Shown here: positions 1 to 64,000 of the stretch, piece after piece
How the letters are laid out: every line of letters starts with the position of its first letter
Position numbering within the stretch: position 1 is the stretch's first letter
Source of the DNA: Solidesulfovibrio carbinolicus
GTDB taxonomy: Bacteria; Desulfobacterota; Desulfovibrionia; Desulfovibrionales; Desulfovibrionaceae
Direction: 5' to 3'
NCBI RefSeq assembly: GCF_004135975.1
Contig: NZ_CP026538.1
Coordinates: 2,356,001-2,420,000, forward strand
DNA length: 64,000 nt
The notes under the pieces: generated by a model
What the model saw: only the letters and a program-made list of their open reading frames with translations
What the model was told of the DNA's origin: nothing
Databases searched by the model: none
Made by a program: the position numbers and the translations under genes

Positions 1-62
1 GGGGGATCAAGGTGCGGCTGACCGACGGGCAAGTCGGCCGGGTGCACCGCATCCTCGACTGA
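1..62 (+). CDS. YwbE-family (DUF2196) protein, 3' end only
   Basis: Only the last 19 codons are present; the reading frame runs from base 3 to the TGA at 60-62. The C-terminal peptide contains GIKVRLTDGQVGRV followed by HRILD, which is the characteristic end of the small YwbE/DUF2196 family (normally about 65 residues). The function of that family is not established. The gene is cut by the window edge, so start, promoter and operon partners cannot be seen. Confidence 0.7.
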   Translation, partial: GIKVRLTDGQVGRVHRILD

Positions 63-214
63 CCGACCGCAATCCGGCCACCGAAGCCAAGGTGGGCATT
101 GCCGGTCGGCCGGAAGCATCGTCGGACCAATTTTGCTGCGGCCGCCGGGGCAGGGCGGGCGTCGCCTGTCGGCCTGGGGCCTCGTCCGCTTGACTGACCG
201 GCTGATTGGCCGGC

Positions 215-451
215 CTACTCCGCCCGCCACAAGGTCTGGACCGGAGTAAAGGCGGCGTCGAGTTCGGGGCTGATTTCCACCGCCACCTCGCCGTTCTGGC
301 GCGACAGGCGCACATGGGCCTTGGGATCCAGGCCGGCGCTTTGGGCTTCTTCACGCCAACGGGCCACGTCGGCCGCCACAATGGCGTCAAAGCCTGCCTC
401 GGGCCGAGGTGGGGCCGCGAAACTCGATACTGTCACCCACTCCTGCGACAC
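215..451 (-). CDS. Hypothetical protein, 78 aa
   Basis: A 78-residue protein with no family I recognise. It has no signal peptide or membrane segment. The middle part is rich in Ala, Arg and Glu (FDAIVAADVARWREEAQSAG, residues about 21-40) and is probably helical; the end (VAVEISPELDAAFTPVQTL) looks more mixed. It lies 48 bases after the DUF488 gene on the same strand and could be the last gene of the tag-DUF488 transcript. Codon use is typical of the window, which supports it being real. Function unknown. Confidence 0.55.
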   Translation of the reverse strand: MSQEWVTVSSFAAPPRPEAGFDAIVAADVARWREEAQSAGLDPKAHVRLSRQNGEVAVEISPELDAAFTPVQTLWRAE

Positions 452-499
452 GTTGTTTCTCCTTGCGCTTTGGCCGGCGTCAGGGGCTGGCCATGATGA

Positions 500-1000
500 T
501 TATTGGCAATCCCTGTCGTGCAGGGGACAGGCCAGGGCAAAATCGTTCCAGGCCGGCGTATGCGGTTCCAGGCGGCCGTCGCCCCGGATGTGGACCACGC
601 GCGCGCCCCGGGCGAGAAGTTCCGGAGCGATGCGACCGGCCCGGCAACAGCGCCTGGGGTCTTCCTCGGCGCACAGCAGGGTCAAGCGCCAGGCCTGCCG
701 CCAGTATTGCATGATCCGCTCGATGCCGCGCACAAAGGACACCGCCGCCTCGATGGGCGTGCCGCTCGGCCGGCCGCCGAGTTCCCGGCCCATATAGACG
801 TAGGACACGCCCCAGAGGCCAAGGGACGGCTCCAAGAGCTCCTTGGAAAACTGCGGCATGTAACGCGAGGTCGGAGCGGTGCGCACATCAATGACCATGT
901 TGACGCCCTGACGGGCCAGCAGGCTTAAAAACACGACCCGCTCCAGGCCGCCATGCCCAATGGTATGGATGGGCGGGCGGGCCAGCGGCTTGGCGGCCAT
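500..1000 (-). CDS. DUF488 domain-containing protein
   Basis: 166 residues matching the DUF488 family. The N-terminal motif HTIGHGG (12-18) is followed by the hallmark VIDVRTAPTSRYMPQF (about 36-51), then YMGRELGGRP (about 68-77). A Cys-rich stretch CAEEDPRRCCR near residue 109 and a closing H-rich region are also typical. DUF488 proteins are small cytoplasmic proteins of unknown biochemical function; the conserved Arg, Cys and His residues suggest an enzyme. Its ATG lies three bases after the stop of tag, so the two are almost certainly co-transcribed and translationally coupled. Confidence 0.85.
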   Translation of the reverse strand: MAAKPLARPPIHTIGHGGLERVVFLSLLARQGVNMVIDVRTAPTSRYMPQFSKELLEPSLGLWGVSYVYMGRELGGRPSGTPIEAAVSFVRGIERIMQYWRQAWRLTLLCAEEDPRRCCRAGRIAPELLARGARVVHIRGDGRLEPHTPAWNDFALACPLHDRDCQ

Positions 1001-1003
1001 CCC

Positions 1004-1600
1004 TTAGACCTCCCCGGTCAGCTCCCGGAAACGGAAGCAGCCGCGCAGATGGTCGTTGACCAGTCCGGCGGCCTGCAAAAAGGCGTAGACGATGGTGGGG
1101 CCGACAAAGCCAAAACCACGCTTTTTGAGATCGCGGCTGATGGTTTCGGCCAATGGCGTGACGGCCGGAACCTGTTTGATGTCGTCCCAGCCGCCGATGA
1201 CCGGTTTGCCGTCCACAAAACGCCAGAGGTAGGCGTCAAACGAGCCGAAGGCCTCCTGTACGGCCAGGAGAGCCTGGGCGTTTTTCACGGACGCCGCCAC
1301 CTTGGCCTTGTTGCGGATGATGCCGGCATCGGCCAGGAGCCGAGCCTGATCGGCCGGGCCATAGGCGGCGATGCGGACCGGATCAAACCCTTGGTAGGCC
1401 GCGCGGTAGCCTTCCCGGCGCTTGAGCACCGTGAGCCACGACAGGCCGGCCTGGGCCCCTTCGAGGATGAGCAGTTCGAACAGCGCCCGGTCGTCATGGA
1501 GCGGCGCGCCCCATTCCTCGTCATGGTAGCGCACGTACAGCGGCAACTCCCCGCACCAGGGACACCGAGGCTTGTCGGCAACGTCCACATGCATCCTCAT
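1004..1600 (-). CDS. tag: DNA-3-methyladenine glycosylase I
   Basis: 198-residue base-excision repair enzyme that removes 3-methyladenine from alkylated DNA. The family's zinc site is visible: C13 in RCPWCG, H26 in YHDEEWG, then H184 and C188 in DHLRGCF, with the same spacing as the four zinc ligands of the E. coli enzyme. The segment FELLILEGAQAGLSW (about 41-55) is also diagnostic. The ATG is preceded by GAGGAC. It heads a short minus-strand operon with DUF488 and a small hypothetical gene. Confidence 0.95.
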   Translation of the reverse strand: MRMHVDVADKPRCPWCGELPLYVRYHDEEWGAPLHDDRALFELLILEGAQAGLSWLTVLKRREGYRAAYQGFDPVRIAAYGPADQARLLADAGIIRNKAKVAASVKNAQALLAVQEAFGSFDAYLWRFVDGKPVIGGWDDIKQVPAVTPLAETISRDLKKRGFGFVGPTIVYAFLQAAGLVNDHLRGCFRFRELTGEV

Positions 1601-1697
1601 TGTCCTCTGTCGGGAACAGGGCGAAAAGCGAAAACGCTTAAGCCCTGCAAGCGCCCATGATTTACTGGCAACCCACTGACATAACCCTCCCCGAAAA

Positions 1698-1779
1698 CCA
1701 TTTGGGGGGTCAGGGGGGCCTCAGGCCCCCAGCGGAGAGGTCCAGGAGAGGCAGAGCCTCTCCTGGCCGCCGGAGGCAC
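1698..1779 (-). repeat. Intergenic stem-loop element, copy A
   Basis: Minus-strand copy that begins ten bases after the ubiD stop codon. It carries the core GTGCCTCCGGCGGCC, a perfect 11-bp stem (CCAGGAGAGGC / GCCTCTCCTGG, loop TCT), then a second G/C hairpin and the C-tract ending in CCCCCCAAATGG. It is the longest copy, with an extra hairpin of about 30 bases compared with the others. No run of T follows, so it is not a textbook intrinsic terminator. The rest of the 1601-1788 gap shows nothing recognisable. Confidence 0.8.
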
Positions 1780-1788
1780 TTTCCTCGT

Positions 1789-3234
1789 CTACAACCCCAA
1801 TTCGCCCCAGACTGCGTCGATGCGGGCCTTGGTGGCCGGGTCCATGACCAGGGCGTCGGGCCAGCCCCGGGTATGACCTTCCTCGGGGCCTTTTTTCGTG
1901 GCGTCGATGCCCATCTTGCCGCCGAAGCAGGCCATGGGCGCGCTGTGGTCCAGGGCGTCGAGCGGGCCGTCCACGATGACCACGTCGCGCCGCGGATCGA
2001 CGTTGTTGCCCACGCGCCACCAGACTTCGGCCGTGTTTTGCACGTTGACCTCGGCGTCCACCACCACGATGAACTTGGTGAACATCATCTGGCCCAGGCC
2101 CCAGATGGCGTACATGATCTTGCGGGTCTGGCCGGGGTAGCGCTTGTCGATGGAGACGAAGCAGAAGTTGTGGAACACGCCTTCGACCGGCAGGCTCAGA
2201 TCGACGATTTCGGGCAGCTGCTTTTTGATCAGCGGCAAGAACAGGCGCTCGGTGGCCTTGCCCATGTAGGTGTCTTCCATGGGCGGCTGGCCGACCAGGG
2301 TGGCCGGATAAACGGCGTCCTCGCGGTGGGTGATGGCCGTTACGTGGAAGACCGGATAGTCGTCGGCCAGGGAGTAGTAGCCGGTGTGGTCGCCAAACGG
2401 GCCTTCGCGGCGGCGCTCGCCGGGTTCGACGTAGCCTTCCAGCACGAACTGGCTGTTGGCCGGAACCTGCAAGTCCACGGTCTTGCATTGCACGAGCTCC
2501 ACGGCCTTTTGGCGCAGGAAGCCGGCGAAGAGAAATTCGTCGATGTCGTCGGGCAGCGGCGCGGTGGCGGCATAGGTGCAGGCCGGGTCCGGGCCGATGG
2601 CCACGGCCACTTCCAGGCGCTCCCCGCGCTTTTCGGCCAGCCGGTAGTGGGCGGCGCAGCCCTTGTGGCGGTGCCAGTGCATCCCGGTGGTGGTCTTGTC
2701 GAAGACCTGCATCCGGTACATGCCGACGTTGCGTTTGCCAGTCTCGGGGTCCTTGGTGATGACCACCGGGAAGGTGATGAACGGGCCGGCGTCGCCGGGC
2801 CAGGTGGTGAGCACCGGCAGGATGGACAGGTCCACGGCGTCGCCGGTCAGGACCACGTCCTGGCAGGGGGCGCTGGCAACGGTCTTGGGGAAGATGCCGG
2901 CCATCTTGGCGAGCTTGGGCAACATTTTGAGCTTGTCGATAAGCCCTTCGGGCTTTTCCATCTCCAGCACGTCGTCGATGCGCCGGCCCAGGGCGTCGAG
3001 ATCCTCGGACTCCAGGGCCAGGTTCATGCGCGGGAAGGACCCGAAGGCGTTGGTCACCACCGGGAAGCGCGAACCCTTGGGATTTTCGAAATATAGCGCC
3101 GGCCCCACTGCCTTGGACACCCGGTCGGTGACCTCGGCGATTTCCAGATATGGGTCCAGGGGCGCAGCAATGCGCCTCAGTTCGCCCTTTTTGTCCAAAA
3201 GCCGCAAAAATTCCTGCAAATCCTTGTACGCCAT
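1789..3234 (-). CDS. UbiD family decarboxylase
   Basis: 481-residue member of the UbiD/MenG-type prenyl-FMN-dependent decarboxylases. Conserved landmarks are NVGMYRMQVFD (169-179), MHWHRH (185-190) and EGPFGDHTGYYS (277-288), the last being the signature of the family. Length matches full-size UbiD proteins. In an organism that uses the futalosine route (MqnC is encoded 3 kb away), a UbiD protein is a good candidate for the late decarboxylation in menaquinone synthesis, but aromatic-acid decarboxylation cannot be excluded. Activity would need a UbiX prenyltransferase encoded elsewhere. The gene stands alone and is followed by a repeat element. Confidence 0.92.
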   Translation of the reverse strand: MAYKDLQEFLRLLDKKGELRRIAAPLDPYLEIAEVTDRVSKAVGPALYFENPKGSRFPVVTNAFGSFPRMNLALESEDLDALGRRIDDVLEMEKPEGLIDKLKMLPKLAKMAGIFPKTVASAPCQDVVLTGDAVDLSILPVLTTWPGDAGPFITFPVVITKDPETGKRNVGMYRMQVFDKTTTGMHWHRHKGCAAHYRLAEKRGERLEVAVAIGPDPACTYAATAPLPDDIDEFLFAGFLRQKAVELVQCKTVDLQVPANSQFVLEGYVEPGERRREGPFGDHTGYYSLADDYPVFHVTAITHREDAVYPATLVGQPPMEDTYMGKATERLFLPLIKKQLPEIVDLSLPVEGVFHNFCFVSIDKRYPGQTRKIMYAIWGLGQMMFTKFIVVVDAEVNVQNTAEVWWRVGNNVDPRRDVVIVDGPLDALDHSAPMACFGGKMGIDATKKGPEEGHTRGWPDALVMDPATKARIDAVWGELGL

Positions 3235-3285
3235 GCGTGAACGCTCCGGGTGTGGTCGATCCGGCGTGACCGCCGGTAAGGGCTT

Positions 3286-4170
3286 TTATACGCGAAGCCG
3301 CAGCCCCGTAAAGGGCCGGGCCGCGCCGGCGATAAGCGGCGCAAAAAGTCCGCCGGACTCGGCCGGGGCAAGCGGCCCGAGATGCACGCAGACTGGCGCG
3401 AGTTCGCGATGGCCCAGGCGCACGGAAGTCAGGGCGGCGACAAGCCCTTCTCCGGCCTCGGGACGCTCCAGGGACAGCCGGTAACTGGCTCGGTTCATGG
3501 ACAGGGAAAAGATCCCGGAGACCCGGCCGGCCTCGGCCAGCCGGCCAAAGAGCCGCAAGGTAAATGTGCGGCCGGACCGCGTGACCAGGCCTTCGCTGGC
3601 GTCCAGACCGGGAAAGGCCCAAGGCAGGTAGACCGGCCGCCCGGCCTGAACCGGCAGGAAGGCCCGGGCCAGGCGCAGCAGTTCCCGCAGGCGACCGTAA
3701 AGGCCGGCCGCTTCTGGGGTGGACGCAAGCCAATCGAAAAGGCGTTTACGGGCGGCCAGCGGGGCCAGGGGCGCGTTTGGACCCGCCGCGCCTGTCTCGG
3801 CGAAAAGCGGCGGCCCGCGATGGAGCACGGCTTCGAAACGCGAGCGTGCATCGGCCAGGGCGGCCAGGAGCAGGGCCGGATCGTCCACGGCCGAGGGCGG
3901 CGGGGTGATGTCGCGCAGGAGCAGTTCCGGCTCCAGGCGTTCGATGCGGAAAACGAGTTCCCGCCCCAGGCTTGGTTCGTGGTCCAGGGCGGCCAGCAGC
4001 TTGTGGCCGGCCAGATTCACCCAGAAAAGGCCCTGGGGACCGGGCGCGAGGAGCCGGCCGCGTACGGTCTGGCCAACCTTCCGGCCGCGCTTGAAAGCCT
4101 GGGGATCGGAGCGGTCCCGACCGTCGCCGCCGGACGGCGTGCCGCCGGTAGAGCCCCCTGAGACGCGCAT
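3286..4170 (-). CDS. Hypothetical protein, 294 aa
   Basis: I do not recognise a named family. After a Gly/Arg-rich, probably disordered start (1-35), the segment VGQTVRGRLLAPGPQGLF (about 32-49) and following GRELVFRIERL resemble the beta-rich module seen in flagellar hook-length-control-like proteins, but the match is weak. The rest is rich in Leu, Ala and Arg without membrane segments or a signal peptide. It lies between ubiD and a secreted protein gene on the same strand. Codon use is normal for the window. A regulatory or structural role cannot be inferred. Confidence 0.6.
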   Translation of the reverse strand: MRVSGGSTGGTPSGGDGRDRSDPQAFKRGRKVGQTVRGRLLAPGPQGLFWVNLAGHKLLAALDHEPSLGRELVFRIERLEPELLLRDITPPPSAVDDPALLLAALADARSRFEAVLHRGPPLFAETGAAGPNAPLAPLAARKRLFDWLASTPEAAGLYGRLRELLRLARAFLPVQAGRPVYLPWAFPGLDASEGLVTRSGRTFTLRLFGRLAEAGRVSGIFSLSMNRASYRLSLERPEAGEGLVAALTSVRLGHRELAPVCVHLGPLAPAESGGLFAPLIAGAARPFTGLRLRV

Positions 4171-4185
4171 GGCATGTCCTTCGTT

Positions 4186-4644
4186 TCAGGGCTTGCCGGT
4201 CAGTTCGAAGTAATCGGCCCGGTCTATGCCCGGGAATTCGAACACCGTCGGCGTACAGGTTCCTTCACGGATGACGCGTAGTTCGCAAGGCATGACCGCC
4301 CCGGCCTTGATGCCGTACTTGGCGGCGAAACGCGGTCCGGGCGGCATGGAGTTGATGAGCGTGAAGGTATGGACGACGTCTTGCTTGTAGAGCGGCTCGT
4401 CCGTGATGGGCTGGTTAGGCACGAACTGGAAGGTCATGGCCAGGGGCGGGTAGGGCGTGGGCACGCCGGCCGTGGGAGAATCCGGCTGCCAGGCCTTGAC
4501 GTCCACGAACGTGGCCGTGCCAGGGTAGCTCTCATAGCGGCAGGGGCCGCCCACGCGTTCGGGGCCGGCGGCCTGGGCCAGGGCAGGCAGACAGGCAAAG
4601 GCGGCAAGGACGGCGGACAACAGCAACAGGCAGGAACGGAGCAT
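4186..4644 (-). CDS. Secreted hypothetical protein, 152 aa
   Basis: The N-terminus (MLRSCLLLLSAVLAAFACLPALAQA) is a clear Sec signal peptide, probably cleaved after ALAQA near residue 25. The mature part is 125 residues with three cysteines (C35, C123 and C132 approximately), rich in Pro and Thr, and contains AKYGIKAGAVMPCELRV. No membrane anchor or known domain is apparent, so the protein is probably periplasmic. The start is supported by GGAGG eight bases upstream. It may be co-transcribed with its downstream neighbour, 15 bases away. Function unknown. Confidence 0.7.
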   Translation of the reverse strand: MLRSCLLLLSAVLAAFACLPALAQAAGPERVGGPCRYESYPGTATFVDVKAWQPDSPTAGVPTPYPPLAMTFQFVPNQPITDEPLYKQDVVHTFTLINSMPPGPRFAAKYGIKAGAVMPCELRVIREGTCTPTVFEFPGIDRADYFELTGKP

Positions 4645-4680
4645 GGCAAACCTCCTTTGGAGGCTGATGGACGATGGGCG

Positions 4681-5553
4681 TTATTTGGCCAACAGACGCA
4701 GGTACAGATCGCCGCGCATGGGGCCGATGCGCCGGCCCATGCCCTTGAGGCGGATGGGCCGGCCCACCACGAAATCCGGCGGCAGGGTGACTTCCACCAT
4801 GGTCGGCTTGGTATTGCCCAGGCCATGTCGGATGCCGACTCGTATGCGGGTTCCGGGGAGCAGACTGGCGCTTGGCAGATGCACGGTCTGTTCGTCGTCA
4901 AGCTGTTTTTTAAAGTATCCCTTGAGATTTTCCAAAAAGCCCTTGGACATGTCAAAGGATACAGCCTTGTCGCCCCAGCTGAACGACATTTCCCGAGCGC
5001 CCTTGGCCGCCACCTTTCTGGCGGTGCGCTGGGGGCCGCTTTTCACTTGCCGGTAGATGTCCTCGAAGACCTGCCGGGCAAAGGGGTCCTTGAGCAGGTC
5101 CTGAAGCACTTCCTCGCGGCGGAAATAGAACCCGGCGTCGTCGTTGTCCTTGGAGGCCTTGGTGTAGGCCTGCTTGGCTTTGCGCTGCTGCTGGCGCGCC
5201 CCGGCCTCGGCTCCAGGAGGCGGTGGGGGAGGCGGCGGCGGGCTGCCCGGGCGGGAAGTCCTCGCATCCGCGCCCGGACCCGGCGAAGCCTTGGGACCGG
5301 CGGTTTTGTCCTCCCCCGGCGGCCTGTAGCCGGCCGTGTCGTCGCGGTCGGCCAGATAGTGGCGCAGGAGCAGGTAGGCTTCGTTTAAGCGTTGGAACTT
5401 GCGCTTGGCCGCCGGATCGTCGGGATGCAGGTCCGGGTGAAGCTTGAAGGCAAGCTTGCGATAGGCCGATTTGACGGCCTCGATGTCGTCGCGGGCGGAA
5501 ACCCCAAGCAGGGCGCGCGCCTGATCCAGGCGCATGGAATCCTGTCCGCCCAT
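4681..5553 (-). CDS. DnaJ (J-domain) co-chaperone-like protein
   Basis: 290 residues. An N-terminal J-domain spans about 7-75 with the essential HPD at 39-41 (FKLHPDLHPDD). A low-complexity Pro/Gly linker with nine consecutive prolines follows (about 95-125). The C-terminal part (about 215-288) has the beta-rich substrate-binding character of CbpA/DnaJ (TRIRVGIRHGLG, then PIRLKGMGRRIGPMRGDLYL). There is no Cys-rich zinc domain, so it is a type II/III J-protein that would stimulate an Hsp70 partner. An ATG six codons in (MRLDQ) is an equally possible start. Confidence 0.88.
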   Translation of the reverse strand: MGGQDSMRLDQARALLGVSARDDIEAVKSAYRKLAFKLHPDLHPDDPAAKRKFQRLNEAYLLLRHYLADRDDTAGYRPPGEDKTAGPKASPGPGADARTSRPGSPPPPPPPPPGAEAGARQQQRKAKQAYTKASKDNDDAGFYFRREEVLQDLLKDPFARQVFEDIYRQVKSGPQRTARKVAAKGAREMSFSWGDKAVSFDMSKGFLENLKGYFKKQLDDEQTVHLPSASLLPGTRIRVGIRHGLGNTKPTMVEVTLPPDFVVGRPIRLKGMGRRIGPMRGDLYLRLLAK

Positions 5554-5565
5554 GGCCGCGCCGCC

Positions 5566-6018
5566 TTAAGGGTTGTCCGGACAGGTCTCGACCAGGGCCT
5601 CGGGCACGTCGGCGCCCCGGGGCCGGCAAAGTCCCCGGCTGGTCAGATAGTCGCGGCCTTGCCTGGCGAATTCGGCGTGGGGGGCCTGCATGTTGATGCC
5701 CGGGCAGTCCTCGGCGGCCATGGCGTGGCTGTCGGCGTCGATGATGTTGCCGCGAAAGTACGGCCAAGCCCGGCATACGTCGGGACGGGCCGGATGCACC
5801 GAGCAACCATCTGCATAAAAAATGCAATAGTTGTCGTCGCCGGTGATCAGCCGTTGCCGGCCGCCGACGAACTCGGCATAGCGCGAAAGAAACGTCTCGC
5901 GGTCAAGCTTTACGTGGCCGGCCAGCCGCTCGATGTCGGCGGCGGACATGACGATGCCGCCCACGCCCTGACAGCAGTGGCCGCAACGTTGACAGACAAA
6001 GGCGGTGACGGTCGGCAT
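5566..6018 (-). CDS. YkgJ family cysteine cluster protein
   Basis: 150 residues with the CxxCxxCC pattern near the N-terminus (CQRCGHCCQG, about 9-18), followed by CIFY, CSVHPARPDVCRAWPY and later Cys residues. This spacing defines the YkgJ/UPF0153 zinc- or iron-binding cluster family, whose role is not established. The start at 6018 was chosen because AGGAAG sits seven bases upstream of that ATG; an in-frame GTG two codons earlier is less well placed. It lies between the DnaJ-like and CoA-binding genes, 12 and 10 bases away, in an apparent operon. Confidence 0.9.
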   Translation of the reverse strand: MPTVTAFVCQRCGHCCQGVGGIVMSAADIERLAGHVKLDRETFLSRYAEFVGGRQRLITGDDNYCIFYADGCSVHPARPDVCRAWPYFRGNIIDADSHAMAAEDCPGINMQAPHAEFARQGRDYLTSRGLCRPRGADVPEALVETCPDNP

Positions 6019-6027
6019 TTCCACTTC

Positions 6028-6441
6028 CTATCCCCAAAGGCGGCGGTATTCAACCATGGTGCAACGATCTTCCACGACAACGACGCCCGTCGGCGCGAGC
6101 ATGGCCCGGGCCTCGGGGCTGGCGATACCCGTCTGCATCCAGAAACCGGCCGGCCTGTGCGCCAAGGCCAACACCTCGGCGGCATGGCCGGGGCAGGCCA
6201 TCGGGGCGCGGAAAAGGTTCACTAAATCGATGGGTTCGTCGATCAAGGCCAGGGTCTTGCGGGCCGGGATGCCCCAGACCTCGGCCCGGGCCGGATGCAC
6301 CGGAATGACCCGGAAGCCGGCGGTTAAAAGGAAACGTCCGACCATGTCCACGTCCGTACCGGGACGGTCCTTGGCCCCAATGAGCGCGATGGTCTTGCCC
6401 GGGGCAAGCATTTCCTTGAGCGTCGAATCGGCGTAGAGCAT
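6028..6441 (-). CDS. CoA-binding (YccU-type) protein
   Basis: 137-residue single-domain Rossmann protein of the CoA-binding family. The glycine-rich turn is IALIGAKDRPG (about 18-28), followed by GFRVIPVHP (about 42-50) and VWGIPARKTL, all typical of YccU-like proteins. Such proteins bind CoA or related nucleotides; their physiological role is unclear. The start is the ATG at 6441 with GGAGA just upstream; a longer reading from 6498 would overlap the promoter region of mqnC. It is divergent from mqnC, with 78 bases between the two starts for both promoters. Confidence 0.9.
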   Translation of the reverse strand: MLYADSTLKEMLAPGKTIALIGAKDRPGTDVDMVGRFLLTAGFRVIPVHPARAEVWGIPARKTLALIDEPIDLVNLFRAPMACPGHAAEVLALAHRPAGFWMQTGIASPEARAMLAPTGVVVVEDRCTMVEYRRLWG

Positions 6442-6519
6442 CAGGTCTCCGGGTGTTTTCGTTTGCGGCAAAAACGTGTATCGGCTTGGCGGCATCACTG
6501 CCTGGAGGTCAACCGCACC

Positions 6520-7563
6520 ATGCCGGATCGCGCCATAGCCCGCTTAAGCTTGGACCAGGCCCGCGCCCTTTGGGAAAACGAGGACGTCTTTTCCCTGGGC
6601 AAATTGGCCCACGCCGCCCGACTCGCCCTGCATCCCGAGCCGGTGGTCACCTACATCGTGGACCGCAACATCAATTATACCAATATTTGCGCCTGCGGCT
6701 GCCGGTTCTGCGCCTTTTTCAAGGCCCCGGGGCAGCCGGGAGGCTACGTGCTTTCGCCCGAGGAACTGGCCGCCAAGGTGGCCGAGACCGTGGAGCTCGG
6801 CGGCTGGCAGATCCTGCTTCAGGGCGGGATGCATCCCGAACTGCGGCTGGGCTTTTACACCGACATGCTGTCCGCGTTGCGCCGCCAGTTCCCCAGCGTG
6901 GCCGTGCACGGCTTCTCGCCGCCGGAAATTGTTTTCCTGGCCGAAATGGAAGGGCTGTCCATAGCCGAGGTCCTGGCCGAACTCAAGGCCGCGGGACTGG
7001 CTTCCCTGCCTGGCGGCGGGGCGGAAATCCTCTCCGATCCCGTCCGCAGCCACGTTTCGCCCAAAAAATGCCCGGCCGACGCCTGGATCGGCGTCATGGC
7101 CGAAGCCCACAAGCAAGGCCTTCGCTCCACCGCCACCATGGTCATCGGCCTTGGCGAGACCATCGAACACCGGCTGGAACACCTGCTGCGCATCCGCGAT
7201 CTGCAAGACAGGACTGGCGGCTTCACGGCCTTCATCCCCTGGTCCTTCCAGCCCGGCAACACGGCGTTAGACGTGCCGGAAACCTCGTCCTGGGAATACC
7301 TGCGAACGCTGGCCCTGTCGCGGCTGTTCCTGGACAACGTGCCCAACATCCAGGCCTCCTGGGTGACCCAAGGTCCCATGATCGGCCAGACCGCGCTCTA
7401 TTTCGGAGCCAACGATTTCGGTTCCACCATGATCGAGGAAAACGTGGTGGCCGCCGCCGGCGTCCACTTCCGCATGGAAGAAGAAGAACTGCGCCGGCTG
7501 GTGGTCAAGGCCGGCTTCGAGCCCGTGCGCCGCAACATGGATTACTCGCGCCGCGAAGGGTGA
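6520..7563 (+). CDS. mqnC: Cyclic dehypoxanthinyl futalosine synthase
   Basis: 347-residue radical SAM enzyme of the futalosine menaquinone pathway, which cyclises dehypoxanthinyl futalosine. The CX3CX2C iron-sulfur motif is C57-C61-C64 (ICACGCRFC). Other family marks are NINYTNIC just before it, LQGGMHPEL, HGFSPPEI and VIGLGET, and the C-terminal ANDFGSTMIEENVV. The ATG at 6520 follows GGAGGT; an upstream in-frame reading from 6463 adds nothing conserved. The other mqn genes are not in the window. A repeat element (copy B) starts 29 bases after the stop. Confidence 0.96.
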   Translation: MPDRAIARLSLDQARALWENEDVFSLGKLAHAARLALHPEPVVTYIVDRNINYTNICACGCRFCAFFKAPGQPGGYVLSPEELAAKVAETVELGGWQILLQGGMHPELRLGFYTDMLSALRRQFPSVAVHGFSPPEIVFLAEMEGLSIAEVLAELKAAGLASLPGGGAEILSDPVRSHVSPKKCPADAWIGVMAEAHKQGLRSTATMVIGLGETIEHRLEHLLRIRDLQDRTGGFTAFIPWSFQPGNTALDVPETSSWEYLRTLALSRLFLDNVPNIQASWVTQGPMIGQTALYFGANDFGSTMIEENVVAAAGVHFRMEEEELRRLVVKAGFEPVRRNMDYSRREG

Positions 7564-7591
7564 GGGTATAGGGGAGGGGGAGAGAGGCGAA

Positions 7592-7635
7592 GAATGCCTC
7601 CGGCGGCCGGGGGCCTGAGGCCCCCAGACCCCCCG
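7592..7635 (+). repeat. Intergenic stem-loop element, copy B
   Basis: Plus-strand copy in sense orientation 29 bases after mqnC. Core ATGCCTCCGGCGGCC, stem CCGGGGGCC with its pairing arm reading GGCCCCCAG (one variant base), then AGACCCCCC. It faces copy C, 80 bases away, so the two form a convergent pair in the space between the convergent genes mqnC and the EamA gene. Confidence 0.85.
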
Positions 7636-7714
7636 CATAAAGACAAAGGTTAAAGGGGAGTTGGCGCAACTTGGCGTTGTTGTCGGCGTTTGAAATAGTT
7701 AAACGCAAACGGGA

Positions 7715-7753
7715 TTCCAAAGGGCGGCAGCCCTTTGGCCGCCGGAGGCTTTT
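7715..7753 (-). repeat. Intergenic stem-loop element, copy C
   Basis: Minus-strand copy, sense orientation, about 17 bases after the EamA stop codon. Core AGCCTCCGGCGGCC is followed by a perfect 9-bp stem CCAAAGGGC / GCCCTTTGG with loop TGCC. The stem sequence is unlike that of copies B, E and G but pairing is kept. The DNA between B and C (7636-7714) is noticeably richer in A+T and shows no gene. Confidence 0.82.
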
Positions 7754-7769
7754 CCCCTACCTACTACTG

Positions 7770-8675
7770 CTACCCGTGCGTCTTCCTTCCCTTCCGCGCC
7801 GGACGGGCGCTTAAGCCCACGCCGCCGAGCACGGTCGCGCCGCCGAGGAGTTGGCCGGCGTTTAAGGTCTCATCCAAAATGAGCCAGGAGAGCAGGCAGG
7901 TGATGACGGGGATGAGGTTGATGAATGCCGCCGCCTTGGCCGCCGGGGCGTTGCACACGCCGTAGTTGTACAGGCCGTAGGCCACGAAGGTGACGGCCAG
8001 TCCCAGGAAAAAAACGGCCGCCACCGGCCCAAAGGTCAGCTTGGTCGGCATGGGCGCGAACACCAGGGCCGGCGAAAAAAAGGCCATGCCGACAAAACTC
8101 TGGGCCGCCGTGAGATAGAGCGGCTTGTGGCGCGCCGCCAGTTTCTTGCAGGTGATGATGTAGCCCACGGCACAGCACATGGCCAAAAATTCCAGGAAAT
8201 TGCCGAGGATGGGACGCGGGGCCTGCGGTCCGGCCTCGCCGGCCAGACTCATGACGGCCACCCCGGCCACGGCCAGGCAAAGCCCGGTCATGGCCCGGAC
8301 TTCAATTTTTTCTTTAAGAACGAAAGAGGCGGCCACGGCCGTCATCACCGGCAACATGGCGGTGATCATGCCGGCCTGGGAAGCCTGGGTCATGGTCAGG
8401 GCCTGGGACTCGAAGATGAAATAGAGGCACGGCTCGCAAAAGGCCATGAAGACGATGCCCTTCCAATCCGCCCGGCCGGCGGCGAAGCCGCCCATGCGCC
8501 GCCATATGAGCGCGAACACGGCCGAGGCCACGGCCATGCGGCAAAAGACCGCCAGCAGTGGCGAAAATTCCCGCATGGCGATCTTCATGGCGATAAAGGA
8601 GCTGCCCCACAAAATAGAGGCGCCGACCAGGGCGAAAAAGGCCGCCCAGGACATTTCGCGGTTTGTCTGCGACAC
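7770..8675 (-). CDS. EamA/DMT-superfamily transporter
   Basis: 301-residue integral membrane protein with about ten hydrophobic helices in two repeated EamA halves (about 10-145 and 155-290). Motifs typical of the drug/metabolite transporter family are ILWGSSFIAMKIAM near residue 20-33 and the second-half equivalent GLAVTFVAYGLYNYGV. Members export metabolites or amino acids; the substrate here cannot be told. It is divergent from the M24 peptidase gene, with 132 bases between them holding the promoters, and convergent with mqnC. Confidence 0.9.
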   Translation of the reverse strand: MSQTNREMSWAAFFALVGASILWGSSFIAMKIAMREFSPLLAVFCRMAVASAVFALIWRRMGGFAAGRADWKGIVFMAFCEPCLYFIFESQALTMTQASQAGMITAMLPVMTAVAASFVLKEKIEVRAMTGLCLAVAGVAVMSLAGEAGPQAPRPILGNFLEFLAMCCAVGYIITCKKLAARHKPLYLTAAQSFVGMAFFSPALVFAPMPTKLTFGPVAAVFFLGLAVTFVAYGLYNYGVCNAPAAKAAAFINLIPVITCLLSWLILDETLNAGQLLGGATVLGGVGLSARPARKGRKTHG

Positions 8676-8807
8676 GATGGGCCTTCCTTGCGGCCTGAGC
8701 CCGGCGAAATCGCGCCGGATGCGTTTTGGTAAGGCATCCGGGACGCGCCCGGACGGAGGCTATGCCCGGCGCGGCCGAATATTGCAACCCCAACGGAGTG
8801 GTATCAC

Positions 8808-10034
8808 ATGACGTTTGAAGCGCTGGAACGCCTGCCCGAATCGGAAATGCTCACCCGCCAGGCGGCTGTCCGCCAACTTCTGGCCGAAACCGCCCCCCAA
8901 GCCGGCGGGTTGCTCGTTTTTTCACGCCTGGCCATCTATTATCTCACCGGTTCTTGGGCCAACGGCTTGCTCTGGCTGCCGCTTGAGGGCGCGCCCGTGC
9001 TGCTTTGCCGCAAGGGCCGGCAGCGGGCCGAGCTGGAGTCGCCGCTGGCCGCCATCGTGAACTTTCGCTCCTTTGGCGACATCGCCCCCCTGTGCGAACA
9101 GGCCGGCAGTCCGCTTTCCGCTGTCTGCGCCGCCGAGCAGGCCGGACTGCCCTGGAATCTGGCCAATCTCCTGACCGCGCGCCTACCTGGCACCTCGTTC
9201 GTTTCTGGCGACGCCGCCCTGGCCATGGCCCAGGCCTACAAGTCGGAATGGGAACTGGCCAAGATGCGCCTGTGCGGAGCGCGCCACAACGAGGGGCTGT
9301 ACGCGCGCCTGCCCGGGCGCATCAAACCCGGCATGACCGAGCGCGAGATCACCGGCGCGTGTTTCGACGTTTTTTACGAGCTGGGCCATCAGGGCCAGTT
9401 GCGCATGGGCAGCTACGGCGAGGAAATCTTCCTGGGGCACATCGCGGTGGGGGACTCGGCCAACTACCCCAGCGTCTTCAACGGGCCGGTGGGGCTTCGT
9501 GGGGCGCATCCGGCCCTGCCCTTTTTCGGCTACGCCGGCACGGTCTGGAAAAAGGGGCAGGTGCTGACCATCGACAACGGCTTTTCCCTGGAAGGCTACA
9601 GCACGGACAAGACGCAGATCTATTTTGCCGGCAAGGCGTCGGCCATCCCGGACCTGGCCCGGCGCGGGCATGACCTGTGCGTGGCCGTGCAGCAGGCCGT
9701 GGCCGAGCGTCTCGTGCCCGGGGCGATCCCGTCGGAGCTTTACGCCTTGTCCCTGGAGATGGCCGACAAGGCCGGATTGTCGGAAGGCTTCATGGGCCTT
9801 GGCGATAATCAGGTGCGGTTTCTGGGGCACGGCATCGGGCTGACCATCGACGGCTGGCCGGTGTTGGCCAAGGGTTTCGATCAACCGCTTCGGGCCGGCA
9901 TGACCCTGGCCCTGGAACCCAAGTTCGGCATCCCGGACCTGGGCATGGTCGGCGTGGAGAACACTTTCGAGGTGACGGAGCAGGGCGGCCGATGCCTCAC
10001 CGGCAAGCGCTACGACATTCTCTGCATCGACTAA
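8808..10034 (+). CDS. M24 family Xaa-Pro peptidase-like protein
   Basis: 408 residues: a creatinase-type N-terminal domain (about 1-135) and a pita-bread catalytic domain (about 145-400). The expected metal ligands are visible: two Asp in TIDNGFSLEGYSTDKT, His in FLGHGIGLTIDGWP, Glu in ALEPKFG and Glu in GVENTFEV. It is therefore probably an active dimetal aminopeptidase P/prolidase relative acting in the cytoplasm. No signal peptide. It is a single gene, divergent from the EamA exporter. Exact substrate is not deducible. Confidence 0.9.
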   Translation: MTFEALERLPESEMLTRQAAVRQLLAETAPQAGGLLVFSRLAIYYLTGSWANGLLWLPLEGAPVLLCRKGRQRAELESPLAAIVNFRSFGDIAPLCEQAGSPLSAVCAAEQAGLPWNLANLLTARLPGTSFVSGDAALAMAQAYKSEWELAKMRLCGARHNEGLYARLPGRIKPGMTEREITGACFDVFYELGHQGQLRMGSYGEEIFLGHIAVGDSANYPSVFNGPVGLRGAHPALPFFGYAGTVWKKGQVLTIDNGFSLEGYSTDKTQIYFAGKASAIPDLARRGHDLCVAVQQAVAERLVPGAIPSELYALSLEMADKAGLSEGFMGLGDNQVRFLGHGIGLTIDGWPVLAKGFDQPLRAGMTLALEPKFGIPDLGMVGVENTFEVTEQGGRCLTGKRYDILCID

Positions 10035-10125
10035 TCCACTCGCTCGTCGTGGGCCGGCGCTGTTCCCGCCCACGGCGAGCAAAACACACCGCTCCCGCCC
10101 ACCCCAGCACTCCCTCCCCCCTTTA

Positions 10126-10173
10126 CCATTTGGGGGGCCGGGGGGGCGGTCGGCCCCCAGCCGCCGGAGCATC
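10126..10173 (-). repeat. Intergenic stem-loop element, copy D
   Basis: Minus-strand copy, sense orientation, nine bases after the fmdE stop. Core GATGCTCCGGCGGCT is slightly diverged. The hairpin GGGGGC / GCCCCC follows, then CCCGGCCCCCCAAATGG, the same outer end as copy A. It lies between the convergent M24 peptidase and fmdE genes. Confidence 0.8.
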
Positions 10174-10181
10174 TCCCCCTC

Positions 10182-10790
10182 TCATATCTTTTGCTCCACC
10201 TTCCCAAAGCACGGGATGCACAGCGTCTGGCCGGCGAAGCGGCGGGTGCGCGATTCCATGACGGATTCGCCGCAGGCCTGGCAGACGAGGCTGGAGAGGA
10301 TGGCCGCCCGGCGCGGCGGGGGCGTTTGGGGCTCGCTTCGGACGAAAAGGCTTTCGGGGTCGCCGGCCAGGATGCGCGCGGCGCATTGCCGGGACAGGGC
10401 GGGCAGTTGTTCCCGGGCGGCCGCGTCGCCGGCGTTTGCGGCTTGGCGCACGGCGGCGAATTCGGGATCAACGGCGGCCAGGGCGTCCGGGCGCAGGAGC
10501 AGGCGCACTCCGGCCCCGTCGGAGCGGCGATGGAAGGTGAAGGCCGTCTTGCCGTAGTCGCGGTGGACGAGGTTGCCTTTGCCGAAGGTGCAGCCGAGCA
10601 GGGCTTGGATGGCGTCCACGGCGCACATGTCGGTTTCGACCACGGCCACGATGTCCTCGTCGCCGTCCCGGCCGCACACGGCCTGGCCCAGGCGCGCGGC
10701 CTGGATGCCGATGGCCAGCCCTGGGCACATGTGGCCATGGTAATCCACCGCCCGGGCGGTCAATGTTGGTATATCGGTGAAATCTTGCAT
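10182..10790 (-). CDS. FmdE family protein with C-terminal zinc ribbon
   Basis: 202 residues. The N-terminal FmdE domain starts with YHGHMCPGLAIGIQAARL (17-34) and continues with the conserved VVETDMCAVDAIQ and GCTFGKGNL segments, ending near residue 145. A treble-clef-like zinc ribbon follows: C170, C173, C191 and C194. FmdE was named from a gene beside tungsten/molybdenum formylmethanofuran dehydrogenase genes; its reaction is not known. Here it follows a FecBCD-type importer on the same strand, which suggests a link to metal or cofactor handling. The start has AGGAG seven bases upstream. Confidence 0.9.
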   Translation of the reverse strand: MQDFTDIPTLTARAVDYHGHMCPGLAIGIQAARLGQAVCGRDGDEDIVAVVETDMCAVDAIQALLGCTFGKGNLVHRDYGKTAFTFHRRSDGAGVRLLLRPDALAAVDPEFAAVRQAANAGDAAAREQLPALSRQCAARILAGDPESLFVRSEPQTPPPRRAAILSSLVCQACGESVMESRTRRFAGQTLCIPCFGKVEQKI

Positions 10791-10824
10791 GGGAGATCTC
10801 CTAATATGTTGATATAGAAGATGA

Positions 10825-10874
10825 AGATGCCTCCGGCGGCCGGGGGCCTCAGGCCCCCGGACCCCCTATATGGG
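10825..10874 (+). repeat. Intergenic stem-loop element, copy E
   Basis: Plus-strand copy lying between the binding-protein gene and fmdE, both on the minus strand. It is therefore antisense to the presumed transcript, unlike most copies. Core GATGCCTCCGGCGGCC, stem CCGGGGGCC / GGCCCCCGG, then ACCCCC. Its presence inside the spacer may split the operon or process the transcript. Confidence 0.85.
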
Positions 10875-10890
10875 TTAAGGAGGGAGGAGA

Positions 10891-11997
10891 TTACGGCGTG
10901 TTGCCCGTGATCGGAAACGTCCGGCCCAGGGGGCCGAAATCCTTGGCCATGTCGGCGTAGACCGGGCGGCCGACCATGAAGGCGTAGATGGCGTCGGCCT
11001 TGGCGGCCGGATCAATGTCGGCGAAGACCTCGGGATAGAGGATCTTGCCGGCGGCGTAGGCGTCGGCCACGATGGTCTCGAGGTTGGTCAGATAGCTCGT
11101 GAAAGGATAAAGTACGTAGACTCGGCCAGCGGCCACGGCCGGCAGGCTTTGAGCGAAGTCGGGCTGGCCCGACAGTTCGTCGGCCATGGCGTACAGGCCC
11201 GAGGCGTCGAGAAACAGGATCTCGGGACGAAGCGAGAGCAGTTGCTCCTTGTCGAGAAAGCCGTGTCCGTCCTTGACCAGTTTGGCGGCGACGTTGTCCG
11301 CCCCGAGCCAGTCCAGCGGCGGATAAGGATTGTCGGTGCTGGTCAGGCCATGGGAACCGCGCATGCCCGTGCCGCCGACATAGACGCTCGGCCGGACGTA
11401 GCCCGGCGTGGCCAGCCCCTTGGCCGCCCGGGCGCGCACGTCGGCCTCGGCGGATTGCATGAATTCGGCCACTTCCTTGGCCCGGGCCTCACGGCCAAGA
11501 ATCGTCCCCATCATGGTCAGGGTGTCGAACACCTTGGGATCGTAGCGCCCGAACGCGCCGTAGCTGACGACTACCACCGGGATGCCGAGCTTGTCCGAAA
11601 GTCGCTGGGCCGTGCCGGGTTCCATGGCCGAGGCGAAGATGACCTCCGGGGCCACGGCCAGGAGCGCTTCCAGGTCGGGTTCCTTGTCGATGCTTTGCGG
11701 GCCGCCCGGGCCGATGACCGGCAGGGCTAAAAGCTCGGGGTGGGCCAGGTTGTAGGGACGGCCCGTGCGGCGGGCGGTCTCGAAACGCTCTATGCCGACC
11801 ACGCGGTCGGTGGCCTGAAGGTAGGCGATAAGGCGCAGGCAGCCTGGCCCCAGGCAGACGAGGCGCTTTGGCGCGGCCGGGACCGTGACCGAGCGGCCGG
11901 CGGCGTCGGTGACCGTGCGGGTTTCGCCGGCCAAGGCCGGGAGGGCGGTAGCGAGCAGGGCCAGCAAACAGGCCAGGGCGAATAGCGGGCGAGGCAT
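10891..11997 (-). CDS. ABC importer periplasmic binding protein (FepB/BtuF type)
   Basis: 368 residues with a signal peptide (about 1-23, cleaved after ALPALA). The mature protein has the two-lobed class III binding-protein layout: TVTDAAGRSVTVPAAPKR (about 28-45), then APEVIFASAMEPG and SLRPEILFLDASGL. Such proteins bind iron chelates, cobalamin or similar large metal ligands. The unusually long C-terminus (YAFMVGRPVYADMAKDFG) matches the subgroup that accompanies FmdE. It is the third gene in the permease-ATPase-binding protein order. Ligand unknown. Confidence 0.9.
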   Translation of the reverse strand: MPRPLFALACLLALLATALPALAGETRTVTDAAGRSVTVPAAPKRLVCLGPGCLRLIAYLQATDRVVGIERFETARRTGRPYNLAHPELLALPVIGPGGPQSIDKEPDLEALLAVAPEVIFASAMEPGTAQRLSDKLGIPVVVVSYGAFGRYDPKVFDTLTMMGTILGREARAKEVAEFMQSAEADVRARAAKGLATPGYVRPSVYVGGTGMRGSHGLTSTDNPYPPLDWLGADNVAAKLVKDGHGFLDKEQLLSLRPEILFLDASGLYAMADELSGQPDFAQSLPAVAAGRVYVLYPFTSYLTNLETIVADAYAAGKILYPEVFADIDPAAKADAIYAFMVGRPVYADMAKDFGPLGRTFPITGNTP

Positions 11998-12024
11998 GAC
12001 GGCTCCTTGGCTGAGGGGGTTGCA

Positions 12025-12795
12025 TCAGGCGGCGTCGGCCACGCCAAGGGGCATGACCACGGGATGGCCGCCCACTTCGCCAAAGGCCACGTCCACGCCG
12101 TAGACTTCGCGCACCACTTCAGGACCAAGACCCGAGCGGTCCAGCACGGCATGGACCCGGCCATGACGCAGCAACACGAAAACGTCGGCAAAGCGCAGGG
12201 CCTGGGACAGGTCGTGGAGCACGACCACGGCGGTCAGGCCTTTCGCGGCAGCGGCCCGGCGCACGATGGCCCGGACGTCCTCGGCGTTTTTCAGGTCCAG
12301 GCTGGCGGTCGGCTCGTCGAGGAGCAGCACGTCCGGCTCCTGGACCATGGCCCGGGCAAGGGACGTTTTTTGGAGTTCCCCGCCGGAGAGATCCTCCAGG
12401 CGTTTGAAGGCGAGCGGCTCCAAGCCAAGGGTGACCAGGCCGTTTTCCACGGCGGCCAGGTCGCGCCGCGACGGGCCAAAGCCCATATGGGGCCGACGGC
12501 CCAGCAGCACGGCCTCGAACACGGTGAGGCTGTCCGGCCGCTGGGATTGGGGCACGTAGGCCACGCGCCGGGCGATCTGCCGGCGGCTTAAAGCAGCCAT
12601 GTCCCGACCGTCCAGGGTGACCCGGCCACGCAAGGGACGAGCCAGGCCGCCCAGGCAGCGCAGCAAGGTGGACTTGCCCGCTCCGTTGACCCCGAGCACG
12701 GCGGTCACCAGCCCCTTTGGCAGGGGCAAATCGACGTTTCGCAGCACTTCCCGGCGGCCATGGCCACAGGCGACGTCGTGGGCGCAAAGCGTCAT
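12025..12795 (-). CDS. ABC importer ATPase (FecE/BtuD type)
   Basis: 256 residues from the ATG at 12795, which overlaps the permease stop in an ATGA arrangement. Walker A is GVNGAGKST (35-43), signature LSGGELQKT about residue 138, Walker B VLLLDEPTASLDL about 158-170, switch His in VLHDLSQAL. The domain order and the C-terminal YGVDVAF segment are those of iron-siderophore/cobalamin ATPases. A longer reading from 12933 would only extend back into the permease gene and is rejected. It should energise the adjacent FecCD-type permease. Confidence 0.95.
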   Translation of the reverse strand: MTLCAHDVACGHGRREVLRNVDLPLPKGLVTAVLGVNGAGKSTLLRCLGGLARPLRGRVTLDGRDMAALSRRQIARRVAYVPQSQRPDSLTVFEAVLLGRRPHMGFGPSRRDLAAVENGLVTLGLEPLAFKRLEDLSGGELQKTSLARAMVQEPDVLLLDEPTASLDLKNAEDVRAIVRRAAAAKGLTAVVVLHDLSQALRFADVFVLLRHGRVHAVLDRSGLGPEVVREVYGVDVAFGEVGGHPVVMPLGVADAA

Positions 12796-13886
12796 GTCCG
12801 ACCTCCTCGCAGCAGCAGCAATAAAAACAGCGGCGCGCCGAGAAACGAGGTGAGCACCCCCACCGGCAGCGCGCCCGTGCCGGCCAGCTGCCGGCCGGCC
12901 GTGTCGGCCCCCAGCAACAACAGCGCGCCCCACAAGCCGCTATGGAGCACCAGGGGGCCATGGTCGGCACCGACCAGACGTCGGGCGATGTGGGGGGCGA
13001 GAAGTCCCAGAAACGCGATGACGCCGCAGGCCGCCACCACCACGCCGGTGGCCAGGGCGGCCAGTCCCAGTCCGGCCAGACGCAAGGACAGGGCGCGCAC
13101 GCCCACGCTTCGGGCCACGTCCTCGCCGGCCAGCAGGGCGTTGAGGTCGTGGCGGGCCATCAGGCCGAAACCGCCGGCCGCGACGCCGGCCCCGGCCATG
13201 GCCGCGATCTGCTCCCAGCCGGCCCGGGACACGTCGCCGAAAGTCCAAAAGACGATGGCGGCAAGCTGCAGGTCGTCGGCGAAAAACTGGATGAGGATGG
13301 TGCCGGCGGTGAAAAGCGAGGACAGGGCCACGCCGCACAGGATCATGGCCTGGGGCGAAAGCCGCCGAAGCGTGGCCAGTGCGGCAATAAGCGCCGTTGC
13401 CCCCAGCGCCCCGGCAAAGGCGCAAGCGGAAACCGTGGCCGCCGCGCCGATGCGCACGATTTCGGCGGCCGAGCCGGCCACGGCGTTGGCGGTAAATCCT
13501 CCGGCTCCGAACAGCACGATGCCGCAGGCCGCGCCAAAAGCGGCCGCATGGCTGATGCCCAGGGTAAAGGGCGAGGCCAGCGGATTGCCGAGCAGGCTTT
13601 GGGTAAGCGCCCCGGACACGGCCAGGGCAAAACCGCCGCTGACGGCGGCCAGGATACGCGGCAGGCGGATGCCCAGGACCACCACCCCGGCCGGCCCGGC
13701 TGCGCTTTGGCCGAAGAGGTGGCCGGCGACCTGGGACAGCGAAAGGTCGTAGCGGCCGGCCGTCAGGGCGTAGCCGGCCAAAAGGGCCAGGAGGACGCCC
13801 AGCCCCAGAGCTAGGAGCGACTTGGCCCGCGAAAGGGCCAGTTGGTTGGCGACCAGCGACATTGCAGCGGCAGGGGAGGTGGACAT
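12792..13886 (-). CDS. ABC importer permease (FecCD family)
   Basis: 364 residues from the ATG at 13886, with around ten membrane helices. Family marks are ADRYD-like TAGRYDLSLSQV near residue 50, RLPRILAAVSGGFALAVSGA, the conserved GNPLASPFTLGIS, and near the end GVIAFLGLLAPHIARRLVG, the coupling-helix region. A second ATG eight codons later is an alternative start; neither has a strong ribosome binding site. First gene of the importer operon; the upstream 170 bases hold palindromes that could be an operator. Confidence 0.93.
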   Translation of the reverse strand: MSTSPAAAMSLVANQLALSRAKSLLALGLGVLLALLAGYALTAGRYDLSLSQVAGHLFGQSAAGPAGVVVLGIRLPRILAAVSGGFALAVSGALTQSLLGNPLASPFTLGISHAAAFGAACGIVLFGAGGFTANAVAGSAAEIVRIGAAATVSACAFAGALGATALIAALATLRRLSPQAMILCGVALSSLFTAGTILIQFFADDLQLAAIVFWTFGDVSRAGWEQIAAMAGAGVAAGGFGLMARHDLNALLAGEDVARSVGVRALSLRLAGLGLAALATGVVVAACGVIAFLGLLAPHIARRLVGADHGPLVLHSGLWGALLLLGADTAGRQLAGTGALPVGVLTSFLGAPLFLLLLLRGGRT

Positions 13887-13925
13887 CAAGACACGGGTAG
13901 CACGTCTTTGCAGTTCGTGCAATAT

Positions 13926-13969
13926 CAAGCGCCGCTTGTGCTAATTCATACGTTTTTATTCGATAAAAA
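13926..13969 (-). promoter_or_regulatory. Two palindromes upstream of the importer operon
   Basis: Two perfect inverted repeats lie in an A+T-rich patch 40-85 bases upstream of the permease start: CAAGCG-C-CGCTTG (13926-13938) and TTTTTAT-TCG-ATAAAAA (13953-13969). A third, shorter one, TTGCA-CGAAC-TGCAA, lies closer to the start (about 13910-13924). Their position fits operator sites for a metal-responsive repressor, but none matches a consensus I can name with confidence. Confidence 0.4.
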
Positions 13970-14058
13970 GACTGGTGATGTCTGCGGCGTGGGGTGGAGG
14001 GGCACGCACAGCTCATTGGGGTGCGGCAACACCCCTTGTTTGGTCTTTCTGTGGCCGG

Positions 14059-14688
14059 TCAAACAAGAAGCACGGCCCGTGTTGGCGAGGCTTCGGCTTC
14101 GGGTACGGCCAGGGGCAGGCAGACGAGGCGGCAGCGGCCGATCGGGGCCTGAGATAAATCAAGACCTTCCAAGATGAGAACGCCGGCCGAGAGCAAGATA
14201 TTATGGACGGGATAGGCGGGATCATTGAGTGGTTCGATGCTCATGGCGTCGAGGCCGGCCAGGGCGACGCGCCGGGCCGTGAGTTCCCGGGCCAGGGCCG
14301 GCGATACGGCGGCGAAGTCGGCCGGAAAATCCGGGCCGGCGAAACGGCGTTCCCGGGAATTGCGGGTGGCGAAAAGCACGGCCTCGCCGGGCCGGGGATC
14401 GGCTGCGGCCAGGAGTTCGGGGCCAAGGCGCAGGGCCTGACCGCAGGCCACCACCACGGCCGGCAGGACGAAGGCCTCGGCCGGATAGTCGCCGGCCCGC
14501 TTGCCGCCAGGGAGGAAATGGGCTGGGAAGTCGATATGGGCGGCGGCGTGGGCGCTCATCGACCAGGCGGCGGCTTCGCAGCCGTGGGCGGCCTGGTCGA
14601 GAAACAGGCGGCGGGCAAAAGGCGGATCGCCGGGCACGGGGGGCGTCGTGGTCAGGGGTAGCGAGATGTCGATGACGCGGCTTGGCAT
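14059..14688 (-). CDS. Cyclase family protein (kynurenine formamidase-like)
   Basis: 209 residues from the ATG at 14688, which follows AAGGAG. It belongs to the cyclase/KynB metal-dependent hydrolase family: the N-terminus is VIDISLPLTTTPPVPGDPP, and the metal motif HxxxHxD is present as HAAAHIDFPAHF (about 46-57). These enzymes hydrolyse N-formylkynurenine or related amides/lactones using zinc or manganese. No kynurenine genes are nearby, so the substrate is open. It sits between the cytochrome c3 gene and the importer operon, on the same strand. Confidence 0.9.
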   Translation of the reverse strand: MPSRVIDISLPLTTTPPVPGDPPFARRLFLDQAAHGCEAAAWSMSAHAAAHIDFPAHFLPGGKRAGDYPAEAFVLPAVVVACGQALRLGPELLAAADPRPGEAVLFATRNSRERRFAGPDFPADFAAVSPALARELTARRVALAGLDAMSIEPLNDPAYPVHNILLSAGVLILEGLDLSQAPIGRCRLVCLPLAVPEAEASPTRAVLLV

Positions 14689-14849
14689 GGCGCTCCTTGG
14701 CCGATGGCGAGGCGGCGGCACGTTTGCGGTTGGGTGGAAACGACGCAATTGTTCTTCATTTCACAAGCGAAGAAGACATCTTGAGCGTACCCGGCGCATG
14801 GATCGGGGGCAAGGTCGGGTGCGTCAATGCGATCGGCGAGAAATTCCAT

Positions 14850-14882
14850 AAAAAAAACGCCCCCGCGAGGCGGGGGCGTTTT
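14850..14882 (-). terminator. Intrinsic terminator after cytochrome c3
   Basis: Stem CGCCCCC / GGGGGCG with loop GCGAGG-like, extended by A-T pairs, with eight A on one side and four T on the other. On the minus strand it reads as a stem followed by a long T run, so it terminates the cytochrome c3 transcript 29 bases after its stop. Confidence 0.9.
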
Positions 14883-14910
14883 ACTTGGCGGCGATAGTTG
14901 CCTGAAAAAG

Positions 14911-15378
14911 CTACTTCGCGGCCACGTGGCAGCCGTTGTTGGAGCAGGGAGCCACGGACAGGGGCTTCTGGCCCTTGGCCTTGCGCTCCACGTTGAGCTT
15001 CATGTGGCAGCCCAGGCAGCTGTTGTCGGCATTCTTGTCGTGGAAGGCGCGGAAGTAGGACGTGGCTTCCTGGCGGTCCTTCAGGTTGTCGTGGCAGCCG
15101 GCTTCGGCGCAGCCCTGGATTTCGCCCTTGCCGTCCCACATGTGGTGGCAGGTGACGCAGGCTACGGAAGCGTGTTGGCCGTGGGAAAATTTGACCGGGG
15201 CAAAGCTGGTCTTGAGGACCCCGGACGGCCGTTTGAAGGTCAGTTCAAGGGGGTAGCACAGGGTGGATTTGGCATCCACGATGTCGCTGAACTTGCCGCC
15301 CTCGCAATAGGCCGCCGTGGCCAGGGCCAGGCTGCACACCATGACGATCAACCCGGAAAGCATGACCTTGGAACGCAT
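14911..15378 (-). CDS. Tetraheme cytochrome c3 (class III)
   Basis: 155-residue precursor with a Sec signal peptide (about 1-25, TAAYC-E boundary). Four heme sites in the classical c3 order: C74-C77-H78 (CX2CH), C90-C95-H96 (CX4CH), C121-C124-H125 (CX2CH) and C145-C150-H151 (CX4CH). H66, H69, H79 and H113 are well placed as the sixth ligands, giving four bis-His hemes. Cytochrome c3 is the periplasmic electron carrier for hydrogenases and formate dehydrogenases. The N-terminal extension before the first heme is longer than in the best-known type I protein. Strong AAGGAGGGAG ribosome site; own promoter and terminator. Confidence 0.95.
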   Translation of the reverse strand: MRSKVMLSGLIVMVCSLALATAAYCEGGKFSDIVDAKSTLCYPLELTFKRPSGVLKTSFAPVKFSHGQHASVACVTCHHMWDGKGEIQGCAEAGCHDNLKDRQEATSYFRAFHDKNADNSCLGCHMKLNVERKAKGQKPLSVAPCSNNGCHVAAK

Positions 15379-15483
15379 CCAACTCCCTCCTTAAGCTCCA
15401 AGAAACGGTGAAAGTGACCTTGCCGCTGCGACTACGCAGGCGGGGCGTCAGGCAACTGCTCCGCCGCCGTAATTCAGTGGAAA

Positions 15484-15512
15484 AGCGTAAAATTTCACAA
15501 GCCGGAAGTCAA
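15484..15512 (-). promoter_or_regulatory. Sigma-70-like promoter for cytochrome c3
   Basis: Minus-strand TTGACT (15507-15512) and TACGCT (15484-15489) with exactly 17 bases between them, about 105 bases upstream of the cytochrome c3 ATG. The surrounding DNA is A+T-rich for this genome. No other feature was seen in the 15379-15589 spacer. Confidence 0.55.
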
Positions 15513-15589
15513 TACTCTTTTGGCAAAAAACGCTGTACGCCAGGGTGAAAGTCGACGCACGCACAATGCTTTTCAAAGGATTCACGGGG

Positions 15590-16048
15590 TTAATCGTTTT
15601 CGGTCAAACACTCGAGCTTTTCCGATGCCTCCAGGGCGTCCATGAGTTCCAGGCTCAGGCGAATGAAGTCCGAAGCGGTCAGGATGCCGACGAGCTTGCC
15701 TCCCTCGACCACGGGCAGGCAGCCGTATTTCTGGGTCAGCAACACTTCTGCAGCCTGGCGCAGGGGCAGGTCCGGGGTGACCATGGCCACGTCGGCACGC
15801 ATGACTTCGCCCAGCGGGATGCCGGCGTAGATGTCTTCCTGGGTCTGGGCGTCGATCTCGGCCAGCCTGGACACCGAGGCGGCCAGCAGGTCGCGGTGGG
15901 TGACAAGCCCCACAAAGGCCCCGGAACCGTCGATGATGGGCAGATGACGGATGCGCGCCTCTTCCATGGTCCGCTTGGCGGACAGCAGGCTGTCGTCGTG
16001 GCGCAGCGCGATAAGATCTTCGGTCATGAGGTCGCGGGTAGTCAGCAT
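15590..16048 (-). CDS. CBS domain-pair protein
   Basis: 152 residues made almost entirely of two CBS domains. The first spans about 8-58 ([14 protein letters not shown] ... [12 protein letters not shown]), the second about 82-135 ([14 protein letters not shown] ... [12 protein letters not shown]). Such pairs bind adenine nucleotides and act as energy or SAM sensors. There is no attached catalytic domain, so its partner is unknown. The start at 16048 has AAGGAGG seven bases upstream; the frame stays open much further upstream only because of G+C bias. Divergent from pcm. Confidence 0.92.
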
Positions 16049-16192
16049 GGACACCTCCTTGGTGATCTGCGTGAGTTGGCATCGACCACCGGCCGTGTCA
16101 AGGCGCAAGGCGTTGACTTGAGGCGGAAATTCTGTTTTCCGAAGAGGATTGGAATGGCGCGGGGAAGGATGCTGCCCGGCGAAAGGAAACCG

Positions 16193-16861
16193 ATGAACGC
16201 CACTGGGGTCAAGACCGATTTGCGGCGCAGCCGGGAACGCATGGTGCGGGAGCAGATCGAGGCTCGGGGCGTGACCCGGCCCGAGGTGTTGCGGGCCATG
16301 CGCAAGACGCCGCGCCACCTTTTCGTCGAAGAGGCGCTCATTCCCCAGGCCTACGAGGACCACCCGCTGCCCATCGGCCACGGCCAGACCATTTCCCAGC
16401 CCTATGTCGTGGCCTGGATGACGGAACTGCTCGAGGTCGCCCCGGGCCACAAGGTCCTGGAGATCGGCACGGGCTCGGGCTACCAGGCCGCCGTGCTGGC
16501 CGAACTCGGAGCCGAGGTCTATACGGTGGAGCGGATACAGCCCCTCTATGAACAGGCCCGGGCCAGGCTCGACGCCTTGTGCTACGACCGGGTGCGGCTT
16601 AAACTCGACGACGGCACCCTGGGCTGGCCTGAGAAGGCCCCCTTTGATCGTATTTTGGTGGCCGCCGGAGGCCCCAAGATTCCGGCCCCCCTGGTGGCCC
16701 AGCTCGGCCCGGCCGGGCGTATGGTCATACCGGTCGGAACCTCGCGGCGAAATCAGACCCTGTGCCTGGTGCGCCGGGAAAACGGCCGGGTCATCGTGCG
16801 CGATCTCGGCGGGGTTATGTTCGTGGACCTCGTCGGAACCCACGGCTGGCAGGCTTCGTGA
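16193..16861 (+). CDS. pcm: Protein-L-isoaspartate O-methyltransferase
   Basis: 222 residues from the ATG at 16193. It repairs isoaspartyl residues in aged proteins using S-adenosylmethionine. Landmarks are [18 protein letters not shown] (about 59-76), the SAM motif [18 protein letters not shown] (about 88-105) and [18 protein letters not shown] with GRMVIPVG near the end. An ATG at 16154 is also possible, preceded by AGAGGA. The gene is followed 13 bases later by mrp, with an AAGGAG site in between, so they are likely co-transcribed. Confidence 0.95.
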
Positions 16862-16874
16862 AGGAGTTGGCTCC

Positions 16875-17768
16875 ATGACGCAATCCGATTCCTGTCGCGG
16901 CTGCTCCGGACCGGGCAAGCCTCTTGGGGCGGCGGCCGGCAGCGACGACCGCCAGGCCCGCATCGGCCAGACCCTGGAGCGCATCCGCTACAAGCTCGTG
17001 GTCATGAGCGGCAAGGGCGGGGTGGGCAAAAGCACCGTGGCCGTCAACGTAGCCTGCTCCTTGGCTGCTGGCGGCGCCCGGGTGGGGCTTTTGGACGTGG
17101 ATCTCCACGGCCCGAGCGTGCCGGGCATGCTCGGCCTGACCGGAGCCATGACCGCCGCCGGCGAAGCGGCCATCGCCCCCAAACGCTTCGGCGACAATCT
17201 CTCCGTGGTTTCCATGCAGTCGCTTTTGGCCGACCCCGACGCCGCCGTGCTGTGGCGCGGTCCCATGAAAACCACCGCCATACGCCAGTTCATCGCCGAC
17301 GTGGACTGGGGCGACCTCGACTATCTGGTCATCGACTCGCCGCCAGGGGCCGGCGACGAGCACCTGACCGTGCTCAAGACCGTGCCCGACGCCTTGTGCC
17401 TGCTGGTGACCACGCCCCAGGAGATTTCCCTGGCCGACGTGCGCAAGAGCATCAATTTTCTCCAGTACACCAACGCCAACATCCTCGGCGTGGTGGAAAA
17501 CATGAGCGGCCTGGCCTGTCCGCACTGCGGCCGGGAAATCGAACTTTTCAAGAAGGGCGGCGGCGAGGCCCTGGCCCGGGATTTCGGTCTGGAGTTTCTC
17601 GGCGCGGTGCCCCTTGATCCGGCCACGGTGGCGGCCGGCGACCTGGGCCGGCCGGTGGCGCTTTTGCCCGGGGACCATCCGGCCAAGGCCGCCTTTGCCG
17701 CCCTGGCCGACCATGTGGCCGCGGCCTGCCGGGGCAGCCTCGAAGCCGCCGCCTACCCGAGGCCCTAG
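16875..17768 (+). CDS. Mrp/NBP35 family ATP-binding Fe-S carrier protein
   Basis: 297 residues. The deviant Walker A motif is GKGGVGKST (46-54), followed by VGLLDVDLHGPSVPGMLG (about 74-91) and VIDSPPGAGDEH (about 154-165). A C-terminal CPHC (about 216-219) is the conserved Cys pair that bridges a 4Fe-4S cluster in the dimer. An additional N-terminal C7/C10 pair (CRGC) recalls the ferredoxin-like cysteines of NBP35. It should act as an ATP-dependent iron-sulfur cluster scaffold or carrier in the cytoplasm. Located directly after pcm. Confidence 0.94.
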   Translation: MTQSDSCRGCSGPGKPLGAAAGSDDRQARIGQTLERIRYKLVVMSGKGGVGKSTVAVNVACSLAAGGARVGLLDVDLHGPSVPGMLGLTGAMTAAGEAAIAPKRFGDNLSVVSMQSLLADPDAAVLWRGPMKTTAIRQFIADVDWGDLDYLVIDSPPGAGDEHLTVLKTVPDALCLLVTTPQEISLADVRKSINFLQYTNANILGVVENMSGLACPHCGREIELFKKGGGEALARDFGLEFLGAVPLDPATVAAGDLGRPVALLPGDHPAKAAFAALADHVAAACRGSLEAAAYPRP

Positions 17769-17947
17769 CCCACGGATCGTCGAGCGGCCCGCGGCAATGC
17801 GGAAATCGCCCCAGGCCGAAAATACGCCCGTGGCGGCGCGTTGCGGGGCCGATGGCTGCGGCGCGCGGGGCGGAAGGCTTTGACGCCGGCCCGGTATTGC
17901 TTTAATTGCCTGCCTGCGCCACGAAACCACCAGGGACTAACCACGCT

Positions 17948-18505
17948 ATGTTTAATCTTGCCAACAACCTCACCTTGGCCCGCGTCGGGGCTGTGCCGAT
18001 CCTGGTGCTCCTGCTCTATTTTCCGAGCCGGGGAGCCTGTTTTGCCGCCATGATGGTGTTTATCGCCGCCGCCGTCACCGACATCATGGACGGCGTGGTG
18101 GCCAGGCGGTGCAATCTGGTCACCAATTTCGGCAAATTCCTTGATCCGCTGGCCGACAAGTTGTTGATAAGCGCCGCACTCATCATGCTCGTCCAACTCG
18201 GCTGGGTCGAGGCCTGGGTGGCCGTGGTCATCGTCGGCCGGGAAATCGCCGTCACCGGGCTTCGGGCCATGGCCGTGGACCACGGCGTGGTCATTGCCGC
18301 CGACCGCTACGGAAAGCTCAAGACCGTGTTGCAGATGGTGGCCCTTTGCCCACTGCTGCTGCATTATCCCTTTTGGGGCTTCGATCCCGCACCGCTGGGG
18401 CAGACGCTTTTGTACTTGGCCCTGGTTTTGACCCTTGTTTCCGGCATCAATTACTTTTATGGATTCAGCAAGCAGGCGAAGTGGTCGGACAAGGCCGCCC
18501 GGTAG
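17948..18505 (+). CDS. pgsA: CDP-diacylglycerol-glycerol-3-phosphate 3-phosphatidyltransferase
   Basis: 185-residue inner-membrane enzyme that makes phosphatidylglycerophosphate, the first committed step to phosphatidylglycerol. The CDP-alcohol phosphotransferase motif DX2DGX2AR-X8-GX3DX3D is complete: DIMDGVVARR, then GKFLDPLADK (about 38-67). About five hydrophobic helices surround it. The ATG at 17948 opens with the typical NLANNLTLARV. It is followed by a small unknown gene, ftsB-like and TPR genes in the same direction, suggesting a cell-envelope gene cluster. Confidence 0.95.
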   Translation: MFNLANNLTLARVGAVPILVLLLYFPSRGACFAAMMVFIAAAVTDIMDGVVARRCNLVTNFGKFLDPLADKLLISAALIMLVQLGWVEAWVAVVIVGREIAVTGLRAMAVDHGVVIAADRYGKLKTVLQMVALCPLLLHYPFWGFDPAPLGQTLLYLALVLTLVSGINYFYGFSKQAKWSDKAAR

Positions 18506-18556
18506 CGACACGGACATGCCTCGCCCGCTGACCAACACCTTTTGCGACAAGGCGCT

Positions 18557-18913
18557 ATGAAAGCCAAAAACATTTCCAAGCTGGCCCGCCGCCGGGTCCG
18601 TCCCGCCCGGGCCGGCCTCGGCAAGGGCGCCTGGTCCGGGGCGCACCTGGACGACAATCTCGCCGCCCGTATCGAAAACTGCCTGCACACCATCCTGGAG
18701 CTCGAACCCGACCTGGAGCGCCTCCAGTTCGGGCACTATCTGCTGCGCGACTTCAAGGTGCTCAAGATGTTTCTCTCCCAGGTCGAAGACATCGAAGTGG
18801 AGGAACAGGACGTGCTGCGCATTGAGGCGGCCACGGAGAATTTCCTTCGCGAACTGAAGGAGCCCCTGGCCCAGTCCGATACCAAACGTCCGAAGAAATA
18901 CGTCGTGCAATGA
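18557..18913 (+). CDS. Hypothetical protein, 118 aa
   Basis: A small protein without recognised family. The first 30 residues are basic (KNISKLARRRVRPARAG), the rest acidic and probably helical (ARIENCLHTILELEPDLERL, residues about 37-56; EDIEVEEQDVLRIEAATENF). No signal or membrane segment. The start follows AAGG eight bases upstream. Its stop is one base from the ATG of the FtsB-like gene, so the two are translated together; this context hints at a role near cell division, which is inference only. Confidence 0.75.
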   Translation: MKAKNISKLARRRVRPARAGLGKGAWSGAHLDDNLAARIENCLHTILELEPDLERLQFGHYLLRDFKVLKMFLSQVEDIEVEEQDVLRIEAATENFLRELKEPLAQSDTKRPKKYVVQ

Positions 18914-18914
18914 C

Positions 18915-19253
18915 ATGATCTGGCGAAGGTTCCTGCTGACGGCGCTGATCTTTTTCAATGTGTTCCTGCTCTATAACCTGATCTGGAGCGACAACGGCAT
19001 TTTTGCCTACCTCGAACTCAAATCCCGGCATGAGCAGCTCAAGCAACGCCTGGAAGCCGTCAACGACAAGTCCCTGGACCTCAGCCAGGAAATCCGCTGG
19101 CTCAAGACCGATCAGGCCTTTACCGAGAAAATGGCCCGGTCCCAGATGAACTACCTCAAGGATAACGAGATCCTTTACCAGTTTCCCAAGGACCCGCCCG
19201 CCGCCAAGGAGCCGGAACGGGACAAGGAAGGAAAGCGGGCCGATGCTCAGTAA
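18915..19253 (+). CDS. FtsB/DivIC septum formation initiator-like protein
   Basis: 112 residues with the FtsB layout: a short cytoplasmic tail, one membrane helix (RRFLLTALIFFNVFLLYNLI, about 4-23) and a periplasmic coiled coil (about 33-75, ELKSRHEQLKQRLEAVNDKS). The segment IRWLKTDQAFTEKMARSQMNYLKDNEILYQ is the conserved end of the family. A charged Lys/Glu/Pro tail follows. It would form part of the FtsQLB complex at the division septum. It overlaps the next gene by 11 bases. Confidence 0.9.
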   Translation: MIWRRFLLTALIFFNVFLLYNLIWSDNGIFAYLELKSRHEQLKQRLEAVNDKSLDLSQEIRWLKTDQAFTEKMARSQMNYLKDNEILYQFPKDPPAAKEPERDKEGKRADAQ

Positions 19254-20394
19254 GATCGAAATCTACCGGGAAGTCCTGGAAATTGAGCCCAACTCCAAGG
19301 TCTTCTTCCCCCTGGCCCGCAGCCTGGCCGAGGAAGGCCGCCACGACGAGGCCGCCGCCGTGCTGTCGCGCGGCATCGGTTTCCACCCCGACCACCTCGA
19401 AGCCAAGTTCCTGCTCATCGAACTCCTCACCCGCCAGGGCAAGGAAGAGCAGGCCGACCAGGTCTTTGCCGATGTCGGCGCGCTGTTGGCGCGCTATCCC
19501 TCGGTCTGGCTCCTGTGGTCCAAGACCGCCGCCGCCCGGGCCAAGGACCCCTCCCTGGCCATGCTCTTTTTGGCCCACTATTTCCAGAACCAGACCCTCA
19601 CCTGGGCCGAGGTCATGGAGCGGGGGCTCAAAAGCCTGAGTCAGGCCGCCGGCTCCCTTGAGCCGTCCGAAGGCTCGGCCGGACCGGGAGCCGCCGAGCC
19701 GTCCGGCGGATCGGAGCAGTCCGGGCCGGACGGCGGGGAAGAAGAAGCCGCTGCCGCGCCGTCGGCGAGCATTGCCTCGGACATCGCCGCCGTGTCTCAA
19801 GATGTCGTGGCCCCCGCCCTGGGCGATAGGCCAGGGGCGTCGGAATCGGCCTTGCTTGAGCCGACTGGGGAAACCAGGCCGGTTCGTGAACCGGCAAACG
19901 TCCCATCCAGCCCGGTTGCCCAGGCTGCCGCCCTGTTCGAGGCCGAGGAACCCGCACCGCACGCGGTGAGTGTTCCCCCGCTTGTCGCCGCCGGGCCTGC
20001 CGAAACCGCCGGCCCGGAGTTGCGAGGCGCCCGCGAGGTCATGGCCCTGGCCGGCCTGCTGGACGCTCCGGAAACCGTTGAACCCCGTCCCCGGTCCAAG
20101 CCCGCCAAAGGCAAGGAACAGGGCGTGCGCACCCGGACCATGGCCGCCGTCCTGGCCGAGCAGGGCGATCTGGCCGGCGCGCGTGCCATTTATCAGGAAC
20201 TTCTGGCCGCTGCCGCAACCGATGTCGAACGCGATGAGTTGCGCGCCCTCATGGACGCCCTGGGCGCAACGGGGCGGCCCGCCTCGCAGGACCCAGCGCA
20301 AACGCCCGCCGCCGATGGCCCCAAATCGGCCAACCGGCTGGCTGATTTTCTCGAAGCCCTGGCCAACCGCCTGGAAACCCGGGCCGGATCGTAA
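19243..20394 (+). CDS. Tetratricopeptide-repeat protein
   Basis: 383 residues. The N-terminal 120 residues look like TPR helices (YREVLEIEPNSKVFFPLARS, LAEEGRHDEAAAVLSRGIGF, HPDHLEAKFLLIELL). A long acidic, Pro/Ala/Glu-rich linker (about 130-275) is probably disordered. A further TPR-like pair follows (AVLAEQGDLAGARAIYQELL, about 305-324). No signal peptide. It starts inside the FtsB-like gene and probably serves as a scaffold for a protein complex. Partner unknown. Confidence 0.85.
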   Translation: MLSKIEIYREVLEIEPNSKVFFPLARSLAEEGRHDEAAAVLSRGIGFHPDHLEAKFLLIELLTRQGKEEQADQVFADVGALLARYPSVWLLWSKTAAARAKDPSLAMLFLAHYFQNQTLTWAEVMERGLKSLSQAAGSLEPSEGSAGPGAAEPSGGSEQSGPDGGEEEAAAAPSASIASDIAAVSQDVVAPALGDRPGASESALLEPTGETRPVREPANVPSSPVAQAAALFEAEEPAPHAVSVPPLVAAGPAETAGPELRGAREVMALAGLLDAPETVEPRPRSKPAKGKEQGVRTRTMAAVLAEQGDLAGARAIYQELLAAAATDVERDELRALMDALGATGRPASQDPAQTPAADGPKSANRLADFLEALANRLETRAGS

Positions 20395-20451
20395 CCGCCG
20401 CCTTCGGCCAACCGCCTCCACCGCATACGCCAACCGCACGAGGATACGGCT

Positions 20452-21324
20452 TTGAAACGCACCGTTCTCGCGGCCATTGCCGCCATTGTCTGTCTTTGCA
20501 CCCTTGCCGGCTGCGGCACCATGAAAACCCAGTGGCGCGAAACCCGCAAGCTGTACCGGGAATACATCAACACCGATCCCTCCATCGACTTCAGCGACCA
20601 GGGCATCTCCGACAAGGGCCTGCAACGCCTGGCCGCTCTCATGATGCCCGTGGACGAGCGGCTGCTGGCCATGCTGCGCACCCTGGGCAGCCAGGACTCG
20701 GCTCCGGACCCCGAATGGGCCCAGCAGCTGCTGTCCGCCAATGCCTGGCTCTCCGGCATCGCCGTGGTCGATGCTTCGGGAGCCACCGTCGGTCAGGTGC
20801 CTTCGACGCCCATGCGTCCCCTTGATTACGCCTCCTTGCTCGACATGGCCGACCGCTACAAGGTCCGCAAGATGGGCGCGCGCGTGGTGTCCGACGAGAT
20901 GGGCACGGTGGTCATGATCGCCATGCCGTTTTTCAAGGAAAACGAATGGGCCGGTCTGGTCGTGGTCAATTTCGACCCGCGGAACCTCGTGCGCTTTTCG
21001 CCCGACCCCAATGCGCTGGTGGTGGTGTCCACCGAAGGCCTGCTCTGGGCCGGCGGAGCAGGGCAGGGCGAGTCCCTGGCCGCCCTCAAATGGAACGACA
21101 TACTCAAGGGCGAGGTGCAGGGCGACATCCGCTCCGGCGGCGGCGAATACGTCTGGCAGGCCCGCTACCTCGGCCAGTTGGAACTGGTTTATCTCACCGA
21201 CGCCCGGGAAGTGCGCGCCGCCAAGCCGGAACCCAAGAAGGAAGCCGCGCCCGCGCCCGCACCTGACAAGGCGCTGCCTTCCACCGAGCCGTTGCCGCAG
21301 CCTGCGGATCTGACCGCTCCCTAG
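20452..21324 (+). CDS. Lipoprotein with PDC/sensor-like periplasmic domain
   Basis: 290 residues. A TTG start preceded by GAGGA is the only plausible start; it opens a signal peptide ending in the lipobox TLAGC (Cys near residue 22), so the protein should be lipid-anchored. The body (about 70-245) has the feel of a PDC/Cache-type periplasmic sensor fold ([36 protein letters not shown] in part), but this is tentative. The tail is Pro/Ala/Lys-rich. Last gene of the pgsA-ftsB-TPR cluster, closed by a terminator. Confidence 0.75.
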
Positions 21325-21348
21325 AGAGGCCTTCTCGATGCATCTTTG

Positions 21349-21380
21349 GCCGGCGGTCGAGGCCGCCGGCTTTTTTTTCT
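21349..21380 (+). terminator. Intrinsic terminator
   Basis: Perfect 8-bp stem GCCGGCGG / CCGCCGGC with loop TCGAGG, followed by eight T. It closes the pgsA to lipoprotein cluster 25 bases after the last stop codon. Confidence 0.9.
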
Positions 21381-21494
21381 TCCCAACCCTGGAAAATCTT
21401 GTGGGTATTTCGGTCTGGGGGTAGGTTGGGGCGAGGCCGCAAAACCCGCGAGCCGCGCCGGGGCCTTTGCCGCCCAGGCTTGAGGAGAACAGCC

Positions 21495-22508
21495 ATGCCG
21501 CAGATCACCGTCACCGAACACCTGCTGTTGCACCAAAAAGAATCCCCCATGGCCTCGGGCCGCTTCACCCGGCTGCTTAACGATCTGATCCTGGCCGCCA
21601 AGATTATCTCCCGGGAAGTCAGCAAGGCCGGCCTTGTTGATGTGCTGGGCTTCACCGGCGAGGTCAACGTCCAGGGCGAACAGGTCCAAAAGCTCGACGA
21701 ATACGCCAACAAGGTGTTGATCCACCGGATGGAGCGGGCCGGGGTGCTGTGCGCCATCGCCTCCGAGGAAAACGCCGACCTCGTGCGCATTCCCGACCAG
21801 TTCCCCAAGGGCGATTATTTCCTCATCTTCGATCCCTTGGACGGCTCCTCCAACATCGACGCCAACGTCAACGTCGGCACCATCTTTTCCATCTACCGCG
21901 TGGCCGAGGGGTGCTCCGGCGACAAGCTGTGCGATCTGCTCATGCAGGGCGCCAAGCAGGTGGCCGCCGGCTACTTCCTCTACGGCACCTCCACCATGCT
22001 CGTGTACACCACCGGCCGGGGTGTCCACGGCTTCACCCTGGACCCCAGCGTGGGCGAGTTCCTGCTGTCCCACCCCGATATCCGCACTCCGGAGACCGGC
22101 AAGGTCTATTCCGTCAACGAGGCCTACTGGTCCTACTGGGACGAGCCCACCCGCGAGATCGTCAGCGCCTTCAAGGGCACGGACAACCCGCGCGGCCAGC
22201 CCTACGGCGGCCGCTACATCGGGTCGCTGGTGGCCGACTTCCACCGCAATCTCCTCTACGGCGGCATTTTCCTGTATCCCGCCGACACGCGCGACCCCAA
22301 AAAGCCCAAGGGCAAGCTGCGCCTGTTGTGCGAGGCCAATCCCCTGGCCTTTGTCATCGAACAGGCCGGCGGCGCGGCCACCGACGGCGAGCGCGACATC
22401 CTGTCCATCGAGCCCGAGGAGCTGCATCAACGGGTGCCGCTTTTTATCGGCAGCAAAAACGACGTGGCCAAGGTTATGGAAATTTACGGCCGGGCCAGGA
22501 AAGCTTAA
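21495..22508 (+). CDS. fbp: Class I fructose-1,6-bisphosphatase
   Basis: 337 residues. Gluconeogenic enzyme converting fructose 1,6-bisphosphate to fructose 6-phosphate. The metal-binding motif [20 protein letters not shown] (about 112-131) and [10 protein letters not shown] (about 89-98) are conserved; toward the end [20 protein letters not shown] with GGAATDGE is the substrate-site region. The ATG at 21495 follows TGAGGAGA. Six bases after its stop begins tsaD, so the two form an operon. Confidence 0.96.
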
Positions 22509-22513
22509 GCAAC

Positions 22514-23629
22514 ATGCTTTGTCTTGGCATTGAGACGTCCTGCGACGAGACGGCCGTGGCCCTTTTCGAGAACGGCCGTCCCGTTCTGGAAAAACTCGCC
22601 TCCCAGGCTGATCTCCATGCCGTCTTCGGGGGCGTTGTGCCCGAGCTGGCCTCGCGGGAGCATTTGCGCCGCCTGGGGCCGCTGTTGCTGGCCCTTTTTG
22701 CGGAATCAGGACGAAGCCTTGCCGACGTTGACGTCATTGCCGTGGCCCGGGGACCAGGCCTGCTCGGCAGCCTGCTGGTGGGGCTGGCCGCGGCCAAGGG
22801 GCTGAGCTTGGCCACGGGCAAGCCGCTTATTGGCGTGGACCATCTCCACGCCCATCTCCTGGCCGCGACCATCGGCCGGGAGGTGCCTTTTCCGGCCCTG
22901 GGGCTTCTGGTGTCGGGCGGCCACACCCAGATTGTGCGCCTGGACTCGGCCCTGTCCTTGGAGGTGCTCGGCCGCACCCTGGACGACGCCGCCGGCGAGG
23001 CCTTTGACAAGGCCGCCAAGTCGTTCAATCTGCCGTACCCCGGCGGCGTCTACATCGACGTGCTGGGCCGGGGGATCGCACCGGACAAGACGCTTTTTCC
23101 GCGTCCGTTTTTGGACAACGACCATCTGGACTTCAGCTTCAGCGGCCTTAAGACCGCTGTGGCGTCCTATGCCGCCGCCCATCCCGAACTGCGTGCCGGC
23201 AGCCTGGCCGAGGCGGGCGGGGCCATCGACCCCGAGGCCTGGCCCATGGCCTTGCGGCGGGCCTGTTCTTCGCTCAATTTCGCCATTGCCGACACCTTGC
23301 GCATCAAGTTCGAGCGGGCCTTGGATCGGCCGCCCGGGCCGCCGGCCAGTCTCATCGCCGCCGGCGGCGTGGCCGCCAACGGCCCCATCCGGGCCATGCT
23401 GGCCGATCTGGCCGCCCGACGCGGCTTGCCGCTCTATTTGCCCGAGCCGGCCCTTTGCGCCGACAACGCCGTCATGGTCGCGGCGGCAGGCAGCCGGCTG
23501 GCCGAGGCTGGCTATGCCCACGACCTGACGCTGACCGCCGTCCCCCGGGGACGAAAGGTGCCCTGGGACTATGTCGGCGGGCCGTCCGGCAAGGCGGCAT
23601 CGGTTGACAGCGCCTCGTCGGCGCAATAG
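22514..23629 (+). CDS. tsaD: tRNA N6-threonylcarbamoyladenosine biosynthesis protein TsaD
   Basis: 371 residues, slightly longer than usual for the Kae1/TsaD family (about 340). It transfers the threonylcarbamoyl group to A37 of tRNAs reading ANN codons. N-terminal GIETSCDETAVAL (5-17), metal-binding His 110 and His 114 in DHLHAHLL, LLVSGGHTQIV, and C-terminal CADNAVMVAAAG are all present. TsaB and TsaE are not in the window. The extra length is a variable tail after GRKVPWDYVGG. Confidence 0.95.
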   Translation: MLCLGIETSCDETAVALFENGRPVLEKLASQADLHAVFGGVVPELASREHLRRLGPLLLALFAESGRSLADVDVIAVARGPGLLGSLLVGLAAAKGLSLATGKPLIGVDHLHAHLLAATIGREVPFPALGLLVSGGHTQIVRLDSALSLEVLGRTLDDAAGEAFDKAAKSFNLPYPGGVYIDVLGRGIAPDKTLFPRPFLDNDHLDFSFSGLKTAVASYAAAHPELRAGSLAEAGGAIDPEAWPMALRRACSSLNFAIADTLRIKFERALDRPPGPPASLIAAGGVAANGPIRAMLADLAARRGLPLYLPEPALCADNAVMVAAAGSRLAEAGYAHDLTLTAVPRGRKVPWDYVGGPSGKAASVDSASSAQ

Positions 23630-23743
23630 GTTCGCACGATTACGGCCCTTGAGTATGACGGTAAACGGCGCGACCCGCCGTCCCGATAACGCCAGAAACC
23701 CGACCGCCCCGGCGGTCGGCCAGACCATGAAAGGAGAGCATCC

Positions 23744-24064
23744 ATGGCCATCCAACTGAGCGACGCCAACTTCGAAGCCGAAGCCCTGCAGTGCGACCTG
23801 CCCGTTCTGGTGGACTTCTGGGCGCCCTGGTGCGGGCCGTGCCGTGCCATGGGTCCGGTCATCGACGAACTGGCCAACGAGTACACCGGCCAGGTCAAGG
23901 TGGCCAAGATGAACGTCGATGAAAACCCGAGCACCCCGAGCAAGTACGGCATCCGCGCCATCCCCACCCTGATCCTGTTCAAGGGCGGCGAAGTGGTGGA
24001 GCAGATCACCGGCGCCGTGTCCAAAAGCTCGATCAAGGAAATGCTCTCCCAGAAGGCGCTCTAA
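23744..24064 (+). CDS. trxA: Thioredoxin
   Basis: 106 residues, a classical thioredoxin with the redox motif WCGPC (C30, C33) inside VLVDFWAPWCGPCRAM and the cis-proline loop RAIPTLILF (about 77-85). It reduces protein disulfides in the cytoplasm. The ATG is preceded by AAAGGAGA. It is followed three bases later by the thioredoxin reductase gene, so the two form a complete NADPH-dependent reducing couple on one transcript. Confidence 0.97.
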   Translation: MAIQLSDANFEAEALQCDLPVLVDFWAPWCGPCRAMGPVIDELANEYTGQVKVAKMNVDENPSTPSKYGIRAIPTLILFKGGEVVEQITGAVSKSSIKEMLSQKAL

Positions 24065-24067
24065 TCC

Positions 24068-24997
24068 ATGAAACGATTCGACGCCGTCGTGATCGGGGGC
24101 GGCCCGGCCGGCATCACGGCCGCCCTGTATCTGGCCCGGTCCGACGTGTCCGTTGCCATGATCGAAAAGCTCTCGCCGGGCGGCCAGATGCTCATGACGC
24201 ATCTGATTGAGAACTATCCGGGCTTCCCGGATGGCATCGAGGGCTGGAAGCTGGCCGACGCCATGGCCGCCCACCTGGGGCATTATGCCGTCGAGCGCAT
24301 CAATGACGAGGTCACGGCCATCGAGTCCGAGGGCGGACTGCATCGCATCCGCGTGGGCGGCGAGGTGGTCGAGGCCAAGGCCGTGGTGCTGTGCACCGGC
24401 GCGCGCTACAAGCGCGTCGGCATCCCCGGCGAGCGCGAACTGGCCGGCCGGGGCGTGTCCTACTGCGCCCTGTGCGACGGCAATTTCTTCAGGAACCAGA
24501 CCGTGGCCGTCATCGGCGGCGGCAACTCGGCCCTGGAGGAATCGCTCTATCTGGCCCGGCTCGTGAAAAAGCTCTACCTGATCCATCGCCGCGACGATTT
24601 TCGCGGCCAGAAGTGCTTCCAGGATCGCTGCTTCACCCATCCGGTCATCGAGGTGCTGCGTTCCACGGTCGTGTGCTCCATCTCCGGCGGCGACGCCGTC
24701 ACCGGCATTGAGGTCCGCGACGTCAAATCCGGCGATTGCCGCACCATCCCCGTGGACGGCGTATTCGTGTTCGTCGGCTTCGAGCCTCAGGGGGATTTCT
24801 ATCCGCCGGGGCTTACCCGCGACGACCAGGGATTCATCCTGGCCGATGACGAGATGCGCACCAGCATCGAAGGCATCTACGCCGCCGGCGACATCCGGTC
24901 CAAGTCCTGCCGCCAGGTGGCCACCGCCGTGGGCGACGGGGCCGTGGCCGCCCACGCCGCTTACGCCTATATCAGTACGCGGTTTCCGCAAGACTGA
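24068..24997 (+). CDS. trxB: Thioredoxin reductase
   Basis: 309 residues, low-molecular-weight type. FAD-binding GGGPAGITAALYLAR (10-24), redox-active Cys pair C133-C136 (CALCDG, where the third position is Leu rather than the common Thr), NADPH-binding IGGGNSALEESLYLARL with the 2'-phosphate-recognising HRRDDFRG, and C-terminal AGDIRSKSCRQVATAVGDG. It should regenerate the thioredoxin encoded just upstream. A terminator follows the stop. Confidence 0.96.
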   Translation: MKRFDAVVIGGGPAGITAALYLARSDVSVAMIEKLSPGGQMLMTHLIENYPGFPDGIEGWKLADAMAAHLGHYAVERINDEVTAIESEGGLHRIRVGGEVVEAKAVVLCTGARYKRVGIPGERELAGRGVSYCALCDGNFFRNQTVAVIGGGNSALEESLYLARLVKKLYLIHRRDDFRGQKCFQDRCFTHPVIEVLRSTVVCSISGGDAVTGIEVRDVKSGDCRTIPVDGVFVFVGFEPQGDFYPPGLTRDDQGFILADDEMRTSIEGIYAAGDIRSKSCRQVATAVGDGAVAAHAAYAYISTRFPQD

Positions 24998-25003
24998 TCG
25001 TCT

Positions 25004-25060
25004 CCGGACCCGTGCGACCGCGCCGCCCAGGCGGACGGCCGACGGGTCCGGCATTTTTTG
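25004..25060 (+). terminator. Intrinsic terminator after trxAB
   Basis: Long stem CCGGACCCGT / ACGGGTCCGG (10 bp perfect) around a G/C-rich 28-base loop that can itself fold, followed by six T. It lies seven bases after the trxB stop. Confidence 0.85.
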
Positions 25061-25188
25061 CGTTGTGCCCCTTGGGGCCATTTGGTAAGAGGACGCGCAT
25101 CGAGACGCCGGGTTCCGCTGACGCCTTCCAAAGGAACCCGACCGCCGCATGGCGCCCGGCCAGGACCGGGCCATACCGGGAATATACC

Positions 25189-25926
25189 ATGAATGTGATG
25201 TTGCGCCGTTTCCTGCCCTTGGGCTTTCTGCTCCTGTTCCTTGGCGGCTGCGCCGGCATGATCGACTACTATTTCCTGCCGCCGCCCGAGGATACCGCCC
25301 AGGAACTCTATGAGGCTGGACGGCAGTCCATGGCTGACAAGGATTACTATGGGGCCATCAATTACTTCATGAAATTGAAGGACCGCTATCCGTTTAGCCC
25401 GTACACGCCCATGGGCACGGTTGCCCTGGGCGACGCCTACTTCCTCACCGAAGATTACGGCATGGCCGCTGAAACCTATAAGGAATTCGAGTCGGTCCAT
25501 CCACGAAGCGAAGAGATTCCCTACGTGCTTTACCAGGTCGGAGTCTCTAACTTCAAGCGCTCCGAATCCATCGACATGCCGCAAAGCAATCTCCAGGAAG
25601 CCATCCAGTATTTCTACCTCTTGGAGCAGACCTTCCCGGATACCGAGTACGGCAAGGAAGCGGCCGACTACATCCGCCGCTGCAAGAAGCGCATGGCCGA
25701 GCATGAGCTCTTCGTGGCAGACTTCTACTGGCGCACCAGCCAGTACGGCGCGGCCTGGAAGCGCTATATGTACACGGTGGAGAACTACAAGGATCTTGAG
25801 GAAGTGCTCGAATACGCCAAGCTGCGGGCCGAGCTGTCCTACCTTGAATACCAAAAGACCCTGACCGAAAACGAACGCCAGGCCATTGAAGGCAGCTGGC
25901 GACACTGGGCCAAGCGCTGGTTGTAA
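25189..25926 (+). CDS. bamD: Outer membrane assembly lipoprotein BamD
   Basis: 245 residues. Lipoprotein signal with lipobox LGGC (Cys near residue 21) and five TPR-like repeats, the BamD/YfiO architecture: AQELYEAGRQSMADKDYYGA, DRYPFSPYTPMGTVALGDAY, QNNL-like FYLLEQTFPDTEYGKEAADY and the signature CKKRMAEHELFVADFYWRTS. BamD is the essential partner of BamA in inserting outer-membrane beta-barrels. The ATG at 25189 is chosen; a second ATG three codons later is possible. Single gene with a terminator behind it. Confidence 0.93.
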   Translation: MNVMLRRFLPLGFLLLFLGGCAGMIDYYFLPPPEDTAQELYEAGRQSMADKDYYGAINYFMKLKDRYPFSPYTPMGTVALGDAYFLTEDYGMAAETYKEFESVHPRSEEIPYVLYQVGVSNFKRSESIDMPQSNLQEAIQYFYLLEQTFPDTEYGKEAADYIRRCKKRMAEHELFVADFYWRTSQYGAAWKRYMYTVENYKDLEEVLEYAKLRAELSYLEYQKTLTENERQAIEGSWRHWAKRWL

Positions 25927-25971
25927 CCATCGATCTCCGGAAGCTTTTTACTTCCGGGGCCATACGGCGGC

Positions 25972-26000
25972 AAAACGGGGCGGCTGGCCGCCCCGTTTGC
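25972..26000 (+). terminator. Bidirectional hairpin terminator after bamD
   Basis: Perfect 11-bp stem AAACGGGGCGG / CCGCCCCGTTT with loop CTGG, 46 bases after bamD. A smaller hairpin CCGGAAG / CTTCCGG lies just before it at 25937-25957. Confidence 0.75.
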
Positions 26001-26020
26001 GTTTGCCGCGCGGGGACTTC

Positions 26021-26920
26021 ATGAACGCGTTGATGTCCTTGCCCATGGGCCGTTGGCCCGAAGCCTTGGAACGCGGCCGCCTGGCCGACGCGGCCTTTGC
26101 CGCCGCCTACGCCCGCACGCCTGACCGGGAGCGCGCCTGGATCAAGACCGGCCTGGCCGCCATGTACGCGGCCATGGGCGGCCCCCTGCCGGCCTCCAGG
26201 CAGCGTTGCGACGCGCTGGGCCATGACCTGCTTGCGGCTTCTCTCGATGTCCCCCTGGATTACGTGCTCGTGGCCTGCGGCCGGGATTTCTTGTCTCCGG
26301 CCCGCTTGTCCGCCGTGGTCACGGCCGCCCTGTGCGCCCGCGTGCCCGACGTGGCCGCCGTGCGGGTGGGCGCGGCCTGGCCCAAACCGCTAATCACCAC
26401 CCTGGAGCTGTGCGGCGTGGAAACGGCCGCCCGGATCTCCCGCCGCGACTGGGCCGGCCTCCTGGCCGAGCTTCCGGCCAAGGGGCGGGGCGTCGTGGTC
26501 CTTCTTGGCGAGCTGATCCTGCCGGCCGGAATATCGCCCGGCCTCGACGTCCGTCGGGCCGCCGTGGCCGGCAAAGCCGGCGTGTTCGGCCCCGGTTTCG
26601 ACGCTGCAGCCCTGTCCTTTGCCCATCCGGATTGCACGTTTTATAGCCATGATGCGCACTGTCCCGAACTGCCCGGCTGGCAGGCGGGGCAGGGGGGCCT
26701 TGCCCAAGCCGGTCAGGCCGGCTACGACGCCGTTTACGTCGCGGCAGGCAACGCCCTGTCCCTGTCGGCCGACGCGCCGCTGTGTCTGGGGCCGGGGCGG
26801 GAGGGCTTCTGGCAATGGCCGCACTTGCCGCCCCAAGCCTTTCGCCGGCAACGCTTCGCCGCCGTCGTTGATCCCAACCGCGCGGCCTATGCTCCGACAC
26901 CCGGCCCGGAGGACGCATGA
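26021..26920 (+). CDS. Hypothetical protein, possible HisD-like Rossmann region
   Basis: 299 residues with no family I can assign. The central part (ARLSAVVTAALCARVPDVAA, then LITTLELCGVETAARISRRD and GRGVVVLLGELI, about 95-175) follows the order and spacing of one nucleotide-binding half of histidinol dehydrogenase, but the catalytic QAEHD and PEH segments are missing. Cysteines occur in HPDCTFYSHDAHCPELPGW (about 206-224). Its last bases overlap the EF-G paralogue start (ATGA), so the two are co-translated. Cytoplasmic; function unknown. Confidence 0.7.
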   Translation: MNALMSLPMGRWPEALERGRLADAAFAAAYARTPDRERAWIKTGLAAMYAAMGGPLPASRQRCDALGHDLLAASLDVPLDYVLVACGRDFLSPARLSAVVTAALCARVPDVAAVRVGAAWPKPLITTLELCGVETAARISRRDWAGLLAELPAKGRGVVVLLGELILPAGISPGLDVRRAAVAGKAGVFGPGFDAAALSFAHPDCTFYSHDAHCPELPGWQAGQGGLAQAGQAGYDAVYVAAGNALSLSADAPLCLGPGREGFWQWPHLPPQAFRRQRFAAVVDPNRAAYAPTPGPEDA

Positions 26921-28962
26921 GCTCGAAGAAAGGGGCGAAAAAAAACCGCCTGGCCAGCTTGCGCAACATCGGCATCATCGCCCACATTGACGCCGGCAAG
27001 ACCACGCTCACCGAGCGCATCCTCTATTTTTCCGGCCGTATCCACCGCATGGGCGAGGTCCACGACGGCACCGCCACCATGGATTTCATGCCCGAGGAAC
27101 AGGAACGCGGCATCACCATCACCTCGGCCTGCACTACCTGCGCCTGGAAAGACCACCAGATCAACATTATCGACACTCCTGGCCATGTCGATTTCACCAT
27201 TGAGGTGGAGCGCTCGCTACGGGTGCTCGACGGCGCGGTGGGCGTTTTTTGCGCCGTCTCCGGCGTGGAGCCCCAGTCCGAGACGGTCTGGCGGCAGTCC
27301 GTGACCTACGGTGTGCCCAAGATCGCCGTGGTCAACAAGCTCGACCGGCCCGGGGCCGATTTCGAGGCGGCCCTGGCCGCCATGCGCGAAAAGCTGCGCG
27401 CCAATCCCGTGGCCGTGACCATTCCCCTGGGCCAGGGACCGGAGCTGTCGGCCATCATTGATTTGGCCGCCATGGAGCATGTCCGTTTTTCCGGCGACGG
27501 CGAGGAAGTCTCGCGCCGGCTGCTGACCGACGACGAAGCTGCCTATGCCGCGCCCTGGCGCGAGCGGCTGGTGGAAGCGGCCTGCGAATACGACGAGGCG
27601 CTCATGGATGCCTATCTCGGCGGCGAAGCCGTGGCCGCCGCTACTATCGAGGCCGCCCTGCGCCTAGGGACCCTGGAGCACAAGGTCACGCCGGTTTTCG
27701 CTGCCTCGGCTCTCAAAAACATTGGCGTCCAGCCGGTCCTCGACGGTATTTTGGCCTATCTGCCCAGTCCCTTGGACCGAGGTGGAGCGCGCGGCGTCGA
27801 TCCCGCTTCCAAGTCCGAGATTGTTTATCCGCCCGAGGCTGACGCGCCTCTGGCCGCCCTGGCCTTCAAGGTCAGCATGGAGACCGGCCGGCGGCAGGTG
27901 TTCGTACGCGTCTATTCCGGCCGCCTGGAGGCCGGCAAGGACGTCTGGAACGCCACGCGCGGCGAGATTGAGCGGCCGGCCAGACTCTTTCATCTCCACG
28001 CCGGCCACCGCGAAAAGGCCGAGACGGCCGGCCCCGGCGAGATCGTGGCCATCGCCGGCCTGCGCCGGGCGGCCACGGGCGACACCTTGTGCGACAAGGG
28101 CAGCCCCATCCTGTTGGAAGCCATCGGCGGCTACAAGCCGGTCATCAGCCTGGCCCTGGAGCCCAAGAACACCGAGGAGACCGACAAGCTCAAGGAAGTC
28201 CTCGACAAGCTGGCCGAGGAAGACCCGACCTTGACTGTGGCCCACGACCCGGACACCGGCCAGATGATTCTTTCGGGCATGGGCGAACTCCATCTCGACG
28301 TGGTGCTGGAGCGGGCCAGGCGGGAATACGGCGTTTCGCCGCGTGCCGGCAAGCCGCAGGTGGTCTATCAGGAGACCGTCGTGGCCGAGGCGGCCGGGGA
28401 GGGCGTGTTCGACCGCGAACTGGGCGACCGAACTCACCACGGCCGGGTGACCGTGGTTGTATCGCCGCTGCCCCGGGGAGCCGGCCGGGAAATTTCCTTC
28501 GAGATCGACCGCCTGGCCTATCCGCCGGCCTGGAGCGCGGCCATGGCCGAAGGCCTCGAAGACGGCCTGCAAAGCGGTCCCCTGGGCGGCCATCCGGTCC
28601 AGGACGTGCGGGTGCGGGTGACGGGCGTCTTTCCGGTCGAGGGCAAGACCACGGACATTGGTTGCCGCATGGCCGCCGCCCAGGCGCTCAAAAACGCCCT
28701 GGCCGCCGCCAGGCCGGCCTTGCTTGAGCCCATCATGGAACTGGAGATCGGCGTGCCCGACGCCTTTATCGGCGACGTGGCCGGCCTTCTCGGCTCCAAG
28801 GGGGCCAAGATTGAGAACATGGCCGACCGGGGCGGGCACAAGACCGTCACGGCCCTGGCCCCGCTGCGCCGGATGTTCGGCTTCTCCACGGACCTGCGCT
28901 CGGCTACCCAGGGCCGGGCCGGCATGTCCATGCGTTTTCTCAAATTCGACCTGCTCGGGTAG
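26917..28962 (+). CDS. Elongation factor G paralogue
   Basis: 681 residues with all EF-G domains. G1 is AHIDAGKT (22-29), G2 within ERGITITSA, G3 DTPGHVDFTIEVERSL (about 88-103), G4 NKLDRPGADF. Domains III-V follow, ending in STDLRSATQGRAGMSMRF. It is about 10-20 residues shorter than the housekeeping factor, the C-terminal sequence is diverged, and no ribosomal-protein or tuf genes surround it. It is therefore probably a second EF-G, specialised for example in recycling or stress, rather than the canonical fusA. Confidence 0.9.
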   Translation: MSSKKGAKKNRLASLRNIGIIAHIDAGKTTLTERILYFSGRIHRMGEVHDGTATMDFMPEEQERGITITSACTTCAWKDHQINIIDTPGHVDFTIEVERSLRVLDGAVGVFCAVSGVEPQSETVWRQSVTYGVPKIAVVNKLDRPGADFEAALAAMREKLRANPVAVTIPLGQGPELSAIIDLAAMEHVRFSGDGEEVSRRLLTDDEAAYAAPWRERLVEAACEYDEALMDAYLGGEAVAAATIEAALRLGTLEHKVTPVFAASALKNIGVQPVLDGILAYLPSPLDRGGARGVDPASKSEIVYPPEADAPLAALAFKVSMETGRRQVFVRVYSGRLEAGKDVWNATRGEIERPARLFHLHAGHREKAETAGPGEIVAIAGLRRAATGDTLCDKGSPILLEAIGGYKPVISLALEPKNTEETDKLKEVLDKLAEEDPTLTVAHDPDTGQMILSGMGELHLDVVLERARREYGVSPRAGKPQVVYQETVVAEAAGEGVFDRELGDRTHHGRVTVVVSPLPRGAGREISFEIDRLAYPPAWSAAMAEGLEDGLQSGPLGGHPVQDVRVRVTGVFPVEGKTTDIGCRMAAAQALKNALAAARPALLEPIMELEIGVPDAFIGDVAGLLGSKGAKIENMADRGGHKTVTALAPLRRMFGFSTDLRSATQGRAGMSMRFLKFDLLG

Positions 28963-28976
28963 TCGTACAGGAACAC

Positions 28977-30029
28977 ATGTCCACGCGCAGCCTGGTTTCG
29001 CCGGAGGCGTCCAAGCGTTTCGACGTCTTGCGCACCCTCCTTGTCGTCTTCGTCATCGGCATCCATGCCGAAAAGGGCTTGCAGGCCTATTACAGCGCCA
29101 TGCCGGAAGCCCTGAACGTCTATCTGGCCATTTTTCCGCATAACGTCTTTCGCCTGGCCGTGCCGCTTTTTTTCGCCGTCTCCGGCTACCTCTTCTTTTT
29201 GACCTACAAGCCCGACGCCGCCTCCTACGGCCGCATGATCGTCAAGAAGACCAAGAGCATCCTCGTGCCCTTTCTCATCTTCAACGCCATCACCCTGATC
29301 CTCATCAAGGTCTTCAACAAGGTGCCCTACATCGGCGATTTTCATGCCATCGACGCCGACGGCTACCTGAAACTCCTCATTGGCATCTACCGCTATCCCG
29401 TGGTCTACACGCTGTGGTTTTTGCGTGATCTCTACGTCTATTTCCTGCTGGCCCCGGTGTTTTACGTCTTTTCCAAGGAAATGCCTCTGACCGGCCTTGT
29501 CGCCTGCTGGGCGGCCTGGATGTTTTTGCCCCAGGGCCGCATTCCCATTGAGCTGAGCGGACTGGTCTTTTTCTACGGCGGCTGCGTCCTGGCCCGGACT
29601 CGGGCCGATCTCGACGGCCTGGCCCGTTTCGCCTGGCCGGTCGGTCTTGGCTATCTGGCCCTCATGGCCGTGACGGCGACCTATGAGTGCCTCTACGGCT
29701 GCCAGTCCTATTACCACATTCTTTACCGCAACAGCATGATCCTTGGTGTGCTGACCGTTTGGCTTGTTTCGGCCTGGCCGCCCCTTCGCGACGCCGGGAT
29801 GCTGCGTCGGCTGGCCGCGACCTCTTTTTTCGTGTACCTGACCCATGAACCGGTGTTGTCGTATCTCATCTACGGCACGCGGTTTGTCTTCAAACCTTCG
29901 GACACGGCGGTCGGCATCGCCTACATGCTCCTGCTTACCGCCCTGACCTACGCCCTTTGTCATGGTCTGGCCCGGCTCCTCGAACGCTTTGCCCCCCGGG
30001 TTTACGCCGTGGCTACGGGCGCGAGATAG
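28977..30029 (+). CDS. Acyltransferase family 3 membrane protein
   Basis: 350 residues with about ten membrane helices and the Acyl_transf_3 pattern: RFDVLRTLLVVFVIGIHAEK (14-33, with the conserved His), FFAVSGYLFFLTYK, LWFLRDLYVYFLLAP and TSFFVYLTHEPVLSYLIYG. These enzymes acylate surface glycans or lipids from the cytoplasmic side. The ATG lies 14 bases after the EF-G paralogue stop. No polysaccharide cluster is adjacent. The 217 bases after it, before rsmD, hold an A+T-rich patch but no gene I can support. Confidence 0.9.
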   Translation: MSTRSLVSPEASKRFDVLRTLLVVFVIGIHAEKGLQAYYSAMPEALNVYLAIFPHNVFRLAVPLFFAVSGYLFFLTYKPDAASYGRMIVKKTKSILVPFLIFNAITLILIKVFNKVPYIGDFHAIDADGYLKLLIGIYRYPVVYTLWFLRDLYVYFLLAPVFYVFSKEMPLTGLVACWAAWMFLPQGRIPIELSGLVFFYGGCVLARTRADLDGLARFAWPVGLGYLALMAVTATYECLYGCQSYYHILYRNSMILGVLTVWLVSAWPPLRDAGMLRRLAATSFFVYLTHEPVLSYLIYGTRFVFKPSDTAVGIAYMLLLTALTYALCHGLARLLERFAPRVYAVATGAR

Positions 30030-30246
30030 CGGGCCTTGCCGTCTCCTGCGCGGCAGGGTTGGGTGAGAACCTTTTGGTCGTTGACGAAGTCGCGGGCACT
30101 TGCCTGGCAACGGGTTTCGGCCCGGCTGGCCCTGGCCAGGAATGCGCCCAATTTTTCGAATAACAATACTCCGTCAAGCCTGTTGTCGTTTCGAAATGCA
30201 ACTTGCCTTTTTCGGACGCAGCACAAGACGACGACAAGGAAGCGCC

Positions 30247-30849
30247 ATGCGCATCATCGGCGGTCGCCTGGGCGGCCGCGTCATCAAGGTCATCGACTCT
30301 CCGGGCCTGCGACCGGCCACGGGCCGGGTGCGGGAAGCGCTGTTTTCCATGCTCGCCGCCCGGGGCGCGCTCTTTCACGGGGCGCGCGTGCTCGACTGCT
30401 ATGCCGGGGCCGGGAGCGTGGGCATCGAAGCCCTGTCGCGCGGCGCGGGCAAGGCCGTTTTCATTGAACGCAGCCCTGCCGTGGCCAAGGTGCTTAAAGA
30501 GAACCTGCGCGGCCTGGGCCTTGGGCCGGACGTGGCCCAGGTCGTCGAGGCCGACGTGGTCAAGGCCCTGGGCCGCCTGTCCGGCGGCTACTTTGATCTC
30601 ATCGCCATCGATCCGCCCTACGGCCAGGACCTGCTGCCGCCGACCCTGGCCAAGATCGCCGCCCTGAACCTTATCGCTCCAGGCGGCGTCGTCGTGGCCG
30701 AGATCGAAGCCGGGCTCGACCTGCCCGAGGCCGCCGTGCCGCCCGTCTTTGACTGCCTGACCGACCGGACCTACGGACAAACGAGGATCATCTTATGGAC
30801 TCCCAAAAATCCTGCATCGCCGTCTACCCCGGAACCTTCGATCCCCTGA
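30247..30849 (+). CDS. rsmD: 16S rRNA m2G966 methyltransferase RsmD
   Basis: 200 residues. N-terminal MRIIGGRLGGR with RPATGRVREALFSML (22-36), SAM motif VLDCYAGAGSVGIEAL (48-63) and catalytic DPPY (122-125) define RsmD. It methylates guanine 966 in the 30S subunit. AAGGAA precedes the ATG. Its 3' end overlaps coaD by 55 bases, an unusually deep overlap that implies translational coupling; the last 18 residues (ILWTPKNPASPSTPEPSIP region) are not conserved. Confidence 0.93.
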   Translation: MRIIGGRLGGRVIKVIDSPGLRPATGRVREALFSMLAARGALFHGARVLDCYAGAGSVGIEALSRGAGKAVFIERSPAVAKVLKENLRGLGLGPDVAQVVEADVVKALGRLSGGYFDLIAIDPPYGQDLLPPTLAKIAALNLIAPGGVVVAEIEAGLDLPEAAVPPVFDCLTDRTYGQTRIILWTPKNPASPSTPEPSIP

Positions 30850-31319
30850 CAAACGGCCACGTCTCCCTGGTGCGCCGGGCGGCCATGATCTTCGGCACGG
30901 TCATCGTGGCCGTGGCCGGCGATTCCCACAAGACGCCGCTTTTCACCCTGGACGAACGGGTGGCCATTGCCGAGCAGGTCTTCGCCAACGACCGCCGGGT
31001 GCTGGTGGAAGGCTTCAAGGGCCTGCTCGTCAACTACGTCAAGGCACGGGAAGCCAACGTCATCCTGCGCGGGATGCGGGCGGTGTCCGATTTCGAGTTC
31101 GAGTTCCAGATGGCGCTCATGAACCGCAAGCTCGACCGCACTATTGAGACGGTTTTTATCATGACCGACTACAAGTGGCTTTACATCAGCTCCACCATTG
31201 TCAAGGAAGTGGCCAAGCACGGCGGCGACATCCGGGGCATGGTGCCGGACCATGTGCGCGAGCGGATGCTCGAACGCTTCGGCCCGGCAAACGGGGGCGG
31301 GGGGGGCGCGTGCGCGTGA
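30795..31319 (+). CDS. coaD: Phosphopantetheine adenylyltransferase
   Basis: 174 residues. It makes dephospho-CoA from 4'-phosphopantetheine and ATP, the penultimate step of CoA synthesis. Nucleotidyltransferase motif PGTFDPLTNGH (12-22), ILRGMRAVSDFEFEFQMALM, and the ISSTIVKEVAKHGGD motif are intact. The tail is Gly-rich (GGGGGACA). It starts within rsmD and its stop overlaps the GTG of miaA, continuing the chain of overlapping genes. Confidence 0.97.
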   Translation: MDSQKSCIAVYPGTFDPLTNGHVSLVRRAAMIFGTVIVAVAGDSHKTPLFTLDERVAIAEQVFANDRRVLVEGFKGLLVNYVKAREANVILRGMRAVSDFEFEFQMALMNRKLDRTIETVFIMTDYKWLYISSTIVKEVAKHGGDIRGMVPDHVRERMLERFGPANGGGGGACA

Positions 31320-32236
31320 AGACCCGGGTTGTCTGTCTGGCCGGAGCCACGGGCACGGGCAAGACCGCCGCGGCCATCGCCCTGGCCCGGGCTTTTGGCG
31401 GCGAAGTGATAAATGTGGATTCGCGCCAAGTTTACCAGGGCCTGCCGGTGCTGACCGCTCAGCCTAATGACGAGGAGCGCGCCGTCTGTCCGCACCACCT
31501 CTACGGCGATACGCCGCTGGATCAGCCCGTGGCGGCCGGCGATTTCGCCGTGCGGGCCAGGGCCTGCGCCGCGTCCATTGCCGGGCGCGGCCGGCTGCCG
31601 CTGTTTGTCGGCGGCACAGGCCTCTATTTTAGGGCCATCCTCGGCGGGCTGGCCCCCATCCCGCCCGTGCCGGCCGAGGTGCGCGCCGCCGTCGCCGACG
31701 ACTGGTGCCGGCTGGGGCCGGCCGCGATGCACGCCCGGCTGGCCGAGCGCGATCCCGACTACGCGGCCAAGATCGCCCCGGCCGACCGCCAGCGCGTCAC
31801 CCGCGCTCTGGAGGTCGAGGCCGCAACCGGCCGCAGCTTTTCCGATTGGCACCGCCAAGGCGACCCCGACGCCCCGGACTATGACGTCATACACCTTGGG
31901 CTGACCCTACCCCTGGAGGAACTGGGGCCTCGGCTGGCCCGGCGCATCGAGGCCATGGCCGCCGGCGGCGCCCTCGAGGAAGTGCGCGCCGCCCTGGACC
32001 GCTATCCGCCGGACGCCCCGGGTTTAAGCGGCATCGGCGGGCCGGAGCTGGCGGCTTACCTTTCCGGCAGCTGCGGCCTGGGCCGGGCCAAGGCCGACTG
32101 GCTGACCAACACCCGTGCCTATGCCAAGCGGCAAAGAACCTGGTTTCGCAAGGAACCGGACATCGTCTGGTTTGGCCCGGGCGACGAGGTCGGTCTGCTG
32201 GAACTGGTCGGGAAGCGTTTGGAGGGCGAGGCCTGA
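31310..32236 (+). CDS. miaA: tRNA dimethylallyltransferase
   Basis: 308 residues from a GTG start; a second GTG two codons later overlaps the coaD stop (GTGA) and is equally possible. MiaA transfers a dimethylallyl group to A37 of tRNAs reading UNN codons. P-loop GATGTGKT (12-19), INVDSRQVYQGLPVLTAQP, VGGTGLYFRAIL, and the C-terminal TRAYAKRQRTWFRKEPDI are conserved. The stop overlaps the first base of the amidase gene. No ATG exists nearby. Confidence 0.95.
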   Translation: MRVKTRVVCLAGATGTGKTAAAIALARAFGGEVINVDSRQVYQGLPVLTAQPNDEERAVCPHHLYGDTPLDQPVAAGDFAVRARACAASIAGRGRLPLFVGGTGLYFRAILGGLAPIPPVPAEVRAAVADDWCRLGPAAMHARLAERDPDYAAKIAPADRQRVTRALEVEAATGRSFSDWHRQGDPDAPDYDVIHLGLTLPLEELGPRLARRIEAMAAGGALEEVRAALDRYPPDAPGLSGIGGPELAAYLSGSCGLGRAKADWLTNTRAYAKRQRTWFRKEPDIVWFGPGDEVGLLELVGKRLEGEA

Positions 32237-33402
32237 TGGACCGGCGGCGCGTCCTGTCGTTTTTGGCCGCAGCCGGCGGCTTGGCCTGGCTTCGCCCATC
32301 CGTCCTGTTGGCGGCCTCGGCCGACGAGCTGGCCGGAGAAGGGCAGGCTGAACTCACCGGCGGCAATGTGGCCAAGGCCCTGATCCTGCTCCACGAAGCC
32401 CAGTCCAAGGATCCGCGCAATGACCGGGTTCAGGCACTGTTAGGCCGGGCCTATTTCCAGCAAGGCGACGCCCGGACGGCGCTTACCCATTTCACCCTAG
32501 CCGTGCGGCTCAATCCCGAAGACACGCTGTCGCGTTTGCTCGCCGACACCATCAGCCAGTTTCCCATGCCCGCCGTCAAGGGCGGATCGGGCCGCGAAAC
32601 GTCGTCTTCCCGGACCCGGCCTTCCAAGTTGGCCCAGGACGCCAAAGCCGAACGCGAAGCCTTGGCCAAGGGCGCAGGGAAATCTTCCCGACAAGGGCCG
32701 TGGCGCGTGTTGGTCGATGCCGGCCACGGCGGCCTGGACGCGGGCGCGGCCGTCGGCGGTCTGCGTGAAGCTGACCTGGCGCTGGATCTGGCCTTGCGTA
32801 TGGCCCGGGCGCTGGCCCCGGCCAGAAACGAGGTGGTCATCCACCTCACCCGCACCGCCGACGTGTCCCTGCCCGGCTGGGCCAGGGCTGGACTGGCCGG
32901 TTTCTACGGCGCGGATCTGCTCGTTTCGCTCCATGCCGCCCGGGTGAGCGATCCGGCGGCCATGGGCGTCGTGGCCTACGGCTACGGCCGCGAACCTTCC
33001 GACGCCCTGGCCGCCCTGGTCGCCCGGGTCGAAAACGCCGCCTACGGACCCGGCGCGTCCTGGAAATCCCGAGGTGGAGAAGGGCTTTTCCTGTCCGCCG
33101 CCAATGATGCCGTGGGACAGGCCCGGTTTGAACGGGGCCGGGAACTGGCCCGCGCCCTCATTCGCGCCATCCCCGCCGCCTCGCCGCTCCCGCCGCGCGC
33201 CGCCGGTTCAGCCCCCCTCGAACTGCTGGAAGAAGCCGACGCGCCAGGCATTTTCCTGGAAACCGGCTTTCTCTCCAACGCTGACGCCGCCGCCGCCCTG
33301 GGCAGCCCCGACAAGCGCCAAGCCCTGGCCCAGGCTCTGGCCGACGCCCTGCTGGCAGCGCTGCGGGGAGTGGAGATGCCTCCGGCGGCCGGGAGGGGGT
33401 AA
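32236..33402 (+). CDS. N-acetylmuramoyl-L-alanine amidase with TPR region
   Basis: 388 residues. An RR-containing signal (MDRRRVLSFLAAAGGLAWL) suggests Tat or Sec export to the periplasm. A TPR pair spans about 30-95, a linker to 153, then an Amidase_3 domain. Zinc ligands and catalytic residues are H164 (DAGHGGLDAG), E178 (READLALD), H233 (SLHAARVSD, usually SLHAN) and the Glu in LETGFLSNADAA. It cleaves peptides from murein glycan. The last residues, MPPAAGRG, are encoded by repeat copy F, so the end of the protein is not ancestral. Confidence 0.9.
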   Translation: MDRRRVLSFLAAAGGLAWLRPSVLLAASADELAGEGQAELTGGNVAKALILLHEAQSKDPRNDRVQALLGRAYFQQGDARTALTHFTLAVRLNPEDTLSRLLADTISQFPMPAVKGGSGRETSSSRTRPSKLAQDAKAEREALAKGAGKSSRQGPWRVLVDAGHGGLDAGAAVGGLREADLALDLALRMARALAPARNEVVIHLTRTADVSLPGWARAGLAGFYGADLLVSLHAARVSDPAAMGVVAYGYGREPSDALAALVARVENAAYGPGASWKSRGGEGLFLSAANDAVGQARFERGRELARALIRAIPAASPLPPRAAGSAPLELLEEADAPGIFLETGFLSNADAAAALGSPDKRQALAQALADALLAALRGVEMPPAAGRG

Positions 33403-33420
33403 CCCCCTCCCGGACCCTCC
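33374..33420 (+). repeat. Intergenic stem-loop element, copy F
   Basis: Plus-strand copy that starts inside the amidase gene and contains its stop codon. Core GATGCCTCCGGCGGCC, then a perfect 11-bp stem CCGGGAGGGGG / CCCCCTCCCGG with loop TAA, whose TAA is the stop codon itself, then ACCCTCC. It faces copy G. Confidence 0.85.
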
Positions 33421-33425
33421 CTGCC

Positions 33426-33478
33426 TGGGGGCGCGTTTTCCCCTTGAGGCTCCGCCTCAAGGGGAAAACGCGCCCCCA
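33426..33478. repeat. 53-bp perfect palindrome, 25-bp arms
   Basis: Two exact 25-bp arms (33426-33450 and 33454-33478) separated by the three bases TCC. The arms begin TGGGGGCGCGTTTTCC and end CTTGAGGC. It lies between the facing copies F and G and resembles neither in sequence. A few A follow but no strong T-run, so simple termination is not proven, although a transcript would form a very stable hairpin from either strand. Confidence 0.85.
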
Positions 33479-33517
33479 AACAAGAAGGACAGGCGGGAAA
33501 ACGGCGCAGACCGCAAA

Positions 33518-33567
33518 CCAATTGGGGGGTCCGGGGGCCTCAGGCCCCCGGCCGCCGGAGGCATCTT
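33518..33567 (-). repeat. Intergenic stem-loop element, copy G
   Basis: Minus-strand copy in sense orientation beyond the tatA terminator. It is the best consensus copy: core AGATGCCTCCGGCGGCC, stem CCGGGGGCC / GGCCCCCGG, then ACCCCCCAATTGG. Faces copy F with about 97 bases between them. Confidence 0.87.
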
Positions 33568-33581
33568 AAAATTATGCACGC

Positions 33582-33616
33582 AAAAAAGCCCCGGGGAGAC
33601 GGCTCCTCGGGGCTTT
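33582..33616 (-). terminator. Intrinsic terminator after tatA
   Basis: On the minus strand AAAGCCCCGAGGAG pairs with CTCCCCGGGGCTTT (one mismatch) and is followed by six T. It lies about 22 bases after the tatA stop. Confidence 0.88.
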
Positions 33617-33637
33617 GACGGCGGGGGGGATGTTGCT

Positions 33638-33835
33638 CTAGGCTTTGTGGTCAGTGGAGTCGTCCTTGGGCTTGCCCGGGGTCACGTCGATTTCGTCAGG
33701 CTCGTTGGTGGCCTTTTTGAAATTCTTGATGGCCTTGCCCATGCCGGCGCCGATCTCGGGAAGCTTGTTGGCTCCGAAAATGATGAGCACGATGACCAGG
33801 ATGATGATAAGCTCCGGAAATCCGATTCCAAACAT
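33638..33835 (-). CDS. tatA: Sec-independent protein translocase subunit TatA/E
   Basis: 65 residues: a single membrane helix ([20 protein letters not shown], about 4-23), the FGxxKLPE hinge as [10 protein letters not shown] (20-29), and an amphipathic helix ([15 protein letters not shown]) followed by a charged tail. This is the pore-forming component of the twin-arginine export system. No tatB or tatC is adjacent. It has its own promoter with ideal spacing and its own terminator, so it is a single-gene transcript. Confidence 0.95.
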
Positions 33836-33864
33836 GCTGCGCCTCCGCGGGTGGATTGGCCGTG

Positions 33865-33893
33865 GCTATACACGCGGCCTTGGGGCAGGTCAA
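33865..33893 (-). promoter_or_regulatory. Sigma-70-like promoter for tatA
   Basis: Minus-strand TTGACC (33888-33893) and TATAGC (33865-33870) separated by exactly 17 bases, 30 bases upstream of the tatA ATG. One of the best housekeeping-promoter matches in the window. Confidence 0.65.
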
Positions 33894-33922
33894 GGAAGGC
33901 ACGGTTTTATGGACATTCCGTC

Positions 33923-34327
33923 ATGACGGCGCGAATAAGCCGGTTGTCGGGCCAGGGTTGCCCCCATTGCCGGGCAGAGCGCTGTCTTTACGAAGAGCAC
34001 CTCAACCCGGGCCTGCACGAGAACCATCGTTGCGCTGTGCTCAACCGGCTGTGCCGGGCCTTTGACGACTTCGTGCTGCGCGCCGACGTCATGGGTCTGC
34101 CCGATGAGCAGGCCCAAGCCCTTTGGGAGAGCCGTTTTCCGGCCACCTTGGCCAAAGAAGGGAATTGTCAGGATTACCTGCCCGGTGATACGACTTCCTT
34201 CCCGGATTGCGCCCATGTGATGGGCGATTTGTGCTTGCTCGCCTTTCCCCTGTGTCCGGGGCGCTGTCCGCGCTACCTGGAAGGTTGGGCGCGGGGTGTC
34301 GCGCCAAAGGATGGTTTTCATGACTGA
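33923..34327 (+). CDS. Cysteine-rich hypothetical protein, 134 aa
   Basis: A small cytoplasmic-looking protein with ten cysteines: CPHCRAERC (13-21), C37 and C44, then single Cys residues at about 83, 95 and 102, and CPGRC near 109-113. The arrangement suggests one or two metal or iron-sulfur sites. It is not a match to the YkgJ cluster or to a ferredoxin pattern. The ATG at 33923 has no clear ribosome site. It overlaps the following gene by eight bases, so the two products may work together. Function unknown. Confidence 0.65.
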   Translation: MTARISRLSGQGCPHCRAERCLYEEHLNPGLHENHRCAVLNRLCRAFDDFVLRADVMGLPDEQAQALWESRFPATLAKEGNCQDYLPGDTTSFPDCAHVMGDLCLLAFPLCPGRCPRYLEGWARGVAPKDGFHD

Positions 34328-35165
34328 CGCTTCCGGCAATGCCGTGATGTTGCTGCATTTTCCGTGTTTGACTCCGGCCGTGTCCATTGACGGCGCGCCG
34401 GGCGTGCGTTTTCTTGATCCCGGCCTGGGCGAGCCTGGCGCCCCGGAGTTGCTGCGTCCCGCCGACCTGCCGCTTTCCCAGGAAGAACTGGCGGGATTTT
34501 TGCGCGAATTCGACCGCCTGCGCCGCGAGACGAGAAATCCCAAGGATCTTGCGCTGCTGGCCGGAGCGGGCGGAGGGCATTTCTTCAGCGAAACCTCCTT
34601 TGCCGTGCGCGAGGCCTTGGAAGACCAGCTCAATCCGGGCCGGGTGGCCCTGCGCCGGGCCAAGCAGGCTCAGCTGGCCTTGTGTCTGGCCGCCATGATC
34701 GAGCACAGCGTGCTGGAGCTGGCCGAGGCCGGTTCCCTGGACGAGGACTTCCGCAAAGATCTGGCCGAGAGCCTTGGCATTGAAGACGGCGACGACGATG
34801 ACGACACGGCCATGGTGCTGGCGGCGGCCTTTTCCAGCGACGGCGGCCTGCCCACTCCGGCGACCCTGGCCGACGAATTCCGCCCGCCCTGGCGACAGTT
34901 GCTGTCGCCGTTTTGGGCCATTGCCCCGGTGGAGACCGGGATTTTCATTGATGATCCCGAAATCGCCGCGGCACTCCAGGACGCTGATCTCGGCTTTGAC
35001 GACATCGCCCCCGAAGCGTTTCCGGCCTTGTTCCCCGGCGGCGCTCCCGATGCGCCGCTGATCGCGGCCCGCCCGGCCGGTTACCGGTTGGCCGGCCGGA
35101 CCCGGCCCGACCCTGAGGCCCCGTGGCTCGACGCGACGCGGCTGGTCGTGGCCGTCAAACCTTAA
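34320..35165 (+). CDS. Hypothetical acidic protein, 281 aa
   Basis: 281 residues from the ATG at 34320, which overlaps the stop of the Cys-rich gene. No named family. It has an N-terminal beta-like part (VMLLHFPCLTPAVSIDGAPG), a helical middle (LREFDRLRRETRNPKDLALL, about 61-80), and an acidic run GIEDGDDDDDTAMV (about 155-168). No signal or membrane segment. It is closely linked to the Cys-rich protein upstream and the HAD phosphatase 21 bases downstream. Function cannot be inferred. Confidence 0.7.
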   Translation: MTDASGNAVMLLHFPCLTPAVSIDGAPGVRFLDPGLGEPGAPELLRPADLPLSQEELAGFLREFDRLRRETRNPKDLALLAGAGGGHFFSETSFAVREALEDQLNPGRVALRRAKQAQLALCLAAMIEHSVLELAEAGSLDEDFRKDLAESLGIEDGDDDDDTAMVLAAAFSSDGGLPTPATLADEFRPPWRQLLSPFWAIAPVETGIFIDDPEIAAALQDADLGFDDIAPEAFPALFPGGAPDAPLIAARPAGYRLAGRTRPDPEAPWLDATRLVVAVKP

Positions 35166-35186
35166 GACGGAGAAGAAGGCCGCCCG

Positions 35187-35852
35187 ATGTACGTTTGCAA
35201 CCCCGCTGCCCCACCCGAATTCCTGGCCCGGCTTTCCGGCGTCATCTTCGACTGCGACGGCGTGCTGGTCGATTCCCGTGACGCCAACCGCATGTATTAT
35301 AACCTCATCCGCGAGGGCATCGGCATGTTGCCCATCACCCCCGAGGAAGAGGACTACGTCCACATGCACGCCGTGGGCGAGTGCCTGGACCGCATCATTC
35401 CGGCCGAGCGCCGGGAAGAAGCCGAGGAAGTCCGGCGCAATCTCGATTACCGGGACATCTTTCCGTATATTTTCCTGGAGGATGGACTGGTCGAGCTGCT
35501 CGAAACCCTGGACGGCCTTGGCGTGCGCATGGCCGTGCACACCAACCGGACGAACACGGTGGAACTGCTCTTGGCCCACTTCGAGATCGACCGGTTCTTT
35601 TCGCCGGTCATTGCCGCCGGAGCACTCAAGCGGCCCAAGCCCGACCCTGAGGGCGTCCACCGCATCCTGGCCGACTGGCAGTTCCCCAAGGACGCGGTGG
35701 CCTACATCGGGGATTCGGCCCTGGACGAGCGTTCAGCCGCCGCCGCCGGCATTGCCTTTTGGTCGTATAAGAATCCCGGACTGGCCGCGGCCATGCACCT
35801 GTCGGATTTCGACAGCCTGCGTGTCTGTCTGGCCGGCTTGACGGCGAAATAG
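35187..35852 (+). CDS. HAD-superfamily phosphatase (phosphoglycolate phosphatase-like)
   Basis: 221 residues. HAD motif I FDCDGVLVDS (21-30), motif II HTNRTNTVELL (Thr/Asn, about 111-121), motif III Lys in ALKRPKPDP, motif IV GDSALDERSAAAAGI (about 177-191). A helical cap lies between motifs I and II. It most resembles Gph-type phosphatases acting on small phosphate esters. Probably translated with the two upstream unknown genes and ended by a hairpin. Confidence 0.9.
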   Translation: MYVCNPAAPPEFLARLSGVIFDCDGVLVDSRDANRMYYNLIREGIGMLPITPEEEDYVHMHAVGECLDRIIPAERREEAEEVRRNLDYRDIFPYIFLEDGLVELLETLDGLGVRMAVHTNRTNTVELLLAHFEIDRFFSPVIAAGALKRPKPDPEGVHRILADWQFPKDAVAYIGDSALDERSAAAAGIAFWSYKNPGLAAAMHLSDFDSLRVCLAGLTAK

Positions 35853-35855
35853 CCG

Positions 35856-35905
35856 CCAGCGGACAATACCCTGGCCGCAGTTTGCCAGGACCTGCGCTGG
35901 TTTTA
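35856..35905 (+). terminator. Two-tier hairpin terminator
   Basis: Outer arms CCAGCG / CGCTGG enclose inner arms CCTGGC / GCCAGG, followed by TTTTAT. It starts four bases after the HAD gene stop. A partial match to the repeat core (GCCTCCGGCGGGCGGCC) lies just beyond at about 35911-35927, possibly a decayed copy. Confidence 0.65.
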
Positions 35906-36026
35906 TCGGACGCCTCCGGCGGGCGGCCTTGGCAAGGAACCGGATTTGTCTTGATTAATGGCCGGCGCTGTGCCATTTTTCAGGTAAAGCGCGTCTGTTT
36001 TTGATACGCGTTGGAAAGGAATTCGT

Positions 36027-36338
36027 ATGGATATCATTGGCTATTTCTTTGTCGCCCTGGCCAGGGTGCTTGATATTGTCTTTAGCCTCTATTTCTGGAT
36101 CATCCTCATTGCCGCGCTGCTCTCCTGGGTGCGCCCCGATCCGTACAATCCCGTGGTCCGCTTCCTGCGCGCCGTCACCGATCCGGTCTTCTACCGCGTC
36201 CGGCGCTGGCTGCCGTTTCTCACCATCGGCGGCATCGATCTTTCGCCCATCGTGGTGATTCTGGGGCTGCAGTTCTTACAATGGTTCCTTGTGCCCACCC
36301 TCATGCGCCTTGGCGGCATGGGGATGGGGCGCATGTAG
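36027..36338 (+). CDS. YggT family membrane protein
   Basis: 103 residues with two to three membrane helices: ALARVLDIVFSLYFWIILIA (about 10-29) and DLSPIVVILGLQFLQWFL (about 71-88). Between them is the YggT signature WVRPDPYNPVVRFLRAVTDP (about 34-53). The family is linked to cell division, osmotic protection or chloroplast-type CCB3 functions. AAAGGAA precedes the ATG. It is followed by a DivIVA-like gene and DUF167, a common bacterial gene neighbourhood. Confidence 0.93.
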   Translation: MDIIGYFFVALARVLDIVFSLYFWIILIAALLSWVRPDPYNPVVRFLRAVTDPVFYRVRRWLPFLTIGGIDLSPIVVILGLQFLQWFLVPTLMRLGGMGMGRM

Positions 36339-36428
36339 GGGGCCTGGGTGGCGACGGCTGCCCCGGAGTGTGCTGCAAACCGCTGCGGAGCGGCTCTTGA
36401 CGCCGCCGCCGGGCCGGAAGCCTAAGCC

Positions 36429-37070
36429 GTGACCTTGGACAAGATCGACCTGCTCGACCGCACGTTTTCCCACAGCATCGTCGGCTACCGCCGCGACGAA
36501 GTGGACCGCCTCGTGGCCGAGGCGGCGGAGTCCATCGGCCGTTTGGCCGAGGAAAAGATGGCGCTTACCCGGGCCAACGACGGCCTTGCCCGGGAAATCG
36601 CCGAGTATCGCGCCCGGGAAGCGACGCTTCGCGACACCTTGCTCACCACCCAGTGCATCGTGGAGGAACTCAAGGGCAAGGCCCGCGAAGAAGCCCGTCG
36701 CATCGTCGAGGCAGCCAAGGGCGAGGCGGCCGCCATCGTGGCCTCAGCGCGCGGCCAGGCCGACGCCCTGGCCGGCGAGATCGAGGCCCTGGCGGCCCGC
36801 AAGGCGGACATGGCCGGCCGGTTTCGCGATATGCTGACGGCGGCTTTGGCCTTGCTGGACGCCGAGGCGGCCGGGGAGGCGTCCCGGGACGCGACCAGAG
36901 GAATGGGCCGGATGGCCGAAATCGACCAGCCAGCGGCCGTGGGCGATACCCAGGGCGAGCCGGTCGGAAAGGCCCGGACGGTCGAAAGCGATCTTGGAGC
37001 GACCGTGAGCGGCGTATTTCTGGGCGGCGAGGCGGCCGTATCCCTGTCGCGGCCGGGGCAGGAGGGCTAG
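36429..37070 (+). CDS. DivIVA-domain coiled-coil protein
   Basis: 213 residues from a GTG start. The N-terminus LDRTFSHSIVGYRRDEVDRL (about 9-28) is the DivIVA lipid-binding motif with the conserved GYxxxEVD. A long coiled coil follows (about 25-145, very rich in Ala, Glu and Arg). The last 60 residues are low complexity. DivIVA-type proteins mark curved membranes and division sites; in this phylum the role is less defined. It lies between the yggT-like and DUF167 genes. Confidence 0.88.
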   Translation: MTLDKIDLLDRTFSHSIVGYRRDEVDRLVAEAAESIGRLAEEKMALTRANDGLAREIAEYRAREATLRDTLLTTQCIVEELKGKAREEARRIVEAAKGEAAAIVASARGQADALAGEIEALAARKADMAGRFRDMLTAALALLDAEAAGEASRDATRGMGRMAEIDQPAAVGDTQGEPVGKARTVESDLGATVSGVFLGGEAAVSLSRPGQEG

Positions 37071-37072
37071 GC

Positions 37073-37441
37073 ATGGCCCGCCAAGCTTCTGCCCAACGTA
37101 TTTCCCCGGCGGCCGGGCCTGTTGTCGGCGACGGCGAGCGCCCGGTGTTCGTCGCGCCGGCCGGCGACGGGGCCTGGACGTTGCGGGTGGCCGTGACCCC
37201 CGGGGGGGCCAAGGACGCCCTGGCCGGTTTGGCCGAAGACCGGCTGCGGGTGCGGCTGCGGGCCAAGGCCGTGGAAGGGCAGGCCAACGCCGCCTTGACC
37301 GATTTCGTGGCGCGCTGCCTGGGCCTCAAACCCCGGCAGGTGCGCATTGTTTCCGGCGAGAAATCCCGGAAAAAGACCTTACGTATCGAGACAGAGTCCG
37401 AGCCCGACTGGCCCAGGGCGGCCGGGACGGGATGCGACTAG
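37073..37441 (+). CDS. DUF167 (YggU) family protein
   Basis: 122 residues. The DUF167 domain occupies about 40-105: LRVAVTPGGAKDALAGL, RLRVRLRAKAVEGQANAALT and VRIVSGEKSRKKTLRI are the conserved blocks. An N-terminal extension of about 35 residues and a short tail are not conserved. Function of the family is unknown. It starts two bases after the DivIVA-like stop, and yggT-divIVA-DUF167 form one cluster. Confidence 0.92.
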   Translation: MARQASAQRISPAAGPVVGDGERPVFVAPAGDGAWTLRVAVTPGGAKDALAGLAEDRLRVRLRAKAVEGQANAALTDFVARCLGLKPRQVRIVSGEKSRKKTLRIETESEPDWPRAAGTGCD

Positions 37442-37465
37442 AACCGTCAACAAGGAGTCTGTGCC

Positions 37466-37699
37466 ATGGATCAACGCGATCTGGATCTCGTCGCCAAGTA
37501 CGGTGAAGCGGACCCGGAACTCAAGAGCCTCTATGAAGAGCATGTCGCGTTTGAAAAGATTCTGGAGAAGATGGAGTCCAAGCCGTATCTGACTCCGGCG
37601 GAAGAGACGGAACTGAAGGAGATCAAGAAGAAGAAGCTCTCCGGCAAGACTCGCATCGAAGCGCTTTTGGCCAAGTACCGTAAGGCGGAGGTCCAATAG
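37466..37699 (+). CDS. DUF465 (YdcH) family protein
   Basis: 77 residues, nearly all helical and highly charged. The DUF465 pattern is visible: [20 protein letters not shown] (16-35), then [20 protein letters not shown] (42-61) and IEALLAKYR. These small proteins have no established function. AAGGAG precedes the ATG. The stop is one base before the ilvB ATG, so its translation may be coupled to branched-chain amino-acid synthesis. Confidence 0.9.
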
Positions 37700-37700
37700 C

Positions 37701-39389
37701 ATGGAACTTACCGGGGCCCAGATCCTCCTGGAATCCCTGCGCCGTGAAGGCGTGGAAGTCGTGTTCGGCTTTCCGGGCGGTGCGGTCATCGACATTTACG
37801 ACCAGTTGCCGCACTACCCCCTGCGCCACGTGCTGGTGCGCCACGAACAGGGCGCCATCCACGCGGCCGACGGCTATGCCCGGGCCACGGGCAAGGTAGG
37901 CGTATGCCTGGTGACCTCGGGCCCCGGAGCCACCAATACCGTGACCGGCATCGCGACGGCCTACATGGACTCGGTGCCGGTCGTCATCATCACCGGACAG
38001 GTGCCGACGCCGCTTATCGGCAACGACGCTTTCCAGGAAGTCGACATCGTCGGCATCACGCGCTCCTGCACCAAGCACAATTATCTGGTCAAGGACGTGC
38101 GCGATCTGGCCCGGGTCATCAAGGAGGCCTTCTACCTTGCTTCCACTGGCCGGCCGGGACCGGTGCTCATTGATCTGCCCAAGGACGTGCAGACCCAGCT
38201 TACGGAATACAAGTACCCCAAGACCATCAAGATGCGCAGCTACAACCCCACCTACGCTCCCAACCCCAAGCAGGTGGCCAAGGTGGCGGAAGTGTTGCGC
38301 AAGGCCAAAAAGCCCATCATCTACGCCGGCGGCGGGGTCATCGCCTCCGAAGCCAGCGACGATCTAGCTTGGCTGGCTCGTGCCCTGGACATTCCGGTCA
38401 CGGCCACGCTCATGGCCCTGGGCTGCTTTCCGGCCGACGATCCGCGCTGGCTCGGGATGCTCGGGATGCACGGCACCTATGCCGCCAACATGGCCATCAG
38501 CCACGCTGACCTGATCCTGGCCATCGGCAGCCGCTTCGACGACCGGGTCACCGGCAAGATCAGCGAGTTCGCCAAAAACGCCAAGATCGTCCACATCGAC
38601 ATCGACCCCACCTCCATCCAGAAAAATGTGGCCGTGCACATTCCGGTGGTGGCCGACTGCAAAAGCTTTTTAACCGCCCTGCGCGACATCTTGGAGCCGG
38701 CCCTGGCGACCGAGCCTGCCGCGCCCCATGAGGCCTGGATCACCAAGGTATCGGACTGGAAAGTTGAAAAGCCCCTGAGCTACGCCCAGGACGCGACCAC
38801 CATCAAGCCCCAGTTCGTGGTGGAGACCATTTCCAAGCTGACCAAGGGCGAGGCCGTCATCACCACGGAAGTGGGCCAGAACCAGATGTGGGCGGCCCAG
38901 TTCTACGCCTTCACCCGGCCCCGGTCGTTTATCAGCTCCGGGGGCCTTGGCACCATGGGCTTCGGTTTCCCGGCGGCCATCGGCGCCCAGATGGCCTTTC
39001 CGGACAGGCTCGTCATCGACGTGGCCGGCGACGGCTCCATCCAGATGTGCATCCAGGAGCTGGCCACGGCCGTGTGCTACGATCTGCCGGTCAAGATCGT
39101 CATTTTAAACAACGGTTATCTCGGTATGGTCCGGCAGTGGCAGGAACTTTTCTACAAGAAAAACTACTGCGCCACCTGCCTGGACGTGGCCCCGGACTTC
39201 GTCAAGCTGGCCGAGGCCTACGGCGCGGCCGGATTTAGGGTCACCGACCCGGCCAAGGTTGAGTCCACCCTGGCCGAGGCCTTCGCCCTGCCGCGTCCGG
39301 TCATCGTGGACGTGGTGGTGGACCGCGAGGAGAACGTGGCTCCCATGGTGCCGGCCGGCAAGTCCATAACCGAGATGATCCTCGTCTAG
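37701..39389 (+). CDS. ilvB: Acetolactate synthase, large subunit
   Basis: 562 residues. Thiamine-diphosphate enzyme for the first common step of valine, leucine and isoleucine synthesis. Catalytic Glu in [16 protein letters not shown] (about 47-62), [23 protein letters not shown]/middle domain with [10 protein letters not shown], and ThDP-binding [15 protein letters not shown] with [12 protein letters not shown] (about 448-483). Length is normal. It is followed 12 bases later by the regulatory subunit gene and then ilvC. No leader peptide or attenuator is visible upstream because DUF465 abuts it. Confidence 0.97.
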
Positions 39390-39401
39390 GAGAGCACCCC
39401 C

Positions 39402-39884
39402 ATGCGCCACATCTTATCCATCCTCGTCGAGAACGAACCCGGGGTGCTTGCCAGGGTGGCCGGCCTGTTCAGCGGCCGGGGCTACAACATCGAAACCTTA
39501 AACGTCGCCCCCACCCTGACCGAGGGGCTGTCCATGATGACCATCACCACCACCGGCGATGAGGCCATCATCGAACAGATTGTCAAGCAGCTGCGCAAGC
39601 TCGTCACCACCCTCAAGGTCGTGGACCTCACCGAGGTCAAGTCCGTGCAGCGCGAAATGATGCTGCTGCGGGTGGACGCCGAAGGCCAAAAGCGCGTCGA
39701 GGTATTGCGCATCGTGGACATCTTCCGCTGCAAGGTGGTGGACGTGAGCCCGGACGAACTGGTGCTCGAAGTCACCGGCAACCAGGAAAAGCTCACGGCG
39801 CTTATAAATCTCCTGCAACGCATCGGCATCAAGGAAGTCGCCCGCACCGGGGCCGTGGCCATGAAGCGCGGGATGCAGGAGTAG
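39402..39884 (+). CDS. ilvN: Acetolactate synthase, small regulatory subunit
   Basis: 160 residues. N-terminal ACT domain ([20 protein letters not shown], residues 3-22, then [12 protein letters not shown]) that binds the feedback inhibitor valine, and the conserved C-terminal half with [20 protein letters not shown] (about 83-102). It activates and regulates IlvB. GAGAG precedes the ATG. Sits between ilvB and ilvC in the same operon. Confidence 0.96.
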
Positions 39885-39951
39885 GGCACTGACGCGCCCC
39901 GTCCGAATTGGAAATCGAGCGTGCCCCAAGCGGCACGAGAAAGGAGCAAGG

Positions 39952-40941
<990 letters not shown>

Positions 40942-40949
40942 CTTCACGA

Positions 40950-40981
40950 GCGGCCGGCCCCGCCGGGGTCGGCCGCTTTTT
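40950..40981 (+). terminator. Intrinsic terminator after ilvBNC
   Basis: Stem GCGGCCGGCCCCG / CGGGGTCGGCCGC (13 bp, one G-U pair), followed by five T, ten bases after the ilvC stop. Confidence 0.9.
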
Positions 40982-40993
40982 CAAGGAGACGCC

Positions 40994-41542
40994 ATGCCCA
41001 ATTCCCGTGGGACTTCCCGACCGGGCCGTCGCGGCCTGCGACTATGGGGCGTCCTGACCCTGCTTGCCCTGCTTTGGGCCGCCCCTGCCTGTCCGTCCCT
41101 GGCGGCCGCGACCGCCGATTTCCAGGACAATCCCCTTGAACTTGCCGCCGACCCGATTCCCGGCCAGATGGAACGGGCTGAGAACGGCGATCCCAAAGCC
41201 CAGTGCGACGTCGGCATCGCTTACTTGAACGGTCGTCATGTGGCCCAGGATTACCGCCTGGGGCTCCACTGGCTGACCAAATCCTCGGACGCCGGCTTTG
41301 CTTACGCCCGCTTCGTCCTGGCCGACGTCTACAACCGGGGTTATGCCGGCGTGCCGGTCAATGAGGAATTGGCCTATTATTACGCCTCCCTGGCCGCCGC
41401 TTCCTCGACCCTGCCGGACCGGGTCCGCGACCGGGCCGTCAAACTTCGCGACACCGCTGCCAAGCGCTTAAGCGCCGCTCAGATCACCGGGATGCAGGCC
41501 AAAGCCGCCCTGGCCCCGCTGGACGCGGCTGTTGGCAATTGA
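40994..41542 (+). CDS. Sel1-repeat exported protein
   Basis: 182 residues. A signal peptide (about 1-38, ending SLAAA) precedes one to two Sel1-like repeats: GDPKAQCDVGIAYLNGRHVA and DYRLGLHWLTKSSDAGFAYA, then ARFVLADVYNRGYAGVPVN (about 64-118). The rest is helical. Sel1 proteins usually scaffold protein interactions in the periplasm. AAGGAG precedes the ATG. Its stop overlaps a possible TTG start of the next reading frame. Confidence 0.85.
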   Translation: MPNSRGTSRPGRRGLRLWGVLTLLALLWAAPACPSLAAATADFQDNPLELAADPIPGQMERAENGDPKAQCDVGIAYLNGRHVAQDYRLGLHWLTKSSDAGFAYARFVLADVYNRGYAGVPVNEELAYYYASLAAASSTLPDRVRDRAVKLRDTAAKRLSAAQITGMQAKAALAPLDAAVGN

Positions 41543-41649
41543 CGTCTGCTGCCAGCGCGGACTCTCCGGCAAACACGAGCAGCATCGTGCGTGACCTCCA
41601 TACTCCCAGGTCCCTTGTTTCGGTTGCATGTGCAGCAGGCCGGATTTTT

Positions 41650-42246
41650 TTGACTGGCTCACCCGCCGGCCGGTGCGGCCATGCGGCTCATTGTCAATCC
41701 CGGTCCCGGTTCTTCATCGTCGTCGCGGCGGTCCTGGCGACGCTGTTTCTGACCGCGCCCCAGGCCTTTTGCGCCGCCAAGGCCGACACCAAGGCATTTA
41801 ACGCCTATTACGCCAGCCAAAGCGCCCGCATCTATGATCATTTGCTCAAAGTCACGGACTACTACGCCTCCCTGGCCAAGGACGGCAACGATGACCGCTT
41901 AAAGGACGTCCTGGCCCTTCGCGCCTCGCTTTCGGCTTGCTGGGAGCTCATTTTAAACGCCGGCGACATGGTCTATGTCTATGACATGCTCGATCCCGGC
42001 TGTTCCTCGGCGGTCCATCAGCTAGGCGGCATGATCAAGACAGGGCTGGTGACCGTTGGCGGCAAGCTCGACAAGGAGCTGCAGTGGATGCGGCTGGTGG
42101 AAAAAAATGTTTCCGACCTGCCCATTGCCGTGCAACTGGGTCAAGCCTTCCGCGACATTGAAGCCATGGCCGCCTATTTCCGCACCGCCGCTCCGACCTT
42201 CGAGCCGGCGGCAGCCGGCGAAACCCGGCAGTCGGTGAAGAAATAG
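41650..42246 (+). CDS. Exported hypothetical protein (start uncertain)
   Basis: The reading frame is open from 41539 but contains no ATG before the mature protein. The TTG at 41650 gives a signal-peptide-like start (FFIVVAAVLATLFLTAPQAF near the N-terminus); a GTG at 41587 and a TTG at 41539 are alternatives. The mature part (about 165 residues) is helical: AFNAYYASQSARIYDHLLKV, KDVLALRASLSACWELI, LGQAFRDIEAMAAYF. No family is recognised. Probably periplasmic. Confidence 0.65.
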   Translation: MTGSPAGRCGHAAHCQSRSRFFIVVAAVLATLFLTAPQAFCAAKADTKAFNAYYASQSARIYDHLLKVTDYYASLAKDGNDDRLKDVLALRASLSACWELILNAGDMVYVYDMLDPGCSSAVHQLGGMIKTGLVTVGGKLDKELQWMRLVEKNVSDLPIAVQLGQAFRDIEAMAAYFRTAAPTFEPAAAGETRQSVKK

Positions 42247-42255
42247 GACGCCGCC

Positions 42256-42513
42256 ATGGCCGGATCGTTCGAATGGGTGGGGTATCTCGCCGGTTTGTGC
42301 ACCACGCTGGCTTTCGCGCCTCAAGTGGTCAAGACCCTGCGACGCCGTTCGGCGGCCGACATTTCGACCGGCATGTACGTGCTCATGTGCACCGGAACCG
42401 TGCTGTGGCTGTTGCATGGCATCGACATCGGTTCCTGGCCCGTGATAGCAGCTAACGCGGTAACCCTTGGATTGGTGGGCGCCATGCTCGTCATGGCGCT
42501 GCGATACAAATAA
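42256..42513 (+). CDS. SemiSWEET-family (PQ-loop) transporter
   Basis: 85 residues with three membrane helices in the PQ-loop arrangement. The hallmark is in helix 1: LAGLCTTLAFAPQVVKTLRR (about 11-30), with the AFAPQ motif; helix 2 contains TGMYVLMCTGTVLWLLHG and helix 3 ANAVTLGLVGAMLVMALR. SemiSWEETs form homodimers that move sugars by facilitated diffusion. It sits ten bases after the exported hypothetical gene. No sugar-metabolism genes are next to it. Confidence 0.92.
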   Translation: MAGSFEWVGYLAGLCTTLAFAPQVVKTLRRRSAADISTGMYVLMCTGTVLWLLHGIDIGSWPVIAANAVTLGLVGAMLVMALRYK

Positions 42514-42543
42514 TGCCGCGATGATCGCGGCCCGGAGGACGCC

Positions 42544-42822
42544 ATGCGCCGCCTGACGCTTCTTTTTTGCCTCGTGCTGGCCGCCGTGTCGTTTGGCTGC
42601 GCTCACACCTATCAAGTCGAAACCATGGACCATAAGACGTTCTACGCTTCGCCGCCCTTGGTCATGGACGCTGAACGGGGCGTTTACTACATGTGGATCA
42701 ACGGCAAGCGCCAGGTCATTCCCATGGACCAGGTCTACCGCATCGACTCCAGCGCCCAAATCTGTTATCAAAATGGCTTGACCGACACCTACACCTGTTA
42801 CGACAACCTCTATTACTTCTAG
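42544..42822 (+). CDS. YgdI/YgdR-family small lipoprotein
   Basis: 92 residues. Signal peptide with lipobox VSFGC (Cys near residue 19), then an SH3-like domain: HTYQVETMDHKTFYASPP, YYMWINGKRQVIPMDQVYRI (about 49-68) matches the YgdI/YgdR family of outer-membrane lipoproteins of unknown function. A tail with C78 and C88 (SAQICYQNG, YTCYDNLYYF) is unusual and could form a disulfide. It begins 30 bases after the SemiSWEET gene. Confidence 0.85.
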   Translation: MRRLTLLFCLVLAAVSFGCAHTYQVETMDHKTFYASPPLVMDAERGVYYMWINGKRQVIPMDQVYRIDSSAQICYQNGLTDTYTCYDNLYYF

Positions 42823-42833
42823 CGGAAAAGCGG

Positions 42834-43823
42834 ATGGTTGGCGACGATCTGCCCGCACTGGCGCTGCGCCTGCTGGAGCGCCAGCCGCCGCCCGGGCCGG
42901 TGATCGCCCCGGAACTGCTGGTCCCTGGCACGTTGCCTGCCCTTGTCGAGGCCCTGGGCCGGCCGGATACCCCGGCCCATCCGGCGCTTCTGGCTAGCCT
43001 TGTCCTCCAATACGCCCATGCCTACGTCCATCCCGAACGATTGGGCGAGGACGTCTCCCTGGCCGACCTGACCGAGCTGGCCGGCCGTTTTGTGCGCCGT
43101 CGGGGCGGGTCGGCCCTGCTTGCCGGACAACATGCGCTACGCCGGTTCCTTTTGCATCACGGCTTTGCCTTGCAGATGCTCCTTGACCTGCCCAAGACCG
43201 TGCACTTGCTCACCGCGCTTCTGGCCGCCGACCCCGACGTCTCCGGTGGTTTTCTCGGTCTCGACTGCGGCGCGGGCACGGGCATTTTGCTGCTGGGCGC
43301 GTACCTGCTGGCCCGTCGGCATGGCGTAGCCGCGCCGACGCTGATGGGTTTCGAGGTGCAGCCCCAGGTGGCGGCCCGGGCCGACGGTTTGCTTTCGCGC
43401 CTTGGCGTCGGGCGGGTGCGCCGGGCCGACGCCACCCGGCCAGAGACCTATGCCGCCCTGCCGGAAGGTCCCGTGGCCTGTCTGGCCAACGAGACCCTGC
43501 CCTCGGCTGGTCGCCGGCTGTACAAGGAACCCTTTCCGGCCATCAACGCGGCGCTTTTCGTGGCGCTTGGGCCGCGCTTATCGCGCACGGTCTTTTTGCC
43601 GGAAGCGGTCTGGGCCTCGGACCGCCCCGGTCGGGAGTGGCTGCGGCTGGCCCCGGAGAACGCCTTTGCCGGCGACGCGGGCGGTCAGGCCAAACCTTTG
43701 CGTCTGGCGTTTATGCGCGATGTGGAGCTGGCCGGCCAGCGTGTGCCGGTGGAGAGGGTTGGGGAAGGGCTGTCTTGGCTTGTGGCCGAACCGTGGCGCG
43801 AGGCGCTTTGCCGGCGCTGGTAG
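42834..43823 (+). CDS. Methyltransferase-like hypothetical protein, 329 aa
   Basis: The middle contains a SAM-type glycine motif FLGLDCGAGTGILLLGAYLL (about 141-160), followed by an acidic strand end LMGFEVQPQVAARADGLLSR and CLANETLP at the position of a catalytic strand. The helical N-terminal domain (1-125) and the C-terminal domain (FMRDVELAGQRVPVERVGEG) are not recognised. It is therefore possibly a class I methyltransferase with unknown substrate. The ATG at 42834 is preceded by GCGGAAAAG. Last gene of the 41-43.8 kb group. Confidence 0.7.
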   Translation: MVGDDLPALALRLLERQPPPGPVIAPELLVPGTLPALVEALGRPDTPAHPALLASLVLQYAHAYVHPERLGEDVSLADLTELAGRFVRRRGGSALLAGQHALRRFLLHHGFALQMLLDLPKTVHLLTALLAADPDVSGGFLGLDCGAGTGILLLGAYLLARRHGVAAPTLMGFEVQPQVAARADGLLSRLGVGRVRRADATRPETYAALPEGPVACLANETLPSAGRRLYKEPFPAINAALFVALGPRLSRTVFLPEAVWASDRPGREWLRLAPENAFAGDAGGQAKPLRLAFMRDVELAGQRVPVERVGEGLSWLVAEPWREALCRRW

Positions 43824-43969
43824 CGGTGGAGACACGGCTGGGCCTCGGCTGAAAAAACGGAAGGGCTTGCCGGCGGGACAAGGGCTTGGCGAGCGTCCGC
43901 GCGCCGCTTGCAAGCCTGCGTCGCCGACAAACAGTCGCCCACTCTTGAGGAACAGTGGGAAGCGGGGGG

Positions 43970-44371
43970 CTAGAGCGTGAGCTCGTAGTGCCGGGCGTCC
44001 TCAAAAGGATTGTCGCAGTACGGGGCGATCTGCGCAAAGCCGAACTTGCTGTAGAGGGCGTTGGCCGCGGTCATGGACGTGAGGGTGTCCAGGCGCATGA
44101 TGCGGTAACCGCGTTCCCTCGCGCCGGCCAAGGCCGCTTCGGCCAGGCCTCGACCCAGACCGTGGCCGGCGTGGTCGGGGCGGACGTAGAGCCGCTTCAT
44201 TTCGCACACGCCGTCTTCCAGGGGCCGAAGCCCCACGCAGCCGGCCGGCAGGCCATTGACCCAGGCCAGCCACAGGCCGCCGCCAGGCTCACCGTCGCGT
44301 CCGGGCAGGCCGGCCAATGCGGTAGTCTGGCGCTCCGAGGCCAGATCGCTGCAGTATTTGATCCCGCACAC
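43970..44371 (-). CDS. GNAT family acetyltransferase, short N-terminus
   Basis: 133 residues from a GTG start. Acetyl-CoA-binding motif A is RPDHAGHGLGRGLAEAALAG (about 64-83), with EMKRLYVRP before it and MTAANALYSKFGFAQI after it. Family members normally have 20-30 more residues at the N-terminus. Here the frame upstream of the GTG is open only to the stop codon of hypB, and holds no ATG, so the gene may have lost its start or begin at a rare codon. It follows hypB by about 55 bases. Substrate unknown. Confidence 0.8.
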   Translation of the reverse strand: MCGIKYCSDLASERQTTALAGLPGRDGEPGGGLWLAWVNGLPAGCVGLRPLEDGVCEMKRLYVRPDHAGHGLGRGLAEAALAGARERGYRIMRLDTLTSMTAANALYSKFGFAQIAPYCDNPFEDARHYELTL

Positions 44372-44425
44372 GCCGAGCCTCTGTTGGCGCGAAAATCTTG
44401 GGCAACGAGCCGTCTGTTTCCCCGA

Positions 44426-45088
44426 CTAGGCGAGTTTTGTCTTGGCCGCGCGGCGGGCTCGCAGCCAGTCGTACCAGGCGGCCATGCCCTCTCCGGTGCG
44501 GGCCGAGACCGGGAACAGGCTGATGTCGGCGTTGAGCGTCCGGGCATGGCGGGAGGCGTTTTCCAAGTTGAAGTCCACGTAGGGCAGCAGGTCGATCTTA
44601 TTAAGCAACGTGGCTGCCGAAATATGGAACATCAGCGGATATTTCTCGGGTTTGTCGTCGCCTTCGGTGACGCTGAGCAAGGTCACCTTGAAATCCTCGC
44701 CCACGTCGAACTCGGCCGGGCAGACCAAGTTGCCGACGTTTTCAATGAACAGGATGTCCAGGCCGTCGAGGTCGAGGCTGGCAAGGGCGGCGCGGATCTG
44801 GGAGGCGGTCAGGTGGCAGCCGCCTTCGGTGTTGATCTGCACGGCCTGGGCGCCGGTGGCGGCCACGCGGCGGGCGTCGTTGTCGGTTTGCAGATCGCCT
44901 TCAATGACAGCCATGCGCAGTTCATTGCGCAGATCAGTCAGCGTGCGTTCCAGAATGGTGGTTTTGCCCGCGCCGGGCGAACTCATGAGATTAAGCACCA
45001 GGATGCCCTTTTGGGCGAAGAAGCCTTTGAGTTCGGACGCCTCATTGGCGTTGGCTTCGAGTATGTTGCGCACCACAGGAATCTGCAT
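44426..45088 (-). CDS. hypB: Hydrogenase nickel incorporation GTPase HypB
   Basis: 220 residues. Walker A SSPGAGKTT (36-44), VIEGDLQTDNDA, then the metal site GGCHLTA with C and H, IENVGNLVCPAEFDVGE (about 116-132) and NKIDLLPYVDFN. The N-terminus lacks the His-rich nickel-storage stretch of some HypBs. It loads nickel into NiFe-hydrogenase large subunits by GTP hydrolysis together with HypA, encoded 12 bases upstream. Hydrogenase genes and hypCDEF are not in the window. Confidence 0.97.
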   Translation of the reverse strand: MQIPVVRNILEANANEASELKGFFAQKGILVLNLMSSPGAGKTTILERTLTDLRNELRMAVIEGDLQTDNDARRVAATGAQAVQINTEGGCHLTASQIRAALASLDLDGLDILFIENVGNLVCPAEFDVGEDFKVTLLSVTEGDDKPEKYPLMFHISAATLLNKIDLLPYVDFNLENASRHARTLNADISLFPVSARTGEGMAAWYDWLRARRAAKTKLA

Positions 45089-45100
45089 GGCCGGTCTCCG

Positions 45101-45454
45101 CTATTCGAGTTCGAGGTATTCGATGTATAGTTCGCGCCCGGACACCACCGTATGCCCAAGCTCCTGGCCGCAGCCCGGACAGGGGGCGAAGGCGGCGGTG
45201 GGCGGATCGGGGGTGAATTCCCGGCCGCAATCGCGGCAGCGCAGCAGCACGGGGGTTTCTTCCATGACCAGGGCCGCGTCAGCTAGCCGCGTGTCGGCGG
45301 TCAGGACTTCGAAGGCCATGGACAGGGCTTCGGGCACCACCGAGGACAGGCGGCCGTGGCGGACCTTGACGGTAATGAGCTTTTCCTTGCCGTGCTTGGC
45401 CATCTCATCTTCGATGAGGGCCAGCAGACTTTGGGCGATGGAGAGTTCGTGCAT
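45101..45454 (-). CDS. hypA: Hydrogenase nickel incorporation protein HypA
   Basis: 117 residues. Nickel-binding N-terminal MHEL (His2) and a zinc site made by C73-C76 (CRDC) and C92-C95 (CPGC). The segment VRHGRLSSVVPEALSMAFEV (31-50) is typical. It delivers nickel with HypB to NiFe hydrogenases. First gene of the hypAB pair, with GNAT following. Confidence 0.97.
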   Translation of the reverse strand: MHELSIAQSLLALIEDEMAKHGKEKLITVKVRHGRLSSVVPEALSMAFEVLTADTRLADAALVMEETPVLLRCRDCGREFTPDPPTAAFAPCPGCGQELGHTVVSGRELYIEYLELE

Positions 45455-45514
45455 GGCCGGTCCCCATTACGCCAAAAGGGCAACCGCGTAAAGGAATCCC
45501 GGGCGGTTGGGCGG

Positions 45515-46201
45515 CTAATCGACGAAAAAGGGGGCCAGGGCGGCGGCCAGGAACATGGCCGGCAACAGGTTGAAGACCTTGATTTTCAAAATTCCCAGCA
45601 TGTTGATGCCGATGCCGACGATGAGCAGCCCGCCCACGGCCGAGAGCTGGGTGAGGCGGGCCGGGGTGAAGAAGTCCTGGGCCGCGCCGGCGGTGACGGT
45701 CATGGCGGATTCGTAGGCGGCCACGGGCAAAAACGACAGGGCCACGCCGGCGCCGTAGGTGGTGGCCAGGATCATGGCGATGCAGCCGTCGAGAATGGAT
45801 TTGGTGAACAGCAAAGTATGGTCGCCGCGCAGGGCTTCGTCAAAGGAACCGAGCACGGCCATGGTGCCGGAGCAGAAAATGACCGAGGCGGTGACCAGGC
45901 CATCGGTGAAAAGGGCGTTGTCCGAGCGCAGCAGGGTTTTGATCTTGTCGCCGGCCCGGGCGAACTGGCGTTCGATGTCGATGGCTTCGCCGACGACCGC
46001 GCCGACGAGCATGGAGACGACCAGCAGGATGGGCGAGGTCATGGCCATGGCCATCTTGACGCCGATGGCGAAGACGGAAAGCCCGAGAGCATGGAACATA
46101 ATGGTGCGGATGCGGTCGGGGAACCGGCCGTGCAGCGTGAGGCCGAGCAGCGCGCCGACGATGATGGCCGCGCCGTTAACGAGAGGACCGATAGGGATCA
46201 T
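45515..46201 (-). CDS. DUF554 (YdfK) family membrane protein
   Basis: 228 residues with about six membrane helices. Family blocks include IPIGPLVNGAAIIVGALLGL (2-21), GLVTASVIFCSGTMAVLGSF (about 100-119), TKSILDGCIAMILATTYGAG (about 133-152) and the end GILKIKVFNLLPAMFLAA. The function of these widespread inner-membrane proteins is not known. The ATG follows AAGGAG. It lies 60 bases upstream of hypA on the same strand, but a link to nickel is only positional. Confidence 0.92.
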   Translation of the reverse strand: MIPIGPLVNGAAIIVGALLGLTLHGRFPDRIRTIMFHALGLSVFAIGVKMAMAMTSPILLVVSMLVGAVVGEAIDIERQFARAGDKIKTLLRSDNALFTDGLVTASVIFCSGTMAVLGSFDEALRGDHTLLFTKSILDGCIAMILATTYGAGVALSFLPVAAYESAMTVTAGAAQDFFTPARLTQLSAVGGLLIVGIGINMLGILKIKVFNLLPAMFLAAALAPFFVD

Positions 46202-46325
46202 GGCGGCTCCTTTTGCCCGTGGCCGGGGAAAAGGGGCTATCAGGTCGGGCGGCGGGGCACAAGAGTGAAGACGCCCGACGGAACACGGAAACAGGCAGGG
46301 GCGGATGCCTCAAGCAGGCGTTGTG

Positions 46326-47168
46326 TCAGGGATGGGGCTTGGCTGGGATCGTTTCGTCCATGGACAAGAAGGTCAATACTATTTGGGCAAAGGCGGCGGG
46401 TGCTTCAAACTGCAGGTGGTGGGTGCCGTTCTTGAACTGGACCAGCCATGCGCCAGGGATCAGGCCGGCCAGGATTGTCGAGCTTTGCGTACCGACAACC
46501 TTGTCTTCCGTTCCGACCAGCAGCATGACCGGGTTTTGAATGAGCGGCATCTTTTCCAAGGGCGTTTTCCAGTGCATAGCGGCCTGGAGTTGTTTCTTGA
46601 TCGTGGAATTCTCAGGCAGATCCGCATGTTCAAAAAAAGCGGTCACGGCTTTTCCGTCGGTTGACGTGGCGTGGATCACAGCCTTGTTGATGCGTTGCGG
46701 CGAGTCGAGCAGCAAGGTCTGCGTGGTGACGCTGGACTGGGAATAGCCAAGCACATCGACTTTTTGAACGCCGAGGGCATCCAACAGACCAAGGGCGTCC
46801 TTGGCGAATAGCTCGTAAGAAAATGGCTGCTCATTGTCGGTCGTGTACCCCATTCCTCGGTTATCCATGATGATCAGTTGATGCTTCTGGCTTGCCGCTT
46901 CGATGAATTCCGGCATCCACCGTTCCATGGTGCAGCCAAGGCCGGTCAGCAACAGCAAGGGGTCGCCGGAGCCGATCAACTTGTATCCAATCCTGATGCC
47001 ATTGGCGTCGACCTGGTAAATGTCATGTCCCTGGGCATCCACGGCGACCTTTTTCCCTTTAGGCGCGATGTCTCCGGCCCAGGAGGCCGAGGCGACAATT
47101 CCCAGGGCCAGGATCAACAGGAACGGCAAACACAAGGCTACTACAGCGAGCCTAAAACGGCGCATCAT
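46326..47168 (-). CDS. Alpha/beta hydrolase, exported or anchored
   Basis: 280 residues from the ATG at 47168 (GGAG eight bases upstream). A signal peptide or anchor (LAVVALCLPFLLILALGIVA) precedes a typical hydrolase fold: LLLTGLGCTMERW oxyanion region, IIMDNRGMGYT, nucleophile in GYSQSSV where the usual G after the serine elbow is S, acid in LVGTEDKVVG and His in NGTHHLQF. The base composition is clearly lower in G+C than its neighbours (31 of 60 in 46561-46620), suggesting acquisition. It lies downstream of tRNA-Leu. Confidence 0.88.
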   Translation of the reverse strand: MMRRFRLAVVALCLPFLLILALGIVASASWAGDIAPKGKKVAVDAQGHDIYQVDANGIRIGYKLIGSGDPLLLLTGLGCTMERWMPEFIEAASQKHQLIIMDNRGMGYTTDNEQPFSYELFAKDALGLLDALGVQKVDVLGYSQSSVTTQTLLLDSPQRINKAVIHATSTDGKAVTAFFEHADLPENSTIKKQLQAAMHWKTPLEKMPLIQNPVMLLVGTEDKVVGTQSSTILAGLIPGAWLVQFKNGTHHLQFEAPAAFAQIVLTFLSMDETIPAKPHP

Positions 47169-47290
47169 ATGATTCTCCAATGGCCTAAGTAACCATGAAC
47201 ATCCACGGATGCAGGCTTTGCCTCCGCCTCCAAGCGATCCACGTCGACGGCGGAGGATCGGGGTTGTCATGGAATTTCGGCCGATCAAAC

Positions 47291-47325
47291 AAAAAGGCCC
47301 TCAAGGGGTTACCCTGAAGGCCTGA
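47291..47325 (-). terminator. Terminator after tRNA-Leu
   Basis: Minus-strand stem AGGCCTTCAGGG / CCCTTGAGGGCCT with two wobble or mismatched positions and loop TAAC, followed by five T. It begins eight bases after the tRNA 3' end. Confidence 0.75.
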
Positions 47326-47332
47326 CTGTTTA

Positions 47333-47419
47333 TGGTACCGGGAGCGAGACTCGAACTCGCAAGACCTTGCGGCCGGTGGATTTTGAGTCCACTGCGTCTA
47401 CCAATTCCGCCATCCCGGC
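47333..47419 (-). tRNA. tRNA-Leu (CAA)
   Basis: 87-base type II tRNA with encoded CCA. Acceptor arms GCCGGGA / TCCCGGT, D-arm with GGTAGACGC, anticodon loop ACTCAAAAT giving anticodon CAA (reads UUG), long variable arm, and T-loop GTTCGAGTC. A promoter with correct spacing ends 11 bases upstream. Confidence 0.96.
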
Positions 47420-47430
47420 ATGAACGGATA

Positions 47431-47459
47431 TTTCTACGCGAACTCGGCCTCGGCGTCAA
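47431..47459 (-). promoter_or_regulatory. Promoter of tRNA-Leu
   Basis: Minus-strand TTGACG (47454-47459) and TAGAAA (47431-47436) with 17 bases between. The tRNA begins 11 bases downstream of the -10 box, so the transcript would start close to its 5' end. Confidence 0.65.
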
Positions 47460-47521
47460 GAGGCTGCGTTGGCTGCGCCAGAGCAAACACGCGATTTATT
47501 GCGGCCTGTCCGGCGCGGACG

Positions 47522-50461
<2,940 letters not shown>

Positions 50462-51365
50462 GTTTTGGTTGCGCCCAGGCTTGGGGAACCCCGTATGAAG
50501 CCGCTGCGCGCCCGAAACGTCTTGTTCCGGGAATATCCCGGGGGGGAAGCTTCGGGCGCGCGTGATTCTCGTGTCTGGCTGCGGAAGACTGGGTCCGTCG
50601 GCGACAGGCACGACGAACGACGGCAAGGGGTGCGGCGAATTTGGTTCTGCGCTTAATGCTGTTTACGTTTTATCGTCATATCGTAATACAAAATGTCCCT
50701 GGATACTCTGAAGGGTCCGACGGGCTGGCTTGGACGGGTGGCCCGTATGTGTTGGGGACGTGACGCATCATGTAACATCAGGCCCGGACCATGCGCCCGT
50801 AGGCGCATGCGCTGCATTTTGCCGGTTCGTGGCAGCGGCCCGGGGATTGTCCAGGCGGAGCCTTTCTGGTTGGGCGTGGCGGCAACACCGATGGAAGATA
50901 TCGTCATTCTGAGCGTCTTGTTTATTGTCTCATAATGTAAATTATGTTAACTTTACCCGGGGTAAAAAGAACTGCCGCCGCGTTTTTACCTGGAGCCATA
51001 CTGTCGCCTGATCTCCAAGCGGCCAGGTTTTGCCTTAGCGACGGATCTTAGCCGGACTCAATTTTCAAGCCCTCGCAGCCGGCAATCGCTTGAATCCGGG
51101 CATCTCCAACCGGAGATCAGACAACGCGGGCCGAGCGCGGTTGACCAAGTCGATGGCTTTGCCCCCACGGCCGGAGGTTTTCCATCCGCCCTGGCAAAAC
51201 TCAAGCTATCGTCCAAGCTGCGTTGTGCACATCGCAATGGTATTGAGCGGCTCGCGCCAAGCCTTCGCCCGCCCTTGGCAATGCTGACGCTGCCTCCCGG
51301 TCATGGCCGCAGCCCAACAGCCCGCATTTGGGGAATGTAGCCGGAGGATGCACCAAGTTTGCCTA
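50462..51365 (+). other. 904-bp non-coding gap between convergent genes
   Basis: The only long gap. Open frames of 60-90 codons exist on both strands but have no ribosome site, no family resemblance and no consistent codon use. Composition is uneven: A+T-rich around 50655-50700 and 50915-50970, otherwise ordinary. Two palindromes lie at 50931-50966. No tRNA, riboswitch or known small RNA could be recognised. Since both flanking genes (ade and the membrane protein) run into the gap, it is not simply their promoter region. Confidence 0.6.
50931..50966. repeat. Adjacent A+T-rich palindromes in the gap
   Basis: CATAAT-GTAA-ATTATG (50931-50946) is followed by GTTAAC and by TTTACCC-G-GGGTAAA (50952-50966). 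Both are perfect inverted repeats of operator size, in the most A+T-rich stretch of the gap. Confidence 0.6.
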
Positions 51366-53705
51366 TTAATACACTAATATCGTTGCTGGATTGTCTAGTT
51401 CCAGGCTCAAGCGCGTGAACGCAGCCGCCAGCGGACGGCCGTCCCCCGGAGCAAAGGCGGCCTGTGGCGCATCGGCCTTGCCGTTCCAGGCGTCGAAACG
51501 GACGACAAGAACATTTTCGCCGGCCTGTCCTTGCAGATGCCAGGTTTCCCGCAGCGACGGAATAAGCCACTGGTCCGGGGTCAACCCCTGCCGCGCCACC
51601 AGCGGCCGTCCATTAAAACTGATCGAAAAGCCTTGGCCGGCAATGGGGTTGACCAGATCCACGGCGGCGGTCAGCGCGGCGGCTTCCGCCAGATGAAACC
51701 GCAGGGTCGTGACGCCGCCCAAGGCCCAACGCCATTGCCCTTCCGGCCCTGTCTCCACCGGGCCCACTCCGTCCATGGCCAGGGCCAGGCTCGCTGAATC
51801 CAGGATTTCGCGATCCAGGGTGTTGGCGTAGAGCGATATGGGCTTGAGCCGGACGGCTGCACCAGCGTTGCCGGTCATACTCGGCGACCACCTTCCGGGT
51901 TCAAGGTCGAATCGACAGCGCAATGTGGAAAAGGGGGTCTGTCGCCGCAACATGACGATGCGCCGTTCTTGCGGCTCCCCTCCCCGGCTTTCGAAGGCAA
52001 CCATGGGCGGTTCGTCGTCAAAGGCGCAGGTCAGGCGCACGACGTTTCCCGCGACGGGATTCTCAAAAGGCACGTCCAGGCGGAGGAGAAGCGGACCCGC
52101 AAACGTCTTTGGTCCGTCTAAGACATAGGTGACATATCCCGGCGCGTCTCCGGTTTCCGGTACGAGCCAGCCGCCAAAAAAATTGACCAGATTGACCCCG
52201 GCCACGGCCTGGCATTGCCGGGCGAGGTCCCAGGGCGTCATGCCCAGGGTGTCATGCCAGGGAAATGCGGATCCGATGCGTGGCGGCGCGTGGCGCACGG
52301 CTGCATGGTAAACCGTGCCGCCGGCAAAGGGGGTCTTGCCGGTGATCGAGTCGAAATGCGCAAGAAATTCCGTGTCACTTGCGGCCAGGTGGCCGAAACC
52401 GTCAACGGCAACGAAGTCCACGGACACGGTCTCGGCGATGGTGACTTGGCGCTGTTGCAGCGGATTGGGCCTGACGAAATGCGCAGCATACCAGTTCACC
52501 CCGTCAAGTTCGGAAAGTTCGGAATAGGCAACCAGGGCCCCAGGCCGCAGGATGGCAGGCAGTTGCCTGGCCTGTTCTTTGTAGTTCCCGGTGTGGCTGC
52601 TCGGGGCATAGTAACGATTATCGCCAAGAAGCATCACGGCCACGACCGTTGCGGCCAGGGCGGCAGCCTCGCCCAGACGCCTTTGGCCAAGGACCGCGCT
52701 GAGGCAGGTTCCGGCCAGAAGACAAAGAAAGGGCGCGGCATAGCTGACATGCCAGGCATTGAAATAAGAATTATAGCGGGCCAGGGACAACACTGCCGCC
52801 GGCCCGAGGATTGTTCCCAAGGCCAGGAGCGCTAGACGTCGATCCCTGCGCCAGACCAAGGCCGTCCCCACTGTCGTTAGGGCCAACAATCCGCCTCTAG
52901 CCCAGGGATTGCCTCCGTACCCGCAAAAAACCTGGGAAAGCCTGTCCAGGGCCAGAAGCGCGGTTGCGGCCACGGAACCCTGGGTCAGCGTGGAAGGGCT
53001 GGAGTGAAAGAAATGCCAAGTCGCCGCCACTCCAAGACTACAGCCGCCGGCATAGAGCGCCAATTGTTTCCAGGGACGGGGAGCGGGCCGGAATACAACG
53101 TTGGCTGCGGCGAAACTCCCCTGCACGGCTAATACGAGAATGCTCAGGTAGTGCAGACAAACGTAACCGCAGGTGGCGGCGACGAGGCCGGCCGTGAGTT
53201 TCGTTCTGGGCTTCTCGACCCAGCGCAGCAGCAGCTCGGCCCCAAGCAAAGAGAGAAAAATGATCAGGCTATAGGGGCGCACCTGGCGGGAAAAAAGGAG
53301 CATCGCACCGTTGACGGTCATGAAGGCCACGGCGCAAAGCGCTGCGGCTCGGCCCACACGCGGCGCGCCCAGCACAAAGAGCAACGGCAGCGTGGCCAGT
53401 CCGGCCAGTACCGACGGCAGGCGCAGGAGAACGTCGCTTGAGCCAACAAGGAGCACCAATTTGATCAGCAGGTAAAAGGCCGGAGGATGAAGATCCTCTG
53501 TTTTGGCACGCAGCAGGATATCGCCGACCGAGGTGGTGGCGTTTAACGGAACGAGAATTTCATCCCACCACATGGAGGGAGTCTCAAGAGCATAAAAGCG
53601 CAACAGGGCGGCAACTAAGACAAGCAGCGTCAGCGGCCAGCCGCCGCTTCGCAGTATGACGGCAACCGACGGCTTGCCTTGTACAACTGGGGTGGACATA
53701 GTCAT
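51366..53705 (-). CDS. GT-C-like polytopic glycosyltransferase, copy 1
   Basis: 779 residues. About 11 membrane helices in the first 400 residues, with a loop motif YALETPSMWWDEILVPL (about 38-54) and DLHPPAFYLLIKL (about 71-83), the pattern of ArnT/PMT-type (GT39/GT83) lipid-linked sugar transferases where acidic residues in the first loop are catalytic. A large soluble C-terminal domain (about 420-779) is unlike usual family members. Codon use is slightly more relaxed than in the neighbours. It lies 20 bases after its paralogue (53726-56044). Confidence 0.85.
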   Translation of the reverse strand: MTMSTPVVQGKPSVAVILRSGGWPLTLLVLVAALLRFYALETPSMWWDEILVPLNATTSVGDILLRAKTEDLHPPAFYLLIKLVLLVGSSDVLLRLPSVLAGLATLPLLFVLGAPRVGRAAALCAVAFMTVNGAMLLFSRQVRPYSLIIFLSLLGAELLLRWVEKPRTKLTAGLVAATCGYVCLHYLSILVLAVQGSFAAANVVFRPAPRPWKQLALYAGGCSLGVAATWHFFHSSPSTLTQGSVAATALLALDRLSQVFCGYGGNPWARGGLLALTTVGTALVWRRDRRLALLALGTILGPAAVLSLARYNSYFNAWHVSYAAPFLCLLAGTCLSAVLGQRRLGEAAALAATVVAVMLLGDNRYYAPSSHTGNYKEQARQLPAILRPGALVAYSELSELDGVNWYAAHFVRPNPLQQRQVTIAETVSVDFVAVDGFGHLAASDTEFLAHFDSITGKTPFAGGTVYHAAVRHAPPRIGSAFPWHDTLGMTPWDLARQCQAVAGVNLVNFFGGWLVPETGDAPGYVTYVLDGPKTFAGPLLLRLDVPFENPVAGNVVRLTCAFDDEPPMVAFESRGGEPQERRIVMLRRQTPFSTLRCRFDLEPGRWSPSMTGNAGAAVRLKPISLYANTLDREILDSASLALAMDGVGPVETGPEGQWRWALGGVTTLRFHLAEAAALTAAVDLVNPIAGQGFSISFNGRPLVARQGLTPDQWLIPSLRETWHLQGQAGENVLVVRFDAWNGKADAPQAAFAPGDGRPLAAAFTRLSLELDNPATILVY

Positions 53706-53725
53706 GGAGCTCCGATGCCGTTGCT

Positions 53726-56044
53726 TCAGGGCGCGACCAGCCGCAGGCGGCGGATGAAAAGCGCCATGGGACGGATGTCCGTCTCGGCGAAGGTAACCGT
53801 GCCATGGTTCCAGTGGCTGTAGGCAATGAGCACGTCGTTGGCTCCGGCCCGCCCGGCGATGGGTATACGCAGGCGGCGCGTCTCGCCGACGCCCAGTCCC
53901 GAGAGGTTTTCAAGAATCTGGCCGTTGGCGGCCACCACCACAGTCTGGCCGTCCAGGGTGTTGTCGAAGTCGAATTCCAGGACAAGCGCCTGGGGTTTGT
54001 CCAGCTCGAACGTCATGGCGCTGGTCGGGCCAAGGCCCCAGCGAAAGACGTTGTCCAGGCCATGCTCGATCTTGCCGAGGTTTTGCTCGCGAAGCCCCAT
54101 GGCCCGTGGCGTGGAATCGAAACGGCCGGCCGGCACGATTTCCAGGTCAAAGCCCCGGAACGCGGCGGTTTCCAGGTTGCCGCCGGGATACCGGGCCGTC
54201 TGATCGGCGCAGACTGTCTCCAGACTCAATCGCATGGTTTTGTACGGGGCTTCGCGCACGATGGAGACCGTGGCCGCTTCGGCCGGGTCCGGGCCAAGGG
54301 AGGTGAAAAGCGGCACGGGCGGCTCGTCGTCGAAACGCACGGCGTAGGCCATGCGGCTGCCCTGCCCCTGGTTTTTGTACTCCAGGATGAACTGGAGCTG
54401 CTGCGGCCCGGCCGGGGCGGCGTTGTCCAGGCGGTATTCCAGGCGCGAGGGCGTATTGTTGCGGGTGGCGATGGCCTCGCCGCCCCAATAGGGGCTGATG
54501 GTCATGCCGGAAAAGGCGGTGACCTGGCGGTAGAAGGCCGGCAGCTCCATGCGCCGGCGCAAATGGTAGGGTACGGCCTCCATGCGCGGGGCTGTCTCGC
54601 GTTTGATGGGCAACTGGTAGATGGTGGCGTTCAGGACAGGCTCAGTTGACGTGATGGGACCCACGGCGGCGGCAAATTCCTCTTCGGTGCGGCCAAGATG
54701 GCCCCAAGTGCGAAACGGCGTGAAAAAGGCCAACTCGAAGTCGCCACGTTCTTCGGAAAGGTTTTGCGCACGGAAGGGGTTCACGGCCGTGAACTGGTCG
54801 AGATACCAGGAAACGGCGTTGACCGTGCCCTGGTCCGAGGCGGCGATGATCTGGCCCGGACGCAGGATGCCGGCCAGTTCCCTGGCCATGGGCTTAAAAT
54901 CCGTAACAAAGACGTTGTGATGATAGCTCGTGTCTTCGTAATAGTCGCCGTAATGCTGATAATAAAGGACGCCGGCCGGAAGGGCGGCCAAGGCGGCGGC
55001 CAGGGGGACGGCCAAACCCTGGCGCGGCAGCAGACGAACGACGTGGCCGACGAGAATTGCCGCCGGGATGGTCATGTAGAGGAAATGGCGCGGCGAAAAA
55101 TAGGCCGTTTTGCGCATGAGAAAAAGGACAAACGCCGGGATGAGGCAAACAAGCAGGCAGGCGGCCAGTTCCCGGGGCGTCTTGCGGGTCATGGCCCAGC
55201 CGCCGGCAACGAGCAACGCCCCGATGCCCAGCCGCAGTATCGGGTCGTCGTGGCTCCACAGCACATGGGCAGCGTATGAGGCGATAAGTCGCCCAATCTC
55301 GTCGTAGCCGGCCTTGAAGCCAAAGATGGAAAGCGTGGTCTGGCTCGGCAGAAAAAGGAAAACAAGCACCGGCAGAGCCACGGCCAGGGTGCCGGCGGCA
55401 AAAACCGCGATCTGGCGGAAGCTGACGCCCCCCCTGCCCCCGGGCCGCCACAGAAGGACCAGGATGATCCCCTCGGCCAGGGCGATATGGAAGGTGAAAT
55501 AGTGGAGCAAGAAAAGCGGCACGTTGTAGGCCAGGATGGCATGCAGGTCGCGGTTTTTGCCTTGGCGCACGAAGCGCAGCAGATGGCAAAAGGACAGCAG
55601 GAACAGCAACGCGAAGATGGCGTAGGGCCGCACCTGGCGCACGTGCCAGACCTGCATGGCGCTGCCGGCCAGGAACGCGGCGGCCACAAGGCCGACCCCG
55701 CCTCCGTAGAGGCGGCCCAGGCCGCGCCAGGCGGCATAGACCAGGGCGATGCCACAAATGGCCGAGGGAAGGCGCAGGCTGGCGTCGGAAAGTCCCATCC
55801 CCTCCACGAGCTTGACGCAGAAATGGTAAAGCGGCGGATGCATCTCGCAGTGGCGCGAGAAATCGAGGATGTAGGCCAGGGGAAACCGGGCCGTTAAGGG
55901 CACGATGATTTCATCCCACCACATGGAGGGGGTTTCCAGGTGGTACAGGCGCAGGAAGGCGGCCACGGCCACGAGGCCTGCCACGGTCATTCGCCAGGGC
56001 CAGGACGAAGCCGTGTCGAAGGGGTGAGAAGCGTTTGGCTGCAT
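53726..56044 (-). CDS. GT-C-like polytopic glycosyltransferase, copy 2
   Basis: 772 residues, paralogous to the next gene downstream: the same YHLETPSMWWDEIIVPL motif (about 35-51), EMHPPLYHFCVKL, a matching helix pattern and a similar C-terminal soluble domain with VRFDDEPPVPLF. It is presumed to transfer a sugar from an undecaprenyl or dolichyl-type carrier to a periplasmic acceptor. It is the upstream member of the pair, 21 bases apart, so both are on one transcript. The acceptor is unknown. Confidence 0.85.
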   Translation of the reverse strand: MQPNASHPFDTASSWPWRMTVAGLVAVAAFLRLYHLETPSMWWDEIIVPLTARFPLAYILDFSRHCEMHPPLYHFCVKLVEGMGLSDASLRLPSAICGIALVYAAWRGLGRLYGGGVGLVAAAFLAGSAMQVWHVRQVRPYAIFALLFLLSFCHLLRFVRQGKNRDLHAILAYNVPLFLLHYFTFHIALAEGIILVLLWRPGGRGGVSFRQIAVFAAGTLAVALPVLVFLFLPSQTTLSIFGFKAGYDEIGRLIASYAAHVLWSHDDPILRLGIGALLVAGGWAMTRKTPRELAACLLVCLIPAFVLFLMRKTAYFSPRHFLYMTIPAAILVGHVVRLLPRQGLAVPLAAALAALPAGVLYYQHYGDYYEDTSYHHNVFVTDFKPMARELAGILRPGQIIAASDQGTVNAVSWYLDQFTAVNPFRAQNLSEERGDFELAFFTPFRTWGHLGRTEEEFAAAVGPITSTEPVLNATIYQLPIKRETAPRMEAVPYHLRRRMELPAFYRQVTAFSGMTISPYWGGEAIATRNNTPSRLEYRLDNAAPAGPQQLQFILEYKNQGQGSRMAYAVRFDDEPPVPLFTSLGPDPAEAATVSIVREAPYKTMRLSLETVCADQTARYPGGNLETAAFRGFDLEIVPAGRFDSTPRAMGLREQNLGKIEHGLDNVFRWGLGPTSAMTFELDKPQALVLEFDFDNTLDGQTVVVAANGQILENLSGLGVGETRRLRIPIAGRAGANDVLIAYSHWNHGTVTFAETDIRPMALFIRRLRLVAP

Positions 56045-56279
56045 GGGGCGACTGCTCTTGGGGTTCCATCAAACAGGTCGCCGCCCGGCCCGGACTGTTC
56101 CCGGTCAGCGGACGGCGACAAGAAAAACGAACCCGCCTGGGGCGGAAAACCGGCGTATCCCTCAGGCCCTGCGGGGCCAGGCGTGTCGTGTATTTTACTA
56201 TAATGCCTGCGTTCGATCCTTTCGGACAAACGGGAGGACGCCATTCCCTGCAAAAAACGAAGGCATTACGGGATGCCGG

Positions 56280-56597
56280 CTAGCGGCGGGCGTCTTCTCC
56301 GGTCTGCTCGGCGGTCTTGCCCTGCTCCATGGCCGGGGTGCGGCTGGCTTCGAGGCGCTTGACGAACTTGTCGCGGCATTCGTAGCTGCAAAAAGCGTAG
56401 ACCTTGTCGCCATCGCGGGCGCGGATGTCGGCATCGGCCGGCACATAGGTGCCGCAGACCGGGTCCTTGACCATGTCGCCGGTGGCGGCCATGCGCTTTT
56501 TGGTCTCGGCTTCCTGTTCCTTTTTCCGACCCCGGTCGCCCATGAACAGCTTATACAAAATAAACGCGGCCACCAGTAGAATGAGCCAACGGTACAT
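56280..56597 (-). CDS. YHS/TRASH-domain membrane-anchored protein
   Basis: 105 residues. One N-terminal membrane helix (YRWLILLVAAFILYKLFMGD, 2-21), a charged linker, then a YHS-type metal-binding module: DPVCGTYVPADADIR (about 45-59) and KVYAFCSYECRDKFVKRL (about 65-82), with three cysteines. Such modules bind a metal such as copper or iron. A charged tail follows. It lies between folK and the glycosyltransferase pair. The 235-base spacer after it has an A+T-rich patch but no gene. Confidence 0.88.
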   Translation of the reverse strand: MYRWLILLVAAFILYKLFMGDRGRKKEQEAETKKRMAATGDMVKDPVCGTYVPADADIRARDGDKVYAFCSYECRDKFVKRLEASRTPAMEQGKTAEQTGEDARR

Positions 56598-56618
56598 AAT
56601 GCTCCTTGTCGGCCCCGA

Positions 56619-57152
56619 TTATCGGGCCGATGCCTCAATTGCCCCTACAATATTCCCGCCCTGGTTGGAAGGCATTTCCGCCAGCGCCAGGGCCACGCTT
56701 CCCCCCTGCCCGTCTGGGATGGCCAGCTCCGGGGCAAGGTCAGCCAACGGGACCAGGACGAAAGGCCGCTGCCGCAGGCGCGGATGGGGAACGGTCAGCT
56801 CAGGTTCTTCAAGGCGGACGTCGCCATACAGCAACAAATCGCAGTCCATGGTCCGGGGACCGTTTGGCCGGGCCGGATCGCGCACCCGGCCAAGCAGGGT
56901 CTCGTTGGCCAAAAGCGCCTGCAACAGCCGCTTGGGCGACCAGGAATCGCCCAAGGTCAGGGCCACGACCTGATTGAAAAACGTCGTCTGGTCGGCCTCG
57001 CCCCAGGGCTCGGTCTCGTAGACGGGGCTTGCGCCCGCCAAAAAGGCGTCCGGGAGCGCGCCGAGGCGCTCCCGGGCCAGACGAAGATTGGCCAGCCTGT
57101 CGCCCTGGTTGGAGCCCAGGCCGACATAGGCGGTTACAGCTTGGCGATGCGT
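56619..57152 (-). CDS. folK: 2-amino-4-hydroxy-6-hydroxymethyldihydropteridine pyrophosphokinase (non-canonical start)
   Basis: About 172-177 residues. N-terminal VTAYVGLGSNQGDR, YETEPWGEADQTTFFNQVVA, and the signature RPNGPRTMDCDLLLYGD (HPPK family) are clear; it pyrophosphorylates the pterin in folate synthesis. No ATG, GTG or TTG exists in frame before the conserved start. An ACG at 57150-57152 lies seven bases after a perfect GGAGGAGG, and a GTA at 57135-57137 overlaps the dapL stop. I annotate from the ACG with low certainty. It is co-transcribed with dapL. Confidence 0.85.
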   Translation of the reverse strand, partial: THRQAVTAYVGLGSNQGDRLANLRLARERLGALPDAFLAGASPVYETEPWGEADQTTFFNQVVALTLGDSWSPKRLLQALLANETLLGRVRDPARPNGPRTMDCDLLLYGDVRLEEPELTVPHPRLRQRPFVLVPLADLAPELAIPDGQGGSVALALAEMPSNQGGNIVGAIEASAR

Positions 57153-58300
57153 GACAACGCCTCCTCCATGCGGGCGACGGGGACGGTCATGGCGATGCGG
57201 AAATAGCCCTCGCCCGGCGCGCCGAAGCCGTTGCCCGGGGTGAGCACCACGCCGGTCTCCTGGAGCACCTTGGTGACGAAGGCGGCCGAGGTGTGGCCGG
57301 CCGGGGTCTTGCACCAGAGGTAGAAGGAGGCCTTGGGCGTGCGGCAGGCGATGCCCATCTTGGCAAGGGCGGCCACGGCCTTGTCCCGGCGGTCCTTGTA
57401 GATGCCCCGGAACTGCTCGGCAAAGGGTTCACCCTGATTGAGCGCCACGATGCCGGCTTCCTGCACGGCCTGGAAGATGCCGGAGTCCACGTTTTCCTTG
57501 ATCTTGCCCAGGCCCTTGACGAGTTGGGCGTTGCCCACGGCCATGCCGATGCGCCAGCCGGTCATGTTGTAGGTCTTGGACAGGGAGTGGAACTCGATGG
57601 CCACGTCCTTGGCCCCGTCGACCTCCAGGATCGACATGGGCTTTTCGGCCGGGTCATAGTACATCTCGGTGTAGGCGGCGTCGGAGACGACGATGGTGTT
57701 CGTTTCCTTGGCCTTGGCCACGAGCTTCTCGTAAAAGGCGCGCGGGGCCACGGCCGAGGTCGGGTTGTTGGGGTAGTTGACGAAGATGATCTTGGCCCGG
57801 GCCCATTCGGCGTCGGTGACGCTGTCGAGGTCGGGCAGGTAGTCGTTTTCGTCGGTGAGCGGCAGGATTTTCACTTCGCCGCCGCAAAAGCCCGTGGCCA
57901 CCGGATAGACCGGGTAGTTGGGCGAGCAGACGATGACCAGATCGCCGGGATTGACGAAGGCCAGGGGAAAATGGGCGATGCCTTCCTTGGAGCCGATAAG
58001 GCTCACCACTTCCGTGGCCGGGTCCAGGGTGACGCCGAACCGGGCCTTATACCAGTCGGCCACGGCGGCGCGGAAGGTCAGCAGGCCGACGTAGTCGGGG
58101 TACTGATGGTTTTCCGGCTTGCGGGCGGCGGCGCACAGGGCGTCGATGATGCAGTCCGGGGTGGGCAGGTCCGGGTCGCCGATGCCAAGAGAAATGATGT
58201 CTACGCCGCGAGCCCGGACTTCGGCCTTGACGCGGTCGATTTCAGCGAAAAGATAGGGAGGAAGAGCGGCCACGCGGTCGGCCATGGGAAACTGGATCAT
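57134..58300 (-). CDS. dapL: LL-diaminopimelate aminotransferase
   Basis: 388 residues, PLP-dependent class I/II aminotransferase. SLGIGDPDLPTP (37-48), NYPNNPTSA (175-183), the PLP lysine K242 in SLSKTYNMTGWRIG and the C-terminal FGAPGEGYFRIA. DapL converts tetrahydrodipicolinate directly to LL-diaminopimelate for lysine and murein, as is usual in sulfate reducers. An aspartate/alanine aminotransferase assignment cannot be fully excluded. Its stop overlaps the region where folK begins. Confidence 0.9.
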   Translation of the reverse strand: MIQFPMADRVAALPPYLFAEIDRVKAEVRARGVDIISLGIGDPDLPTPDCIIDALCAAARKPENHQYPDYVGLLTFRAAVADWYKARFGVTLDPATEVVSLIGSKEGIAHFPLAFVNPGDLVIVCSPNYPVYPVATGFCGGEVKILPLTDENDYLPDLDSVTDAEWARAKIIFVNYPNNPTSAVAPRAFYEKLVAKAKETNTIVVSDAAYTEMYYDPAEKPMSILEVDGAKDVAIEFHSLSKTYNMTGWRIGMAVGNAQLVKGLGKIKENVDSGIFQAVQEAGIVALNQGEPFAEQFRGIYKDRRDKAVAALAKMGIACRTPKASFYLWCKTPAGHTSAAFVTKVLQETGVVLTPGNGFGAPGEGYFRIAMTVPVARMEEALSRIAKL

Positions 58301-58442
58301 GGGGGCTCCTTATGGGCGTGTGTCCCCGCCTAGGGCGGCAGGCCGGCCACAGTAAAAACGGCCCCCATTCGTGTCAAGCCGCCGCACAGGCCCCGGGACG
58401 TTTACGGATGGCCCAAATCATGCCAGAAAAGGCCCTCGCGCC

Positions 58443-59378
58443 ATGAGCACCAACGACGCCTCCCCGGCCTCTCCCCGTCCGGCCCATCCCTGGGTCGATC
58501 GTTATATCGAGCACCTGATCGTGGCCAGGGGCCTGTCCGAGCATTCCATCGCCGCTTATTCTACCGACATCGCAGGCTTTTTAATTTTCTTAAACGACCA
58601 CGGCGCGGCGCTGGAAGCCACCACCGACGAGACCGTGCTGCTCTATCTCATGCATCTGCGCTCGCGCGGGCTGGCCAGCCGGTCCCTGGCCCGCCACCTC
58701 TCGGCCTTGCGCGGCTTTTTCGCCTTTGCCGCCGACGAATCCTGGCTGCCGGCCTCGCCCGCCGCGCTCATTGAAAACCCCAAGCTGCCGCGTCTTTTGC
58801 CCGACGTGCTCTCCCGCGACGAGATGACCAGACTTCTCGACGCCCCGGATACGGCCACGCCCCTGGGCTACCGCGACCGCACCATGCTGGAGCTGCTCTA
58901 CGCCGCCGGCCTGCGCGTCTCCGAACTCGTGGGCCTGACCCTGGCCGATTTCGACGCCCAGGCCGGCCTTCTGCGGGTCTTCGGCAAGGGTTCCAAGGAG
59001 CGCGTCACTCCCATCCATTCCCTGGCCATGGAGTTTCTCTCCACCTACCTCGCCAGTGTTCGCGGCGCGTTTGGTCCCAAGGACCAGCATGTGTTTCTCA
59101 ACCGCTCGGGCAAGGGGCTGACCCGGCAGGCCGTGTGGAAGGGCATCAAGCGCTATGCCCTGGCCGCCCAGGTCTCCACCCGCATTTCCCCCCACAGCTT
59201 GCGCCATTCCTTTGCCACCCATCTCCTCGACGGCGGGGCCGACCTGCGCACCGTGCAGATGCTGCTGGGCCACGCCGACATCAGCGCCACCGAAATCTAC
59301 ACCCATGTCCAGGCCGGCCGCTTGCTGGCCGTCCACCGCGCCCACCATCCCCGGTCCCGTGACCGGGACAAAAGTTAA
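58443..59378 (+). CDS. Tyrosine recombinase XerC/XerD
   Basis: 311 residues. N-terminal SAM-like core-binding domain (about 17-105) and catalytic domain with all residues: R158 (AGLRVSEL), K182 (GKGSKERV), H251 and R254 (HSLRHSFATH), H277 (LLGHADIS) and nucleophile Y286 (EIYTHV). The closeness to the XerD consensus and the absence of any mobile-element genes suggest the chromosomal dimer-resolution recombinase rather than an integrase. Whether it is XerC or XerD is not certain. Confidence 0.93.
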   Translation: MSTNDASPASPRPAHPWVDRYIEHLIVARGLSEHSIAAYSTDIAGFLIFLNDHGAALEATTDETVLLYLMHLRSRGLASRSLARHLSALRGFFAFAADESWLPASPAALIENPKLPRLLPDVLSRDEMTRLLDAPDTATPLGYRDRTMLELLYAAGLRVSELVGLTLADFDAQAGLLRVFGKGSKERVTPIHSLAMEFLSTYLASVRGAFGPKDQHVFLNRSGKGLTRQAVWKGIKRYALAAQVSTRISPHSLRHSFATHLLDGGADLRTVQMLLGHADISATEIYTHVQAGRLLAVHRAHHPRSRDRDKS

Positions 59379-59393
59379 AGTGACGCTTTATCC

Positions 59394-62177
59394 ATGAGTT
59401 CCCCCCAGAAGCCCGATCTGCTCCCAGCCCCCGTCATCGTCACCGGACACGCCAACGCCGATTTCGACTGCCTGGCCGCCATCATCGCCGCCGGCAAGCT
59501 CTATCCCGGCGCAACGCTCATCTTCCCGGGCAGCCAGGAAAAAAACCTGCGGCACTTTTTCATCCAAAGCGCCACCTACATGTTCAATTTCAAGAACTTC
59601 AAGGAGATTGAACCGACAAGCGTACGGCAGCTCGTCCTGGTCGATACCCGCCAACGCTCCCGCGTGCCCCATATCGAGGCGGTTTTCGACAATCCGGGCC
59701 TGGTCATCCACTGCTACGACCACCATCCCGACACCGACGAGGATGTCTCCGCCGCCCTGTCCGTGGTGAAAAACTGGGGCTCAACCACCGGCATCCTCAT
59801 GGACGCCATCATGGAAAAGGGCCTGCCCCTGACCCCGGACGAGGCCACCATCCTGGGCCTTGGCATCTATGAGGATACCGGCTCCTTCACCTTCGCCTCC
59901 ACCACCGAGCACGATCTGGCCGCCGCCGCCTGGCTGCGCTCTCGCGGCATGGACGTGGGCGTCATCGCCGACCTCATGACCCGGGAGCTGTCCTCGGAAC
60001 AGATCACCATCATGAGCCAGCTCATCGAGACGGCGCAAACCCACGACATCAACGGCATCGAGGTGGTCATCGCCGAGGCCACCTCCGACCAGTACATCGG
60101 CGACTTCGCCCTGCTCGTCCACAAATTCCTGGACATGGAAAACCTGCGGGTGCTTTTTGCCATCGGCCTCATGAACGACCGGGTGCACCTGGTCGCCCGT
60201 TCACGCACCCCGGACGTGGACGTGGGCAAGATCTGCTCGGCCCTGGGCGGCGGCGGCCACCCCTACGCCGCCTCGGCCTCCATCAAAAACATGACCCTGA
60301 CCCAGGTGCGCGAAGAGCTTTTCGGCTTGCTCTACGCCCAGATCAATCCGCAGATCCACGCCCGCCAGCTCATGAGCAAGCCGGCCGTGTCCATCGAGGA
60401 CAGCGCCACCATGCGCCGGGCCGAGGAGATCATGACCCGCTACGGCTTAAAAGCCTTGCCCGTGGTGGCCAAGGGCGGCCGGCGTTGCGTGGGGGTCATT
60501 GAGCACGACATCATGGACAAAGCCATCAACCACGGCCTGGGCGAGGTGCCGGTGTCCGAATACATGATGCGCGATCCGGCCGTCATCACCCCCGACACGG
60601 ACCTCTACGCCGTCATGGAAGTGATCCTCGGCCGCCGCCAGCGTCTGGCCCCGGTGGCCGAAGACGACAAGCTCGTCGGCGTCGTCACCCGCACCGATCT
60701 GGTCAACACCCTGGTCAAGGAGCCGTCCCGCATCCCGGAATCGCTTTTGCCCGAGCGCAAAAAAGACCGCAACGTGGCTGGAATGCTGCGCGAGCGCCTG
60801 CCCAAAAAGCTGCTCGCCCTGCTCAAGCAGGCCGGTGAACTCGGCCAGCAGACCGGCCACGCCGTCTACGTGGTCGGCGGCTTTGTCCGCGATCTGCTCC
60901 TCAAGCACCCCAACTTTGACGTGGATCTGGTGGTCGAGGGCGACGGTGTGGCCTATGCCGCCGAACTGGCCCGCATCTACGGCGGCCGTTACAAATCCCA
61001 CCCCAAGTTCAAGACCGCCGTGGTCATCCTGCCCGACGGCCAGCGGGTGGACGTGGCCACCGCCCGCCTGGAATACTACGAATACCCGGCCGCCCTGCCC
61101 ACGGTGGAACTCTCTTCCATCAAAATGGACCTGTACCGCCGGGATTTCACGGTCAACGCCCTGGCCTTGCACCTCTCGCCCGAGCGCTTCGGCGATTTGG
61201 TCGACTTCTTCGGGGCCCAGCGCGACATCAAGGACCGGGTGCTGCGGGTGCTCCACTCCTTAAGCTTCGTCGAGGACCCCACCCGCATCGTGCGCGCCAT
61301 CCGTTTCAGCGAGCGCTTCGGCTTCCGCATCGGCGGCCAGACCGACCGGCTGATCAAAAACGCCGTGCGCCACAGCTTTTTCCACAAGCTCTCCGGCTCC
61401 CGGGTCATGCACGAACTGCGGCTCATTTTCGAGGAGAAAACGCCGCTGTCCTGCCTGCGCCGGATGCAGGACTACAAGCTCCTGGCCGCCATTCATCCGC
61501 TCCTGGCGCTGACGCCCTCCAAGGAAGCCGTGCTCCTGGAAGTGGAAAACGTCATTAACTGGTACCGCCTGCTCTACATCGAACCCCAGCCCCTGGTCTG
61601 GATGCTCTACTTCCTGGGGCTTTGCACGGGCCTTGACCCGGAACAGTTCGCCATCATCGCCCGCCGCCTCAACTTCTCCAAACGCCAGGCGGCCGAGATG
61701 GCCGCCCTGCGCCAGCAGATCCGCGACACCGCCCAAGGCATCTTCAACTGGGAATACCACAAGGGGCCGCCCTCGGAGCTCTATTTCCTCCTCGAACCCA
61801 TGCCCCTTGAAGGCGCGCTCTACCTCATGGCCCGCAACCCCCGCGAGCCGCTGCAGAAGTACGTGTCCCTGCACCTGACCACGCTGCGCCACAAGCGGGT
61901 GGAGGTCACGGGCAACGACCTCAAGGCCTTGGGCGTCGAGGCCGGGCCGCGCTACGCCGACATCCTGCGCCGGGTGGTCGGCGCGGCTATCGACGGGCTG
62001 GCCGTGTGCCGGGCCGAACAGCTTGAACTGGCCCGCCGCCTGGCCAAGGGCGAACCCGTGGCTCCCCTCCTCGCCCGCCAACCCGGCGGCGATCGTTGCC
62101 AGTTGCCCATGGAGAGTGAGGAGAGAGAAGAAAAGATGCCGGCGGCCGGGGGGGATTATCCCCCCCGGACCCCCTAA
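59394..62177 (+). CDS. DHH-CBS-polyA polymerase multidomain tRNA nucleotidyltransferase
   Basis: 927 residues. A DHH phosphoesterase domain (about 15-290, with YDHHPD near 108 and GGGGHPYAAS near 285) is followed by two CBS domains (about 320-375 and 390-445) and a class II nucleotidyltransferase (GGFVRDLLL near 495, DVDLVVEGDG near 509) with its RNA-binding helices. This layout is that of the A-adding half of split CCA-adding systems, acting on tRNA 3' ends. The last residues (KMPAAGG and beyond) come from repeat copy H. Confidence 0.93.
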   Translation: MSSPQKPDLLPAPVIVTGHANADFDCLAAIIAAGKLYPGATLIFPGSQEKNLRHFFIQSATYMFNFKNFKEIEPTSVRQLVLVDTRQRSRVPHIEAVFDNPGLVIHCYDHHPDTDEDVSAALSVVKNWGSTTGILMDAIMEKGLPLTPDEATILGLGIYEDTGSFTFASTTEHDLAAAAWLRSRGMDVGVIADLMTRELSSEQITIMSQLIETAQTHDINGIEVVIAEATSDQYIGDFALLVHKFLDMENLRVLFAIGLMNDRVHLVARSRTPDVDVGKICSALGGGGHPYAASASIKNMTLTQVREELFGLLYAQINPQIHARQLMSKPAVSIEDSATMRRAEEIMTRYGLKALPVVAKGGRRCVGVIEHDIMDKAINHGLGEVPVSEYMMRDPAVITPDTDLYAVMEVILGRRQRLAPVAEDDKLVGVVTRTDLVNTLVKEPSRIPESLLPERKKDRNVAGMLRERLPKKLLALLKQAGELGQQTGHAVYVVGGFVRDLLLKHPNFDVDLVVEGDGVAYAAELARIYGGRYKSHPKFKTAVVILPDGQRVDVATARLEYYEYPAALPTVELSSIKMDLYRRDFTVNALALHLSPERFGDLVDFFGAQRDIKDRVLRVLHSLSFVEDPTRIVRAIRFSERFGFRIGGQTDRLIKNAVRHSFFHKLSGSRVMHELRLIFEEKTPLSCLRRMQDYKLLAAIHPLLALTPSKEAVLLEVENVINWYRLLYIEPQPLVWMLYFLGLCTGLDPEQFAIIARRLNFSKRQAAEMAALRQQIRDTAQGIFNWEYHKGPPSELYFLLEPMPLEGALYLMARNPREPLQKYVSLHLTTLRHKRVEVTGNDLKALGVEAGPRYADILRRVVGAAIDGLAVCRAEQLELARRLAKGEPVAPLLARQPGGDRCQLPMESEEREEKMPAAGGDYPPRTP
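62134..62176 (+). repeat. Intergenic stem-loop element, copy H
   Basis: Plus-strand copy inside the 3' end of the nucleotidyltransferase gene. Core GATGCCGGCGGCC (three bases shorter), stem CCGGGGGGG / CCCCCCCGG with loop ATTAT, then ACCCCC; the stop codon lies in its last bases. It faces copy I only 14 bases away. Confidence 0.85.
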
Positions 62178-62190
62178 CCCGTTTCTTTAT

Positions 62191-62233
62191 CTAGGGGGTC
62201 TGGGGGCCTCAGGCCCCAGCCGCCAAGGCATCT
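62191..62233 (-). repeat. Intergenic stem-loop element, copy I
   Basis: Minus-strand copy between the nucleotidyltransferase and hisD genes: AGATGCCTTGGCGGC, then GGGGCC / GGCCCC stem, AGACCCCC. It is antisense to the plus-strand transcript of its neighbours. Confidence 0.8.
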
Positions 62234-62321
62234 TCATTCTCCACGTCTCGACATTTGGCGCGCTTGGCCCTAGATTGTGGGCCTTCACGCGTCACCTTCA
62301 AGCTTGCCCAAGGATATTCCC

Positions 62322-63626
62322 ATGCCCTGTCCCCGCTTTACCGTCACCGGTCCGGCCGATTTCGGGGCGCTTCGCGCCCTGCTCGCCACTCGCGAGGAGG
62401 CGGCCGGCGACGCCGAGGAAAAAGTCCGCCGCATCCTGGCCGACGTGGCCGAGCGCGGCGACGCCGCCCTGGTGGAACTGACCCGCGATTTCGACTGCAA
62501 GACCTTCGACGCCTCCTGTCTGCGCGTGCCCGCCGCCGACATCGAGGCCGGCAAAAACGCCATCCCCGCCGCCGACCTAGCCATCATTGAGGAAGCCGCG
62601 GCCAACATCCGCGACTTCCATGAGCGCCAGAAGGAACAGTCCTGGTGGGTTCCGTCCCCGGGCGGCACCATGCTCGGCCAGATCGTCACCCCGGTGGACG
62701 CCGCCGGGTGCTATGTGCCCGGAGGGCGCGGCGGCGAAACGCCGCTTATTTCGAGCCTGCTCATGAACGCCATCCCGGCCGCCGTGGCCGGCGTGCCGCG
62801 CATCGTGGCCGTGTCCCCGCCCCGGGCCGACGGCACGCTCAATCCCTACATCCTGGCCGCCGCCGCCGTGTGCGGCGTCACCGAGATCTACCGCCTGGGC
62901 AGCGCCTGGGCCATCGCCGCCCTGGCCTACGGCACGGAGACCATCGCCCCGGTGGACGTGGTGGTCGGGCCGGGCAACATCTACGTCACCACGGCCAAGC
63001 GCCTGCTCATCGGCCGCATCGGCATCGATATGATCGCCGGGCCAAGCGAGATCGCCATCCTGGCCGACTCCACGGCCAACCCCGAATGGCTGGCCGCCGA
63101 CATGCTGTCCCAGGCCGAGCACGACCCCATGGCCGCCGCCGTGTGCTTAAGCGACGACAAGGCGCTTTTGGACGCCACCTGCGCCGAGCTGGCCAAGCAA
63201 GTGGCCGCCCTGCCCAGAAACGACATCGCCGCCGCCTCTCTCTCCCACTTCGGGGCTTTGGTCGCCGTGCCCGACCTCGACGTCGGCATGGAACTCATAA
63301 ACGCCATCGCGCCTGAGCATTTCGAGCTGTGCGTGGCCGATCCCTGGGCCATGGTCGGCAAGGTGCGCCACGCCGGCGCGGTATTCATGGGGCATCACTG
63401 CCCCGAACCGGTCGGCGACTATTTCGCCGGCCCCAACCATGTGCTGCCGACCATGGGCACAGCCCGGTTCTCCTCGGCCCTGTCCGTGTCCACCTTTACC
63501 AAGAAAACCAGCCTGATTGCCGCCGCCCCGAGCTACGTGGCCGCCAACGGCCCCAAGATCGCCCGGCTGGCCAGGCTCGAAAACCTCGAAGCCCACGCCC
63601 GCAGCGTGGAATGCCGTCTGAAATAA
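62322..63626 (+). CDS. hisD: Histidinol dehydrogenase
   Basis: 434 residues. Catalyses the last two steps of histidine synthesis, histidinol to histidine. YVPGGRGGETPLISSLLMNA (about 128-147), VDVVVGPGNIYV, the zinc and catalytic motif SQAEHDPMA (about 263-271) and IAPEHFELC (about 327-335) are intact. The ATG at 62322 follows AAGGATA. No other his gene is in the window; purC follows 16 bases later. Confidence 0.96.
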   Translation: MPCPRFTVTGPADFGALRALLATREEAAGDAEEKVRRILADVAERGDAALVELTRDFDCKTFDASCLRVPAADIEAGKNAIPAADLAIIEEAAANIRDFHERQKEQSWWVPSPGGTMLGQIVTPVDAAGCYVPGGRGGETPLISSLLMNAIPAAVAGVPRIVAVSPPRADGTLNPYILAAAAVCGVTEIYRLGSAWAIAALAYGTETIAPVDVVVGPGNIYVTTAKRLLIGRIGIDMIAGPSEIAILADSTANPEWLAADMLSQAEHDPMAAAVCLSDDKALLDATCAELAKQVAALPRNDIAAASLSHFGALVAVPDLDVGMELINAIAPEHFELCVADPWAMVGKVRHAGAVFMGHHCPEPVGDYFAGPNHVLPTMGTARFSSALSVSTFTKKTSLIAAAPSYVAANGPKIARLARLENLEAHARSVECRLK

Positions 63627-63642
63627 GCAAGGAGCGCCATAT

Positions 63643-64000
63643 ATGCACGCCGTGACCGAAACCGACATCAAGGCCTACCCCCTGCGTTCCCGGGGCAAGG
63701 TGCGCGACATTTACGACCTCTCGCCGGACAGCCTGCTTTTGGTCACCACCGACCGCATCTCGGCCTATGACGTCATCATGCCCGACCCCATTCCGCTCAA
63801 GGGCGTGATCCTCAACCAGATTACGCTTTTTTGGATGGACATGTTCAAGGACATGGTTCCCAACCACCTGATCGCCTCGGACGTGGCCGAGTATCCCGCG
63901 CCGCTGGCTCCCTACGCCGCCGATCTGGCCGGCCGGTCGGTGGTGGCCAAAAAGGCCAAGCCCCTGCCCATCGAGTGCATCGTGCGCGGCTTTATCACCG
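63643..64000 (+). CDS. purC: SAICAR synthase, 5' part
   Basis: The first 119 codons are present; the gene runs off the window. N-terminal RSRGKVRDIYDL (about 16-27), LLVTTDRISAYDVIMPDPIP and KPLPIECIVRGFI are diagnostic. It joins aspartate to CAIR in purine synthesis. AAGGAG lies 13 bases upstream of the ATG. The MPDPIP form is typical of the long bacterial type. Probably in one operon with hisD. Confidence 0.95.
   Translation, partial: MHAVTETDIKAYPLRSRGKVRDIYDLSPDSLLLVTTDRISAYDVIMPDPIPLKGVILNQITLFWMDMFKDMVPNHLIASDVAEYPAPLAPYAADLAGRSVVAKKAKPLPIECIVRGFIT

Follow-up and report, generated by a model that had tools for sequence, protein, structure and literature searches.

What is known of the systems closest to the repeat described here? 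GTAG-REPs are defined as palindromes with an unpaired GTAG tag at one end (PMC3733652; PMC2817692), and CGTC-REPs by a CGTC, TGTC or CCTC tag, a stem whose positions 1-2 are AT pairs, loops of 4-5 nt and CCA tails (Di Nocera, 2013; PMC3733652). REPs also serve as targets of insertion sequences: IS621, of the IS110 family, inserts into E. coli REPs by means of a bridge RNA (PMC11208160), and other IS elements targeting REPs are named in PMC1525189. The repeat of Solidesulfovibrio carbinolicus resembles the GTAG REP/RAYT system in being short, palindromic, extragenic and of high copy number, in combining a variable stem with a fixed unpaired tag, in lying near gene 3' ends, in forming pairs of opposite orientation and in being a target of IS110; it differs in the tag itself, GCCTCCGGCGG, in its longer invariant part and in that no RAYT was found adjoining. 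With CGTC-REPs it has in common a tagged palindrome, an occurrence in several phyla and the lack of a known dedicated transposase, but here GGCGG is placed between CCTCC and the stem, so that the CCTC present in the core does not adjoin the latter, most loops measure 3 nt and A(0-3)CCC forms the tail. The reading we favor, at a probability of roughly 0.5, is that of REP-like palindromes with their own tag, which probably act as a hairpin at mRNA 3' ends and on whose tag an IS110-family element lands.

The starting point was a window of 64,000 nucleotides (contig NZ_CP026538.1, positions 2,356,001 to 2,420,000), in which a sequence-only reading had proposed at least nine copies of a dispersed stem-loop family. 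A covariance model, R1, whose 38 training copies all come from the own genome and include the seven window copies A to G but not H and I, recovers the same nine at E<1e-5, with left edges 5 to 22 nt from the start coordinates given before, and a tenth match at E=0.04; the string GATGCCTCCGGCGGCC, with up to three mismatches, occurs 15 times in the window against 4.28 expected from shuffling. Copy A (1718..1786, minus strand, 61.8 bits) consists of the core and a AGGAGAGG hairpin, with a second hairpin and a C-tract that reach to about 1697, and its core lies about 11 nt past the stop of the gene at 1789-3234(-). Copy B (7587..7651, plus, 60.0 bits), with its core 32 nt past the called gene 6520-7563(+), faces copy C (7693..7758, minus, 45.1 bits), which carries an AAAGGG hairpin 20 nt, counted from the core, past gene 7770-8654(-). 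In copy D (10115..10179, minus, 57.3 bits), whose core is 11 nt past gene 10182-10790(-), one C is missing from the core and the hairpin is imperfect; copy E (10820..10884, plus, 71.8 bits) is antisense and flanked by two minus-strand genes. Copy F (33369..33437, plus, 66.9 bits), with a GGGAGGGG hairpin, overlaps the 3' end of gene 32236-33402(+), its core starting 25 nt before the gene end, and faces copy G (33507..33571, minus, 61.3 bits), whose core and 5' arm are absent at this site in the relatives G133 and G150. Finally, copy H (62129..62192, plus, 45.9 bits), with a core that lacks TCC and is full at the same site in G150, overlaps both the end of gene 59394-62177(+) and the facing, antisense copy I (62176..62238, minus, 39.6 bits), which has the core GCCTTGGCGGC. 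The three facing pairs of the sequence-only reading (B/C, F/G and H/I) thus reappear, as does, with our own gene caller, its count of seven sense copies at gene ends (A, B, C, D, F, G and H, with E and I antisense). The C-tract endings it had described hold for most copies, with C (AATCCC) and D (GGCCCCCC) deviating. Folding z-scores are modest, falling below -2 in four of the nine copies and reaching +0.47 in copy D.

The family extends far beyond the window, so that it is dispersed as proposed and by no means confined to these few copies. The exact 13-mer GCCTCCGGCGGCC is found 245 times (119 + 126) in the 4.69-Mb genome, the reversed pattern not once, and the genome holds at least 150 copies, the best 150 of 10,465 candidates scored all having E<=4.6e-8. 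An earlier regular expression for the element was too loose (312 matches, 172 on the reversed sequence) and was replaced by the covariance model. In a sample of 61 stretches, comprising the window and 60 scattered pieces of 20 kb each (1.264 Mb of 4.689 Mb, 27%), the model gives 116 matches at E<0.01, of which 107 are at E<=7.4e-5; extrapolation from these 107 yields a genome total of about 400. Each unit leads from the invariant GCCTCCGGCGG into a hairpin that starts at the very next base and has a loop of mostly 3 nt, and from there into a C-rich tail of A(0-3), sometimes T, and then CCC. Stems begin with CC, CT, GC or TT, and the 28 distinct 5' arms of the own-genome sample vary widely in sequence with pairing preserved, arm/tail versions including AGAGAGGGG/ACTCTCC and AAAGGG/AAACCC. 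In a 38-row hairpin alignment, both sides have changed in 36 cells versus 7.6 in shuffled alignments, and 96.0% of cells are paired versus 89.4 in shuffles, with one of five covariation measures, that of further pair types, no higher than in shuffles.

Relative to genes, as delineated by our own codon-usage gene caller rather than a published tool, the elements show a strong preference for gene ends. A single one of the 107 sampled copies lies inside a called gene; 106 have a called upstream gene, to which 82 are sense and 24 antisense (binomial p=1.3e-8). The core is found -40 to 60 nt from the stop codon in 75 of the 82 sense copies (75 of 106 overall), at a median of 19 nt, compared with a mean of 9.4 +/- 2.9 and a maximum of 21 in 2,000 runs of random placement. 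The first 15 nt past the stop have a purine fraction of 0.75-0.76 at element-bearing ends and 0.46-0.48 at other ends, and among pairs within 350 nt, 13 are tail-to-tail and none back-to-back. Placed in sense just past the stop, the elements would become part of the mRNA 3' end, and, judging from this arrangement, a role as an mRNA 3'-end hairpin is the most likely one. In this genus, the elements are retained just past stop codons behind a purine-rich spacer, and the stable hairpin would most likely stop 3'-to-5' decay or separate neighboring transcripts.

An ordinary intrinsic terminator, which would likewise present a GC hairpin soon past the stop, was rejected, as none of the nine hairpins in the window is directly followed by a T-run, in agreement with the sequence-only reading; only copies F and G have TTTT at the modelled 63-69 nt or in the 15 nt that follow. 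A terminator of unusual form, a hairpin acting without a U-run and perhaps dependent on a factor, would account for the sense placement at gene ends, and T-run terminators are somewhat less frequent where an element is present (6 of 69 element ends, as opposed to 77 of 546 gene ends, taken on ends with a gap of at least 60 nt). This difference is small, however, and by T-run frequency a terminator role is weakly disfavored; 29 of the 69 ends precede a gene on the same strand, in some copies with only 59-81 nt from core to next start (e.g. L188, L029, L186, L181, L021 and L151), which places these inside likely operons. In other hosts, elements also occur antisense near start codons, unlike Rho-independent terminators, and PMC1852404 lists Desulfovibrio desulfuricans G20, a member of the family, among bacteria in which over 60% of convergent gene ends use ordinary intrinsic terminators. 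We therefore consider an unusual terminator improbable, and prefer a hairpin that would protect or delimit the transcript.

The preference for gene ends proposed by the sequence-only reading is thus strong in this genus, but its sense bias does not hold generally, as seen in other hosts at loci chosen via the AAAGGG version of the element. Among copies with a called upstream gene, 44 of 54 are on the same strand in Desulfovibrio sp. DV, 40 of these within 60 nt, and 31 of 34 in Solidesulfovibrio UBA7700, 29 of these within 60 nt. In the Desulfovibrionaceae MAG X3, 13 of 16 are same-strand, yet just 4 of the 13 lie within 60 nt of the stop; Ess09-06 has five of nine on the same strand and the alphaproteobacterium UBA2562 one of four. 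With one-mismatch cores included, D16-76 shows 14 same-strand and 16 opposite copies plus three inside called genes, and SUG1264 four of seven same-strand; an earlier sample of SUG1264 had six of six same-strand. In the Selenomonadaceae MAG RGIG5097, seven of ten copies are antisense, mostly near start codons, and the upstream flank is T-rich instead of purine-rich. At L046, L053, L056 and L132 of this genome, the antisense element stands just upstream of the start codon, with a T-rich stretch before the core; such an orientation brings the GGAGG of the complement near the ribosome-binding site.

Other repeats accompany the elements in places. Perfect palindromes of at least 14 bp occur in the next ~190 nt after 18 of the 107 elements, 14 of them being 23-33 bp long. 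Long palindromes follow elements or separate facing ones, as does the perfect 25-bp palindrome at 33426..33478 between copies F and G of the window, and further ones at L017, L153, L165, L026, L152, L160, L030 and L164; they differ in sequence, some having GGGGCGC..TTTT in common. At L195:4915-5380 (G073:C53), four elements form an array; about 166-169 bp separate three of these from one another, and each unit contains two extra hairpins.

Are these elements REPs? The sequence-only reading had considered REP-like mobile palindromes, and architecture and placement fit this description, but the link to a RAYT is not found. The elements are high-copy intergenic palindromes that carry no unpaired GTAG tag, and no Y1 transposase flanked by the repeat was seen in the genome. 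Y1_Tnp, at E<=0.001, is absent from six of 14 same-genus genomes and from 13 of 24 core-bearing genomes, a set which overlaps the 14 and includes the complete G058 with its 363 cores. A RAYT-type transposase, suggested earlier as a check, could not be tied to the elements in same-genus genomes, core-bearing genomes or fetched loci: none of 22 Y1_Tnp loci, some of which end at contig ends, holds an element, a near-match beside Y1_Tnp at L308 proved to be a different palindrome, and no elements lie beside the three Y1_Tnp matches of the own genome, which represent one IS200-like element. The latter, with a TnpA frame of 153 residues, is present at L009, L010 and L011, once open, once with an in-frame stop and once as a fragment. 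Because the GTAG tag is missing and so many core-bearing genomes are without a Y1 (RAYT-family) transposase, this is a REP-like class with its own tag GCCTCCGGCGG, not REP proper. That the elements are true REPs mobilized by a RAYT appears very improbable: their high copy number, extragenic position, palindromic form, tail-to-tail pairs and targeting by an IS110 element are those of REPs, but their tag is unlike both GTAG and CGTC, and the distribution of Y1_Tnp speaks against it. Mobility of the elements is putative, and many of the hosts are devoid of a Y1 (RAYT/IS200) transposase.

A match to a known family did not emerge. In Rfam 15, the window yields only a tRNA at gathering score, and a copy-rich stretch of 11.5 kb yields ten matches, none at gathering score and most on a long palindrome; a sub-threshold CsrC match (E=0.34) overlaps one copy. 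A literature search with the core string, by title and the beginning of the abstract, retrieved nothing on bacterial repeats, and as most subscription journals fall outside its scope, this is weak evidence of novelty. The parts seen of PMC2267715, on stem-loop families, contain no Desulfovibrio and no such core, and those of PMC3733652 name no Desulfovibrio. Gene-end placement alone is ordinary for repeats of the REP-like kind; distinctive are the tag, the missing RAYT and a rule that governs the tail.

Counting copies with an exact core and at least six perfect pairs, a tail of the form given above, A(0-3), sometimes T, and CCC, is present in 60 of 69 distinct own copies, against a background of 0.05-0.09, as well as 26 of 27 in D16-76, eight of nine in SUG1264, seven of eight in Selenomonadaceae RGIG5097, six of six pooled from Ruminococcaceae RUG12962, Neglectibacter and Clostridia RGIG8955, five of five in Alphaproteobacteria UBA2562, two of two in Old_saline and 10 of 15 in other Desulfovibrionaceae. 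Beyond this, the tail reads as the same-direction complement of the 5' arm, a mirror image of the 3' arm. Over 93 distinct arms, an A interior to the G-run meets a T in register in the tail in 14 of 20 cases (permutation mean 2.9, maximum 10 in 2,000), and the number of bases before the G-run tracks the number before the C-run with r=0.88. A later sample, 38 usable elements with 17 distinct arms from nine of ten further genomes, gives 9 of 12 (permutation mean 4.0, with 12 of 2,000 as high) and r=0.81; it was not neutral, since its pattern required CC[AG]G[AG]G arms and it consists mostly of pieces of G106, four related arms of which supply eight of the nine matches, and arms within one subfamily are not independent. 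When 83 distinct arms are pooled under slightly different filters, the interior A meets T in 22, A in 5 and C in 2 of 29 cases, T or A thus being in register in 27 of 29 (permutation mean 7.7, maximum 16 in 5,000), and C stands opposite G at 245 of 284 positions (mean 199, maximum 217 in 5,000). When 19 asymmetric arms are compared with a free shift of 0-2, however, the mirror is the better fit for 10, a direct repeat with a shift does equally well or better for 9, and the GGGAGGGG subfamily is mostly better fitted by the direct repeat.

Such covariation of tail and 5' arm in parallel register may signal a triple helix. Antiparallel pairing would not produce it, and it would fit a tail accommodated in the hairpin's groove, with a triplex of the pyrimidine motif on one strand or of the purine motif (*H-DNA) on the other. 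We are aware of no mutational process that would generate mirror images, and a folded triplex is therefore the natural guess. A broader proposal, that the element is a triple-helix hairpin common to several phyla, and that an IS110 element has evolved a guide RNA in order to use the tag as a safe harbor, seems to us rather doubtful.

How stable are the sites? Of our own elements, 105 had enough flanking sequence, and both flanks were found in relatives' pieces for 22; leaving out two sites, a facing pair at which the relative carries an IS, 20 sites with 31 comparisons are available. The exact core is kept in 28 of the 31, in relatives about 93% identical. In four of the 28, the core is kept next to a hairpin of another subtype (L031:9339, L186:6933 and L186:10818 in G133, window:1718 in G150), and point changes that break pairs occur at orthologous sites as well, e.g. 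at L186:7189 in G133. Sites thus last while their hairpins get exchanged. From the relatives' side, no clean empty site was met among 23 tested, since of seven first scored as absent, six do carry the element and one is a match in a coding region; in the 13 relatives compared around the window, both gain and loss of the element at gene ends are seen over larger distances. The own genome and G133 are partly inverted relative to each other, position p corresponding to about 4.63-4.65 Mb minus p (L188 vs L211, L185 vs L212).

The exchange of hairpin subtypes at fixed sites is what one might expect of selfish or neutral palindromic DNA, spread by some enzyme or by gene conversion and found at gene ends only because insertions in other places do harm. 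Also in keeping with this are the balanced orientation in D16-76 and the patchy occurrence within genera, with 0 versus 80 copies in one (g36), 0 to 48 in another (g20) and 0, 0, 18 and 0 in a third (g7). Yet the sense orientation and the median position 19 nt past the stop are tighter than mere avoidance of genes predicts, and neither back-to-back pairs nor clean empty sites were encountered. We regard this explanation as possible but less probable than our preferred reading, in which REP-like palindromes with their own tag would be maintained as hairpins at the 3' ends of transcripts.

The last component of the preferred reading, the IS110 element, came from a site in G133 at which a 1,154-bp IS is inserted into the ortholog of element L187:16246. 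With the transposase of this IS as query, 31 matches were obtained in 14 same-genus genomes, among them 17 close copies with 73-100% identity (10 in G133, three in the own genome, two in G150 and one each in G121 and G143). These IS copies of about 1,154-1,159 bp (L255-L259, L262-L264, L266, L267, L269, L271, L273, L275, L277, L279 and L281) have 16 left and 16 right ends in the core, the left end of L264 and the right end of L257 being unread, so that every copy has at least one end there. The left junction reads GCCT|TGTATG in 16 copies, one of which shows just five flanking bases, and the right junction is CGTTG|CTCCGGCGG or nearly so in 16, one with an extra T and one with a base change further on. 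The orientation of the IS is identical throughout, and the target elements belong to several hairpin subtypes. Going by these junctions, the tag is the landing site of this IS110-family element, whose transposase matches PF01548 and PF02371 and which displays the dinucleotide core and target-matching guide stretches of IS110 elements with a bridge RNA. In the predicted fold of its non-coding left end, in four versions, TGCCT and GCCGGAG, found by eye, flank a loop and match the left and right target, GCCGGAG being the reverse complement of CTCCGGC; own copy b reads GATGCCT and, in a comparison by eye, the G150 version reads GTGCCT. Further along the predicted RNA, ACCGTTGC and ACAAG fit the ends of the IS itself. 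This guide layout is that of IS621, whose known targets are REPs (PMC11208160): both insert into a dispersed repeat, at a CT core, and both carry a left and a right guide-like stretch in their non-coding end, but repeat and guides differ, and the RNA here is a putative one. The IS110 element is therefore probably guided to the tag by a putative bridge RNA. Among distant IS110s (30-33% identity), none of 13 looked at, of 14, in G058 and G109 is flanked by the core, nor is any IS110 among the loci from outside the genus; core-targeting copies were found only within this genus.

The repeat itself is not so restricted. Within Desulfovibrionaceae, the 13-mer is patchy, occurring in 122 of 149 genomes, with counts of 117-363 in the own genus and 0 to 164 in others, against at most 8 for the reversed control. 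A pattern of the AAAGGG version with 33 fixed bases matched at least 118 stretches, with several phyla among the matches listed: Bacillota (Selenomonadaceae, Ruminococcaceae, Neglectibacter and Clostridia), Alphaproteobacteria UBA2562 and unclassified hosts. Counts of an 11-mer are 42-109 in G154-G157, G159 and G160, versus 1-19 for the reversed string; the excess is weak in G158 (12 versus 6), and G161 has 13 versus 0. On 38 loci from genomes of this sort, the own-genome model gives 53 matches at E<0.01, not all of which need be elements. Dispersed repeats with this anatomy are present in Bacillota and in an alphaproteobacterial MAG as well; two of the hosts, D16-76 and Neglectibacter sp. X58, are named strains, whereas single MAGs might be contaminated. 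In plasmid and phage collections, consensus queries had no match at E<=0.01.

That an AAAGGG version with 33 fixed bases is common to different phyla needs an explanation, be it horizontal spread or a shared function. To the described REP-like repeats, our characterization adds a tag that needs no RAYT in many of its hosts. The parallel covariation of tail and arm poses a testable structural puzzle, and, if the triplex proposal were true, the element would be a new kind of repeat, forming a triple helix at mRNA ends or in DNA. For the IS110 family, the insertions in Solidesulfovibrio present a natural case, outside E. coli, of an element apparently programmed to a repeat that serves it as a safe harbor.
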